A stretch of 64,000 nucleotides of DNA from Blattamonas nauphoetae (lineage: Eukaryota > Preaxostyla > Oxymonadida): contig JARBJD010000013.1 of NCBI GenBank assembly GCA_033064195.1, forward strand, positions 186,001 to 250,000. Direction: 5' to 3'. The notes beneath the pieces were generated by a model, which ran no database searches, was not told the origin of the DNA, and saw only the letters and a list, made by a program, of their open reading frames with translations. Each line of letters starts with the position of its first letter. Position 1 is the stretch's first letter. Below are positions 1 to 64,000 of this stretch, in pieces. Position numbers and translations under genes: made by a program.

Positions 1-620
1 AAACATGTTCCAATCTTCCTGAAGCATTCACAAGTGACGAGTCAAAATCCAACTCTCATTATGTCGTATTCTCGACGATTTTTGGCTGTATGATCACATT
101 TCTTCAAAATCACATACTCGCTAGTATCCATTTTGAAGCTATCACACAGTTTTCTATGCAATGCTGTCAGATCCAGCTCCGTTCTGAACAGAGGTGGGAA
201 TCTTTCCAAATTTCGCTGATAATGATTCAACTCTTCACATCACCATGAACTGAGGTATTGTTCTTCAAGGAAAGATGTCGAAGTCGGCATATCACAAGGC
301 CTTATTGCCAGAAATCACACCAAGTTTCACACCAATCGGAACCCTCATACTCGCCACGATGGATCACCATTCACCATCGAGATAAGGAAGAGAAACTTCA
401 GAAAGAACGAAAGAATGATTTTTTGATGGATTTATCATCTCGAACAAAGGATTTGGATAGAGGTGAATCCAAACGGAACAACTGAATCTGAAAAGAGCTG
501 ATAGTTATGTCACGAAGTTATTATCATGTTCAAGAATCAGTGATACCTCTATTCAGCACCACTCTCAACTCTGTGTACGGAACTGGTTGATCTGGAACCC
601 ATAATTTTTTCATTTTAAAA

Positions 621-740
621 AGTTCGCTTTCTTGCGAAACAAAACATTCGTTTCTGAAACAAGTGTGTCGTTGATGAAACCGTGACTCCAATTTCGAAAC
701 GGAACGACATGTTATGAAACTATGGGCTCGTTTTGCAAAA
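621..740. repeat. 20-bp periodic repeat, six units
   Basis: Five copies of GAAAC fall exactly 20 bp apart (ending at 640, 660, 680, 700 and 720), and a sixth unit ends GCAAAA at 740. Within each unit a TCG or TCGTTT core often lies about 10 bp before GAAAC. The remaining bases vary freely, so this is an old or selected degenerate array rather than a fresh tandem duplication. Twenty is not a multiple of three and no convincing reading frame crosses it, so a coding origin is unlikely. Its role is unknown. Confidence 0.6.
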
Positions 741-784
741 GGTCCAGTGTCATGGGGCAGATCCGATACGAAATTCCACCCAAG

Positions 785-1279
785 CATAAATTAAAGAGAA
801 TTCTGTGATCATTATCTGAGATGAGAATGATAAGTGAAATGACATGAACAATGAATGTGTTAAGGAGAATACACAGTTCCTTGGAGACTCCACAGGAATC
901 CCAACCTTCTGCATGGTGGTCAAAGGGGCGAAGACACGGTTTCATGATAAAAAAAAGAAAAAGAAAGAGTGGCCATGGAGGGATGTGAATTATGGCAGAA
1001 GAAAGAGTCGGGGAGTGTTTCTGTGTTCCACACATCCGAGAAAACCAAGAAGACGCCCACAATCGCCAAAATGAAGAGAACCCCAGTTTCAGAGAGACAG
1101 TCCCGTCGGACCAGCCTGCCGAGTCAGCTCAGCACTCCGTCACGCACATCCATCAGTCCAACCAGCCTTCCCGCCAATCCCTTCCTCACTCTGCTTGTCC
1201 TCGCCACTTCCACCATCACTGCCTCCTCCTCTTCTTCCACTCCTCCCCTCCCCTCTCCACCTCCAAACAATCCGACTGA
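785..1279 (-). pseudogene. Duplicated 3' end of the 9,233-11,440 gene, with a local inversion
   Basis: Bases 853-1279 match 8,974-9,420 in the same orientation, including the minus-strand codons for the C-terminal tail of the gene at 9,233 (residues like RVRKGLAGRL and LMDVRD before the stop). Bases 785-852 match 8,898-8,968 in the opposite orientation, so the block is a duplication with an internal inversion of about 68 bp. Only the last 50 or so codons are present and they lead directly into unrelated sequence at 1,280, so this is a gene fragment. Just upstream, 748-800 resembles 4,136-4,188, showing that several neighbouring pieces were copied here. Confidence 0.6.
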
Positions 1280-2398
1280 ATGTCGACGGCACACGACCGC
1301 CCTTCGACCAACCCCGCCTCGCCTCGAATGCATCCCGCGTACTCTCCTTCACACAGCCCCTCGTCAAAGGGAAGCGAGCAGCGAGGGTCTGTTGGCTTTC
1401 GGTGAAGCATTTTGCGGCCGTTGATGATCACAATTGCGGTTTTCGAGGAGGAGGAGTTCCTGTTCGTGGTCGTCGTCGTCGGCGTCGTCATCGGAGTTCT
1501 CTTCCTCTTCCTCGTTGTCGACCTCGTCGAATAATGCCTTGTTCATCTGTTTGTTGCGCAGGAGATGCAGAACAGTGTCGGCTGGGCCTTCTGTTTCGAC
1601 ATAATTTGAGGGAATCATCACAACATAGTCGTGCCCCTCTTCGAACGATCCTTCGCCGGGAATGAACTCCACATACTCTCCTTCATACAATCCAGCATCT
1701 CCGGGCAGCGACGATTGTGTTTCTGTCTTTCGTCGGAGCAACACTTTCTTCCCGGTTTTGATCACTATCTGTCGTTCTTCAAGAATATCTGAGTCGTGTA
1801 CTTGCGTCCTTCGGTTTCTAATTTCCCGATTCTCGGCACGGAGCACCACTCTTCTCTCAACTCCAGTTGACACGGCATAATCTGGGAAGGCGACCACTTC
1901 GTATTCCTGCCCTTCCTGAAACTGGCCTTCTCCGTTCACAAATCCCACAAAATCTCCTTCTTATAGTGGGTCCTCCCTTTTTTTCACTTCGGAGCCTTCC
2001 CAACGCTTCAGCATTTTCTGGCCGTTGACGACCTCAATCTTCCTGTTTTCTGTCTTCAATGCTCTGTTGTCATCGCTTATGTCGAACACAACTCTACATC
2101 CTCGTTGCGATCCGTGTCGGACTCTTCCCTGTTTCTTCTTTTTCCCCTTTTTCGCGTTTCGTCATCGCTTCATTTCAGCAACTCGTTCTTGCCATTCTCG
2201 ATTTGTTTTCGATACTCAACTCTTCTTCGCTGCGAGCAGTGCTTGTTTCCTTTCTTCTTTTGACATATTTCCTTTCAGTACTAGCAGATTTTCCTTCGCT
2301 TTTTTTCTTTTCAGAGTGTTCGTCGTTTGCTTCAAATGAAAGTGAGAAGGGGACTTTTGCTGGTCTTCAACGGTTTCAATGCTATGATGAAGGGTCAT
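1216..2398 (-). pseudogene. Degraded gene with three imperfect ~75-residue repeats
   Basis: On the minus strand three related blocks can be read in different frames. Block one is about 2,050-1,860 (KIEVVNGQKMLKRW then FVNGEGQFQEGQEYEVV). Block two is about 1,790-1,590 (RQIVIKTGKKVLLRR then YEGEYVEFIPGEGSFEEG). Block three is about 1,460-1,270 (TAIVIINGRKMLHRK then CEGEYAGCIRGEAGLVEG). The unit is a lysine-rich strand followed by an EGxYVxFIxGEGxFxEG turn. An acidic stretch (EEEEENSDDDADDDD) lies between blocks two and three. A stop codon interrupts block one and a frame change separates blocks two and three, so the gene looks dead. A short lysine/glutamate-rich open piece at 2,216-2,398 may be its N-terminal part. 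I do not recognise the family; the Gly/Glu turns recall MORN-like repeats but the spacing differs. Confidence 0.45.
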
Positions 2399-2464
2399 TT
2401 CTACCTAATTTGTGCGAGGAAGAATAATCCCCTTTCGACTTTGATCACAATCATTCAATCTATC

Positions 2465-3877
2465 ATGATTCTCCTTGCCCTTACAACATTCCTTTACTCG
2501 GCTGTCAATGATACCATCTTCCTTGAGTTCGGGGGAATGAGCAAGACCTGTTTGACAGCCGATACAGCGTGTCATTCGTTGGACCAAGCGGTGAAGCACG
2601 CACAGTGGGCAAACGTATCTAAGATCGTGATTCAAGGTCATGCAGAGCTGATTGGGGAAGTTATCTTTGATTCAAATGCCGATACATTCAAAAAGACACC
2701 AACCTCGAATATCAAATTCGAAATCACGCACAGCAACCACGTTCTCAGCCCCAATGATGATCACTATGGTCTCACTGGTCTTGGAACAATTGTGGTCAAA
2801 GGGACAAGCTCAGCTGAGATACATCTTGAGCTAAAATCAGACACCGGCATCTTTTATATTTCCACCGCTCGCACGCCTGGTGGGACAAAGAAGAACTATG
2901 TGTTTCGTGTGGAACAATATGGACTTCTTGAACTGTCGGCAACGCTCATCATATACCCTCTTCAGCTTCCCTCAACCACAACCTTCACAAAGCTGACGTC
3001 GAACTTCAAGACCGAACCATGGGACAAAAAGTCAGCCGCTGTCATCGTCAACAACGGAGCTTTCATCATGGCCGACAAGATCTTCGTGTATGACCTGGAA
3101 CTTGGAGTTCTCATTCTCAGCGATATCGATGTTGTAAAATCCCAAATATACATTTCACAAAGATATAGCACGTCTCAGACCAGCCTTGTCCCGAAGGGAA
3201 TTGTCTGTTCGATGACGAATTCCACGAATACCTTCAGCGTATCAATTCGTGGATCCGGAAATCTCATTTGGGATTCGCCCACCGATCTTGTGAAAATCGA
3301 CCAATATCCACTCGACATCCATCTTTCTGGCAAATGTGCTGCCTACGATGATCAAGATACTCTCCAGTTGCATAAACTGAACAAGACAGACATGTCAAAC
3401 ATCACCAAATCTGCTTTTGTCTTCCCCGAAGTTGTGCTCACCCGATCGAACCTCAAAGTGGCCACGCAAACAGGTGGACAATCGAGTGACCTCGGCAACT
3501 ATCTTCTCGCTGAATTCTATTCCGCCACCAACTCTCTGAACGTCGAGACTCTCCGCCGCCTGAAAGTGAGCATTGCCCCTCGCTATCACACACAAGACAC
3601 CGACGACGCAATCATTCGCTGGGACGAGATGACGTGGTACGTTGGTCTTTATCAGACCTGGCACGACTATGGTGGAATGGACATTCAACAATCTGGACAA
3701 ACAGGCTTTGCTGTGGCAGCTGTGCCGAGGGGGAACGTGGGGATCAGTGGGGAGTACACCGTGAAGATGGAGTTCGGGGACGAGGTGAGATATGTCGGGT
3801 GTTTGTATTCTGGAGCACGAAACACCGCTGCCTTCGCAACACTTGCTCTTCTCCTCGCTGTGCTGCTTGGATTCTAA
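2465..3877 (+). CDS. Secreted beta-helix-type surface protein with GPI-like C-terminus
   Basis: About 470 residues. The open frame extends further upstream, but the ATG at 2,465 gives a compact signal peptide (MILLALTTFLYSA) and is preferred. Immediately after it comes a Cys motif (CLTADTACHSLDQA) equivalent to the C...PC-x-[ST] cap seen in the other beta-helix proteins of this window. The body is rich in Ser, Thr, Ile and Val with alternating hydrophobic residues and several N-glycosylation sequons, as expected for parallel beta-helix strands. The last 22 residues (SGARNTAAFATLALLLAVLLGF) have small residues followed by a short hydrophobic tail with nothing after it, which looks like a GPI-attachment signal rather than a transmembrane segment with a cytoplasmic tail. 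Role inferred: cell-surface protein. No catalytic motif is visible. Stop TAA. Confidence 0.75.
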   Translation: MILLALTTFLYSAVNDTIFLEFGGMSKTCLTADTACHSLDQAVKHAQWANVSKIVIQGHAELIGEVIFDSNADTFKKTPTSNIKFEITHSNHVLSPNDDHYGLTGLGTIVVKGTSSAEIHLELKSDTGIFYISTARTPGGTKKNYVFRVEQYGLLELSATLIIYPLQLPSTTTFTKLTSNFKTEPWDKKSAAVIVNNGAFIMADKIFVYDLELGVLILSDIDVVKSQIYISQRYSTSQTSLVPKGIVCSMTNSTNTFSVSIRGSGNLIWDSPTDLVKIDQYPLDIHLSGKCAAYDDQDTLQLHKLNKTDMSNITKSAFVFPEVVLTRSNLKVATQTGGQSSDLGNYLLAEFYSATNSLNVETLRRLKVSIAPRYHTQDTDDAIIRWDEMTWYVGLYQTWHDYGGMDIQQSGQTGFAVAAVPRGNVGISGEYTVKMEFGDEVRYVGCLYSGARNTAAFATLALLLAVLLGF

Positions 3878-4124
3878 CACGCAAGCACCGGGAACTCCAC
3901 CTCTTATTTAGGAGACTGTGTTCCCCTCTCAACTGGCAGGAGGGATGGATATATCTCCATTGAACTTCTCTCTTTTGATTCCGGCGTCTTTTGTGTTCTT
4001 CATTTCTCTGATCCGTAGTTCGTCGTCTTGAATCGCCAAAGACATGTTTAGAGACTGGAAGAGTATCGATGTATTCGACCAAAGTGATAATAAGAAAAAA
4101 TGATTGGGTGAAGAAAAGTCTGAC

Positions 4125-6995
4125 ATGAGTCGATGGTGTCAAAGGGCAGATCCTTCCAAAATGCCTCCCAAGCATAAATTGGGGAGAAAGCGCAGCGAAA
4201 CACATTCAGATACTTGGTCTCAATATGTCCACTCTTCGAAATCGGACAAATCCATCGTTCATTCAACAGTATCAAACTCAATCGGAGATGGCAAATCCTC
4301 AGTTGATCCACATTCAATCTCATTAACGACTGATGTACTCACAATTACTGCCAATGATCGGCTCTTTATTCGTATCTCTATACAGATTCTGCAATACGAA
4401 CTGAAAAGAAAGCGAATCAATGTTGAGTCAATGTTGGAACAAGCACATATGGAGGGTGATGAGATCAGTCTACCCACCTCCATCCCGTGCGATTGGCGGT
4501 TGGTCTTGCAGGATTCAATCACGACCGATGCTCTGCAACAAGGGTGTCTCTCGCTATTCGAGCATGTCAACTCAGGATTGAGCCTGACACAAATTGATGT
4601 CTTTCATGCCGTCCTCTTCCTGGAATACGCAACCATGCACATCGAACATCGCGAATATCCCCACAAACAGCTCCTTGAAACCATATTCCCTGAGGAGGAA
4701 AAATGTCCGACGAAACTGACGTCTGCTCTCATCACACTGGTCTGCCATCCATCTGACAAGCTCAGAGCAGCCGCTCTATCCTTCTTTGATGTTGGCATCG
4801 CGAACTCGTCAATGAACTTCTCTCTCGCGATGGCTACCACTGGCTTGTTGCCTCAACTCTTCGAAAGCCTGAAACCACACTCCATCCCAATTAATGGAAC
4901 AACAATCGACTTCCATCGGCATATCACATCGATTATTGACAAGTTCGTCGTTTGTACATCAAATAACAAACTCGGACTTCTCGCATTCCAATTACGTGTT
5001 CGTACCACCAAAGATGAACTATTAACCATCGTCGATCCCATTTTCCGCCCGTTTTGCGCATATTTGCGGCATCTCCTGGCCCCTCCAGTTTGTCCCACTG
5101 ATTATCACTGTGGTCTCTCGCTCTTGACGAAAACGAAAACATTCTTGTACAACATCACGGTTTCTCGTGATGATATCCTCCATGTGGAACTTCAACGATT
5201 TTGTGACGAGACGAGGAAGATCATGGTGGAAGAATTTGCTTCCTCGTTGGGACTGGGCATGAAGAGAGAGGCACTCCACGAGCTTCTCTTTGGCGAACGG
5301 AGCAAGACGGACGAACTCCGCTGGGCAGAGACATTTGAAAACATCCTCGTTCGGCTGAGCGAGGGGAAGCATTTCTCCGATTGGGGACTCGAAGCATTTC
5401 TAAAGTTCATTTCCAATCGACCAACGAAGGCCAGACTGGTTTTCAGGCCAAATGGAACATTCTCGATAGAAGTCGACGACAGAATCATTTCGTCGTTCGA
5501 AAGATCTACAAAGTCACTCCGCACTCTCTTGACACACACTCGACCCGACCACGCTGCATCCATTCTCGCGCAGCTCCTGTCTTTCACATGTCATCTTTCG
5601 TCTGCGGCTCTTCGGAAGGACATCAAGAGTGGATGTTTCTCTGGCATCTTCTCCGCACTCACTCCTTCGAAGTTGCCATTCACAAAGGACTTCATCCCTC
5701 TCCACAAACAACTCGTCGACGTGATGGACAGCGCTCTCTCCAGGATGAAGCAAATAGCGGCCTGGAGGGTGATTGACCAATCTCGAAGAGACTTGAACCG
5801 ATCATACCTCTCATTCATCGAGCAGACGAGAGACTACATCGTCCATCTCTCACTCCACCCGTTCACCTTCGTTCCTTACAGCTATGACAACTTCGTCCTT
5901 GACTTCCTGACCCACTTTTTTGGATCGGACTTCGAAAACAGCTTGACGAAGCCGTTTCGAGAGAAGTTGAGGAAAGACATGGATACATCTGCCCTCTCGT
6001 CATCATCCGCGCCCTTCATCCTCACATCTGAACTGGTTTGTCGTCTCACCGACGACGAGATCATGAATGTTGTGGACAGAATTGTTGCTCTGCTCGAAAG
6101 TGACTCTCCCATCTCTGACGACACGATCCTTCGGATCTGCGCATTCCTCACGAACCAACTGAAATCTGTGTATCTTCCGGAATTGTTCCGAATGGCGGGA
6201 AGATCAACCGAACAATACTTCCACGCACTCAACTCCCTCCTCTCTCTCACCATCGACTGTTTCGGTCCTCCTCCCTTCGACAATCTCCACCCTCTCCCCA
6301 GCAACTCTTTCACATTTTGTCCCATCAAATCTCTCCTCTGCCCAATGCCAACCACATTTGAGCCAACATTCGACGAGTGGGACGATGTGGATCTGGCGAC
6401 AGTTGGCGTTGTGCTGCCATTCGTCGACGAGGACCGACTATCTTTCAACTCTGTCTCGTTGCAACTCCTCCAGTTTGCAGCAAAAGTCTTGCCCCAACTG
6501 TCGCACTGTGCGTCTCGACTGACTCCCTCGCAGCTCGAACGACTCCTCTCTCCATCCATCGACGTTCTCTTCAAATTCTTCGTTCCACAGTTACCTGACA
6601 ACCCCAAGTTCCGAATGGATCGTAACAAAACGTACATCGAACTCAGCAGATTGTGTGAGCAACGCGTGATTGCCCAGTGTCTCAGCAGGCTCGGATTCTT
6701 CTCTCGCATTGTCGATGGATTGTTGACTGATCGCCTTTTCTTCGAGTATCAGAATGGTTTGGGTATCTTTCTCTGTCAAGCTCGAGATTCTTCCGATGAA
6801 GCGCCGGAATGGAAGACACTTCAAAGAACAGTTCACCACTTTCTGGAGGAAGGCTGGCAGGATGTTCTGGACTTCCTCTTAGTCAGGAAGAAGGATTCCG
6901 ACTACGCCATGTTTCGAATCGACAATGTCAAGGAAATGATGCAGTTCCTTGGAGCTAATTTCCACTGTCGACTCAAGTGGGTTTACACTCGCTGA
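4125..6995 (+). CDS. Large alpha-helical-repeat (armadillo/HEAT-like) protein, unknown function
   Basis: 956 residues from the ATG at 4,125; the open frame begins at a TTG slightly upstream. A basic, Ser-rich disordered N-terminus (residues 1-80, RKRSETHSDTWS) leads into a long helical body without signal peptide or membrane span. Helix pairs such as LITLVCHPSDKLRAAALSFF (around residue 205) and FLKFISNRPTKARLVF look like armadillo or HEAT units, though I cannot assign a named domain. No catalytic motif is visible. A fragment in the transposon at 38,147 has the same general character, suggesting a multigene family. The first 50 bases of the coding region resemble 748-800. The stop (TGA) lies only 45 bp before the target duplication of the element at 7,044, so the 3' flank has been altered by that insertion. 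Probably cytoplasmic; function unknown. Confidence 0.75.
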   Translation: MSRWCQRADPSKMPPKHKLGRKRSETHSDTWSQYVHSSKSDKSIVHSTVSNSIGDGKSSVDPHSISLTTDVLTITANDRLFIRISIQILQYELKRKRINVESMLEQAHMEGDEISLPTSIPCDWRLVLQDSITTDALQQGCLSLFEHVNSGLSLTQIDVFHAVLFLEYATMHIEHREYPHKQLLETIFPEEEKCPTKLTSALITLVCHPSDKLRAAALSFFDVGIANSSMNFSLAMATTGLLPQLFESLKPHSIPINGTTIDFHRHITSIIDKFVVCTSNNKLGLLAFQLRVRTTKDELLTIVDPIFRPFCAYLRHLLAPPVCPTDYHCGLSLLTKTKTFLYNITVSRDDILHVELQRFCDETRKIMVEEFASSLGLGMKREALHELLFGERSKTDELRWAETFENILVRLSEGKHFSDWGLEAFLKFISNRPTKARLVFRPNGTFSIEVDDRIISSFERSTKSLRTLLTHTRPDHAASILAQLLSFTCHLSSAALRKDIKSGCFSGIFSALTPSKLPFTKDFIPLHKQLVDVMDSALSRMKQIAAWRVIDQSRRDLNRSYLSFIEQTRDYIVHLSLHPFTFVPYSYDNFVLDFLTHFFGSDFENSLTKPFREKLRKDMDTSALSSSSAPFILTSELVCRLTDDEIMNVVDRIVALLESDSPISDDTILRICAFLTNQLKSVYLPELFRMAGRSTEQYFHALNSLLSLTIDCFGPPPFDNLHPLPSNSFTFCPIKSLLCPMPTTFEPTFDEWDDVDLATVGVVLPFVDEDRLSFNSVSLQLLQFAAKVLPQLSHCASRLTPSQLERLLSPSIDVLFKFFVPQLPDNPKFRMDRNKTYIELSRLCEQRVIAQCLSRLGFFSRIVDGLLTDRLFFEYQNGLGIFLCQARDSSDEAPEWKTLQRTVHHFLEEGWQDVLDFLLVRKKDSDYAMFRIDNVKEMMQFLGANFHCRLKWVYTR

Positions 6996-7043
6996 TGCAG
7001 TTCACTCCCTCCCGCTAGTCTTCGTCACACACAGACGTCCTTA

Positions 7044-8897
7044 TAGACCCTCCACAAACCCGTTTTTAAATATAAACCCGTCTTTATTCAAAAATAAGAA
7101 GAATAGTTGTCTCAACTCGACAGGGAGTCAAAGTGAAGTGTACAACAAACGAGTCGCAATATCTAGGCAATCTGCTTCTTATTTTCGATGTTCGGAATGG
7201 TTTTTGAAAGAATGGGTCACAAAATTATCGTTAACTTCTCTCCGATCATTATCTATGAATGATCCAAAATTTGGCATCTAACTCCTCTTCTCCATCATTC
7301 GATGCAATTTTTCAACCGTTTTCCTGATTCGAATACAAGTCAACGTTCACCACACACTCCAAGTCTCGACCCGCACACTCTCTCTTACCACAGCCTCTCA
7401 CCATCCACCTAACATCATCGAAGTTCATCAGCCATACGTTTCATGCCGACTTCAGTCGATCATGTCCAGGCGGGGAAGATATTTACTCAGACACTTTCTG
7501 AAGCTATCTAGTCGCTGTGAACAAATCAAAATCAACCAAGCGCTCCACAAACAGATGAAAAGCCAGCATGACTTCATTGGATGCAGAATATATCCAAATA
7601 AATCACACCATTCCGATTTTGCCCAACCAGACATCCATCATCCAAAAATACCCTCTAATCCTCCCAAAGACCTCGTGGGCCCATCAGAACAAGTAAATTA
7701 GATCAGGAGCGGACGTATCACAACCTTTTTCTTCGCAGCAGATTGAATCGGTACGAGTGATGGTCTCGCTGATCACACGTCCTCAACACCATCCGATTGG
7801 GCAGCTGACCGAAACGTAGCTGGAAATTGTTATTCACTCACTGTTTCCACTCTTCCTTGTAGGTAAACGCGTGTCTAAACGCCTACAGATATGTTTCCGT
7901 CTGAACAACAGATCAACTCGCCACAAACGGAGAATGCCAAAAGCAAGAATGGAAGCTGGGAAGGAACTATTAAATCAACCAGAAACCAACAGTAGCGCTC
8001 ACACGCTCCTGAGGTCTGCCTACTCACACCTTTTCGTCCACTTCTTCCTGTTCCTTGCCATTCACTCCATTTCCCTCGACACAGCCTTCTTTCTATTTCT
8101 TCACCCTTCCCTCATGTTTTCCTCCTTACTTTTCCCTCTCCAGGTTCCCTCTCTCCCACATCTTCATCACCCCCTTCTCAACCGAAGAAGAGGCCAAGCA
8201 TATAAAAGGCTTCTTTCTCAACAACGGTCCCTTCGGAGGCTCAATGGAAGTGCTCCGACATCTATACACAATGCACAAATGTCATATTCCATTCACATGG
8301 ACTCTGATCAAACACATTACACAATTGCTCGCTTGTGTGCATTGGATGCTGCCGCACGAGAACCAGGACGGAAAGGATGAGCATTTTGTATCTTTCAATG
8401 TTTGTTGACATGAAATTCATTGGATTGGGGATATTTATCTCCTTTTCTCATCGCGTCTTTCCGTGTCATTTCTCCTCGATCTCATCAATTGTCCATAGTT
8501 CTCTCACTCTTCCTCTCCTTCCCCATCTCTCCCAGAAAACAAGCCCGCACTTCCGAATGCCAGACATGAACAATCCTTGGACAACGACAGTCCCGCTCAT
8601 AGAAGAACAATCACAGAAGCATCTGGGCATGCCCTCCACATCTTCTTCTCGTACATAAGAAAGCCACGACCAGCATCATCATCAAAGAAAAGGTATCGGA
8701 GTGAGAGAAAGATGCCCCATTGTTTGGAAACATTCACATTTCATCACTTCATTACCGGTTCATTTTTCTCTCTAAATTTCATTGTCAACGTGTAAATAAG
8801 GGTTTAGAAGAAATGAAAATCACACTATTATTCGAATTCTGGGTCTTGGTGAATAAAAACGGGTTTATATATTTTAGACGGGTTTGTGGAGGGACTA
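7044..8897. mobile_element. Non-autonomous TIR transposon with TTA target duplication (PIF/Harbinger-like)
   Basis: The ends are inverted repeats of about 45 bp: TAGACCCTCCACAAACCCG at 7,044 and its complement CGGGTTTGTGGAGGGACTA ending at 8,897, followed inward by a second ATAAACCCGT block on each side. The element is flanked by TTA at 7,041-7,043 and 8,898-8,900. A 3-bp T/A target is typical of PIF/Harbinger elements, so that superfamily is inferred, but no transposase is present. The interior carries a host-like two-exon reading frame (7,934-8,408). The rest is Thr/Pro/Ser-rich noise without recognisable content. Confidence 0.6.
7934..8408 (+). CDS. Two-exon host-like gene fragment carried inside the transposon
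   Basis: Exon 1 runs 7,934-8,013 and exon 2 runs 8,144-8,408, separated by a 130-nt GT...CAG intron with a strong pyrimidine tract. Exon 1 ends in phase 2, and joining the exons keeps the frame open for 114 residues to a TGA. The product starts MPKARMEAGKELLNQPETN and continues with helical sequence (EEEAKHIKGFFLNNGPFGG, MEVLRHLYTMHKCHIPF, LIKHITQLLACVHWML). I do not recognise the family. Because it lies within the inverted repeats of a non-autonomous element, it is probably a captured piece of a host gene. It could also be the last remnant of a gene in which the element formed. No expression evidence can be read from sequence. Confidence 0.45.
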
Positions 8898-9232
8898 TTA
8901 ACACATTCATTATTCATGTCATTTCATTAGTAACATTTATTTCACGGCAGTAATCACAGAACTCGGTTTTGGTGTAGAATGCACAGTTCGGTCGAAAATG
9001 AATGGTTGAGTCCCTTTTGTTTGGTGGTCAAAGTCACGATGGCATTGTTTCATTTAAAAAAGTCAGGAAAACGAAGACTGGCCATGGAGGGATGTGAATT
9101 ATGGCAGAAGAAAGAGTTGGTGAGTGTTTCTGTGTTCCACACATCCGAGATAACCAAGAAGACGCCCACAATCCCCAAAATGAAGAGAACACCAGTTTCA
9201 GAGAGACTGTCCCGTCGCAACAGTCAGCCGAG

Positions 9233-11440
9233 TCAGCTCAGCACTCGGTCACGCACATCCATCAGTCCAAGCAGCCTTCCCGCCAAGCCCTTCCTCACTC
9301 TGCTTGTCCTCGCAACTTTCACCATCACTGCCTCCTCCTCTTCTTCCAATCCTCCCCTCCCTTCTCCTCCTTCCGACAACAGTCCCCACCTCGCTCCTTC
9401 TCTCCGACTTTCCTCTTCTTCCCATCTCACTCCCATCTTTCTTAGGATCTGTCGAGTCACTCTCACAACTCGATCGTGTTGTTCTCGTTCCTCCTTCCTC
9501 TCCACTCTCTTCTCGTTCTCTTCGCGGCCTTCCTCCAACTTCACCAATCCCGCAAGTTCAAATCGAAGAAGGGCTCGGAGAATCTGCAGCGTCCCACTTT
9601 CTTTCATACGCGCCTTCTCCTTCTCGTCTTCACTCGATCTTCGGTTGTTTTCGCTGCTCTCCTCTTTCCCCTCCCTCTCCATCGACGACATCAACGCATT
9701 CAGCACTCCACTCCCCCTCATTCCCTCCCACTCTTCTTCCGCCTCTCGCAGCACGTGAAGTCCGCGCACGACCATCTCCACTCTCAACTCTCTCCCTTCC
9801 CCTCCTTCTTCCAGCATCCTCCCCACGAGACGCTCACACAAACACCCAACCATCCCCTCACACCTCATCACCCTCTCCCCCCACTCCTCCCGCAGCCATC
9901 GGAACTCCTCACGATTCTCTTCCCTGTTCACAAACGGCCCGGTCTCGCCCTCCTCTTCCATCTCAACCGCCGACTCCAGCCACCCCATCCCACTCTCCTC
10001 CACTCCCATCTCTTGCGTGGTCTCTCCCCTCCTCCCTTCCCCCTCTCCGCTGGTGTCCCTCAGACACCACAATCGGCTCTTCTCTTCCTCCATCCACTCG
10101 TACCGCTCTCGCTCGTTCCCCGCTTTCAATTCGTTCGCGCAAGTTCTCAATTTCTGCTGTGCTCTCCCTCCGATCTCAACCTCGTTCCATTCCATCTCGT
10201 CCTCATCCTCGTCTCTGTTCTCTTCCTCCCTCTCCCACCTCTTCCCTACCTCTTCTGACTCCGAATTGTTCCTCTCTTCCTCTCTCATCTCCCTCTCCAT
10301 GTTCCCCCTCTCAAACACCCAAATCCCTCGTCGATCCCGACCGACTCCCCCACGCCCAATCCACCCGTCCCATTCTCCTCCCCCTCTCCTCCCCATCCGA
10401 CTCACTCGCCGAAGCGTCGTCAACGACGTCCGAACAGCATCCCACCCCACCTCCCCCCACCCGCTCGACGCAACAAACAGTAGCTGATGCGACACCAGCG
10501 ACAGAATCCCAACCATCTCCACAACAGGCATCGGCAGTCTGAGATTGAAAAGAGAGAAAGAGAGGAAGAATGAGGGAAGAGGGAAGAAGAGGAGAGGGAC
10601 AACATGAAGGAGAGAAGAAAGAAGAACCAGAATCAACGTGTCTCCACACCTCCATCCTTCCGCCCCAAACCCGACCGTCCTCTCCGCTCTCCGCAGCTCT
10701 TCCCAAACCGCCCTCCTTCCTTCCTCCGCCCCACACCCCTCAAACACAGCGTCGTCGAACCCACTCACAAACATCAGCAGCGCCCACAAGCCCCATCGGC
10801 ACCATTCCAACGCGTCTCTCGCCAGCCCCCAACTCGACCCGCGGTTCGGCCCTACCCGCAGACAGAGCAGATCCCTCACCGAAGACGACCACCCCGCGAC
10901 CCTCCCTCTCCACTCCTCCTCTCGCCCGCCCACCCTCCTTTCTTGCTGTCCCGCCAGCCGTTCCTGCGTGCGCACTGTCAGCCATGTCGTTGTCTCCACG
11001 ATCGAGACCAGCAGTTCTCCAACAATCTGAGCGAAACACACAAAAACGCAAAAATCAGAGAAAACAGGAAGAACGACAAAGAAACAGAACGAACGACGAA
11101 AACACAAAATAGTCCTCCACCCAACACACCCCACTTTGAGCCACAATACTCCCCCACATCACGTTCCGATCTGCCGTCATCATCATCAGCGCGACTGTCT
11201 CTTCCAACGACCCAGCCAGATGAGGCGACGCAACACGCGACGCTCCTCTCCCTCCGCCTTCCTCTCTTCCGCCTGCACTCGTCCTCGTTCCTTCTGGTTG
11301 TTGGACAAAGACACGCGGCAGTTGTGTTCCAATTCTGACAAGATCAACAACAAAACAGCAAACAGAATTTGGGAAAGAGCCGCCTCTTCCCTTTCCGAGA
11401 TCGGTCGAGTCGAGTCGAAAAGAAGACGCAGAACCTGAAC
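9233..11440 (-). CDS. Multi-exon Glu/Arg/Gly-rich helical protein, unknown function
   Basis: The main exon covers 9,233-11,026, the C-terminal 590 or so residues. A GT...CAG intron at 11,027-11,105 (79 nt) joins it in phase 0 to an upstream exon ending GVCWVEDYF. The upstream exon reads on toward 11,440 (ISEREEAALSQILFAVLL, LSELEHNCRVSLSN), but a frame change near 11,200 means either another small intron or damage. A further in-frame candidate intron sits near 10,540-10,630, where a hydrophobic stretch ends at ATCTCAG; removing it gives GDTLPMPVVEMV. The body is helical, with Arg/Glu-rich linkers and Trp-Glu-Glu motifs, and recalls armadillo-like proteins. The coding strand is strongly purine-rich, which creates long Ser/Pro-rich open frames on the other strand that are shadows. 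Its 3' end was copied to 853-1,279. Function unknown. Confidence 0.55.
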
Positions 11441-11599
11441 ACACCCAAAACAGAAAAACATCACAAAACACGACACAATCCAACAAACCCAACAAATTTG
11501 AAAATGTGAACAGAAAACGCAATAAAAAGAATAAAACCGAACAAAAACGGAAGAATCAAGCTACTGCGAAGCAACAACACACGTGCAAATGTTGAAGTC

Positions 11600-11990
11600 C
11601 AACAGCGAGATCAGTCTTTGCCTGTTGTAACGTCATCCCGCCCTCCTCCTCACCCACCTCCACACTCCGCACAATCGCAATCGGGCTGAAGCAGACCACG
11701 CCGTGCACGAGCACTTCCAACAGCGCTGTCCCAAACTCCCACTCGTCCTTCTGCGGAAGGCAACAAACTGGAAGCGGCTGAAAGCGTCAGAACAAACAGC
11801 ACACACCGTACAGTCGTCTGTCTGCGTGCCAACCACGTTTGAGAGGCCTGGTACAAGGAACGGTATCGCCTCCAGGCCGAACACCATCTTGGCGAGCACC
11901 TTCTTCACGATTCGTTGCACTTCCCGTCTTCCTCTGTGCACTTCCGCTTCGTGGCCTTCTTCTGGCTGCTTCTGAAGTCGTGTTGGGGGT
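11600..11990 (-). pseudogene. Pseudokinase-like gene fragment
   Basis: Minus-strand pieces in two frames resemble parts of the degenerate kinase domain at 55,842-58,685. Around 11,970-11,860 is HRGRREVQRIVKKVLAKM followed by VFGLEAI, comparable to the helix preceding the catalytic loop. Around 11,755-11,600 is DEWEFGTALLEVLVHGVV and then IVRSVEVGEEEGG, comparable to FSLGLVLWEIETGCVPF of the intact copy. No HRD or DFG motif is seen between them and the pieces are not in one frame. I read this as a decayed fragment of a pseudokinase gene; it could instead be two exons of a gene whose splice sites I cannot place. Confidence 0.35.
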
Positions 11991-12773
11991 GTGTTGAACA
12001 TACTTGAATCTCGCGTTATGGGCTGCCCGAATTGGAGTCCCGGGAAAATTCTAATTTTGAAATTTGGGCATGAGGAATATGTGATGGACAAGGAAAAGTG
12101 GATTGCGAGAAAGTGAACCCTTTCTTTGTGTTTGATGATGTCGGGAGAAATGGGGAAATGATCACCAGTCACAAAGCAAGAACGGGCTTGACTGTGTTTG
12201 ACGTCGTCTAATCAATACAATAATGCATCTTTGCGGCTCCGAGAGAAGAATCAGATCAACAAGGGTTATTTCAGGTGCTGCACCAAATTGGAACCAGTAT
12301 TTGATGCGACGAAGCAAAGAAACGAGAGCTGAAGAGAAGGTCAGATTTCAAGATATATATCAAATTGATCAGGAGCTTGTATGTCAGATTTGATCGTTAG
12401 TGCGCCTATGAGTCATGCCAGACCGTTCCGCGGAACCATCCACATCACGATGTTCGGAGAGGAATTTTCTAAACTTGTCGCGATTTGGAGCAGATCAACA
12501 AAGAGTATATCCTTCAAAGTTCATTCCACGATGTTTTAGAGCCTATAAAATCAGTTTTCTTCATTGAAAACAGACCATTCATCTCCATGGTCCAGAAGTG
12601 GATATTGTTTGATGCGACGATCATGAAGGAAATATGATTGATATAAGCAACCAAATGCCTTGCAATTCCATTCAAATATGCATCCATGTGCACTGACAAC
12701 TTGACATGCGTCAACCACCTTGTCAAGCAACCATGATGGGGAAGGAAAGACATTCGCCCTTAATTCTAACTGT
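11991..12773. other. Intergenic stretch, nothing recognised
   Basis: No convincing reading frame, inverted repeat or tandem repeat was found. The sequence GATCAACAA(G/A)(G/A)GT occurs twice (near 12,255 and 12,493), each shortly after GAGCAGATC or similar, suggesting weak dispersed similarity. The right part presumably holds the promoter and 5' UTR of the large gene at 12,774. Confidence 0.4.
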
Positions 12774-15700
12774 ATGGCCGGATCACATCTTAACCTGCTT
12801 TTTCATGTATTTTCACGTCGTTTCAGCTCTGTTGGACTCACTACCAAGTTTGCTTATGAGAGTCAGTTCTCCATCCCTCTAAACTCGAAATTCACATCAA
12901 ATGTTTACAGTCGAGTTTTTTTTCTGTTTTTCACGAGTTTAGTCAATCTTTGTTGTCTTCAGATTCAGGTGGGCCGCCAAAGTTGACACTCCTCACCAGA
13001 CTAGCCAACTCGCCTGAGGTATCGTGCGGTTCCAATGATCTTCTCCCAGTTAGCACTCACCATCGATATGACTGGAACCCGACCTCTCTACCCCGGATAT
13101 TCTGGATAACCTGAGGACTATGTTGCGTGATGGAAAAGCTGGGCTTTTTTCCCTTCTATTTCCTCAACGTCAGAACCTGACATTTTTTGGATGCGTTATT
13201 GACACATTTCTCAAGTTTATACGATTGAAGAAGCTCCTTATCCGCTCATCAATTTATTCACATTTCCTTCCACTCTTCTTAACATCCATCAGTCTGCCTC
13301 TATCTAGTTTTTCACCATCACACCAACTCGATTCACAGTATGAACTCTTCTGATGTTATATCTGCTTCAAATTCCCAGAAATATAAGAGCGCCAAACTGT
13401 TCGTCCTCTTGAACGACTTTTTCATCTATTTTTAGTCCATAAGTCCCGGAAATCACACTGTTTGGTTTCAAGTTCGACCATCGTCATCCTATCGGATTTT
13501 TCGTTCCACAGAACTCGTTTTCAACTCAGATCACTCTTCTTCCTTTTGATGCAGGTTATTTCGGAAACGTTTATTGAGTATTAATCTCTCCACCATCTCA
13601 ACAAAATACTCCTTCAATTTCGACCCGATTTCCGAAAACATCGTAAAGAAATCGGAACCAAATTTCCATGGAGATGTCCCAAAGCCACTTTATGTTGACA
13701 TTGACTTGCTCAATTCGTCTTTCAATGAAGTGCTCCTTTTCTCAACTGATCTCGTCTCCTATATTGGGTAACTTCTCTATCACACATCACCCATGAGTCA
13801 TTACACCTTCATGTCACCAGAATTTTCGTTCTTTCAGAGTAACTTTGATGAAACCACAAGAAAGATCTGTCCATTGAAGAGTCTCTAAGGAATCCTCATG
13901 GGGGAGAATATTCCCCTGAAACATGATCTATACTTCTCTGAAGTTCTCTCACAGGCGTCAAACATTACAGGGATGACGTATGGCCATTTCCGGTCGAGAA
14001 CAAGTGATGACCTGATTTTGAGCTCGGTATGCTTTTTAATTGGAGATCACATGCCTGTATTGATATGCTTTGCAAACGTAGCTCACATCTCTGTCATTGT
14101 ATTCGTATTCAGTTGAGTCGAAAATGTACCTCCCGCGATACAAGTGTAACACGTGGAAAGAGATCCACACGTTGACAGTTGCACCTCAAAGAAACACGTA
14201 TGTTCCTGTTTCCCACCATTCTCTCTTCTTTTTGTGTTTGATATTTCAGAACAGATTGTGTTTTGGTTTTATCAGTTCATGGAGAATGGCTTCTTCTCCA
14301 ATGGAATTCGACGCAGTTTTTTGCGATGGCATCTGGTTCTCTGCAACAAGCCATCTCTGGATTTGTTCCCACGCCGACTGAACATCGATTTTTTCTGAAG
14401 CCTGTTTGTCTCTTCATTCTTGACATTTTTCAGTCTTTTGGTGAGCTTCTTTTCCCAATCCAAATCTCCCCGGATTCTCCGGAATGGTTTGAGAGGAGTA
14501 CTTGGAATTACTGTCGAACAGGAGATGAAAACGATCAAGTCTCATCAACCACAACGACTCCATCAAACACACCCTCATTCTCCGGAGCACCTGTCCCGAT
14601 CGTGTCGGTACGTGCTTTGCTTGTTGTTGATGATACGATATTCGTTGGGATCTCGTTCGATGGACCACCAGCATCCGTTTTGGAGGAGATATCAAAAAAC
14701 CAAAACGAGCCTCTCTCAACGACCCCCAAGCTGGTTGGATCAACAAACCGTTTTGTGATTAAGAACGGCCTTGAAGATGTATGGAATGTGAGACAACCTC
14801 GGGTCGATCGGGAAAGTGGAGATTCCGCCCAAGCCACCACAATTTGTGAAGCCAAGACATTTGTGTTTCTAGAAAACAAGCCAGATGAAGATTCAACACA
14901 GACTGATCAGAATAGTGAACAGGATTTTGTTATTCCGAGTGTATACTCGATCATTAACCGAGTTCGCCATGTGTTGATCCAACAAGCACTCCAAAGTCCG
15001 AAATTCCCGAAGTCATCATCAGATGTGGATGAAACACAAACTCCCCATGTTCAAGGAGAAGATCTTGTCGGAATGGGTGATGAATCACCTCTTTTGGAAG
15101 CCCCAACCGTCTCGCGAATGGACACCTGCTCAGCGTTTGTCCTGTGTGACACGGCCGCGTCAGTTGCACTGGTTCAGGTTGTTTTTGATTTCTCAAGACA
15201 ACGATTATGGATCTGGCGATCGTCATATGTTTCGCTGAGTCCCTCGTCATCACGTCTCCTGAAAGTGGAAGAGACGCAATTGAGAAGGCACTTGCGTGGA
15301 GCCAGCTTGATCACGATTGGTGAAATAGATTGCAAAACAGCAGACATCCACAAAACGGTTCTATCGTCAACAGTTGTCTCGAAAGAGGAAGGGGAAAATG
15401 TTAAGTCTGGACTGTCGTCTCTGAATGGATCGGAGAATTCGGAGATTCCATATCATGAAATAACGATCAGCGAAAACCCATCGTGCTCGGAATTGGCAGT
15501 TTTTATTTCCAGAGTGAGCAGGCAGATCGACGCGAACTGGAAGCAGCGCAACCCACTCAAAATTACCGCATCGGCAGCCAAACATCCCTTTCCGGCATCA
15601 TCAAACACACACGACGATGATTTTGTTCTGAGTCATCCGATTGCAGTGTTCGCCTGTGATTGTGTGCTTGTGATTCAACCGTCGCTCCAAGTGCTCTTCT

Positions 15701-18700
15701 TCTCTTTCGAAATGCCTCTTTTCGACGTACCTCTCTTCGCAATTTCTCGCCACCATAATCCAACAAATTCCCGCTCCCGTACAGCGTCAAGATCGCACTC
15801 CCAGTTCATCGCCGAAGATGTGATCTTCTTTGGCGGTGGACGCAGTCTGTTTTGCATTCAGAACGGAATTCTTCAACGAATCTACTTTCCTCACGCGTGG
15901 ACGACAATGGCACTAACCACGCCCTCCTTCTCCGCCCACACTCAAGACGACCACCCTCCCCTCCTCCCTCCGTCTGACAGCACAGACATCACTGAGAACT
16001 TCGAACGTCCAACAACAAACCCGGTTGCTCTGGTGGACTTTCTGCTTGTCTCTTCGCGGATTGGGAACCAGATTGTGATGAACCTGCCACAGAACCGGTT
16101 TTTGGAGCACGCCCTCCAAGACGAAGCGATCCCAGCGCATGTGATCAACACTTGTGTCCCCCAACAAGTGGAGAAGCCGATGATGATTGTGGGGATGCAG
16201 GATGTGCTGGCGAAGGGAGTGGGTGTGGGGAGCACGGGGGGATTATATTTGTCGAATGTTGGGCATTGGGTTGTGGGACAGATCCACTCGTATCGCTTCG
16301 ACAGTCTTCCGTCGTTTTTCGTGTCGAAGCTGAACATGAGCAGCGAAACGGACCAATTGCTTCTGATTTCAGCGAAGGATTCGAGATCGGATCGGAAGAG
16401 TGATGGAGCGAGACAGACGATGTTGCAAAACGACGAGGTTGGAGTGTCCTCGTATCGAACACTTCTCTACTCACTCTCCCTGTCGTCTTGCGACCCGCTG
16501 GATCCAGTTGCCTTTGGGGTGGCATCGGAACACAAAACAATCCTGTTCACATCGATCGCGTGTGGGTTGGTTCACGTTACGACGACGAAACTTGTTGTGA
16601 TTCCAACATCTCGATACACTCGTTCGCAGACGATGTCACCAGAGCTGATGTCTGCAATGGACGAAACACAATCGTTCGTCCTTTCTCCGATGGCACCGAC
16701 AGCGTCGAACAGCGTGACATGGACACCTCCCATCGCCTCCTCTTTGTCAGTGATTCTCAACTCTCTGCGGGAGGCACGCGGCCACAACAACGCCACATTC
16801 CCACCACATTTGAACGCAAAGCTGCTCGGAACGAGAGTGACGTCGAACAATACCACGCAAACACACAGTCGCTCAGACATCAGCAGGGCGTGTGCATCAA
16901 ACGAGATGATTGCAGTTTCGGTTGGTTGGGTTGTGTTTGTGTTTGTTTGGAGGAGTGTGATGCCCAAACGAGGGAGCGATGCCTCACCATCGCCGATGGG
17001 ACAAGGAACAGCATCAAAAATGGCTGACCGTCCGACTCCCATCCACGCCATCACACTCATCCAGACGCTGACATTCTCATCTCGCGTGTGTCATCTTTCC
17101 GCTGAGACGATCCATAACAAGACGTTTCTGTCGGTTGGATGTGGAGGCGATGGAATGTTTCATCTGTTCCGACTCGATCCAACAGCAGACTCGCTCGCGA
17201 TTGAGAAACACATCGCTGAGAAGCGGGAAGAGTACAAACGGATGCCAGTGACAGAGAAAGTGAAGCAGATTCCGAATGGGACAGACCCAATCCTTTTGCA
17301 CACCGGACGAGAACAGTTTGCGCAAAGCTGCACGTTCATTGAAGTTCGAGCCAACACCGAACGATTCATTCGAAATGTCCAACATCCAAGTTGGAGAATG
17401 ACTCATTTCTTCTCCATCCACCTTCGGAACGAGCCATCGAGTTCAGTCTTGTCAGCGATGAACGATTCCATCTTGTTGTGTGACTTGGCGCAGAAACACC
17501 GCGACGACATTCGAATCGCGTCGAATCTCGATTCTTCAGATGAAATGGGAAACGACACATCAACTGGATCATCTTGTGACACTCCTGTGTCGGATGAGAG
17601 CTCGTTGAATGAAAGAAGGAAAGACCCAGCACGAGGACAGAAGGCCGCTGTCCTGATGGTTGGAGTTCGTCAGGGCTCAGTGAGCTGGTCGATCATCCCG
17701 CTCTCCTTCCTCCTCCACACTCGTCTGGACGCCTCTGCCTCTCTCTCCCTCACCGACCAGCCCTCCCCCAGCGACATCCTCGTCCCTCCCCCTCTCAAAC
17801 TCCCGCGTGTTTTTTCATACTTCATTGGCCAACTGCCCGTTCAGATTGTTGAAGACAAAACCAGAATTTTCGTTTATTCAGATTCAACTGCGTACTGGCG
17901 ATGGAACGAGACGGCACAAGCGATGATGACAATGCCGGTGTATGCGAGCAACAAGTTTCATCGGATTGTGCCAATCACGTTGCTGGATGAGGAGGAGAGG
18001 GAGAAGACGAAGGTTTGGGTGATGATATTGATTGATTCTTCCTTCTTTGCTCTTTCTTCATCTTTCCCCGTTGTTCTCTCTTTTCTTCTTCTCTCTCGTT
18101 AATCTTGTGATCCTTTTTTCCTTGTCTCAGGTTTCTGAATCCCACAAGATCCCCACCCACGTCTGGATCGACACGACTGACCGCATCCTCACGTTCGGTC
18201 ACATCGAACAGAAATACGAAGTGGTGACGCAGAAGAGGCTGTTCAATTCCTGCCCCATCAAAGTGCTCTTCATCCCACAACTCCACGCAATCGGTGTTCT
18301 CACGCGAGAACCGATCAGTTTCAACAAGTTGAGAGGAAAACAAACACAGGATCTGTTGGCTGGTCTCCAAAAAACCGAAAAAACGTCAGACAAAGACGAG
18401 TCTGTGTCATTTGTGAGCCAGACAGGAACCATCGACACCACAGCAGAGAAGGAGCGGTGGCAGAAGCAACAGGACAGACTTCGTCTGATGACACTGCACT
18501 TGGGGAAAGAACAGGAGATGCGTCGTCGCCTCCCCTTTCGAGATCTGGTCCTAAATTACATCCTCCGCTCCGAGCCATCCATCGCACACTTCGTCAATTT
18601 TCTCAAACAGCCAACTGCTTTCGTGAAAGGCCCACTTCGGGATGCACTCGTCCACAGAAGACCCTCACACATCAACTCGAATCGAAAAACACTTCGGGAG

Positions 18701-21700
18701 AAGATTGCAAATCTTCCATTTCTGTTCTCGTCAGCGCCTTCCCCACATCTCTTTCTGTCCAAGGCATCGCAAGTCTCCACTTCAATGACATTCACACACC
18801 ACGTCATCGCTCACCACAATCTCGGATTCCATCCCCGAACTCCACGCTGTGACAGGAACGGCATCTCATTCTCCGATCTGGCCACAGAATACTTCCACAG
18901 GCAGCACTGCACTCATCCCATCCCCTTCCGACCGACCACAGAACGACCAGCGAACAACGATGTCCCGCTCGGATATTCCGCACAGACACCAAACGTGACT
19001 TGTCGATCAGCCACTTCGTCAAATTGGAAAAAGCCGCTGTTTGTGCCAAAGACAGCAGGCCCAAAGCATCCAAGTCCACAGAAACCTGGAAGTCGGCCGA
19101 AATCGATCAATTTTTCAGATTTATCACAAAATGACTCTTCTCACTCCGCGTCGACGTCGAACTGGGAATCTGAAACCAGTCCTCTCAACTCATCACGATT
19201 GGCCTCGGACACTTCGTCATTGTCCAATCCATCAATCGTGCTCGAGGATGGAACAGAACCGTTTTCGTATCCAGATTCGAGTCTGTACACCTTCAATCTT
19301 TACATTTTTGATGAAAATGACGTTCGAAATCTTCTTTGCCACGTTCCGCTGACAGCAATGAATTTTTCAACACGAGAATTGGTCCTGGACAAGGCCGTCT
19401 CAACCGAGCCATCAGCAGACGACGAAATCGATCCAACTCATGTCGTTCACAAACATGTTAAAACCGAACTCACGCTGGAGAACTACAACTTCACCGATAT
19501 CGCAATTGTCACCATCCCAACTCCAGAAGCTCTCGTCGAGATGCGCCAGATTGAGGAAACTGTCCGCATGCAGATGAAAATCTCTCGTTCCAGTTCAGAT
19601 CACGGAGAACATCATCTTGACCCCGACCAACTCGATATCACCCCGATGGGATCAGGGTTGACGCCGGACGAGGCATCAACGAAATACAGTCGAACGATCT
19701 TGGTCTTGTGTGGTCGTGAATGGAAACACGACCTGATCGAGCAAGTCCATCAGTCTGATCTCTTCTTGCTGGAACTCAAACGAAAGAAGATTTCGACCTT
19801 GGCTGAAAAATATGCGAAACTCGCTCTGAAATCTCACACACGAGGCGGCGAGATTCCTCGTCCAAGCTTCTCCGATCCTCGTCTGTTTCAATACACCGAC
19901 ACCGCTCCTGTCCACAACCCGACCACAGACGAGCTAATGAACATCATTGTTTGGCCGAAGGGTCGATTGAGAGTGATGGGCAACGTGCAGGGTGTGTTCA
20001 GCACTCGTTCACTTCTTGTCGCTCTGAACGGGCCGCAGGTTCTTCTCTTCAATCTCTCCCACACACTCGCCCACTGCAGCACAGTCAGCATGGAAGCCCT
20101 TCTCGCTGCCCAAAACCAATCCTTCACCACACCCGAAATGAGTGTGGAGCTCCCAAATTCATACCACTGTTCTTGTTGTCAGCCATTCTTCGACGAGCAC
20201 ATGCAGCCTCGCAGTGTCTTCCCTGCTCATTATTCGTACGTCACCATTCACTCATATTCCTCCTCCTGGCTCGGTCTCGCTGAATGGCGACAGAACACCC
20301 GAACTGAGCCTAGTCAGCACCAACTTCTCGCCCATTTGATCGCGACAATGGAAGCACCAGCTTGCATCACTGCTTTCGACATGAATTCCATCTTCACCAC
20401 AAACGTGCCGTTCATTCCGACGCGCTCTCTTTCTTATTCATTATCACAGTCCCATCGCCTCAGCAATCCCACCAAGACTGACCAGTCGATTCATTCGATT
20501 CTGTCGCATCTGATCCATTCTTCTGTCTTTCTTCCTCGTTTCTTTCGAATGGCCATGGTAGCAGCGCCGTGTTCGCTGTATGTCTGCGATCTCACTCTTC
20601 CACATGGTTTTCCTGTGTCACTCCAACACCCTCCACTCTTCACGAAATACTGTATTCTTTACACAATCTCATCTGTCTCCCATCCAAATTCTCACCGTTC
20701 ACCCGTCACCCCAATTCTCGATCCTCATCGCTCCTCTCTTCACAAAACACCAACCCCATGCCCTCAACACATCCCAGCCGACCCACTCCCACTCCAAAAG
20801 TTTTCTACTCTCAACCTCTCTGAAAGTATGAGCACACACTCCACTCTGCCTGAAGGGATCCTGCGCGTGCCAACATCTGAACTTCTAAAAATCGGAACCA
20901 ACTTCAACGTGACAGCAAAACACATTGCGTTGGGGTATCTACCATCACTCACTCATGCTGTGACTTTGATTGATTCAATCACGATTTGCGCGCTGGTCGA
21001 CAAAACGACAATTTTGATGATGCTCCACGACAGACCAGTTCCTCTCAGCTCTTCTATCATCATGCGACGACACTGTGCGAGGTGTGGGGAGTCGTTCAAT
21101 TGTGAGTATGTCAATCTTCCATCGTCACTTCGAGCCGTCGCAACTCGTGAGTTGACAGAACCACAACGATTCATTTTCAGTGTCTCTCACGCAACTTCGT
21201 TCGAAGAACAGAACATGGAAGAGAAATTCTATCAACACTTCAAAACACTTGCGTCGGAACTGGACACTCGCTGGGAGCACGCCAAACCGGAAGAAGTGAC
21301 GACGATGGAAGGACTCGACCACGCTCTTCGACGATATGGATTCGAATCATCACTCACACAGGTCGTTCACACGAAAGAATCCAACCCAATTTCCCAATTC
21401 AACGCGAACATCCTTCGTCATTTCCACAAATTCCAGCCGCTCTCGTATGAATCGTTCCTGCCACACAGACTCCGAATCATGCCACATTTCTCGCTCCAAA
21501 CATTTACAGACCTCGTTCCTATTCTGTCTCTCGGAACAGAAGGATCGTCCCACTTACTCAGCCCTCTCTACTCCGACAAGATCCCCATGTTGGACTCTTT
21601 CATGATGGAGTATAAACAACTTGTTCGTCGAAGCAGTTTCGGAGGTGTCTGGAAATGCCCAGGAGGCGGTCAGCAAACAGAATATGACGTTGAAGAACCT

Positions 21701-22399
21701 GTTTCGTACCGAAATTATGCGATTTCTGCAATCCCACTGCGCTATTTGAAAGAATCCAACTCCGAACAAGACGAACTGACCACCATCCTCTCGTATTTGA
21801 GCTCGTGCCCTCGTTATATATGTATTCCGTTGGTTTTGTCGTGTGGGCGAGTCTTGAGTGGACAGCTGATGGCGACGATGATGCAGAAACCACTCTCAAA
21901 ATCAACAACAACGTTCTCGTTTCCTACAGCCGATAACATCTCTCATGCTGTGTCGCTCATTCATGATTTGGCGTTGACACGAAACTGGTTCACAATCGAT
22001 GTCTGGTGGAGAATGAAAAACCGATTCGTCAGGTTGAAAGAACAGAACAAAGGTGTCAGCTCGATTGACATCCGCAAAAAAGTGATTCGGGAAGCGATAT
22101 CAATCTTCGATCGAAACACTGTCCCAAAATTACTTCGATTTTTGGTGTATCCATTCAACATTGTGACATTCTGGCCAACCGGCATGAAAGTCAAGTCAGA
22201 TTCGTCCGATGATGGGATCGGAGAAGAGATTTTGGGGAAAGATGGGATTTGGGACGAGAATCATTCGATGGGTGATGAGATGGAGGAGGTTTCTGATGAT
22301 TTTAACGATGATGAAGGCGACTGGTCTCGTGGGATGGCTCCCAACATTCTTGACGACCCTTCTTCCTCGCTTTTCCACACTTTAGTACCCCAATCGTGA
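12774..22399 (+). CDS. Very large intron-containing protein (~3,000 residues), possible beta-propeller scaffold
   Basis: The two major exons are certain: one ends at 18,012 and the next is 18,131-22,399, joined in phase 0 across a 118-nt GT...CTCAG intron (18,013-18,130), giving about 2,670 residues. Upstream, several short exons can be read: an ATG at 12,774 (MAGSHLNLLFHVFSRRF), a 53-nt intron at 12,910-12,962 that keeps frame, then pieces at 12,963-13,060, 13,440-13,767 and 13,838-14,199 with GTATG...TTTCAG introns at about 14,028-14,113 and 14,200-14,249. Exact exon joins there are unresolved and one stop remains near 13,886. Motifs such as YGHFRSRTSDDLILSS, SVGCGGDGMFHLFRL, FIGQLPVQIVEDKTRIFVY, RLRVMGNVQGVFSTRSLL resemble blades of CPSF-A/SF3B3/DDB1-type triple propellers. 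That assignment is tentative. Ser/Asp-rich acidic loops and an acidic C-terminus (DDGIGEE, DDFNDDEGD) are present. No signal peptide or membrane span; probably nuclear or cytoplasmic. Stop TGA. Confidence 0.65.
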
Positions 22400-22506
22400 T
22401 TAATTATTATTTCCTAGCTTTATTATCAGATGGTTTCCTCAATGTTAGGACGAAGATTCCTCTCTCACTGTCAGATATTTCAATTGTTGGGTAGATCAAA
22501 TTGTTC

Positions 22507-25500
22507 ATGATCTTCATTTTGTTGTTCTGTTCAATAATTCATCAGGCCTTTCCATCCACATACACTCTACAATCCAATTCTGCCCTACCGCTACCTCTTT
22601 TTGTTTTACCTCTCGACAATCAGACCATCAACCTCCAACCAGCCCTCCACCTCATCTCTCCCACTGTCATACGTTCCAACTGCTTTTCAGTGGTTGGTAC
22701 AGGGGATGATACAGTTATCTCCCCATGTAAACATGGAATATCTCAAACACTGTTTGATCTGCAGAACTCAACACTTCACGCACACAATCTAGCCTTCCAA
22801 CTGGGAGAGCTTTCCATGGCAAAAGCAACATCGAATTCTGTAGTTCATCTCGACTTATGTATTCTTACCAGTCCCGATTCATCTCCCTTATTCGACGTCT
22901 CTGACAGCATTTGCATCCTCACATCGTTCACAGTATTATACAACTCCGATTTTGTTTTGCAACCTCTCATTACCTTAAATTCCACAAATACCTCGTTTTC
23001 ATTGGTATCTTCAACATTCCAGACTTTAGATATCCCACAATCGCACTCTCTCATCTCCCCGAATCCACTCACGTCGCTTCACCTCGTATCAACCATCATT
23101 TCCAACATCAGCCACAACATCGATCCCTCCGGTGTCCCATTTCACAAACCATTCTCCACATCTCCCTCTTCCACCACAGTTGTCAGTTCGACATTCAAGG
23201 ACTCCGAAAACGTTCTTTACGGCCCAATATTTCCAAATATAAATGACCAAATCGACTTTTTCAGCCGCAACAACACATTTTCTTACATTCAATCACATCC
23301 ACACCACACTCACTTCGACGATCCGCCGATCTTCGCCGACAATCAAGTCCACACCAAACGTCAAGTTATTCTCACCAACACCGCCAAATTCGAAGGGGAT
23401 GAATTCTACCATTGCAGTGCACACTTAGACAACGGTGGAGCCATTTCATGTGTCGGGAAACACACCCTCGTCCTCGACACATGCGGCTTCATGTTCTGCT
23501 CGACCTCCGGCCACTCAAAATTCGGTGGAGCAGTCTACATGACAGTGCATAGCCCAACATCGCCCTCTGACGGGACCCTTAACATTATAAGGTCGGTTTT
23601 CACGAGCTGCAAAAGTGACACTGGAGGAGCCGTGTATACTGCGGATTTGAAGGAAACCCATTTTCTGAACGGTGTGTGCGAGACGTGTGAAGGGACTTCG
23701 GGCGGGGCGTTGTGCATGGAGTTGTCTACTGTCGCACAGAGCTTCGTGAACTCGAGGTTTAAACAGTGCAAGGTATCTGTGTCAGGAAGTGCAATTTCTC
23801 TGACGTGTCGAATCCCTGTCACTATCACAAATGTCTCTCTCCACGAGGGAGAAGTGAACACACCAACTGGCTCATATATTTCTGGAGCGGCGATCATCCT
23901 GACCCAAAACACAATTGTGGACCAAATCAAATTTCTGTATTTATACTTCGCAGACAACATGGCCAAATCATCAGACTCGCGAAAAATCCCGTCAGACATC
24001 CTATTTGTGCACAATTGGAGGGAAGAAGTGCGCGCCCAATTCGAAGAATGTTACACGATCTCTGCCGAGCCCTGTGTGATGCATTGGGATGGAGGATCAC
24101 ATAAACAGATCAATAAACTCCTCCAAACACCAACAAACTCTTTCCACGTCCTTCTCTCGACGGACCCACCGGAAGATTGTGAGGACTCACCATACTGTGC
24201 AATCGGGGAGCGTCCGTGTCGAACAGTGAACTACGCCATCTCACGATGCAGCAAAACAGACTTAATCGATCGGATTATTTATATCTCGGCAGGCGTGTCA
24301 TCGGAGCGACTGATCGAAGTTGTGGGCCAAACCGTGTCACTTGAAGGTGCCCATCACAATCCCTCCTCCTCCCTGGAAACAGTATTCTCACCGACTCTTC
24401 AAACTGCCGAAGCAAAAAGCATGTTTGTTGTTACAAGTGGAACAATTCGGTTTTCAAAAATCGAATTTTGGCCTCCCGTTTCGACGAGTGCTGTGACGTA
24501 CTACGCCTGCCTGCTGACATCAGACACAGCTGTTGGAAAGAGCAGCACTGTTACTTTCTCTGATTGTGTGATCTCAGCCCCTGCCACTGCCCAGCTCAAC
24601 ACACTCCACTTCCCTCCTCTCTTCGAGTTCACAGATTCCGACGTGGAGTTCGATTCGGTGTCGTTCTTCGCATCCACCGAAAATCCCAACCAACTTCCTG
24701 TCTTCACAGAGAACCCAATCTTCGTCGGCGTTCAGTTCAGAGCATCCCAATTTATGATGTCGCACTGCCGCGTGGGACAGACACAAGTTGTGGATGGGTC
24801 GTGGCTTCTTCTGACACGAGAAGTGAAAGCCGAACTGTCCGCCGAGTTCGCGCTGGTTGCCTTCATCTCAAACACGTCCTTCCGCGGAATCAGCAGAATC
24901 AACAGCGGGGCGTGTGTGTTGGAGAGTCGTCGGGAGATGGGAAGCGAAGAAACGCAAGCCGAGATCACTCTGTCGAAGTGTTCGATTTCGGAGTGCGAGC
25001 TGCGAGGATATGTTCAGCACGGGAACTTGCTCTATTTCTACCGCTCGACAGTTCTGATCAACGGAACGCGGATTGAGGGGCAGGGAGGAGTGGGAGAGGT
25101 CGACACACCGCAAGACAATTCGACACGGATTCAATCTCATCCATCCAACACAGAGATCACGGAAGAGATGTGCAGCAAGGCAGGCGTGGCTGTCTGGTTC
25201 ACCCACTCCAAAGCGCGCCTCGAATCGTCCTCCTTCGTTCGCTGTCCAACAGGTGCTGTCCAGCTGACAGGTCGCGCGTCGTCGCTTTTCGTATCGAACG
25301 TGTCGTTTGCTGCGAACGGCTGCCCTGTACAACACAACCTCGTGTGCACCGGAAGGGGAAACCGTGTTGAAATTGACTCGCTGCATTCTGTGGATGGCGT
25401 GTCACTGTCCGACCCAATTCGAGCGAACGCAAGTCTCTGGATGTGGACGGAGGAGTGCTGGATGGGAGGACGGTTCGTTGAGATGGAGTCGATGCCTTCA

Positions 25501-26232
25501 CTGCTGTTCATTCCGTCGATGGAAAATGTGTCGAAAGCGACGAGTTCAGAAGGAGCGATGGATTTGATAGTGAAAGGGAAGGATCTGTTCCCTTGTCCAC
25601 TGAAGCTGCAGCTGTTTGAGATTGTGAAGGAAAAGAAAACGAAAGCAGAAAAAGAGCAGAACACAACAAACATCGATGTGCTGTCAACACTCGATTCCAC
25701 TGCCTTCCACATCGCCATCTCGGCAAACACCACAAACTCAACAAACGAATGGCGTGTGCGTCTGCTGTTTGTGGATGGAGTGGCAGGCATGTCCACGTTT
25801 GTCGGAACTGAGTCGCTTGTTGTGCAGGTCGCGAAGCCCAAGCGGACGCTTCTGATTGTTGGGATTGTGGGAAGTGTGTGTGGAGTGCTGGTTGTGGTTG
25901 GGGTTGTGGCGGGTGTTGTGGTGTGTGCGGTGTGTCGGCGCAGGAGGGACGAGAGAGCGCAGAAGAAGTGGCTGGCGTTGCTGCATCGGCCGAGTCAGGG
26001 CGAGAAGCAGAAGCTCCTTCCGAACAGCACTCCCCTCTCGTTTCAGAGTGCTCAGGTGGCTGCAGCGTTCACCGTGTCTGTGACACAGGGTGCGAGCGTA
26101 ACGGCACTGGACGGGGATTCGACGTTTCTGCAAACTCAGATGTCGTTCAAGAAGAAGAAGAAAGGGGGAAAGAAGAAAAAGAAGAAAATTGGGTCTGTGA
26201 ATGGGAGTATTAATTCTGTTCCGAATGAATGA
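22507..26232 (+). CDS. Type I membrane beta-helix surface protein
   Basis: 1,241 residues from the ATG at 22,507. Signal peptide MIFILLFCSIIHQAFPS is followed by a Ser/Thr/Asn-rich ectodomain with Gly-Gly-Ala turn motifs typical of Pmp-like or pectin-lyase-like beta-helices: GGAISC near residue 308, GGAVYM 339, GGAVYT 372, GGALCM 400. A Cys cap motif (CAIGERPCRTVNYAISRC, residue about 565) starts a second helix domain. A single hydrophobic span (LLIVGIVGSVCGVLVVVGVV, about residue 1,118-1,142) with a CRRRRDE stop-transfer signal leads to a 95-residue cytoplasmic tail ending in two Lys clusters (KKKKKGGKKKKKK). There is no kinase domain, unlike the relative at 43,103-58,685. No intron is needed. 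The 107 bp separating it from the upstream stop must contain its promoter. Role inferred: surface receptor or adhesin. Confidence 0.85.
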   Translation: MIFILLFCSIIHQAFPSTYTLQSNSALPLPLFVLPLDNQTINLQPALHLISPTVIRSNCFSVVGTGDDTVISPCKHGISQTLFDLQNSTLHAHNLAFQLGELSMAKATSNSVVHLDLCILTSPDSSPLFDVSDSICILTSFTVLYNSDFVLQPLITLNSTNTSFSLVSSTFQTLDIPQSHSLISPNPLTSLHLVSTIISNISHNIDPSGVPFHKPFSTSPSSTTVVSSTFKDSENVLYGPIFPNINDQIDFFSRNNTFSYIQSHPHHTHFDDPPIFADNQVHTKRQVILTNTAKFEGDEFYHCSAHLDNGGAISCVGKHTLVLDTCGFMFCSTSGHSKFGGAVYMTVHSPTSPSDGTLNIIRSVFTSCKSDTGGAVYTADLKETHFLNGVCETCEGTSGGALCMELSTVAQSFVNSRFKQCKVSVSGSAISLTCRIPVTITNVSLHEGEVNTPTGSYISGAAIILTQNTIVDQIKFLYLYFADNMAKSSDSRKIPSDILFVHNWREEVRAQFEECYTISAEPCVMHWDGGSHKQINKLLQTPTNSFHVLLSTDPPEDCEDSPYCAIGERPCRTVNYAISRCSKTDLIDRIIYISAGVSSERLIEVVGQTVSLEGAHHNPSSSLETVFSPTLQTAEAKSMFVVTSGTIRFSKIEFWPPVSTSAVTYYACLLTSDTAVGKSSTVTFSDCVISAPATAQLNTLHFPPLFEFTDSDVEFDSVSFFASTENPNQLPVFTENPIFVGVQFRASQFMMSHCRVGQTQVVDGSWLLLTREVKAELSAEFALVAFISNTSFRGISRINSGACVLESRREMGSEETQAEITLSKCSISECELRGYVQHGNLLYFYRSTVLINGTRIEGQGGVGEVDTPQDNSTRIQSHPSNTEITEEMCSKAGVAVWFTHSKARLESSSFVRCPTGAVQLTGRASSLFVSNVSFAANGCPVQHNLVCTGRGNRVEIDSLHSVDGVSLSDPIRANASLWMWTEECWMGGRFVEMESMPSLLFIPSMENVSKATSSEGAMDLIVKGKDLFPCPLKLQLFEIVKEKKTKAEKEQNTTNIDVLSTLDSTAFHIAISANTTNSTNEWRVRLLFVDGVAGMSTFVGTESLVVQVAKPKRTLLIVGIVGSVCGVLVVVGVVAGVVVCAVCRRRRDERAQKKWLALLHRPSQGEKQKLLPNSTPLSFQSAQVAAAFTVSVTQGASVTALDGDSTFLQTQMSFKKKKKGGKKKKKKIGSVNGSINSVPNE

Positions 26233-26439
26233 GTTTTTCTTGATTTGTTCACTTCATGGTGTCAATAGTCTCCTGTGCTGTTCATGTTTCCTGATTCAAT
26301 GATATGAAAGTTGAAAAGGACCCCAGAAAACCTAGAAAATTGTTATGAGTTGATCTGTGAACCTTGAAATGTTTGGGGATTTTGATCAAGTATCTCATGC
26401 TTTGATTTATCATCCTTTCATGACCTCCTTACCTCTAGG

Positions 26440-28830
26440 CATGGCAGGAATGTCTGCATCTCCATTCCTGATTGTTCAACCAGAAACCACAATCTTCCCC
26501 AACGACACTGAAATGGCTGGTTTGGTCTGCGAAGAGGCGAAGAGGATGGTTAGCGAGGAGAGAGTCAGGACAGATTCGGCTGAGGATGTTGTGAACTGAC
26601 CCGTCTTCGAGAGTGTGATTGTGTTTCCAGTGATCATCGCTTTGTGTCCACCACACGAAAACGGCGTCGATTGGTCAAGAGCAGTTTGGAGTTCGAGCGT
26701 GATCGGATTCAGCTTTCCTTCCGTTTTCGAGTCATTCGCTGCTAGTCGGGTCTGAACAAGATCGATTGACGAGCAAGGATTCACAGAGAAGCCACATAGC
26801 TCCCCATCGGACCCACTCGAACTTGCGAATCCTGTCGATCTCACATCAGCCAGGAACAGCACAAGAGGAATATCGTCTGACGAGTTCACTGTGTTCCATC
26901 CTCGATGCATGTCCACCGGCGCTGCCGTTGGAGTGAGTGGGAAAGGCGAGAGGAATGTCATGCTTGTTTTGGTGATGGCTGAGGCCAGTGACTGTGCTTC
27001 CACAAACACTGCAGATCCACTCATAATCGCTGAGCATGATTCGAATGACGTCCCTGCTTCAACAGCGAATGAACCTGTCGATGAGAGCACAATCGACAAA
27101 GCTCCTCCCTTCCCAGACGACGAATACAATTTGAATGTCGTGTCTGCAACCGTCAGTTTCGATCCTGCTCCCAGCTGAGCCAGAATCACTCCTCCATCTC
27201 CCTCCGACGACACCGACTCGAACGAGCAGTTTGTAATTGACACAATCTGGTTGTTGTTTCCATTTGTGCTCAGGAACGCCCCTCCTCCACTTTCTGTCTG
27301 CCAGAGATCGTTTTGAATTCACAGCCAGTAGACACATACATTGTCGATGCTCCTTCCATTGTGATCATACTTGCCGAGGTCAATGTGAGCGACGACAACG
27401 CAATAGTGCTCAATTCAATGTTCCCTCCCGTTTGAGTGAGAAGAGATGACGACGACGAGAAGCGAACAGCGAAATCGAACACGGTTCCTGATAGTGCGAG
27501 TCTCCCTCCTTCAATCTTGAACAGCGACGCCGTGTGAGCGGCTGAGGGAGGGTCGTGATTGTCACTGTGCTGGAGAGGGTCAGTGTGCTTCCTTTCACAA
27601 CGAGCAGAGACTGTGAGAGCGATGAGGGAAGTGTGATGTCAATCGACGACAAAGTGAGTGAGCCAACTTCCACAATTATCTGTCCATCAGATTCAAAAGC
27701 AGTGATGCCTCAGAAGACGAAGAGATCGACGCACCTGTCTCAGGGCATTCGAGAAGAGTTGAGAGAGTGATGTTTGAGCCCAGGCTGATTTCGGTCTTCG
27801 TGTGAGTGAGCAGCGAGAAGGCGAAATCGAGTGACGAGCAAGGAAGACGCTCCTGACCACACTTTCCATGATCCCAGAACCCTTCCGACATAAACACAGC
27901 TCCATTCGTGTGTGGATACAAATGATACCCAAGCGGTCCGATGTTCGTCGTGTTTATCGAATCTGACCAAAAACTTGCTCCAACTGAGCTTTAGTCATCG
28001 TGGTGTTCGTCCCAATCAGACTCGTCCAATCATCAGAAATGACAGCTCCCACAACTTGTCCCTCCAGAAACACTTCATGACTTCCAGTCATCCCAGCTGT
28101 GCTGATCGACACACTCTTCATCACAACATCCCCAGACGAGAACGATTCGCGAGAGATGAAAACACTCTTCAGCGACAGTATCCACGCTCCACTCATCTTG
28201 ACGAAGCTGCTGGTTCCAGAGAATGAAGGAGGGACGAATTCGACGCATTCGGGACGAAGAGATCCACCTTTCACATCGAAGAACGACTTCTGCCGAGATA
28301 CTCCAATCTGTGAAGCTGTTTCTGTGAAGCCGAGTGAGGTGAGCGAGAGAGAGCCATCAGTAAGATGAGCAAAGCTCTGAGCGGTCGATTGCATGACCAT
28401 CAGCGAACGTGCTGAACCCAACCCAGTGACAGTGATGGTCTTCTTGCTGGTGATGGAGAGAGCGATTGACACCCGACACTTGTTGACCAGCAGAACTGCT
28501 CGTCTGTTCCATCTTCTGGGTCGATTGTGATGGACGCTGCGTGAGGGAGAAAGACAGTTGATATGTCTCCATTGACTGAAGAACGCGGTGATGAACAGAC
28601 GCTGAGCGACGACGCGATGGGAGTGGTGAGGGAGACACTCGACGATGAATCGATGAAGAGCGACGAGGCCGACTGCCCAGCACAGTTTTCGAAGAGAAGA
28701 CCAGAGAGGGCCAGAGTGTCGCAGGATGTGATTGAGAGTGCGACAGACATCGAGACAGATTGAACAACTGCTTGTTTCATCTGTCGTGACTCTTCTTCTG
28801 CTGCAGGTTTTTCCTCTATTGCTTCTTTCA
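26440..28830 (-). pseudogene. Decayed beta-helix surface protein gene
   Basis: Minus-strand coding sequence of the same family runs through at least five overlapping frames: about 28,830-28,480, 28,472-27,954, 27,921-27,676, 27,673-27,410 and 27,243-26,476. It keeps family hallmarks: the cap motifs CGQERLPCSSLDFAFSLL and CGFSVNPCSSIDLVQTRLA, and Gly turns such as GKGGALSIVL and GDGGVILAQL. Several frameshifts and at least two in-frame stops separate the pieces, there is no signal peptide at the upstream end, and the downstream end stops near 26,440 without a membrane span or kinase-like part. It is convergent with the intact gene ending at 26,232, with only about 200 bp between. I interpret it as a truncated, dead paralogue. 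Confidence 0.75.
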
Positions 28831-28869
28831 CGTCTACGACTGAGAAAATGTGATATTTTTGGACGCAGT

Positions 28870-29550
28870 TCAGTTTGACATCAGTGAAACTGGAATTCCT
28901 AAAAGAAAGATAGAACCGAGTTTTTCACTTTCTTAATGAGTCGGGGGAGGAGATTGTACATTTGGTATCTTGTATTCTCCAATCGGGTGCGACTGACAGT
29001 GGATCGATGATATCTTCGTTTCTGAGCAACAATAAGAAAGAAAAGTGATGTGATGAATAAAGAATGATGCATGATACCAAAGTCTTCACAGATAATAGTG
29101 ACAAATAAGCAGATTCGCTCGTTCGAAACGAACAAAGTTGAGCCTTGTGATTTGCTTTCGATCTGAACCTTCCCAACAGCTGGAATAGCTGCAGTTGGTG
29201 ATTATCAAGTCCGTATCTTCCGTCTCTGATAGTTGGGCTTGCAAAAACGCTATCAGACGAGACAGCTTTGAGGAAGACGAGGGAGAGGTTGGATCTGCGT
29301 GTATTCTAAAGAACAATGAGAAGGTGGCAGAAAAAGAGAGAAATAAGCGTCTCAAATGCATGAATAAGGTAGAGAAGAATATAGTGAGACTATTGAGCTC
29401 TAAATATTCATAAAGATGGTGATCAAGATGTGCATTGCACAAACGAAAGAAATGAGGCTATCAAACGGTTTCAGGAAGATTCTCTGGACATGTAGTTTTG
29501 CCGAGTTTCGACTTTTAGGGAAATAGCTCACAATTAAAAGATATATCGAG
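28870..29550. other. Intergenic stretch, nothing recognised
   Basis: AT-rich sequence without a supported gene, tandem repeat or clear inverted repeat. It separates the decayed beta-helix gene from the repeat cluster that begins at 29,548. Confidence 0.4.
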
Positions 29551-29668
29551 ATCTGACCCTTTGAAGTTTTTTGAACTGACACTGACCGACACTTTTGGCC
29601 GGTCAGACAAGCCTACTTACCTCTCCTCTATACTGGACTGACCGAGCCCAAAGGCTCGGTCAGTGTCA
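29548..29668. repeat. Short foldback repeat (CTGACACTGACCGA ends)
   Basis: CTGACACTGACCGA at 29,574 is matched by its exact complement TCGGTCAGTGTCAG ending about 29,668. Inside are two smaller hairpins (CTGACCG...CCGGTCAG and CGAGCC-CAAA-GGCTCG). It is preceded by GAGATCTGACCC, which also precedes related CACTGAC-rich sequence at 32,832 and, as GAGATCCGACCC, at 36,409. This marks a small dispersed family of hairpin repeats, probably MITEs. Confidence 0.55.
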
Positions 29669-29684
29669 GTGCTCTTTTCTTCTA

Positions 29685-31138
29685 TACTGCCCGACACGAC
29701 GTCCTGATCCCGCTGTAAAACGGATGTATTTTTCTGAATAGAGGCACAATGTGGTTCAATTTTCTATGAATACTAATTTTGAGAGTTAGACACAGTTTGA
29801 CAATAAAGTAGAAACCAAAAAATTCTGTGTGACGCGAAAACTGTAAAATAAAAAAAATGATGGTCATGATGTTCGCGACATGACATCTGATCCACTTCAT
29901 CCAGCTCGACCACTCTAATATTTCGTCATTTTTCCTTCATGAGAGTAACACTCGAGGAGGCGGTCACCGTATGAGAGAACGATGTTGTCGATACTTTCTT
30001 GTGGGATCGATTTCCAGCATCTCACGATTGCTTTCCGCAGTGAGTCAATTGTGTCATAAACTTCGAAATTCTCATATAATTTGGTAGTGAGCATTGCCCA
30101 GACGTGTTCAATTGGGTTCAAGTCGCTAGAGAGAGGTGGAAGGAATGTGTGACTGATATTCGCCAATTCAATTCGGGGAAGTTCCGTTTTATTCTTGTGC
30201 CAACCCGCATTATCGCTCAGAAGGACCCGTGTGTCGAGTGGAGGGTCCATCTGAGCGTTTGTGAGTCCGTTGATGAGGGCATCTGTGTAGATTCTGCCGT
30301 TGATGTTCTCTTCTGTGATGAAGAGATTGCTTTTGAACCCAACTCCAACACATCCCCAAATGTTGAGTTTGATTGGATGAGCGCGTGATTCTGATTCGGG
30401 TCGTTGTGTGTCTTTCTCACTTAATGACCGGTAATACTTATCTGGTCCTCTCCCTCTCACAGTTTTCTCGTCGTCAAATAGACACAGGTCAGGAAGATAG
30501 CCTTTTGAAAGAGTCTCTTTGGCGAAGTCGAATCTGTTTTGATGTGGTGTGGTTGGAAGGGGGGAACTTTATGATGTTTGTGGAGACCTATTTTGTTTGC
30601 TTTCAGGAAGCGTTGGAAGGAACGGTCGGATCCTGGCAATTTGAGATCTCTTTTCAATTGGATTGCGGAGCTGTATGTTTTGTTCTTGATCGCAAGCTGG
30701 ACATTTTTGAGTGTTTTGTTGGGATAGAGGTGTGACTGGGGTTTATGATTCACAACTCGCGGTCGATCGGTGACGATGAGAGTGTGAGAGTACTTTGAGA
30801 CTGTGTTGACAGAGACTTTCAGATGGCGAGCTGTTTCATTTCTTCCTTTGCCTTTCCTTCGTTCTTTCTGAATCTTTCTTTGATTCGACAGAGACAATCT
30901 TGGAACCATTGTTGAGCGCAATCAGAGGCGAATCACGTGTCCTGTCGTTCTACGAATGTCCCCCAACTTTAGTATTTCACGTCATTCTCTTCTACTGTTC
31001 ACTACAGTTCTTTCAAAAAAATTCAGGAGATGTCTAACCCCGTGGAGTTGAAGTAAGTGAAAAAGGAACTCTCATCTCTCTCTTGTTCTGTCAAAAAACA
31101 AAAAATACAGCCGGATCAGGTCGTCGTGTCGGGCAGTA
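29685..31138 (-). mobile_element. Tc1/mariner transposon
   Basis: Inverted repeats of 33 bp with two mismatches: TACTGCCCGACACGACG starts at 29,685 and its complement ends at 31,138. Both sides are flanked by TA (29,683-29,684 and 31,139-31,140), the standard Tc1/mariner target duplication. The interior encodes a minus-strand transposase (29,915-30,921) broken by one frameshift, so the copy is nearly complete but not autonomous as read. It sits against the first unit of the 140-bp array. Confidence 0.9.
29915..30921 (-). pseudogene. Tc1/mariner DDE transposase, one frameshift
   Basis: The N-terminal part (30,921 down to about 30,560) starts MRSTMVPRLSLSNQRKIQKE and contains a helix-turn-helix region (GRNETARHLKVSVNTVSKY). 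The C-terminal part, in another frame down to 29,915, contains the catalytic triad: D in LCLFDDEKTV, D in TRVLLSDNAGWHKN, and the third acidic position in LSSDLNPIEHVWAML. A run of six G on the plus strand at about 30,556-30,561 is the likely place of a one-base change, because the two frames meet there. Apart from that the whole catalytic core is readable. Length, about 335 residues, is normal for Tc1 transposases. Confidence 0.85.
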
Positions 31139-31159
31139 TAAGGGTCAGATCAGGTGATG

Positions 31160-32570
31160 AGATGCTGAAATGCCATCGTTGTGTGTCTTCCTCTCTTTAA
31201 CCTATCTCTTTTTGTTGTTTATCTTATTTCGAACTCAATTTTAGAATGATAGAATGATGAAATCAGAAATATCAAACAGCCTCTCTTCTTGGGTCAATGA
31301 GTTGGTGAAACGCTGTCATCGTATGTCTTGCTCTCTTTAACCTCTCTCTCTTTGTTGTTACTCTTATTTAGAAAGCAATTTAAGGACGATAGTATGATAA
31401 AATGAGAAGGATCAAACCACCAGCTCTGCTGGGGCAATATCATGCTGAAACGCTGTCATCGTGTATAGTCCTCTCTTTTAATCACTCTCTTTTTGTTGTT
31501 TCTCTTCTTTAGAATAGAAACGATGATAAATAGAATGGAGAAACGAGAAGGATCTAACCACCAGCTCTGTTGGGACACTGTGCTTCTGATATGCCGTCAC
31601 CGTGTGTCTTCCTCTCTTTTATCCTTTCTCTCTTTGTTGAAACTCTTATTTAGAAAACAATCTAAGGATGATACAATGGAGAAACGAGAAGGATCAAACC
31701 ACCAGCTCTGTTGGGGCAATGAGCTGTGATCTGCCGTCGATGTGTGCCATACTCTATTTTATCCTTTCTCTCTTTGTTGTTTCTCTTCTTTAGAATAAAA
31801 ACGATGATAAATAGAATGGAGAAAGGAGAAGGATCGAACCACCTGTCCTGATTGGACAATGAAACGATCAAGGGCGTTTATGGCATACTTCTCTCTTATT
31901 TTGCATTTCTCTTTTTTGACTTTTTCTCATTTTTTTGACTCAATTTTAGATAGATCGAATGTGACATGACTATGATCAAACCGTCCGGATTGATCAAGAA
32001 ATCTGATGCGAAGTGTTGTCACAGTTTGTCTCCCTCTCGTTTAACCTCTCTGTTTTTCGTTTTATCAATGATTCAGGACTTCATTCACGATAGATACTTT
32101 GTGAAATGAGAATGATCCCTCCGTCTGTCCTGATCGGACAGTGAAGGGCTGAACTGTTCACACGGTATGTTTCTCTCTCTTGTTACCTCTCTCCTTTTTG
32201 TTTTTATCTATTTTTAAGACATAGTATGCAAGATTCGAGATGTGAAGTGAGATGGATCAAACGGGCTGTTCTGATCGGATAACGAACCGCACAACTGTTC
32301 GTACAGTTTGTTTCTCTCTCGATTAACCTCTCTCTTTATTGATTTTCTCTTATTTAGGACTTAATTAATGATGGAAACCATCTGAAATGGATATTATCAT
32401 TCCACCCGTCATGATCAGACGAGACATTGCTAAAATGCTGTCACGGTTTATCTCACTCTCAAATAACATCTCTTTTTTTGTTTTTTCTCCTATTTATAGC
32501 ACAGTCGATTATTGATATGATGAAAAATGAGGAGGTGAAGGGAGATCAGTCCAGATTCACTGTTTGTTCC
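31160..32570. repeat. Tandem array, ten to eleven diverged units of about 140 bp
   Basis: A recognisable phrase (GCTGTCATCGTGTGTCTTCCTCTCTTTA and variants) starts near 31,171, 31,312, 31,452, 31,592, 31,733, 31,874, 32,014, 32,154, 32,296 and 32,437, a steady 140-143 bp step; a weaker eleventh unit is near 32,565. Each unit has a long pyrimidine tract, a TTTTTGTTGTTTCTCTT run ending in TTTAG, an A/G-rich part with GATAAATAGAATGGAGAAA, and often a small CCAGCTCTGTTGG hairpin. Units drift gradually from left to right, so this is an old satellite-like array. Units are too diverged and interrupted by stops to be coding. Confidence 0.8.
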
Positions 32571-32831
32571 CTCATTTCTCTAAACATATCTCAAATTCAT
32601 TTAATGTTTGTAAGATGTCGTTATTGTCAAAATTAATTCATTAAATTAAGGATTAATAGAGAAATGATTAAAAACAGTTTTGATCAGCCCATTCACTATA
32701 AACTTTCTCCTTCTGCTTTGATCTTTGATCTCTATTAGCCGAAATAGTGCAGATTTGTCCTAAGAACTCGATTAACTATCGTTTCTTTAAAGAGGATGAA
32801 GTATTTCCTTTGAATTTCTTTTTGCCACCTC

Positions 32832-32960
32832 TGAGATCTGACCCATATTTTAAAAACACCCGGTCACTGACCGTCTGTACTTTTTGGGAAAAAGTGACCG
32901 GTCACCCCGGTCAGTCCAGTATACTCTCCTATACATGAGTGACATGGCAAAAAGGCGTGT
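32832..32960. repeat. Hairpin-rich repeat related to 29,548-29,668
   Basis: It starts with GAGATCTGACCC, then a hairpin CGGTCACTGACCG...AGTGACCGGTCA, then GGTCAGTCCAGTATA. The last part is the complement of TATACTGGACTGACC at 29,627, so the two sites are partly inverted relative to one another. They may be independent copies of one small foldback family or, less likely, the two ends of a 3.3-kb element. Confidence 0.45.
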
Positions 32961-32999
32961 CAGTTGTCAGTCCCTTTTTTCTCACTTCACTTTGGGTCA

Positions 33000-35090
33000 G
33001 ATCAACTCCACCATGTTTGGCGCAGCTCTTTGGATTGACAGTTTGTCATATTCTTGTTTTCACGGTCTCTTTAGCCCAAAACTCCTCGTTTTACCTTTAT
33101 CGACGACTCGATCCTGCAATGTCATGACATGATGAAATTAAGTCGCAACTTCAACTCTATGAGTCAGAAGTTTGCTTTCTTCTTGTTTTCACTCTTTTTC
33201 TTGCCTAAATCTCATCTTTTTTTCGTTTGAAGATGTCGAAATCAATGTCACTTTTGTCATGATTCAATTCATTCGAGAACGCGACACTATCGATCACCAG
33301 TTTGTCTTCATCCAGTTTTCACTCTTTGTCTCATCAAGATTGTTTCCGAATATCGCCTCTTTCTCAGGATGAACCGCCAGTGGACGAGAAACACTCCACC
33401 CCGTGCCCGTTGCCAACTTGCCGGCAGAAGCGCCATCCAGACGCTCCCACTCATTCGAATCGGATCCTGGAGATGCTATCCACATTCTCATTTTCGTTCG
33501 ATTCGCCTGCCGCCATCATCCAAGCCATCCGTCCCCTCCCGCCATCCAACGCAAAGCACAACACCAAAAGCATCACTACTCGACGGTATGATGGAAATAG
33601 AGACGGCAGATCTCGCCCAAAGCGGTTCTCACTAGTTCTATGTCACTTCTAGCGATCTTCAGCAGGAACTCATGGAACGCTCCAAGTCAGTCCATCATCC
33701 TCTCCAATCGTCTTCATTCGCAGCACCCTCCTCTGAGAAGTCCAATTTGAGGAACTCCATCTCGACAACAACGACAGATCGTGCTGATGGATTATCCGCA
33801 CTCGGTTGTGTCGCACCTCATTCGGCACATCATCTCTCCTCTCAGCCGACCTTCACAAGGAAGATCTAGCGAAAGTCCTGAAATACCGTCGTCTCTCTCC
33901 ACAATGTGCTTCTCTCCAGAATTGACAAAATGGGACGAACATACTGTCACCAAAAGTTCACTCATGTTGCCCATATCTCTCCCACGCACTTCCTCTGCCC
34001 AGGCCAACACCAACCCAAAACAGAACCCCCTCGTCCATCCGTTCACATCGCATTCGAACCGACGAAACACTTCCGTCTTGCCGACCAACCAGGCACAGCC
34101 TCAGAGTGTCATGAAAGATCACATTTCAACAACACGCTCACTCATCAAAGAATTCGTTCTCGCTGACTGTTGGCGACGGACAGCTCACAGATGGTAGATC
34201 GACAGAGGGCGATCAAGATGGGCTAGAGGAGACCACCTCGTCGACCATCACGCTCTCCACAACGTCAATTTGGAAAGCGAAGGACATTGGTTCGTTCGCA
34301 GGCACTGCTCGGCAACCACCTGTCCCGCCAACATGTAACAACGATCGAGCGCCATCCCGAAATCAAAATGTGGGTGAGACAGACACAGTCTTTCCTGCTC
34401 TGGACATCTGACGTGTGTTCAGTCTAGTCACACAACCAACCCTTGTTTCCGTTCTCGCTCCGCTCCCAATCAACACACATGTCAAGCACATCACTTCCAA
34501 CTTCACAGTCGTGTTGGCTGTCCGTCTCTTCACCAAATATTTCCGTCCTCGTCCACAACGGGACTTACAGGATCGAACAGGAGCGAATCGAACGGCAGAC
34601 ACATCACCTCGCGATACCACTCTCACTTCGCAGCTGGCTGACCAATTCGCCGCACTTGCGTTGGTCTCCTTCTTCAAAGTCCCTTGAGTTAGGTTCACCA
34701 TTCAGCGCGTGCACTCCACGTCGTCATTGTCTAACGTCAACACACTCACCATCCTCGCAGCTGACTCGAAACTAATCTCTTTCTTTCGCATCCCGTGACG
34801 AACCCAAACTCTAATCCCTCTCTGTCTCTCTCCTCATCCACCCAAACCCACACACCTCGTCGAAGAGGCAGCGCTCCAACTGGTGCTCTTTCTGTTCTCA
34901 ACTCAACACCGCAAGTCTTGTTCCGTCGGCAGAGCCAGAGAGATTTTCGTTTCCCAACACCCTCCCAGCACACTACGCCCTCCCCCACGCAAGTTGTCAT
35001 CACCCCATCGCCTTCCAGTCGGGTACGGCGAATAGTCGACAGGGCGGAGATGTGTTGAAGGTCGAAACCACTTTCAAGCGTCTGCATTGT
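33000..35090 (+). other. Degraded low-complexity coding traces
   Basis: Several overlapping short frames rich in Ser, Pro, Thr, His and Arg occur on the plus strand (for example 33,369-33,635, 33,906-34,166, 34,443-34,775 and 34,795-35,058). Codon-like composition and splice-like CAG sites are present, but no frame is long, no domain is visible and no consistent set of exons can be built. This may be a decayed gene for a disordered protein. I cannot support a product. Confidence 0.25.
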
Positions 35091-36050
35091 CATACTTTCC
35101 TCTTGTGCATCATCGTTTGATTAGTCAATCATTTCACACTTCACATATCCTGTTTCATCTGATTAGTTTCAAAACACAGAGATCACTCCCACCTCTTCGG
35201 ATTCTGAGCAGCTTCCTCGTTCATCAAACATGAATGGATGTGTTTGTGATTGTGAACTCGCACGTTTACATCACACTATATCAGGTATCTTCTCCCAATC
35301 TCACATTGTTAACTTCTTTTGATGTGTTATCGCACTTCACGAATCGTTCTATCGTTTATTCATCATTTTCACGATTTAGCTTGTCGTATTCTCACCTTTT
35401 CACTTTAACACCCTTCTCACAGAGTTTTCGCATTTCTTTCCTTCCGGGATCTATAATTCTTCAAGAAATGTCATCCTCATTCTTCTCGTTTTCCATCCAT
35501 CTTCCTCGCTTAGATCGGTGTATTACCAAAGATCGTCGTTCGTCCATCCTTTCAAATGTCATAATAGGTTTGCTTTCCTTATTATCATCATTTCTTTCTC
35601 TTCCTTCTCTTTCAAAAGCAAGTTTTCATAATTTGACTGCTGGTTTTTGTTTTAACGACAGATAACGGCTTGGACTACTGTGCCCATTTCAACTCTTTAT
35701 TCGTTGTTTTCATATCTTCATTCAGAAAGCGATTAGCTTTGATTGTTCGACCACATGTCACCTGTTGTTTTGGTCATCTCACCATTGTCTATCATTTCTT
35801 GATACTCGCTTTCTCAATTACGATTTCTTAAAAACACATTAACAAGATGTCGAAGGAGAAAGGAGAGAAGGAAAGAACGACTCTTTCGGGAAAATGACAA
35901 GGAAAAGTGTCAGGATGAAAAACACCTATTTCTCTGGATTGGGGGATAATTGTGAAAAAAGAGTCAAAATCCAACTGTAATGTACGTTAATGAAGTGAAA
36001 GAAGGAATTATGTGAATCGAAAAAGCGATCAAAAAAGCTACACATAACTG
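35091..36050. other. AT-rich gene-poor stretch
   Basis: Pyrimidine-rich on the plus strand in 35,230-35,850, with several TTTCAG/TTTAG-like sites, but no supported exon. No tandem or inverted repeat was found. Confidence 0.35.
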
Positions 36051-36054
36051 ATAA

Positions 36055-36260
36055 AGTCATGTCACTGACAGTCGTCAAAAATCACTGACATGAGCCTTTT
36101 TCTCGATAATTATGATGAACTATGACCGCATTTTTGTGACCACACATTGTTCACACTTCACTCTATGATATTTTTCAACTTTTAGTTTCTAGAATGCCCT
36201 ATTCATTGAGAAAAACGCTCATGTCAGTGAAATGTCACTGACTGACACTGACACGATCAT
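36055..36260. repeat. Foldback repeat with CACTGACATGAG arms
   Basis: Arm one (36,055-36,105) contains TCACTGACATGAGCCTTTTTCTC. Arm two (36,208-36,260) contains the complement GAGAAAAACGCTCATGTCAGTGA followed by further TCACTGAC repeats. The arms are about 50 bp and imperfect, with a 100-bp AT-rich spacer. It belongs to the same CACTGAC-rich hairpin family as the repeats near 29,600 and 32,850. Confidence 0.55.
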
Positions 36261-37040
36261 CCCTTAGAATTTCGCGATTCAACCAAAACACCAAATTTCA
36301 ATTAATTGTGAATAAAACTGTTAGAAAAGTCTTTTAGAATATACAATACATCGCATTATCATCTATGGATGGAGATCTCGATCTTCGGAAAAACAGTAAT
36401 TTCTCCGAGATCCGACCCATAATTGAAAATCTCATGTCAGTGACAGTCAGTCGAATTTCTCGATTTTCGTGAAATCGTGTCATGTCAGGCATGTATATAC
36501 TCTCCTCTCGTTTGGCTCTCCTTTCTTTCCAGCATAACACGATAATGGATGGGCAAACTTCGACAGTATGTTTCTACTGCTTTCACGATGTCATGACCAA
36601 TTTTTGCTTCTTCATAGAAACCATTATCGATAGAATCGGTGTTGGAGGATTTAGCATGATCGGGACCAGAAGTTTCCCTTCTTGTGAACACACCGAACTG
36701 GAATGAGACTCCACTTCTGATTCGGGAATGGGATGGAAAAGATGAAGCAACGATGATGCGACTACTTGATGGATATTAGCATAATTCGACCCCGTGCCCC
36801 CCTCCAATATTTTAGCAGTTGCTTGATTTTATACCATTTCACGATATTTTCACGATTATTTTCGGATTTGAGACCGGGTTTTGGAGATATTAATGGCTTA
36901 ATCATACCCCGTGCCCCCTCACAAAAAATTTCAAATATGTCTGTTTTTGATTCATAAACACACTTTTGATAAAATTTTGTGATTTTGAGGGCGAAAAGAA
37001 GCTGCCCTTTTTGGCCCGATCCAGCCCATTATTTGTTTCA

Positions 37041-37183
37041 ACACTTCACAAAGATCCTTTTTTCTATGGTACTTTTGAGAATTCACCAATAGTCTTCACA
37101 GCCCCCCCTGCTCTTGAGCGGGGGGCTTTGAAGACTATCCGACATTTTGAAAAAGTGTCTGGAAAAAGGATCGGGTGAAGTGT
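37041..37183 (+). repeat. 143-bp hairpin MITE, copy A
   Basis: Ends are ACACTTCACAAAGATCC and GGATCGGGTGAAGTGT. In the middle is a long stem with ATAGTCTTCACAGCCCCCC on one side and GGGGGGCTTTGAAGACTAT on the other, around the loop TGCTCTTGAGC. Copies B and C have exactly the same length. The whole unit happens to read as an open frame (HKDPFFYGTFENSP, PPALERGALKTI), but the palindrome explains the conservation better than coding. Confidence 0.75.
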
Positions 37184-37320
37184 AGATGAATTAATATGGC
37201 ATGATCCTACCCCGTGCCCCCCTCCAATATTTTAAGAGGAGCTTTGTTTAATATCATTTCACAATGTCTTTGTTTTTATTTTTCGATTTGAGACCGGGTT
37301 TTGGAGATATAAATTCATCT

Positions 37321-37463
37321 ACACTTCACCCGATCCTTTTTCCAGACACTTTTTCATAATGTCGGATAGTCTTCAAAGCCCCCCGCTCAAGAGCAGGGGG
37401 GGCTGTGAAGACTATTGGTGAATTCTCAAAAGTACCATAGAAAAAAGGATCTTTGTGAAGTGT
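37321..37463 (-). repeat. 143-bp hairpin MITE, copy B (inverted)
   Basis: Exact-length inverted copy of the unit at 37,041-37,183, differing by only a few bases. It forms part of the right arm of the composite element. Confidence 0.75.
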
Positions 37464-38756
37464 TGAAACAAATAATGGGCTGGATCGAGCCAAAATGAGC
37501 AGCTTTTTTTCGCCCTCAAAATCACAAAATTTCTTCAAAAGTGTGTTTATTATGCAAAACCAGGCATATTTGGAAATTTTTGTGAGGGGGCACGGGGTAT
37601 GATTAAGCCGAGATATTGCGAATTCTGACATTGGTTTCAGATTCGGAAGTTTCTGTGGCGAACAAACGACTTCTCCACTCTGCTCTCTCCACCCTTTCCC
37701 AATCTCCCACTCTCCCAAAGAAGATCCGAACACGTGTCGGCCAATGTCTTTTTCTTTTGGATTCTGTTCCCGATGGGCCTTTCGTGCTTGTGGAGACAGC
37801 AGAATTCAGATCGATGGAACAAGCGCGCACCGAGTTCGAAAACCGATTTTCAGAAATGACAAAACACGAAAAGGAACTGGAAACTCAGATTTTTTATTTG
37901 CAACAGAAGTTGGACGAAGAGAAGAAGAAAGCAGAAACAGAAAGAGCGAAGTTTGAAGAAGAAAAGAAAACATTTGAAGAAAGGATACGAAATGCAGATG
38001 AACAGAAAGAACAGGCAGAGAAAGACAAAGAAAATCTATCAGATAAAGTAAAGAGATTGAGAGAAGAACTTCGAGAGGTAAGTGACGAGAAGGAGACGAG
38101 TGAGACAGATGGGAGTGAAATGGTCGACGAGATGGAACGGATGAAACGGGACTGACTATAGTTCATCAGCAATACCAACTATAGTTCATCAGAGGCCCAT
38201 AATTTCGTTTTCACTGATTTTTGCCAATTTGCCCTCTTCACGTTATGTCCATCTCTGACATCGCCTTTCGGATAGAAATATGCGGAATCCATCTACCCAT
38301 ATCGTGAGTGTCTCTTTGAGCGAACTGCAACGTAGAACTGATCACCCATGATTCATGAATCTGTATAGCGACTATCATCAATCCAGATGCGAGTACATCA
38401 CAACTGAGGAGACAGAACTCCAATGAGTATGACTTTTTGTCCTCACTTGGCTGCACAGTGCGGTGTCTTGAGGATTGGAAGAGCGACACAGCGAATCGAA
38501 AGTCTCTGAAAGGTCTCCGCTCCCTATCGTTGATTGTTTCCTCAGATGCACAAAATCTCAATCAGTGATGGATTTCTTGCCTTCTTGGACAGTCTCGTCT
38601 CGGATTAGGAAGATGGGGACGATGCTTCACATTACATATCGATTTGTTCCTATCTGGTCCACTGGATATGCTCATCATTAGTGAAGGACTCTCCCCTACA
38701 GTTTATGATGTCTCTTCGTGAGTTTTCAAACATCTTAAATCAACAATCCTTCCAGA

Positions 38757-39110
38757 GGAAGTGACTTTCTGATTACACAGCCATTATCCGGGTTTTTAAC
38801 AGTTTTGCACTATTCATGTGTCCTTCGCACGTTCTCAATCCTTCTCTCGCATTTTCAATCCTCAAAACCATATGATGCATTCACTCGAATCATCTCCCAC
38901 TCAAATCCGATCATCGAAGAGCTATCTCAAACCTTTCTCACCCTGAAGTTCATCCCCTGCACCTTTCTTGATCTTGTGACTCGATACATGAGTGGTGTCG
39001 TCGTATATCTTCTAAATCTCGACATTCTCGCCAATCCTGTCTCCCCACATTCCAGATCTTTGATTTCTGCACTCTCGGAGCACACTATCCTTGTTTCACT
39101 CTTCAGAAAG
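38757..39110 (+). pseudogene. Captured helical-repeat gene fragment inside the transposon
   Basis: An exon-like piece lies between an acceptor (TCCTTCCAG) near 38,756 and a donor (AAG|GTTTTT) at about 39,110. It reads LLSHFQSSKPYDAF, IISHSNPIIEELSQTF, LTLKFIP, DLVTRYMSGVVVYLL and SLISALSEHTILVSLF, typical of armadillo-like helices with strong hydrophobic periodicity. The open frame has no proper start and reads on into transposon sequence. It is best explained as part of a host gene carried by the element at 38,147-41,002. The parent gene is not in this window. Confidence 0.5.
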
Positions 39111-39181
39111 GTTTTTCCTACTGGGCGGAGCTCATTTTAATGGTCTTCCCTCTCAAACTTCTCCTCTTCCGACCCCCATTA

Positions 39182-40812
39182 CAGTTGTTGGACAATTTTG
39201 GGAAATTGGAAATTTTGCCGGAAAAATCCAATCTCCCAGAATTCGTAAACCGCAACCTTCGCATCAACAAAACAAAATCTGAAAGTGAAATTTGAAGTGG
39301 AGAAAGAAGACACACAGAGGTCTGGATTGGGAGAATCTGAGATGTGGAGACTGAATCAATGGGATGAATGTGGGATTGGAGTGGAGAGAGTGAAATTGGA
39401 CATATTCTCCGTCGTCTCCGCCGAATCAACAGACACATGGTTCAAAATATCTCTGACATGCTTTTCATCGATTATGCTTTTACTTGGTAGAGTTGTATGG
39501 TCCACACAGTATCCTGCCAGACGAAAAGCTGCTCTGACATTGTCTGGTGAACTTGCTGAAGTGTATGCTGTGTGCATCGATTCCATTGTTTCGCCAAGAT
39601 TGTCCACTCCTTTCGACATATGGGATATAGACATCGCCCTCTTCAACAATCCGAAGGTGAGACAGTCCAACGGCTGCAGATAGTGAGTCGCATTGGGAGG
39701 AAGGCCCTGGAGGATGATGTTGTGAGGTTCGATTGCACTCCTCGCTGACTCACCGAGATGAAAGCTCGCGTTGTCGACTAACAGCATTGCTGGGGCGTGT
39801 GGATTCCTGAGGATCCGTCGCTGCTCTTGAACGTAGGGGATGAGGACTCGGTCAGCCCAACGACAGAATACGTCGCTGTTGAATCCGCCTTTCTTCGAGT
39901 CATCAAACAAGATTGTACGATCGAGATCAAATTCATATTGGTCTAGTATGCTTGTATCTTCTTCACTCTTCAGCGAGACATACAGTGGCAGTGACTTCCC
40001 AAACAACGAGATACTGCCCATCACACTGAATCGCCTTTCAGAAGGATCAACTGGATAATGAAGTGGTCTGTCCTTTAGCTTTACTGATCCAATCAGAGAA
40101 TGTCTGAATGCGTCTTGTTTCTGCTGGTAGCCCATCTCGTCAGCGTTTATGAAGAGAAGAGGATGGATGTTTTGGAGAACTTGAGCCATTGTCGTGAAAA
40201 AGGCTTTGATTTGTCCAGTGGTGAGGCTCATTCGCGTGTTTGACATTGGCTGTGCGGACAGGAAACAGATTCTTGACTTGTGCCTATAAACAAACCAGTA
40301 TGCCCATGACTTACTAATGTTGTCTTTCGTAGAATGAGTCTTCCCGAATTGATAGATCTCGCTTGGAATCCACATATTCCCTTTCAGACTGTCTGCTTCG
40401 ATCGTTTTAAGGAGGAGCTCTTCATCCTCTCTCGACAGAACAGTGTTTATCTTTTCTTCGATTTTGTGATAGTAGGTTCCATGCTTGGCCTTGCTGACAG
40501 TTGATTCGCTGCAACCTAGAATGTGGCAGATTGTGGTTGGAGGGATTGTTGGAAGCGCGTGTTTGGCCGTGAAAGCCTGGAGTCTCCGCACTTGTTCAAT
40601 TTGAGACTCGTTCTCCCAACTCAGAATCATCGACACAATCTCGTCCAAATCAAACTCCGGCCATTTCAGTTGCGACAACGATTCGCGGACTGCACGTGCA
40701 TGCTCAGAAGGTATCTCAGTCCACATCTCAAACTAGGTGAACTGTAGGAGAACTGTAGTCAAAACATGTCAGGCACCGGATTTTCCAATTTCCCAAAATT
40801 GTCCAACGACTG
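39182..40812 (-). mobile_element. Pogo-like DNA transposon, apparently intact
   Basis: Terminal inverted repeats CAGTTGTTGGACAATTTTGG (39,182) and the complement of CAAAATTGTCCAACGACTG (ending 40,812) extend about 35 bp into ATTGGAAA. TA flanks both sides (39,180-39,181 and 40,813-40,814). The element contains one uninterrupted transposase gene on the minus strand and little else, 1,631 bp in all. It is inserted into the larger element at 38,147-41,002. A 385-bp derivative with the same ends is at 59,138-59,522. Confidence 0.9.
39356..40726 (-). CDS. Pogo/Tigger-type DDE transposase
   Basis: 456 residues, ATG at 40,726, stop at 39,356, no interruptions. The N-terminal 120 residues form a DNA-binding region with a helix-turn-helix (PTTICHILGCSESTVSKAKH) and a second CENP-B-like half (WIPSEIYQFGKTHST, WAYWFVYRHKSR). 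The DDE_1 catalytic core follows: first D in LLFINADEMGY, second D in PAMLLVDNASFH, third D in PPNATHYLQPLDCLTFGLLK, all at normal spacing. The order and the QPLD motif are characteristic of pogo/Tigger transposases (DDE_1 family). The gene runs opposite to the host gene it ultimately interrupts. With matching terminal repeats around it, the copy may still be able to move; that is an inference. Confidence 0.92.
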   Translation of the reverse strand: MWTEIPSEHARAVRESLSQLKWPEFDLDEIVSMILSWENESQIEQVRRLQAFTAKHALPTIPPTTICHILGCSESTVSKAKHGTYYHKIEEKINTVLSREDEELLLKTIEADSLKGNMWIPSEIYQFGKTHSTKDNISKSWAYWFVYRHKSRICFLSAQPMSNTRMSLTTGQIKAFFTTMAQVLQNIHPLLFINADEMGYQQKQDAFRHSLIGSVKLKDRPLHYPVDPSERRFSVMGSISLFGKSLPLYVSLKSEEDTSILDQYEFDLDRTILFDDSKKGGFNSDVFCRWADRVLIPYVQEQRRILRNPHAPAMLLVDNASFHLGESARSAIEPHNIILQGLPPNATHYLQPLDCLTFGLLKRAMSISHMSKGVDNLGETMESMHTAYTSASSPDNVRAAFRLAGYCVDHTTLPSKSIIDEKHVRDILNHVSVDSAETTENMSNFTLSTPIPHSSH

Positions 40813-41855
40813 TAACTATGTCGACCTATCAACGGAACAAGTATTTCAAACAAAACAGACACGGCTCAAAACAGTCTTCTTCTTCATTTTCCGTCATTAT
40901 TTCAATTGTTAATCAATAGATGTCGATATGTCTCACAGATCTCTAATTAAGGGATGCTGATGAACTATAGTTGAAACTGCTGATGAACTATAGACAGTCC
41001 CGATGAAACAGAAGGCGACAGATCGTCCGATTTGGGTTGGAACAGAATCTCTCCAGATACTCGACCGAACAGCCCACAAACTCTCTCCAACCACTCTCAC
41101 ACAAATCTTCAAGCTTGAAGTGGTTATAAATTGGAGAACAGCCTTCACTCTTCCAATCGACGAGGGAGAGTGGGAACTTAAAATTCGAGCGAGTGAAAAC
41201 ACCTTTTGGAATGTGAGTGTGTTCTTCTCTCTTCTCATCGTTTCAGTGCTTGGCTTCCTCAAACATCCACTTCCTGAAAACGCAACGGAACAGTGCTGTG
41301 GACAATATTTCGGTGGAATTGGTGGTGATTTCGTTCTTTGGTATGGACAAATGTGGAAAGGAGGAGAATTCAAGCCAGAAGGAACCAACAAGAAATGTCA
41401 GAGAATTGGGCAGACAGCAGCGATTCGAGTGAACATGAGGACTCGAGAAGCTCGACTGTTTGTGGACGAGGAAGAACAGCCTGGGATCTTCACCGACATC
41501 CCTTCTCCTCTCTGCCTCGGAATCACAACTCACAAAGAGAATCATCAAGTTGAAGTGTTGTGGCTCAAACAACTCTGACGGGGTTCTGTGGGAATGTCAA
41601 CTCATTGAACGACAAATTAATCACACTTTTTGTTTCCAAGACAGATGAGCGAGGAATATTAAAAACCGATTCAGTCTCGATGAGAATGGAATCGGACAAT
41701 GGGTAAATGGCAACCTAACGGTCAAACTCAAAACCACTTAAAAAGACATTTATTCCATTTCACTAATTCGTATATTGATGTTTTTCCACTTTTTAGGGTG
41801 AGCAAACGCCTTGATCGGAGTCAAGACCCATTTTTGTAAACCAAGGGTTGATCAA

Positions 41856-42375
41856 CAGGCTTCTGATTTGATCCCAGTGATCCCAGTCGGATCTGATCCC
41901 ACTAAATACCTACAATACCATTTCGTTTCTTTCATTTCAAAAAAGTCTTCTTATATATGATATTTGAATGGAAAAAAAAGTAAAAAGGAAAATGGTCACT
42001 TCATAGATCATGAAAATGCAAACTTTGGGTGCTGCTGTTCAGTTTGTTCTACAACAATAATTATAAAAACAAGTCGATAATGCGTTATTATGTCTTCTTT
42101 GATGGTTTTTTCTCACTGACAAAAGTCAATGAAGGGAATACATCGAAAAAAGAAGTGTTGGTGATTGTGATCGTGCGTGTTTTTGGGAAATAAGAGCTGT
42201 CTGAAATATTGAAGAGCATTATGTGAAAACAAGAAGTGAATTGAACATGATTAATGAAGTGATAATGAGAAAATCTCAAAGGAAAAGAGTTGAAATATGA
42301 TCTCAGTACAAATTTAGGCACTGACATCAATTGATCCCAGTTTTACCTATTTTGATGGGACTACTCAGATGCCTG
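41856..42375. mobile_element. hAT-like non-autonomous element, short copy
   Basis: The ends are CAGGCTTCTGATTTGATCCC (41,856) and the complement CAGATGCCTG (ending 42,375). The perfect 8-bp duplication TTGATCAA lies at 41,848-41,855 and 42,376-42,383. Subterminal sequence TCAATTGATCCCAGTTTTACC is shared with the longer copy at 53,310-54,970, in inverted orientation. The interior is AT-rich with no gene. It is inserted at the inner edge of the left inverted repeat of the element at 41,702. Confidence 0.8.
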
Positions 42376-42417
42376 TTGATCAACCTTCTTGACCGAACGA
42401 GGTACCTTTTCGTATTT

Positions 42418-42560
42418 ACACTTCACAAAGATCCTTTTTTCTACGTTTCTTTTGATAATTCTCTAATAGTCTTCACAGCCCCCCCTGCTCTTGAGCGGGG
42501 GGCTGTGAAGACGATCCGACATTGTGAAAAAGTGACAGGAAAAAGGATCGGGTGAAGTGT
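42418..42560 (+). repeat. 143-bp hairpin MITE, copy C
   Basis: Same ends and the same length as copies A and B near 37,000, with the same GGGGGG/CCCCCC stem. It differs at about ten positions, including compensating changes near the stem (GGCTGTGAAGACGAT). It lies 35 bp upstream of the tRNA-like sequence. Confidence 0.75.
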
Positions 42561-42595
42561 GAATAGAATATGCAAACAGGAAAAAAAAAATTTGA

Positions 42596-42667
42596 ACTAG
42601 AATAGTGTAGGAGTTGTACGGAGCACTTCTACTCATAAGGTCCAGGGTTCGGTTCCTGGTGGATCCA
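42596..42667 (+). pseudogene. tRNA-Met(CAT)-like relic
   Basis: An A-box match (TAGTGTAGGAG), a CTCATAA anticodon loop with CAT, and a B-box (GGTTCGGTTCC) in a CCAGG/CCTGG stem occur in the right order, followed by TGGATCCA as a 3' acceptor strand and a T-rich run suitable as a pol III terminator. The 3' half of the anticodon stem is missing: the sequence goes from CATAAG directly to GTCC. A loss of about six bases between two AAG repeats would explain this. The 5' acceptor strand (ACTAGAA) does not pair with TGGATCC. It therefore looks like a tRNA pseudogene or the head of a tRNA-derived SINE rather than a working tRNA. Confidence 0.45.
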
Positions 42668-43102
42668 ACTTTTTCTCTTTTTTTTGATCAATTTCATTTG
42701 ATTGGAGTCATTAAACGTTAAATCATCACTATTTACCAATTATTTGAAGAAATACTCTCTGAAAACGTTGAATTCTAGTCAATTATGACTTTCAAGGCGA
42801 TTGTGTAGGGATAGAGTTAGATCAACCCTTGGTCACAATCTGTGGATACACTGAAGGATCGAAGGGTTTGCTCACGTTAAAAAGCGAAAAAATGACAATA
42901 AATGATATAGTGAAATGTATTAAGCAACATTTCATCAACTTTTGAGTTTGACCGTTAAGTTGCCAGTTACCGGACAATGAATTTGGAATAACAAGATTGT
43001 AGCTGATTGTCGATGATTCATGGTGTGGTTTGGAGTGATTCTTGATCAAACCATTCTTTCGTTTTGATCACTTGCAGGAATCACCGAATAGACCGACTTT
43101 CG

Positions 43103-46100
43103 ATGATCGTTCTCCTTCTCCCTCTCTTCCTCCTATCCTCACACTCATCGCCACCCAAACACAACACCAACACAGGAATCCCTCTCGAAACGTTCCTACC
43201 AAACTGGAATCAGAACTCCGAACGATCATCCTCGATCACCACATCACACCTCCAAAATGGTGTATATACTGCTGACTCTCTTCTTCTGGAGTCGCTCTCG
43301 CTTATTTTGACTGGGGATGAAAGAACAAGCCTTCATCATTCTCTATTGACGCAATGGCAGAACAAACAAGACAGACGCTCATCGGGAAGACAAGGAAAAT
43401 CATGGAGAAGTTGTCACAGTATTTTTGACTTGGACAATTCAACAGTTTCAGTGACATCAATGTCAGCGTTTTTGAGCCGAAACGAGAAGTCGAAAACAGG
43501 AATTGGAGGAAATGCAGTTTCCCGATATTTTGGAGGATCGCTGGCCACACTCACCGCATCATCGATGGTTGTATCAGATTGCACTTTATATTTGGACGGG
43601 ACGACTTCTCCGTTCATTCTGAAACCGTCGTCAATCGACAATGTGCCTTCCACAGTCGAGTTGGTGCACTCCAAAATTGTTGCCTCAGATGCTGTTATGG
43701 GGCCAGTGAGTGAGATTGAATCATCCGACACACCTTGTCAGTTCGATATTGTGGTTTTCTCGACCGATCTCGACTCGATTTGTGTGTTGGGTGGAAACAG
43801 TCTCTCGTTCCGCCATTCAGACAGCAAAAATGATGACAAGATTTCCCTTTCGACGGTTTCATCGTCGTTAGTATCGAATTCATTCGCAAACGTGACGTCC
43901 GCGTCAAACCACCATTCTCTCGAGATCTCTGCTCTTTCTCAGCGATGTGTTGGATCGTCCATCACCCAATCAGTCGGGGTGCTTCAGGGGACGATTATTT
44001 CCGACTTCAATCTTGGTGGGTCACTCCTCTGCTCGAACACAACGTTCGCCAAATGCACCACCACCCCAGCTGTATCCAAGGACATCCTCATTCACAAGAC
44101 ATTCAACATGTTCTTTTCGAAGTATTCCCGAAGCTACCGTCCCGAATTCCGCTTCGAAGACACAGATTTCTCTCACCGGACACCGCTCTTATTTTGGTCA
44201 CTTTATCGACATATGCATCAACTCAAACGTGGCGTGGACACCTTTTTCACCACAAGTGTCTCCCCAATCATTTTTTCGAATTGTTCGTTCAGCGAACTCG
44301 TCAAAAATCCTGACGATCTAAACAGCCATCCTGGACTCGCAATCAACATCAGATCACCAGCCCCTCTCACCATCACATCCTGCACCTTCTACGACCTTCC
44401 CAACAACGCCAGTGGTGCCGCAATTTATTCAGAAACCGCATACACAGAGCTTACTCCAACACTCTTCATCGAAAAATCAACTTTCACTCGATGCTCCTCG
44501 TATCTCGGTGGAGCGGTGTATCTCGATAGCAGTGGCCGACACTCCATTGTCTCATCCATCTTCACAAACAACAGTTGTTCCAGCTCTGGTGGTGCTTGCA
44601 TCTCCTATGATTGCGAGTATTCGTACTGTCGTTTTGAGGAGAACAGTGCATTTTCACAAGGAGGTGCAATTTACGAGATTGGATGCATTTCGCTCAGATT
44701 TTGTCAATTTCGAAACAATTCTGCTGCGGATTGTCCAGATTGGTCTAGCGTACACCCACCTGAGACGCTTTTGGGATGCTCGCGTTCTGAGGATGATTGG
44801 GAGGGCGATTCGGAAGTGGTGGTGATGGAGAATGGGAAGGGAGAGGAGTGTTCAGCATCACAGCCGTGCAGCGAGCTCTCCAAAGGACTGAGCAAAGCAT
44901 CAATGAATGGAAAGAGGACGATCCATGTGGGATCAGGATGGACAGGCTCCGCGACGATTGTGGAATCATTTTGTCCTCTGACGCTTCGAAGCTTTTGTCA
45001 ACTTGATGAAGAGTCCAGAAACCCACAATCTCCCATTTCGTCGTTTTCCATCACAGTTGGACAAGACTCAAGCATAACGTTGGATTCGCTCTTGCTCTCG
45101 CCAAAGGATGACCTTCCATTGATGAAGTGTGAGTCGAGTGGAGGAAGTGTCGAAGTGATGAATGTCCAAATTGCGAACATCGAAGGAATCTCCGCTCCTC
45201 TCTTCGTGTTCTCAAGCGGCTCACTAGCAATGAAGAGATCTCGATTTGAGAATCTTTCACTTGTCACAGACAATCTGTTCTCGATTTCTGGTTCGGCAGA
45301 TGTGTCCATCCAAATTGTTCTCTTCCGAAAGATCGACACTTCATCAAGTCTGTTCATTGCCTCGTCTGGAGGATCGTTGCTGTTGAGCCAATGTCTGTTC
45401 TACACGATCACTCGCACACTTGGAGAAGGTGCTGCTGTCATCGACGTGAATGAATGTGACTCGTTTCGCATTGCCTCCTCCACTTTCTCACATTGTCACT
45501 CGAAAGAGGGGCAAGCCGGAGCACTATGCCTTACTCTGACAGATTCTTCTGTTTTCGAACCTGCAGCATTCTTCCTGAACAACACTGGAAAGACCGAAAC
45601 GTCAGCACATGACATCTTCATAAGTGGAATCAGCCCATCACAGCAGAATCCTGATTTTTACGTCAGTGTGAACTCCTTCAGTGCGTATCCTCAGGTCATC
45701 GACGGATCTACCCCACATCCAGACATCCTCCCTGCCGTCAATGTCAGAGTGATGAAGGAACACACACTCTCGTCAATGGAGACGCAGAATCAACAGCACA
45801 TCTTCGCGCGGGATCTCAACTCCGTCGGCATCCAACAGGTTCTCACCTCTCAATCCATGCTGCACATTGAGATCGTGGATACCACTCCAATCCCCATCGT
45901 TTTACCATCTCTCCAAGTCACCTCATCCTCCCTGACCATCAAAGCCCCAGATTCATCATTCCTTCCACAACTCCAAAAATCGACAGAATCGGTAGGCCCT
46001 TTTTTCGTCACGACAAATGCTGCCAATATCTATTTTGTGAATCTGTATTTCGTCCTCTCATCGACAGAGACGACACCACTCATCACAGTCGATTCAATGT

Positions 46101-47323
46101 CAGATGTAACGCTCACTGGATGCATCTTCACGTCTGATGGTTGTGTCATCAGCTATCCGATTGTTCGAAGTTCAGGCAGAATATCCATCGAGGAATCAAA
46201 CTTTGCCGACATCACATTCGATGGCCATTCTTGCATCGAATGTGATTGCGGCACTTTCGTTCAGAACGGAAATCCCTCCCAAACCTCCACAGCTGCCTTC
46301 AATCTCACCACGTCTGGTGATGGTGCTTTCCTCAACGCACAGAACTGTTACGTTACATTCATGTCGTACAGTTTCTTCGATTGCCACGCTGCGAATGGAG
46401 GAGCAGTGTTCTGTCGGGATTGTTCGAGTGTCACTTCCTATCAACTTATCGCATTCAGATGCTCAGCGGATCAAAACGGGGGAGTTCTCTACATTGACTC
46501 GTCAACCATTTCAACAACCATCTACTTGTACCCATATCTCTCAGATTGTTCGGCACAGCTTGGCGGTGGCATGTTCATCAATGTGACTCACCCGCAATCC
46601 CTCATGTTCTATCAGATGACATACGTAACAATCTTTGGTGATCATCACGAACGTCCGATGTTTTCGAACTGCTCAGCTTCGAAAGGAGCAGGAGCGTATT
46701 TCGATGGAGACTGGTCAGGAGTGAATTCGGTCTCGTGCTCATCTTTGTTCCTGTCCAACGGAGGACTTCCGTCGACTGGACAGGATTTCTTCATTTCTGC
46801 ATCTGTTGCAAAAACCATGCCTGACTTTGAAACATCGTTTATCTCAACACTTTCAGTCTCAGGTTTCTCACTGAGCAGTCGATCCACATCAGACACTGGT
46901 CCGTACAAACACGTGGAAATTGAAGGAGGGAGTGTCCCATCGTTCAACTTTAAACGTCCAAAATTCGTCCTCCAGTCAAGCACTTTCGACGATTACTGTC
47001 AGATATGGATTGAGGCCAAATGCGCTTCAATCTCCCGACTTCTCGATCTCTTCCACACGAAAGACGAAGATGGGGAGTTCGTCCAGATTCCCATCTTTCT
47101 CAACAGTGAAGTTTACTTCTTCGAGACGGGTGTGATTCGTTCTCAGTCTGTTCTCCTCAAAACAGACACAATCAACGACCCTCTTGATCCGATCCAATTT
47201 TCATTTGGTAATATATACTGGAAAGACGACTCGTTCTTCGTTCGAGTTGAGAACGATGGAACCGCAGAATTGTCGTCCATTTCGTTCACCTGGGAAGCAG
47301 ATGTTGGCTTCTGTGAAGTATAG
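43103..47323 (+). CDS. N-terminal half of a beta-helix receptor-like pseudokinase, cut by an insertion
   Basis: 1,406 residues. The ATG at 43,103 starts a signal peptide (MIVLLLPLFLLSSHSSPP); upstream is a likely splice acceptor (CACTTGCAG at 43,077). The ectodomain has beta-helix turns GGAVYLDSS (residue about 469), GGACISYDC (496), GGAIYEIGC (520), a Cys cap motif (ECSASQPCSELSKGLSKA, about 585), then a second helix series with GGAVFCRDC (about 1,098), GGVLYIDSS, GGGMFINV (about 1,154) and GAGAYFDGD (about 1,195). The frame ends at TAG exactly where an 8.5-kb element begins. The missing C-terminal part (more beta-helix, membrane span, pseudokinase) lies at 55,824-58,685. A second copy of this half, about 90% alike, starts at 59,843. 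As it stands the product would be a secreted ectodomain without an anchor. Confidence 0.85.
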   Translation: MIVLLLPLFLLSSHSSPPKHNTNTGIPLETFLPNWNQNSERSSSITTSHLQNGVYTADSLLLESLSLILTGDERTSLHHSLLTQWQNKQDRRSSGRQGKSWRSCHSIFDLDNSTVSVTSMSAFLSRNEKSKTGIGGNAVSRYFGGSLATLTASSMVVSDCTLYLDGTTSPFILKPSSIDNVPSTVELVHSKIVASDAVMGPVSEIESSDTPCQFDIVVFSTDLDSICVLGGNSLSFRHSDSKNDDKISLSTVSSSLVSNSFANVTSASNHHSLEISALSQRCVGSSITQSVGVLQGTIISDFNLGGSLLCSNTTFAKCTTTPAVSKDILIHKTFNMFFSKYSRSYRPEFRFEDTDFSHRTPLLFWSLYRHMHQLKRGVDTFFTTSVSPIIFSNCSFSELVKNPDDLNSHPGLAINIRSPAPLTITSCTFYDLPNNASGAAIYSETAYTELTPTLFIEKSTFTRCSSYLGGAVYLDSSGRHSIVSSIFTNNSCSSSGGACISYDCEYSYCRFEENSAFSQGGAIYEIGCISLRFCQFRNNSAADCPDWSSVHPPETLLGCSRSEDDWEGDSEVVVMENGKGEECSASQPCSELSKGLSKASMNGKRTIHVGSGWTGSATIVESFCPLTLRSFCQLDEESRNPQSPISSFSITVGQDSSITLDSLLLSPKDDLPLMKCESSGGSVEVMNVQIANIEGISAPLFVFSSGSLAMKRSRFENLSLVTDNLFSISGSADVSIQIVLFRKIDTSSSLFIASSGGSLLLSQCLFYTITRTLGEGAAVIDVNECDSFRIASSTFSHCHSKEGQAGALCLTLTDSSVFEPAAFFLNNTGKTETSAHDIFISGISPSQQNPDFYVSVNSFSAYPQVIDGSTPHPDILPAVNVRVMKEHTLSSMETQNQQHIFARDLNSVGIQQVLTSQSMLHIEIVDTTPIPIVLPSLQVTSSSLTIKAPDSSFLPQLQKSTESVGPFFVTTNAANIYFVNLYFVLSSTETTPLITVDSMSDVTLTGCIFTSDGCVISYPIVRSSGRISIEESNFADITFDGHSCIECDCGTFVQNGNPSQTSTAAFNLTTSGDGAFLNAQNCYVTFMSYSFFDCHAANGGAVFCRDCSSVTSYQLIAFRCSADQNGGVLYIDSSTISTTIYLYPYLSDCSAQLGGGMFINVTHPQSLMFYQMTYVTIFGDHHERPMFSNCSASKGAGAYFDGDWSGVNSVSCSSLFLSNGGLPSTGQDFFISASVAKTMPDFETSFISTLSVSGFSLSSRSTSDTGPYKHVEIEGGSVPSFNFKRPKFVLQSSTFDDYCQIWIEAKCASISRLLDLFHTKDEDGEFVQIPIFLNSEVYFFETGVIRSQSVLLKTDTINDPLDPIQFSFGNIYWKDDSFFVRVENDGTAELSSISFTWEADVGFCEV

Positions 47324-47326
47324 TTG

Positions 47327-47873
47327 TAAAATAACCCGTGAAAGTAAAATAACCCGGCCCATTTTCGGAGGTGTTGAACCCATATCTCCAAATTACTCCG
47401 AACCCAAAATTTTTTGGGTCCCACTTTTTTTGTGTCCATCATCATCACGACTCCGGGAATTGTTTGAGGTGGAAATCGAACCTCCAAAATAGGATCCCTG
47501 GCTGGGGTCTCCTATTTAGGAGTCTGTTTTGGCCCCTTTTTTGGCTCCAAAATAGGAGGTCCTTAACATTTAAGCTTAGAGGATCCAAACTTCCTGACCA
47601 TATTCCTCCGCGCCTGTTTATGATTTTTCTTTCTCGTTTGATTTCTGGTGGTTTGGGATGGTTTTCTCTTGAAATAACAATTTTTGAAAATGAAAAATCC
47701 TGGGGGACCTGGGTGGAAATGCATGGTCAAATACTGATTTGCCAGTATATTAAGCTTAGGATTGTGAAAATTTGTTTTGATCATATCTCCACAACCAGAC
47801 ATAGTTCGGACATAAAGTTTTCACCAATATGGATCTTTTGTTGAGAATTATTTTTTTCGGAAAATTTTGAAAA
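47327..47873 (+). repeat. Left terminal inverted repeat of the Polinton-like fossil
   Basis: It starts TAAAATAACCCGTGAAAG and matches the complement of 55,266-55,815 almost base for base, including a 105-residue stretch whose translation is identical on both sides. Inward of it, 47,890-47,990 carries a truncated copy of the MITE end seen at 52,165. Confidence 0.9.
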
Positions 47874-48160
47874 TTTTCGAAGACTTCCTAATAGTTGTGT
47901 CACCAATATGTCCCATGTCACCAATCCGGCCTTTTTTCTGGAAAAATCAATATCGGTCAAACTAAGAAAAATCTGAAATTGAAGAATTAACGTACTCGAT
48001 TTAACCCGCAACTCCGGATAAACCCACACCCTGGATCTTCGGCCCACGATTCGGACATTTTCCTTGTTTCATCACTACTTCGCAGTTCTTTTATCAAAGG
48101 CTGCTCTAGAGAACGCTGAAACTCATGAAATGAATTAGAAACGATGGAATATGAAGATCA

Positions 48161-48747
48161 TCCCACGCCTTCCTCGTCTTCTCGCTCGTCCCACGCCTTC
48201 CTCGTCTTCTCGCTCGTCCCACGCCTTCCTCGTCTTCTCGCTCGTCCCACGCCTTCCTCGTCTTCTCGCTCGTCCCACGCCTTCCTCGTCTTCTCGCTCG
48301 TCCCACGCCTTCCTCGTCTTCTCGCTCGTCCCACGCCTTCCTCGTCTTCTCGCTCGTCCCACGCCTTCCTCGTCTTCTCGCTCGTCCCACGCCTTCCTCG
48401 TCTTCTCGCTCGTCCCACGCCTTCCTCGTCTTCTCGCTCGTCCCACGCCTTCCTCGTCTTCTCGCTCGTCCCACGCCTTCCTCGTCTTCTCGCTCGTCCC
48501 ACGCCTTCCTCGTCTTCTCGCTCGTCCCACGCCTTCCTCGTCTTCTCGCTCGTCCCACGCCTTCCTCGTCTTCTCGCTCGTCCCACGCCTTCCTCGTCTT
48601 CTCGCTCGTCCCACGCCTTCCTCGTCTTCTCGCTCGTCCCACGCCTTCCTCGTCTTCTCGCTCGTCCCACGCCTTCCTCGTCTTCTCGCTCGTCCCACGC
48701 CTTCCTCGTCTTCTCGCTCGTCCCACGCCTTCCTCGTCTTCTCGCTC
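48161..48747. repeat. 28-bp minisatellite, 21 apparently perfect copies
   Basis: The unit TCCCACGCCTTCCTCGTC + TTCTCGCTCG repeats from 48,161 to 48,747 with no visible differences. Because 28 is not a multiple of three and the unit lacks stop codons in most frames, all long open frames here on both strands (Arg/Glu-rich or Ser/Pro-rich) are by-products. The last unit flows into the minus-strand coding remnants. Perfect identity points to very recent expansion or ongoing slippage. Confidence 0.95.
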
Positions 48748-48759
48748 AGTGTCTGTTCA

Positions 48760-50260
48760 GCCGTGTTGGATATGTGTGTGATGTTTCAGACAGGATGGCT
48801 GGAAGTATCTGAGTCAACTTGCCCTTCTCACCGGCTTCTCTCGTCTTTCTCCCTTTTCACTCGTTCCTCCTCTTCTTTCCTCAGTCTCTCCTTCTCTTCC
48901 GCTTTCTCTTTTGCGGTTTGAGTTTCTTCCGGCCTCCTCCACAGCTTCCTGAATACCTGTCCATTCTCTCGCATGCAACTTCCTCATCTCCACTTTCCTC
49001 CTCTTCTCTATCGACTCGATCTTCGGTCCACGTTTCTGGTATTCTTTTCGCTGACGAGCGAATTCGACAAGGTTGGTTTGGGTCGCATTCTGCGTCTTTC
49101 CGAAGCGAATTTCCATTTTGTGCTTTTTTTCGCTCGAAACCTGTCACGTTCTGATGGGCTAGTTTCGTTTCTTTGAGAGAATATTTGTGGAGGGGATCTG
49201 GATTGTCATGTGGGCGAGAATAAAACATCAATGATACAGAAAATGGTTTAAGAGGCGAAATAAAGATAGAAAAACAACATTAAAGCACGGAAGTGCATCG
49301 ACTGTTCGAGTCCGAGTTCTGGCGTACCTTTTCAGGATCCTCTTCGTCTGCATTCTCCAACCCAGAGTAGAGAAGCTAAAACAGAGTCAGGAGAGAGAAT
49401 ATCACACTTTTGTGATGGCGTGTTCTTCCTCTGCAATTGCGATCAGCTGATGCGTGAACATGTTGTCGATCTGTTCGGCCGTCTGTGCCTTCCACTTGTC
49501 GAACTTCTTTTCTCTTCTATCCACCTTTTCTTTCATTTCGGAGGCGAGAAGAGACGGAGTGGCTTGTGGTCCGTTTTATACTGCGTTTCCCAGTTCGTGG
49601 CCTGAAGAAGAGAGATCAATCACAAAAACGATAAAAGTTGAGGAAAGAGAGCAGTGTCATGAAACGAAAATGAAAAGATCAAACCTGTGGATGCTCAGAC
49701 GAAGAATCGGTGGCGCCCTTGGGAGCCTGGTCGAAGAGGTGACTATCCATGTCGACGACGAATGGAGGCGCGGGAAACCTCGGAATACATGCGAATCGTG
49801 GTGATGCTTGTGCAGGAAAGAGGTGAGGAGAGTCCGACAGTTACGATGGACTGCGCATTGGAGGCGAGCCTTTCGATATGAGGTGTGATTGTGTCTGAGG
49901 CGTCTTCGTTGGCGATTGAGGCGGAATAACGGAGATGTTGGTTCGTGAAGACATATTTGAGAGCATCTGGTCGATTTCTTCTTGCCTCAGCTGCTTCAGC
50001 GGTGATGCATTTCGAAACAACTCGTGAGTGGGTGATTGACTGCAGAATGGCGGCACTTTCGTGGGGGACTAATAAAACACCGCAATTCCTCGCCGACGAA
50101 TCGTCCTCGACGAGATCGGGGAAGAAGATCTCGAATGAGTGTGTTTGGTCGTGATCAAATGATCGGTGTCGATTCTGAGCTTTCCATCAGCATTTGACTT
50201 GTTTCAAAGAGGAGAGGAGGATGTGAAACGGGATGGCGATGGGAAAGCGGAAGACAGTCA
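48760..50260 (-). pseudogene. Minus-strand coding remnants inside the fossil element
   Basis: Pieces with clear protein character are read on the minus strand, some bounded by splice-like sites: QSPTHELFRNASPLKQLRQE and ISVIPPQSPTKTPQTQ near 50,040-49,850, EMKEKVDRREKKFDKWKAQT near 49,530-49,470, HQLIAIAEEEHAIT near 49,430, and NLVEFARQRKEYQKRG with KIESIEKRRKVEMRKL near 49,080-48,980. They are disordered or coiled-coil in type and Ser/Pro- or Lys/Glu-rich. I do not recognise the protein. They may be cargo picked up from the host or an element gene. The unit is treated as part of the fossil. Confidence 0.4.
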
Positions 50261-51422
50261 CTGAGATCCAGAGAGTATGTCAGTCACCAGGGCTTCGAAA
50301 GTGTGGCGTTTGTCTGAAGAAATGACGATAAACCAGGTGATAGAAAAGATACAATACTTCAGAGTAGAAGAAATTGGATCGACAGGGGATGATTATTCGA
50401 GCATACCGTCTCGTTTCCTCATCGAAACATAAAGATGTTGAAATGTCGAAATCAAATTTATCATCAATTAGTGTAAGTTGTGAGGTGGATGGAGAGGGGG
50501 TGGAAGGGAGTGGATGGGAATGGAAGCTGAGGGCTGGGAGGGGATAGGAGAAAAGATGATCTGCGACAAAAACAAATCGTGAAAAAGATTGATAGACAAC
50601 AACGAAAGGCAACGAGTTGCGAAATAAAAATCCGAATACCCGTTCTAATTGCGAATCCGTGGTGTCGAATCTTCGGTTCCCATTCTCCTTCCGCGATTTC
50701 CTGCGTGCATGCTGGACGGAATTCAACTGAATGGCGAGAAAGGGTCGAGGATAGACGAAAGGTGGGGTACTCAGTGATTAGAGGAAGGAATGTTTGGAGG
50801 CGACTTGTCACGTGGAGTAACGTCCCAACCTGGTTGATGCATTTTCTTTTTTAAAATCATCCCACAATGAGAATGATCGAAACGAAGAAAACAAAATTTA
50901 GAGGAAATCTTGCGGATTTTGGATTCAATAAAGGTCTACAGTGGATACAGAAGAGATGAACACTTGAGGTGACTTCGGTTGTTCCAAAGTGGAGTTGTGG
51001 GTTTTCCCGAAGTTGCGTGTTTATCCGATGATGTTGAGAGGGAAATTGACGAACGTTAAAATGACGTGAAATGTGACACCAATAGTGAAAATTAGGTCTG
51101 TGTTCTGGTTTATCTCTCTTAAAAACAACAAAAATGATTCAAAAATGTTCGTGAAATGATGAAGATTACGGAAAAATTCCGAGATATGAAGTGAGCCGTT
51201 GAATGGTGGATCTCTGCAAAAGTTCGGAAAACTCAGTAAACGGGAATTAGTGTGTTATATTCGAGAAAAAGTTTAGTTGAAAGAAACATGAATGAAATGG
51301 CTTTTAAGGATAATCAACGAGAAAACGAGGACTGAAGTGAGGTCAAAAATGAGATGGTAACGAATGAGAATGAGGTGAAAGTTTTATCAAAAATAGAGAA
51401 AACATGAATTGAACAAATCGAA
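50261..51422. other. Gene-poor stretch of the fossil element
   Basis: AT-rich from 50,830 on. No supported gene, tandem repeat or inverted repeat was seen. It separates the minus-strand coding remnants from the plus-strand capsid-like piece, so it may contain divergent promoters. Confidence 0.35.
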
Positions 51423-52164
51423 GTGCAATCATACATGCCAAAACAGTGGGATTCCGAGCCGCACGTTTATTCAATCCAAGAAGTGCATCCAACAAATCCT
51501 CCAATGCCGTGTAGAATCACTGATGAGATTGAAGTGCCATTGTGCTATGACGGACATGATGTGACTGAGTTTTCGAAGAGTCATCTGCGTATCGATCTGA
51601 CGGTTACTGTTTCAGTTACAAAGTCGGGGGAAAATTTACCAATTGAAACTGTTGGAATGTATGGAATGTTCTTCGGATTCAAATCATCATCAGATGCAAT
51701 TCGAGATATGAGACTCGTCGACAGTCAAGGAAACATCATTGACAACACACTCCAGAACAATAACATCCACGAATCATTTCTGTATCACACTTTCAAGTCA
51801 TATGAAGAGAAAAACAACATGAAGCATTGCTACAGTCTGTGGGAAAATGTTCAGAGAATGGATCCAAGTGTGTGCGGATACTATTTTACTCCATTATTAA
51901 GAGGTGATACACCTTTCCCAAAAACAATCACATTTACAATTCCACTGGTGATTCCATTTGTTAATTTACTACCACTGAGTACGTTTGATCAGTATCCCAA
52001 TTCCATCTTTGGTCATTTACGCTTGAGATTTCACTTGACAACTGATTCGCTTGTGTATTGTCCAATTCGATCATCAACTGTTATTCGAAAAACACTTCAA
52101 GATTCATCTGATGTATTTCTTTATGCGGCAGTTAATGGAATACAACCATCTCGAATGAATTTAA
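51423..52164 (+). pseudogene. Capsid-like gene piece of the fossil element
   Basis: About 245 residues rich in beta strands and aromatic residues: SHLRIDLTVTVSVTKSG, FFGFKSSSDAIRDMRLVDSQ, TFTIPLVIPFVNLLPLSTF and IFGHLRLRFHLTTDSLVY. The pattern of a long strand-rich domain with an IPL...LLPLS...FG.L.L.F block resembles double jelly-roll major capsid proteins of Polinton-like elements. This is pattern recognition only. The gene is interrupted by MITE insertions and is treated as a fossil. Confidence 0.35.
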
Positions 52165-52763
52165 TAGTTGTGTCACCAATATGTCCCATGTCACCAATCC
52201 GGCCTTTTTTCTGGAAAAATCAATATCGGTCAAACTAAGAAAAATCTGAAATTTAAGAATTATACTCCCACACAATCCCGAGAAAACCTCAAAATACCCC
52301 CTTTTGCCCGATGAAAAACATCGTTTTGACAATATCTCAACAACCAGTGAATCGATTTCGATGAAATTTTTCACACAAACGTTTTTTTGGTGAAACGATC
52401 ATTTTTGCAAAAATTTGGAGAAACAATTCTGGATATTTGGGAAGATCGGAAAAAACCCATATTTTTCTCGACAAAATATTCTTAGGAAAAAAATCCTTTT
52501 TATTTTTTGTTCATCTTTTGTCGAGATCTATCCGACTGTTATGCCTTTTATTTGATTTAAAACGGATGGCTGGTTGTGGAGAAATGACCGCAAAAAGTTG
52601 AAAAAAATGTGTGCATTCGTAACGTAAAACGTATTTTGAGGTTTTCTCGGGATCGGGTGGGAGTATAATGCTAAAATTTTATTTTGTTCTTAGTTTGACC
52701 AAAATAGTCCCTCACAGAAAAAAGGCCGGATTGGTGACGCCGGACGGTTTGGTGACACCACTA
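52165..52763. mobile_element. MITE with TAA target duplication (Harbinger-like), 599 bp
   Basis: Inverted ends TAGTTGTGTCACC (52,165) and GGTGACACCACTA (ending 52,763) extend about 240 bp inward with good pairing (shared CAATCCGGCCTTTTTTCTG, CTCCCAC...TCCCGAGAAAACCTCAAAATAC). TAA lies on both sides (52,162-52,164 and 52,764-52,766). A truncated relative of its left end lies at 47,890-47,990. No coding capacity. Confidence 0.7.
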
Positions 52764-53309
52764 TAATAGATCCACTCAAAACCCGGAATTTCTCCTAAAC
52801 CCGGAACATGGGGGTTGAAAGATACATATTGGGCAAACTAAGAAAAAAATAAAATTTGAGAATTATAGACCGACGCAAATCAGAGAAACCCTCAAAATAC
52901 TGTATACAGCAACAATGCCTACATTTTTCTCAACTTTTTTGGATCGTTTCTCCACAACCAGCCATCCGTTTTGCACCAAATAAAGTGCATTGTTATCGTA
53001 AACATCTCGACAAAAGCTGCTCAAAAAATGAAAGATATTTTTTTCTAAGACTTTTTTCTCGAGAAAAATATGGGTTTTTTTCTATTTTCCCAAATATCCA
53101 GCATTTTTTCTCCAATGTTTTCTCAAATTGTTCGTTTCATCAAAAAAACGTTTTTGTGAAAATTTTCATCAAAATCGGTTCACAGGTTGTGAAGATATGA
53201 CCAGTTCTCCTGATTCAAACAGGTCCAAAAGAGGTATTTTGAGGGTTTCTCTGATTTGCGTCGGTCTATAATTCTCAAATTTTATTTTTTTCTTAGTTTG
53301 CCCAATATG

Positions 53310-54970
53310 CAGGCATTTGAGTGGTGGGATCAAAACAGGTAAAACTGGGATCAATTGATCCCAGTCCCCATTTTTTGACTGACATCACTTTCTTAAATAA
53401 GCGTTTCGAGATTTTTCTCATTAAATTACATCTTGGATATCCAAATTCTCAGAAAAACGTATTTTTTGATGATTCTCGAGCATTCCGATCGAAATGATTC
53501 TTTAGGAGAATGGGGTCGAGAACAAGAGTGAGGAAGAGTGGAGAAGAGCGATGGGATCAGAACGATTTATCTCCTCCACTATAAACAATGTCATCACGAC
53601 ACGAAAGACAAGTGTATGGCATTGAACCAACGAGCATAAATGGAAAAGCGGATCTCTCGTTTCTGGAAGATCTGGAATAAGGAACTTTGGAAAGAAAAGT
53701 TTGAATCGCTATTCTCTCGAACCCTCTCATGATATCTCTGTCAGATCGTCGATTTTGCGATCATATGTGAAGTTGAGTGGAATTCCGAATCAATAGTGTG
53801 ATTGATTCGCCTGCAATGCATCAGTCTGTGACGTTCTTCTCATTCTGTTTTCAGTTGTGACATACACAATCACGTTCTCGATGAAATGGCTGCTGACATG
53901 GGCAGCGGATCCGTCGTCGATGTGGGTGGCGGGGATGGGCTATAGATGGCTACCCTTTGTGTCAGGAACGATAGTCAATCTTGCGATGACGGATAACGTG
54001 CAGTTTGACATTATTGTTCGGGAAATCAACCAGATTATTGACCTTCTGGTGCAGTTGGTGCTGTTGACCGCGCTGTTGGTTGGGCTTTTGGATTCGTCGT
54101 CACTGTCGAGCATCTGCGTGATGGTTCGTGCGGAGGTGGACGATCGAGTTCAGAAAACATTAGAATCGATTCATGGGATTCGGGTATGTTCCTTTTGTGT
54201 TTGTGACATGTTTTGATTGCCGTTCAGGTGATCTCGATGAACTGATGGGAAGAGCCGATGAAGAAGGCGATTTCCATGATTCGTGAGCGAGAGATGGACT
54301 TCATTGGGTAAACAGAGAACCGGAAGAACATCCCTGCCTTCTCCTCCCAAAAACGATCACCAACCAAACATTACTAAATCTCGATTCGTCCCAAACAATA
54401 CTGCTCCTCATCGCCTCCTCATCCTCCCATCTCCCTCACTCACTCACCACCGCTCGCCCACCGACGTCTCCCGCACTGTGCAGTCGTCGCTACTGTCGTC
54501 TTCGTCGTCGATCCAAACCGCGCTGCACTTCCAAAAGTGTGCATCTCTCGGCTGTTCTTGCTTTCAATTTTTCAAAGTCGCTCTCCTTATTCGCTATCCC
54601 AATCTCCCATAGTCGGTCTCCTTCCTTCTAAGGCAGTTCAGCTTGTCTTTCCCAGAAATTTTCATTTCTCACTCATCACTTGTGTTTTGGACATACCATC
54701 AATTTTAACCGTAGGAAAAAGAATAAATCACCGAGTGTTCTTCGGATCACCTTCAATACCTCTGAAATTATTGTCAATCGGTCGTACTGAAAGCGATAAA
54801 AAGTTCACTTGTTTTTGTTCGATATAATGAACATTTTCATTTCATCTCTTTTTGCTATTCAGATATCATATATTTGAAGAAGGAAAATAATGAAAAGAAA
54901 CGAAACAGTATTGTAGAAATTAACTGGGATCAGATCCGACTGGGATCACTGGGATCGAATCAGAAGCCTG
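53310..54970 (-). mobile_element. hAT-like element carrying a captured host exon
   Basis: The ends CAGGCATTTGAGTGG (53,310) and CAGAAGCCTG (ending 54,970) are inverted relatives, and CCAATATG lies on both sides (53,302-53,309 and 54,971-54,978), a perfect 8-bp duplication. Its ends match the short copy at 41,856-42,375. No transposase is present. The interior holds an exon-like host sequence (53,855-54,240) and further coding-like traces up to 54,600. Confidence 0.8.
53855..54243 (+). pseudogene. Captured host gene fragment in the hAT-like element
   Basis: An acceptor (TTTTCAG, ending 53,854) opens an exon that runs to 54,183 and ends at GTATG. The 44-nt intron 54,184-54,227 ends CGTTCAG and leads to a short last exon with a stop. 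The peptide includes FSMKWLLTWAADPSSMWV, NVQFDIIVREINQIID, LVQLVLLTALLVGLLDS and RAEVDDRVQKTLESIHGI. It looks like a helical protein, possibly with one hydrophobic helix that is membrane-embedded or buried. GC content is higher than in the flanking transposon sequence. The parent gene is not in the window and I do not recognise the family. Confidence 0.5.
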
Positions 54971-55265
54971 CCAATATGTATCTTTCAACCCCCATGTTCC
55001 GGGTTTAGGAGAAATTCCGGGTTTTGAGTGGATCTATAAAACGGCGTTTTTTCACTTTTTTCATAAATTTCATCAATGATCATCCAACAGTTTTCTCAAT
55101 GTCCGGTTGTTTCTGGGATTTATTCCATGGATTCAATTCTTATTGTGTTAACATCGTTTTGAACGAATTTGAAGAATATTTGATAATCGGACGAACTGCT
55201 TGCGAAGAAAAATCAAAAAGGCGAAAAAGCAACCCAAAATTATCTCAACTACCGCAAGGGGATTT

Positions 55266-55815
55266 TTTTCAAAATTTTCCGAAAAAAATAATTCTCAACA
55301 AAAGATCCATATTGGTGAAAACTTTATGTCCGAACTATGTCTGGTTGTGGAGATATGATCAAAACAAATTTTCACAATCCTAAGCTTAATATACTGGCAA
55401 ATCAGTATTTGACCATGCATTTCCACCCAGGTCCCCCCAGGATTTTTCATTTTTCAAAAAATTGTTATTTCAAGAGAAAACCATCCCAAACCACCAGAAA
55501 TCAAACGAGAAAGAAAAATCATAAACAGGCGCGGAGGAATATGGTCAGGAAGTTTGGATCCTCTAAGCTTAAATGTTAAGGACCTCCTATTTTGGAGCCA
55601 AAAAAGGGGCCAAAACAGACTCCTAAATAGGAGACCCCAGCCAGGGATCCTATTTTGGAGGTTCGATTTCCACCTCAAACAATTCCCGGAGTCGTGATGA
55701 TGATGGACACAAAAAAAGTGGGACCCAAAAAATTTTGGGTTCGGAGTAATTTGGAGATATGGGTTCAACACCTCCGAAAATGGGCCGGGTTATTTTACTT
55801 TCACGGGTTATTTTA
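55266..55815 (-). repeat. Right terminal inverted repeat of the Polinton-like fossil
   Basis: Complement of 47,327-47,873, ending CACGGGTTATTTTA. The only visible length difference is one base in an A/T run. Confidence 0.9.
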
Positions 55816-55823
55816 GTACTATA

Positions 55824-58685
55824 GCGGATAAATCAGGAAGGATGACGATCACTTTGAGCACCTTCGACGTGAAGATTGATCTGACTCGTTCGCTGGTTGT
55901 CTGCTCAGCCGGAACACTCATCATCACTCAATCAGCATTCACGTCGACAGGATCAGACGTTTCCATCAACTGTCCACTTGTTGCGTCTTCCCCACTCTCC
56001 CCCGTCTCCTCCCTCTTTTCCAACTCTGCGACCGAATCGTTGAAAGTTGAAATGGACACTGTGGCCTTTTCAAATCTGAAGGTGGATGGAAATGTGGATG
56101 GAGTTGTGCATTTCGAGGGAGCCGACAATCTCCACCTGAAGAAAGTGAGTTTTGTGAGTGTGTTGTGTGGTTCAGAAGAAGCAGTTCGGATTGTTGTTGT
56201 TGGTTGGGACGTGGGAGGAGTGATTGAATATGATGCAGAATCTGGCTTCCCGAAACGAGGAACGGGATTTGATGAATTGTACAAATCGCTGGATCTGTCA
56301 GCACCACTTTCAAGTGTCTATCGAACAGCCACTCTCCTGCTCTACTTTCACCGCACGACGGCCGAAACGATTTCTGTGAGTTCTGAAGGTCGAGATGGGA
56401 TTTGGTGTGGTGACTCGACGTTCCATTGCCTGAGCTTGAACGAAGCAGATGTTCATCTCCAACCTGCCTATCCGTCGCGAATTGTGGTGGGGATGGGAGC
56501 TGTGCTGAACTCGGAGCTGGATCTGACTCAGGACCTGACTGAAATCAAAGCGATGGGAGGAGAGAAGAGTCGTGTTGATGTGTTGAGAGATGGAAGTCTC
56601 GTGAACCAAGCAGACACACTCACTCATTCTCTGACACTGGACACGCTTGTCTTCTCTCTCTCGGCTGGTCGGACGACATCTCTTCTTGTGTCTCGAGGAG
56701 GAAAACTGACTCTAACCAGTTGTTCATTCACATCGTCAGATTCGTCCGCATTGACATCAAAACTGGTGGAGGTGAGTGGAGGAACCGTTGAACTGAACAA
56801 AGTTGATCTGTCGTCGATCTCATTCTCTTCCGCTCTTCTCTCGTTCTCCTCATTTGTGTCGGTTGGTCTTCAAAACGTGTCGCACAGATCGTGTTCGTCT
56901 CACTCTCTGATGTCTTTCGAAGGAGGCAGCTCGACAGAATCTGCGATTGAGATGCGAGATTGTGTTTTCAAAGGCGAACCAACACCAGCGCCTTCGTCGA
57001 ATGAGGACGACTCGCTTTGTGAGTGGGAGAGTGGATTGATTGCGATTGAGAATTGTTCTTTTGAAGGATTCTACACAACATTCTCGCAACTTCCACTTGG
57101 AGCTCTTGGTGTCATCGATTCGCATGTCTCTCTGAAGACAAGCCAGTTCGAACTGAATGGACCGCGTGTCTCCTCGTTTCCTTCTCTGAGCTGGAACATT
57201 GCTTGTACTGGCTCGAGTGTGATTGAGTTGGATTCATCGTCTTCAGATCAGATCACATCTCATTGGATATCAGCGTCGGACTTGTGTGTTGTGAAGCGAA
57301 GTGACGAATCGCAGATTTCTGAACCATTCTTCATCCCAACCCTCTCACTCGACGCTTGCTCATCGACATATTCGTCGAAGACGAAGGATTATTCAGTTGT
57401 GATTTCTGGAATGTCGTTGATTCCATGTGGCCTTTCTCTGATTGTGTTCGAAGTGAACAACATCACTGAAGGGAAATCACTCCCATTTGTTCTTCCCTCA
57501 TCGTTCGCTTCGCACCACAATGACACGTCCATCTATCTTGAGCTTCCAGCCTCATCTTTCAAAGGGCTGGACGCAAAATTTGCTTGGAACGCGTCACTGA
57601 GATTTGGGAAAGATGGTAGGACGTCATCATTCCGAATGAAACGAACAGACAAAGAAATCCGAGCAGAAGCGATGGGAAAGACGCTTCCGTGGCTGATTCC
57701 TCTGATTGTGTCGATCTCTGTCCTTCTGCTTGTGGCTGTGGTTCTGATCATTCTGTGTTGTCGACGAAAAGGCAAGACCACACAAAACATGAGTGAAATG
57801 AAAGAACAAGATGCGATCCAGATTGAAGAAGAGAAAATTGATGTTGAGCAGGAGACTCGACAGGGTGTTCATGTGAACGACGCGAAAGATCCCCTCAGCA
57901 CCCATCCAAAAGAGGACACGAAGAAACCAGACAACATTCCATCGTCGTCGTTTGATCATTTTGAGAATCTTGTTGAAGCACTGCATTGTGGGCAGCGACT
58001 GGAGATGCGAGTTGTGCGCGAACAGGACACGCTTTACAACATTCTGCATGTGTTTCCAGAAAAGAAGAACACGATTGTGAAATCAGTGATTTCTCGTCAA
58101 CTTGCACTTGGATTGATGAAAGTGGCTGAAACATCGATGAACGCGACAGTTCTGACGCATTTGTCGTCTCATTGGGTGATGTTCGACTCGACTGGAAGTG
58201 TGTGTCTGAAAACACGAGAGTCAACTCCAGTGAACGTTCCATCGATTCCTCCCCCAAACCCAAATGCTCTTCCAAATGAGGATCAGAAAGGGGGAAATCC
58301 ACAGCATGTGAACCTTGCGCTGGAAGGACAACGATGGAGAGCGCCTGAAGTGGCGAAAGCTGAGAATGAGACGATGACTGGAAATGAACAAGCAGTTGTT
58401 GATGGGCGGAAAGCGGCAGTTTTTAGTCTTGGCCTGGTCTTATGGGAAATTGAGACTGGTTGTGTTCCGTTCGCAGAGCAAGATGCGACGAACGCTCAGC
58501 GACAGCTGGGAACTGGAGTTCTTCCGAAGATGGATGGGATTGGATCAGAAATGAAAGATCTGATCTGCGAGTGCCTTCGACTGAACCCGTCAGAGCGTCC
58601 CTCGCTCTCCGACGTGTCGGAATGTCTGATCTCAATCGCCACATCAAATCCGACAGATGAGGAAGAGCCACACTCCGACAAGTAA
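55824..58685 (+). CDS. C-terminal half of the split gene: beta-helix, membrane span, pseudokinase
   Basis: An open frame runs from the insertion boundary; the first ATG is 55,842 (947 residues). Residues 1-600 continue the beta-helix, with a cap motif (WCGDSTFHCLSLNEA, about 186) and strand-turn repeats. A single span (IPLIVSISVLLLVAVVLIIL, about 617-638) with CCRRKGK leads to a kinase-like domain (about 700-935). It keeps RWRAPEV (APE segment, 831), FSLGLVLWEIETGCVPF (helix F, 860) and LNPSERPSL (Arg of the C-lobe, 917). The catalytic loop is HLSSHWVMFDSTGSVCLK, with no HRD aspartate and no DFG; no glycine loop or VAIK lysine is seen. It should therefore be a pseudokinase. Cut from its signal peptide, this half would need a new start to be made at all. 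Confidence 0.85.
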   Translation, partial: ADKSGRMTITLSTFDVKIDLTRSLVVCSAGTLIITQSAFTSTGSDVSINCPLVASSPLSPVSSLFSNSATESLKVEMDTVAFSNLKVDGNVDGVVHFEGADNLHLKKVSFVSVLCGSEEAVRIVVVGWDVGGVIEYDAESGFPKRGTGFDELYKSLDLSAPLSSVYRTATLLLYFHRTTAETISVSSEGRDGIWCGDSTFHCLSLNEADVHLQPAYPSRIVVGMGAVLNSELDLTQDLTEIKAMGGEKSRVDVLRDGSLVNQADTLTHSLTLDTLVFSLSAGRTTSLLVSRGGKLTLTSCSFTSSDSSALTSKLVEVSGGTVELNKVDLSSISFSSALLSFSSFVSVGLQNVSHRSCSSHSLMSFEGGSSTESAIEMRDCVFKGEPTPAPSSNEDDSLCEWESGLIAIENCSFEGFYTTFSQLPLGALGVIDSHVSLKTSQFELNGPRVSSFPSLSWNIACTGSSVIELDSSSSDQITSHWISASDLCVVKRSDESQISEPFFIPTLSLDACSSTYSSKTKDYSVVISGMSLIPCGLSLIVFEVNNITEGKSLPFVLPSSFASHHNDTSIYLELPASSFKGLDAKFAWNASLRFGKDGRTSSFRMKRTDKEIRAEAMGKTLPWLIPLIVSISVLLLVAVVLIILCCRRKGKTTQNMSEMKEQDAIQIEEEKIDVEQETRQGVHVNDAKDPLSTHPKEDTKKPDNIPSSSFDHFENLVEALHCGQRLEMRVVREQDTLYNILHVFPEKKNTIVKSVISRQLALGLMKVAETSMNATVLTHLSSHWVMFDSTGSVCLKTRESTPVNVPSIPPPNPNALPNEDQKGGNPQHVNLALEGQRWRAPEVAKAENETMTGNEQAVVDGRKAAVFSLGLVLWEIETGCVPFAEQDATNAQRQLGTGVLPKMDGIGSEMKDLICECLRLNPSERPSLSDVSECLISIATSNPTDEEEPHSDK

Positions 58686-59137
58686 CCCCTCTAAACTCCT
58701 CTTTCTGTCGTCGTTTTGACCATTCCTCACTATCCATTTCGGATTCCGAATGCCAAACGTCTCACTTCATCGGTAGTTGTGAATCGCTCATTCTTTTCAT
58801 ACGCCATCGTTTTTTAACACACTCACTCACTGGTTCTTTCTTTAGGATGCATTCGATGTGTCCTTTCTCTCCATTCATCAAAACATTCACACATTTCATA
58901 AACCATACTTTCAAACAACCCAAATTGATTGCTCTTCATTCTTCTCCGTTTTTACCAGCTCATTCTGACAACTTATTTGCTTTTCTTCTGACTGAACGTG
59001 GACGCAGATGTCATGACTGCATTCTCATTTTCGTGTCATCAAATGGTCACCCATTGTCGTCAACAACATTCTGTCCCTTTTTTTAACATCTTCATTTGAA
59101 TTCTTTTCGCTTTCTGTTTCCTCTCTGCCGATTGCTA
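58686..59137. other. Intergenic spacer
   Basis: The 3' flank of the pseudokinase gene; no supported gene or repeat before the TA at 59,136-59,137. Confidence 0.4.
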
Positions 59138-59522
59138 CAATTGTTGGACAATTTTGGGAAATTGGAAAATGCCGGAAAAAAGACACACAAAATGCGAACC
59201 TTTTCTCCAGCTCCAAATCATGTCATGTCACAATACGACACTTCCATTCGTCGCGATGTTGAGAGTTCTCTGGGAGAACGACAGACCATCACCAGTCGAT
59301 CTCATGTCAGAAAATGTGTTGGACTGTCAGACCGACTGAATTAATCGGCTCAATCAGATTTTGTTGGATAGAGCGTGCTGAAGACGAGATGGAGAAGGAG
59401 TTGGTGGATGGGAGGACTCGACTTTGTGGAAGGAAGTTGCAGTTGAGAGTGGTCATCAATCGGCCGATGAACGCGCATGGGATCAACAAAGTTTCCAAAT
59501 TATCAAAATTGTCCAACAACTG
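59138..59522. mobile_element. Pogo-type MITE, 385 bp
   Basis: CAATTGTTGGACAATTTTGG at 59,138 and the complement of CAAAATTGTCCAACAACTG ending 59,522 match the terminal repeats of the pogo element at 39,182. TA flanks both sides (59,136-59,137 and 59,523-59,524). The interior is unrelated to the transposase gene and includes a protein-like stretch (ERAEDEMEKELVDGRTRLCG). It is a non-autonomous passenger that the 456-residue transposase could act on, or another capture. Confidence 0.75.
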
Positions 59523-59842
59523 TAATTCGGTATTTTTTCTTCCGAGATGTTGGAGAGTTCACCCACATGCCCAAAGAGTCAAAGGAACAAATGTTTCCTT
59601 CTCTGGATTTCATCTTCACCATCTTTTTTGAACTCCCTCATCAATTTTCTCTCAGTTTTTGAAGATCTCAGAAGTTGGACGAGCATCTCGTCCTCCATTG
59701 TCTTCTCAATATTCATCTCCCCTTAAAGTTGTTTTTTCTTGTTTTTTGTCTGACGATTCATGGTGTGGTTGTGAGTGATTCTTGATCAAACCATTCTTTC
59801 GTTTTGATCACTTGCAGGAATCACCGAATAGACCGACTTTCG

Positions 59843-62800
59843 ATGATCGTTCTCCTTCTCCCTCTCTTCCTCCTATCCTCACACTCATCACCACACGAAC
59901 ACAACGTCATCACCGGAATCCCTCTCGAAACGATTCTCTCAAACCGGAAACGGAACTCCGAACGATCATCCTCGATCACCACATCACACCTCCCAAATGG
60001 TGTATATACTGCTGACTCTCTTCTTCTGGAGTCGATCTCGCTTCTTTTGATTGGGGACGAGAGAACAAGCCTTCATCATTCTCCATTGACGCAATGGCAG
60101 AACAAGCAAGACAGTCGCTCTTCGGGAAGACAAGGGAAATCATGGAGAAGTTGTCACAGTATTTTTGACTTGGACAATTCAACAGTTTCAGTGACATCAA
60201 TGTCAGCGTTTTTGAGCCGAAATGAGAACTCGAAAACAGGAATTGGAAAAAATGCAATTTCCCGATATTTTGGAGGATCGCTGGCCACACTCACCGCATC
60301 ATCGATGGTTGTATCAGATTGCACTTTATATTTGGACGGGACGACTTCTCCGTTCATTCTGAAACCGTCATCATTGGACAGTGCGCCATCCACGGTCGAG
60401 TTGGTGCACTCCAAAATTGTTGCCTCAATCGCTGTAATGGGGCCAGTGAGTGAGATTGAATCATCCGACACACCCTGTCAGTTCGATATAGTGATTTTCT
60501 CGACCGATCTCGCCTCGATTTGTGTGGTGGATGGAAACAGTCTCTCGTTCCGCCATTCAGACAACAGAAATGATGATAAGATCTCCCTTTCGACAGTTTC
60601 GTCATCGTTAATCTCGAATTCGTTCACAAACGTGACATCCGCGTCAAACCACCATTCTCTCGAGATCTCTGCTCTTTCTCAGCGATGTGTTGGATCGTCC
60701 ATCACCCAATCAGTCGGAGCGCTTCAGGGGACAGTTGTTTCCGACTTCAACTCTGGTGGGTCACTCCTCTGCTCGAACACGACCTTCGCCAAATGCACCA
60801 CCGCACCAACTGTATACAAGGACATTCTCATCCACAGGACAGTCAACATGTTCTTTTCAAAGTATTCCCAAAGCTACCGTCCCGAATTCCGCTTCGAAGA
60901 CACAGATTTCTCAGCTCAGAAACAATTCAAGTTTTGGTCACACAATCAGTTCAGAACCATGTGCCCAAATGGTCCCTTTATTTTCTTCACCACAAGTGTC
61001 TCGCCAATCATTTTTTCGAATTGCTCGTTCAGCGAATTCGTCAGAGATCCAGACGATGGTTACTTCCGTGGGGGATTGGCCATCTTAATCCAAACACCAG
61101 CACCTGTGACCATCACATCCTGCACATTCTCCGACCTTCCCAACGACGCCAATGGTGCCGCAATTTATTCAGAAACCGCATACACAGAGCTTACTCCAAC
61201 ACTCTTCATCGAAAAATCAACTTTCACTCGATGCTCCTCGTATCTTGGTGGAGCGGTGTATCTCGATAGCAGTGGCCGACACTCCATTGTCTCGTCCATC
61301 TTCACAAACAACAGTTGTTCCAGCTCTGGTGGTGCTTGCATCTCCTATGATTGCGAGTATTCGTACTGTCGTTTTTGAGGAGAACAGTGCATTTTCACAA
61401 GGAGGTGCAATTTACGAGATTGGATGCATTTCGCTCAGATTTTGTCAGTTTCGAAAGAATTCTGCTGCGGATTGTCCAGATTGGTCTAGCGTACACCCAC
61501 CTGAGACGCTTTTGGGATGCTCGCGTTCTGAGGATGATTGGGAGGGCGATTCGGAAGTGGTGGTGATGGAGAATGGGAAGGGAGAGGAGTGTTCAGCATC
61601 GCAGCCGTGCAGCGAGCTCTCCAAAGGACTGAGCAAAGCATCAATGAATGGAAAGAGGACGATCCATGTGGGATCAGGATGGACAGGCTCCGCGACGATT
61701 GTCGAATCAGTTGGTCCTCTGACGCTTCGAAGCTTTTGTCAGCTGGATGAAGAGTCCAGAAACCCACAATCTCCCATTTCGTCATTTTCCATCACAGTTG
61801 GACAAGACTCAAACATCACCTTGGATTCTCTCTCGCTCTCACCTGCAAACAGCCTTCCGCTGTTGAAGTGTGAGTCGAGTGGAGGAAGTGTGGAAGTGGT
61901 GAACGTCCAAATTGCGAACATCGAAGGAATCTCCGCTCCTCTCTTCGTGTTCTCAAGCGGCTCACTCACAATGAAGAGATCTCGATTTGAGAATCTTTCA
62001 CTTGTTACAGGCAATCTGTTCTCGATTTCCGGTTCGGCAGATGTGTCCATCGAAGTAGTTCTCTTCCGAAAGATCGACACTTCATCAAGTCTGTTCATTG
62101 CCTCGTCTGGAGGATCGTTGCTGTTGAGCCAATGTCTGTTCTACACGATCACTCGCACACTTGGAGAAGGTGCTGCTGTCATCGACGTGAATGAATGTGA
62201 CTCGTTTCGCATTGCCTCCTCCACTTTCTCACATTGTCACTCGAAAGAGGGGCTAGCTGGAGCGCTGTGCCTCACTCTGACAGATTCTTCGATTTTCGAA
62301 CCTGCAGCATTCTTCCTGAACAACACTGGAAAGACAAAAACCTCTGCACACGACATCTTCATCAGTGGAATCAGCCCATCACAGCAGAATCCTTATTTTT
62401 ATGTCAGTGTGAACTCCTTCAGTGCGTATCCTCAGGTCATCGACGGATCTAACCCACATCCAGACATCCTCCCTGCAATCAATGGCAGAGTGATGAAGGA
62501 ACACACACTCTCGTCGATGGAGACGCAGAATCAACAGCACATCTTCGCGCGGGATCTCAACTCCATTGACATCCAACAGGTTCTCACCTCTCAACACAGA
62601 CTGACCCTCGAGATCGTAGACACAACCACAATCCCAATCGTTTTACCATATCTCCAACTCGTCTCATCGTTTCTAACCATTAAAACCCCACAATCGTCAT
62701 TCCTTCAACATATCCAAAAAACGCCAGAATCTGAAGGCTCTTTCTTCGTCGCAACAAATTCTGCCAATATCAATTTTGCTTCCCTGTATTTCATCGTATC

Positions 62801-64000
62801 ATCGACAGAGACCATGCCCCACATCACGGTAGATTCAATGTCATGTGTAACGCTCTCTGAATGCCTCTTCACTTCCGATGGTTTTGTCATCAACTATCCG
62901 ATTGTTCGAAGCTCAGGCACTGTCAACCTCATCGATTCAAACTTTGCCGATATCACATTCGATGGCCATTCTTGTATCGAATGTGATGCCGGTAATCTCC
63001 TTCAGAACCATAAGTCCTCCCAAACCTTCACATCTGCCTTCAATCTCACCACGTCTGGTGATGGTGCTTTCCTCAACGCACAGAACTGTCACATTACATT
63101 CATGTCGTACAGTTTCTTCGATTGTCATGCTGCGAAGGGAGGAGCAGTATTCTGTCGGGATTGTTCGAGTGTCATTTTCTATCAGCCGATCGCATTCAGA
63201 TGCTCAGCAGATCAAAACGGAGGTTTTCTCTGCATCGATTCACCAACCACTCCAATAGGCATCGGCTTGTACTTGTGCATCTCAGACTGTTCGGCTGAGC
63301 TTGGCGGAGGCGTGTTCATCAATGTGACTCACCCGCAATCCTTCAGTCTGTATATGCAACCATCTACCACAATATTTGGTGTCCGTCACTCTCGTCCACT
63401 CTTTTCGAACTGCTCAGCTTCGAAAGGAGCAGGAGCGTATTTCGATGGAGACTGGTCAGGAGTGAATTCGGTCTCGTGCTCATCTTTGTTCCTGTCCAAC
63501 GGAGGACTTCCGTCGACTGGACAGGATTTCTTCATTTCTGCGTCTGTCGCAGAAACCATGCCTGACTTTGAAACATCGTTTATCTCAACACTTTCAGTCT
63601 CAGGTTTCTCACTGAGCAGTCGATCCACATCAGACACTGGTCCGTACAAACACGTGGAAATTGAAGGAGGGAGTGTCCCATCGTTCAACTTTAAACGTCC
63701 AAAATTCGTCCTCCAGTCAAGCACTTTCGACGATTACTGTCAGATATGGATTGAGGCCAAATGCGCTTCAATCACCCGACTTCTCAATCTCTTCCACACA
63801 AAGGACGAAGATGGGGAGTTTGTCCAGATTCCCATCTCTCTCAACAGTGAAGTTTACTTCTTCGAGACGGGTGTGGTTCGATCACAGTCTGTCCTCCTCA
63901 AAACAGACATAATCAACGACCCTCTTGATGAGATCAAATTGTCATTTGGTACAACTTACTGGAAAGACGACTCGTTCTTCGTCCGAGTTGAGAAAAATGG
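59843..64000 (+). CDS. Second copy of the beta-helix receptor-like gene, partial and frameshifted
   Basis: It starts at ATG 59,843 with the same signal peptide and the same upstream acceptor (CACTTGCAG) as the copy at 43,103, and stays about 90% alike to the window end. Homology begins near 59,752 (43,010 in the other copy). At 61,371-61,375 there is a run of five T where the other copy has four. This shifts the frame and stops the first frame at 61,378, after 511 residues. The original frame then continues open to the window end with all family motifs (ECSASQPCSELSKG, GGAVFCRDCSS, GAGAYFDGD). So this is either a recent pseudogene or a read error in a homopolymer. Differences between the copies cluster at 60,910-61,110 and 62,590-63,400. 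The C-terminal part lies beyond the window. Confidence 0.8.

Follow-up and report, generated by a model that had tools for sequence, protein, structure and literature searches.

A window of 64,000 nucleotides from the oxymonad Blattamonas nauphoetae, the whole stretch of DNA analysed here, contains three elements (E1, E2 and E3) bounded by terminal inverted repeats (TIRs), and a preliminary description had assigned host-like exons with splice signals to each of them. This raises the question whether TIR transposons of this protist have captured parts of host genes. Gene capture by such transposons is best known from plants, in which it has mainly been studied, and transduplication reportedly occurs in fungi (PMC3538342, PMC6710886). 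We followed the ends and the contents of the three elements by genome-wide searches over the 88-Mb B. nauphoetae assembly, whose assignment to this species agrees with a protein match of 100%.

Ends, copies and target-site duplications

The three elements are real and lie almost exactly where they had been placed (Table 1): their ends recur throughout the genome and target-site duplications (TSDs) flank most of the copies that were read. The exact terminal motif of E1 has 217 matches genome-wide and that of E2, with at most one mismatch, has 139; the reversed-pattern control gave none for either. The expectation that paired ends would occur together at other loci was borne out as well, with both ends present at 9 of 11 E1 loci, 13 of 19 E2 loci and all 13 E3-type loci scanned, the latter comprising eight copies of E3 and five members of a sister subfamily. 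These counts and those of the TSDs were made by motif, with locus L043 left out; at loci L039 and L063 the motif search for an end pair found none.

A 3-bp TNA duplication accompanies eight of the nine E1 loci with both ends (TTA, TAA, TGA and TCA occur). The E2 loci have duplications of 8-9 bp in 12 of 13 cases and of 7 bp in one, and joining the flanks of E2 over one TSD yields an open frame of 132 codons. Among the E3-type loci, a perfect 8-bp TSD was found at 10 of 13 (5/8 copies of E3 and 5/5 sister elements); two E3 copies have reciprocally swapped TSDs and one of the 13 loci has no TSD at its ends. Calling the elements unrelated is fair at the level of TIRs and TSDs. E1 is present at nine near-identical genome loci and E3 at 13 with 96-100% identity; longer elements with E1 ends, of 2.9 kb and 3-4 kb, also occur. 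The full copies compared (four of E1, seven of E3) are 99.46-99.95% identical to those in the window and have different flanks, which points to recent transposition of both elements.

It is tempting to assign superfamilies on the basis of the TSDs. PIF/Harbinger elements duplicate the 3-bp target TTA/TAA, whereas the E1 duplication is TNA and not only TTA/TAA. Of the 217 terminal places of E1, 100 were listed, and none of the 79 genome matches to DDE_Tnp_4 falls within a terminal pair among these. The 8-bp duplication of the E3-type loci is that given for hAT elements in the available part of PMC8903248, and none of the 93 genome matches to hAT-dimer lies inside the three 6.3-kb elements with E3-like ends. 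Since neither kind of transposase turned up in the elements checked, the labels Harbinger for E1 and hAT for E3 were dropped and are not claimed here. An autonomous partner of E1 or E3 was likewise not found among these places and elements.

Table 1. Features of the window (positions count from its first nucleotide; parent positions of the ABC pieces in L025 numbering)
Feature	Position	Strand	Details
E1, Pack-type TIR element, 1,854 bp	7044..8897	+	TIR starts TAGWCCCTCCACAAAMCCG; TSD TTA at 7041-7043 and 8898-8900
Captured LCAT segment of E1	7894..8692	+	decayed exon 3, intron 3, exon 4 (8144-8399), intron 4 (8400-8535, 136 nt), start of exon 5 (8536-8692)
E2, composite with nested transposon	38148..41001	+	Merlin-like ends GGGACTG[A/T]CTATAGTTCATCAGCA; TSD GATGAAAC at 38140-38147 and 41002-41009
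Putative "exon" of E2, 355 nt	38756..39110	+	open in window copy; acceptor- and donor-like signals; 127-aa frame
Nested pogo/Tigger-like transposon, 1.63 kb	39182..40812	-	inverted ends CAGT[TC]GTTGGACAATTTTGGGAAATTGG; TSD TA at 39180-39181 and 40813-40814
DDE_1 transposase frame of nested element	39356-40732	-	458 aa; DDE_1 36.5 bits (cut-off 22)
Short member of E3 terminal family, 520 bp	41856..42375	-	TSD TTGATCAA both sides
E3, Pack-type TIR element, 1,661 bp	53310..54970	+	ends CAGGCATTTGA / TCAGAAGCCTG; TSD CCAATATG at 53302-53309 and 54971-54978
ABC piece 1	53585..53951	+	parent 3724-4091, 86%
ABC piece 2	53948..54340	+	parent 4229-4681, 75% counting a 60-bp deletion; 44-nt intron 54184-54227
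ABC piece 3	54329..54513	+	parent 5165-5353, 77%
ABC piece 4	54503..54558	+	parent 6376-6432, 88%
ABC piece 5, inverted	54560..54652	-	parent 7891-7799, 76%

Host gene segments in E1 and E3

For two of the elements, parent genes with matching introns were found outside the elements. In the case of E1, the parent is an intact gene of five exons and 421 aa on contig C190, annotated as putative phosphatidylcholine-sterol acyltransferase (LCAT). The E1 segment is 74% identical at the DNA level to C190:82338-83041 and C190:83085-83175 (E=5e-116 across 700 bp), and its exon 4 frame scores 20.1 bits against Pfam LCAT, slightly below the cut-off of 21. The two-exon frame of the preliminary description was upheld, but the length of its intron was corrected: it is not 130 but 136 nt and corresponds to the 135-nt intron 4 of the parent. 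In an alignment, the segment was also compared with relatives, in which the stretch L035:3143-4176 is unbroken, with 75-76% identity on C257 and C446 and 70% on C282. No E1 ends were matched at the parent locus, and no exact E1 motif lies on C190 among the matches listed, which extend to contig C207. The fragment itself has decayed. Judged by these alignments, E1 is a carrier of exons 3-5 with their introns from an LCAT/phospholipase gene. An LCAT paralogue, BLNAU_23899, which we would guess to be located on C488, lacks the stretch that exons 3-4 encode.

All five host-derived pieces of E3, four of them collinear and one inverted, come from one MRP-like ABC gene on C823 (1,398 aa, annotated as multidrug resistance-associated protein; E=6e-117 and 1e-78). 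This gene is duplicated on C823. However, since the gene model of the second copy comprises only 1,115 aa, one full parent of E3 is shown. The 44-nt intron reported for E3 was confirmed and has a 44-nt counterpart at the homologous site of the parent, whereas the supposed terminal exon runs to a premature stop, the fragment being decayed. The dN/dS of E3 relative to its parent, about 0.5, is the value expected when the element evolves neutrally and the parent under constraint, although a spell of constraint is also possible; two of the deletions in E3 preserve the frame. The captured part of E3 is a patchwork from one MRP-like ABC-transporter gene.

The sister subfamily (L027, with 97-98% identity to three further members) has the ends of E3 and its 3' ABC pieces, and the two subfamilies might go back to two distinct captures from this ABC gene; the alternative is a single capture with later deletions and inversions. 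The former is quite possible, although we lean away from it. It would account for the different 5' stretches, which in L025 numbering correspond to 3724-4681 in E3 and to 4661-5331 plus an inverted 5799-5693 in the sister elements. However, both subfamilies have in common the join to the piece that ends at 6432-6433 and the inverted piece that begins at 7891-7893, so that this part, at least, goes back to one capture.

Both elements combine the features of Pack-TYPE/Pack-TIR elements: TIRs with a TSD, dispersed copies, a host fragment with an intact copy elsewhere, and no transposase in a Pfam scan of the frames inside (five frames of at least 98 aa lying wholly within E1, four of at least 110 aa in E3). 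One might also read the chromosomal genes as domesticated copies of LCAT-like and ABC-like genes that were once part of larger autonomous elements. Such an origin could explain why all carriers read within each family go back to one donor gene and why the two E3 subfamilies differ in which parts of one ABC gene they contain, a pattern also expected if a longer cargo had been shortened by deletions. We consider it highly improbable, because complete LCAT and ABC genes sit outside the elements and have homologues in other eukaryotes, blastn found the ends of E3 at neither C823 copy, and the 520-bp element with E3 ends in the window resembles E3 only towards its ends. E1 and E3 are therefore treated below as two families of Pack-TYPE/Pack-TIR capture.

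The open stretch of E2 and its nested transposon

E2 is a different case. The open stretch and the acceptor- and donor-like signals of its putative exon are present in the window copy, whereas the stretch lacks conservation as an exon. Fifty-two of 59 six-frame genome matches of the stretch lie between two E2 ends and another four beside one listed end (all exact terminal places and 7 of 46 one-mismatch places were listed); 52 of the 59 contain stops. Three weak or partial matches, on C126, C701 and C235, are unplaced relative to E2 ends. Substitutions are about evenly distributed across codon positions, and dN/dS amounts to 0.75-1.2 in eight of nine comparisons and to 4.8 in the other (stop codons excluded; three comparison pairs are equal). 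No Pfam family scored above the cut-off and no parent gene is evident among the 59 matches, three of them unplaced. E2 was accordingly rejected as a third capture.

A captured host exon, whose parent was lost or has diverged past recognition, appears quite unlikely to us: the splice-like signals, the 127-aa frame and the three unplaced matches would agree with it, but the location of most matches within E2, their stops and the similar evolution of all codon positions speak against it. The same holds for a 6-kb element with E2 ends on C279, which shares about 130 bp of DNA with the stretch in the 1.25 kb read. The frame does not continue there, and the idea that the stretch is the last exon of a long native gene in this element was abandoned. 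A host-derived exon in E2 is thus not demonstrated. With no parent gene evident for E2 among these matches, the claim that three families carry host exons is unsupported, whereas capture by two families is supported.

By its sequence, E2 is rather a non-autonomous family whose ends fit Merlin and into which a pogo-like element is nested. Merlin elements, reported from Preaxostyla, have conserved 5'-GG ends and TSDs of 8 or 9 bp according to the accessible part of PMC8101967, and E2 shows the same combination at 12 of the 13 loci where both ends are present. In contrast to Merlin as described there, no complete transposase was found here between E2 ends, only a partial IS1595-like frame (24.3 bits, cut-off 27) about 2.3 kb from one E2-like end (L055). 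The nested pogo/DDE_1 transposon, which the preliminary description had missed, makes up over half of the length of E2. Near-identical copies of it exist elsewhere, complete on C92 and fragmented on C312 and C223, and no match to the outer part of E2 accompanies these copies among the matches listed.

Mode of capture and comparison with known systems

E1 and E3 are very probably non-autonomous DNA transposons that took host-gene DNA between their TIRs and then multiplied as units. This reading is based on the TIRs and TSDs, the multiple copies, introns at the sites of the parents, parents located elsewhere, and long frames free of transposase. E1 would have taken in a stretch of an LCAT-type gene together with its introns, and the E3 lineage would have drawn several segments from a single MRP-like ABC gene; its two subfamilies together show deletions and two inverted pieces. 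The retained introns argue against an mRNA-based capture. The identity between parents and fragments is just 74-88%, so the true donor may have been a paralogue that is now lost or was not sampled. Capture may have worked on DNA, with template switches in the course of repair or replication; the usual mark of such switches is overlap at the junctions. The mean overlap at seven ABC junctions is 6.1 columns, compared to 2.9 in simulated random joins (290 scored of 300; P=0.16). This is not significantly higher, and a claim of microhomology was dropped. The transposase for E1 and E3 presumably comes from elsewhere and acts in trans, and the captured fragments would drift neutrally yet keep splice sites.

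A copy inserted into a gene could turn into new exons, for which the predicted gene BLNAU_12161 might be an example. Its model combines exons derived from E3 with part of a kinase gene on C836, which an insertion of E3 and an inversion have split. Residues 1-47 are 100% and residues 48-65 are 94% identical to E3, and residues 67-206 are 100% identical to the DNA flanking the L024 copy. We would only tentatively, and with considerable doubt, suggest that in this oxymonad Pack-type elements from two or more TIR families form a working exon-shuffling system, which would copy and spread host exons whose splice sites build expressed chimeras like the one predicted here.

The presence of two capturing families in a single 64-kb window suggests that gene capture may be a general property of TIR transposons. 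The published Blattamonas genome paper reports 25,221 gene models, and the repeats masked ahead of gene prediction were only those belonging to known families; the word stem "transpos" is absent from the available portion of its main text. Gene counts of such genomes may include transposon-borne fragments. A limited literature search revealed no earlier report of Pack-TYPE/Pack-TIR capture in the oxymonad lineage, and the excerpts of PMC6446971, PMC2725143, PMC6431247 and PMC13317346 contain no protist case.

The following comparisons likewise refer to excerpts of the papers cited. In plants, Pack-TYPE elements include Pack-MULE, Pack-CACTA, hAT, PIF and Mariner types; like E1 and E3, they are non-autonomous, multicopy, bounded by TIRs and TSDs, carry fragments of host genes and belong to more than one superfamily per genome (PMC8903248). 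The sizes are also similar, since most reported Pack-MULEs measure 1-2 kb (PMC6431247) and E1 and E3 1,854 and 1,661 bp. The differences are the oxymonad host, the unproven superfamily of E1 and E3, and the TNA duplication of E1. The animal Pack-TIRs, from a survey of 100 animal genomes, likewise are multicopy families of TIR elements with captured host DNA (PMC8277862). A proportion of them is transcribed, often as chimeras with adjoining sequence, whereas the Blattamonas chimera is only a gene model; moreover, the microhomology signal reported in animals is not significant here. Finally, the transduplication by Turmoil-1 of C. elegans (PMC2572040) resembles our elements in that a DNA transposon contains protein-coding host fragments and an insertion possibly gave rise to a new frame. 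However, the fragments of Turmoil-1 are located in the terminal repeats, whereas those of E1 and E3 lie between them.

Captured gene segments in E1 and E3

The window spans 186001-250000 of contig C35. A search of the genome (88.3 Mb in 837 contigs; the published assembly is described with 88.5 Mb in 879 contigs, PMC10703272) located parent genes for the fragments carried by two of the three TIR elements in the window. The E1 interior from 7,894 onward matches a locus on contig C190 (74% over 700 bp, E=5e-116), where a complete LCAT gene of five exons and 421 aa was found. Its spliced protein matches the annotated B. nauphoetae putative phosphatidylcholine-sterol acyltransferase at 100%, and Pfam LCAT scores above the cut-off in two of three exon frames scanned. 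The two-exon frame noticed earlier in E1 corresponds to LCAT exons 4 and 5, separated by LCAT intron 4; this intron is indeed present, with 136 nt instead of the 130 nt initially given (135 nt in the parent). Relatives of E1 with 69-81% identity occur on C257, C446, C282, C140 and other contigs, and in the first three the LCAT stretch is continuous from the end of exon 2 to exon 5, introns included. Since the exon 3 region of E1 is interrupted by stops and the relatives examined are likewise broken, these LCAT fragments look like pseudogenes. An annotated LCAT paralogue (P0002, BLNAU_23899; on a contig of 35,550 bases, perhaps C488) is without the part that exons 3-4 of the C190 gene encode, a part contained in the longer stretch carried by E1; either a deletion or an incomplete gene model may explain this.

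The E3 interior is a patchwork of pieces of one gene, the MRP-like ABC gene of locus L025 on C823. L025 and L026 are inverted duplicates (97% over 5.6 kb), both with such a gene. Two ABC_tran and two ABC_membrane stretches were recognised in the L025 protein, which the annotation names a multidrug resistance-associated protein (1,398 aa); the duplicate is modelled at 1,115 aa. The 44-nt intron reported for E3 has a counterpart of 44 nt at the corresponding place of the parent, and the supposed terminal exon closes at a premature stop. Compared with the parent, E3 has a dN of 0.126 and a dS of 0.248 in one exon (128 codons), and values of 0.124 and 0.241 in the next (38 codons, two stops excluded), as would be expected of a drifting element and a constrained parent. 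Two deletions in the alignment (141 and 60 bp) keep the frame, and as only two events they prove little. A sister subfamily has its ends and 3' ABC pieces in common with E3, but differs in the 5' stretch that it carries of this gene and has an additional inverted piece.

Coordinates of elements, captured pieces and insertions
Feature	Sequence	Coordinates	Remark
E1	window	7,044-8,897	
E2	window	38,148-41,001	
Transposon nested in E2	window	39,182-40,812	TA duplication
E3 terminal-family member	window	41,856-42,375	520 bp, TSD TTGATCAA, 0.85 kb from E2
E3	window	53,310-54,970	
ABC pieces found in E3	L025	3724-4091, 4229-4681, 5165-5353, 6376-6432	
ABC piece found in E3	L025	7891-7799	inverted
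E3 copies L023, L024	C836	45,101-53,110	opposite orientation
Insertion within E1 relative	C140	~80,170-98,790	edges: L044 ~2171, L040 ~2788
E1 copy split by other DNA	C335	347,067-352,305	~3.4 kb of other DNA
L043, E1-ended element	C701	188,500-191,500	

Copies and ends of E1 and E3

Nine loci are nearly identical to E1: five at full length, two interrupted and two covering positions 1-1548 only. The exact-motif scan found both ends in 9 of 11 loci and a 3-bp TNA duplication in all of these nine except L002. Genome-wide, the terminal motif occurs at 217 places (reversed control: 0). Among 100 of these places listed, paired ends span about 0.35 to 4.8 kb; in an interrupted pair on C140 they lie 20 kb apart. 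An insertion of about 18.6 kb within an E1 relative on C140 has AGT...ACT ends and a 6-bp duplication, TTCGGA; in ends and size we take it to resemble Polinton/Maverick elements. The interruption of the C335 copy is probably a nested insertion. L043 shares about its first 300 bp with E1, and its interior holds open frames of at most 150 aa; elements resembling it for which both ends are listed (e.g. on C57 and C90) measure 2.9 kb.

E3 has 13 loci at 96-100% identity. Both ends were present in all 13 loci scanned for them, eight of which are E3 copies and five members of the sister subfamily. Two of the latter, L027 and L034, have common flanks and possibly represent a single locus on two contigs. 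Perfect 8-bp duplications flank ten of the 13 loci, namely every sister element and five of the E3 copies; the E3 copy L022 has no duplication directly at its ends. Three 6.3-kb elements (L031, L032 and L033 on C334, C233 and C468) have E3-like ends and, near one end, long arrays whose self-matches are spaced about 30 bp apart; no hAT-dimer match was found within them.

The open stretch of E2 and its Merlin-like ends

The preliminary description had also assigned a captured exon to E2. The frame is open in the window copy; its reading as a host exon was rejected. The six-frame search gave 59 matches, and 52 of them are enclosed by a pair of E2 ends: 50 according to the motif list, which shows all exact places and 7 of the 46 places with one mismatch, and those on C390 and C85 according to end matches. 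Four lie beside one listed end (C129, C149, C153, C268) and three are unplaced (C126, C701, and C235 at E=0.675). Stop codons interrupt 52 of the 59 matches. In nine comparisons, among them three pairs of comparisons with equal values, substitutions are distributed nearly evenly across codon positions (17-20, 13-15 and 18-20 in the five more distant ones), and dN/dS, with stop codons excluded, is 0.75-1.2 in eight and 4.8 in one. We conclude that this stretch is element DNA and not a demonstrated captured exon.

The E2 ends, GGGACTG[A/T]CTATAGTTCATCAGCA, occur at 139 places with at most one mismatch (control: 0). Both were found in 13 of 19 loci scanned. Twelve of these 13 show duplications of 8-9 bp; the remaining one, L057, has a duplication of 7 bp and the same flanks as L050. 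GG ends and duplications of 8 or 9 bp mark Merlin elements, described within Metamonada, as far as that source goes, only from Preaxostyla (PMC8101967), and E2 is like Merlin in both respects. On C823, where a left but no right E2-like end was seen, a frame for part of an IS1595-like transposase (24.3 bits, under the cut-off of 27) lies about 2.3 kb from that left end. The window copy of E2 sits in a coding exon, its flanks giving a 132-codon open frame when fused across one duplication. More than half of it is a second transposon with a 458-aa frame and a DDE_1 domain (36.5 bits), which also occurs on contigs without matched outer E2 sequence.

A kinase gene on C836 and the mode of capture

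The clearest sign that E3 fragments have consequences is the predicted gene model BLNAU_12161, which encodes 206 aa and lies on a 232,842-base contig taken as C836. Residues 1-47 and 48-65 match E3; residues 67-206 match DNA flanking the E3 copy L024, and this part matches a protein kinase domain. L024 and the neighbouring copy L023 have reciprocally swapped TSDs (GAAATGTG, TTTATCAA), a sign that recombination between these oppositely oriented copies produced an inversion. When the left flank of L023 and the right flank of L024 are fused at GAAATGTG, a single open frame results, which encodes a hydrophobic stretch together with the kinase part. From these matches and this frame we infer that E3 inserted into a kinase gene, which appears to have been split when inversion with the second copy separated its halves; the annotation would then have assigned E3-derived leading exons to the 3' half.

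Because introns are retained in both E1 and E3, their sequences speak for capture at the DNA level. The inverted and collinear pieces of one ABC gene might stem from template switching or from later rearrangement; a test of junction overlaps gave no support for template switching (P=0.16). In the openly licensed literature, as far as it was covered, no earlier account of TIR gene capture in Preaxostyla was found, which is not proof of absence. In all features that could be tested, E1 and E3 are like the Pack-TYPE elements and Pack-TIRs.
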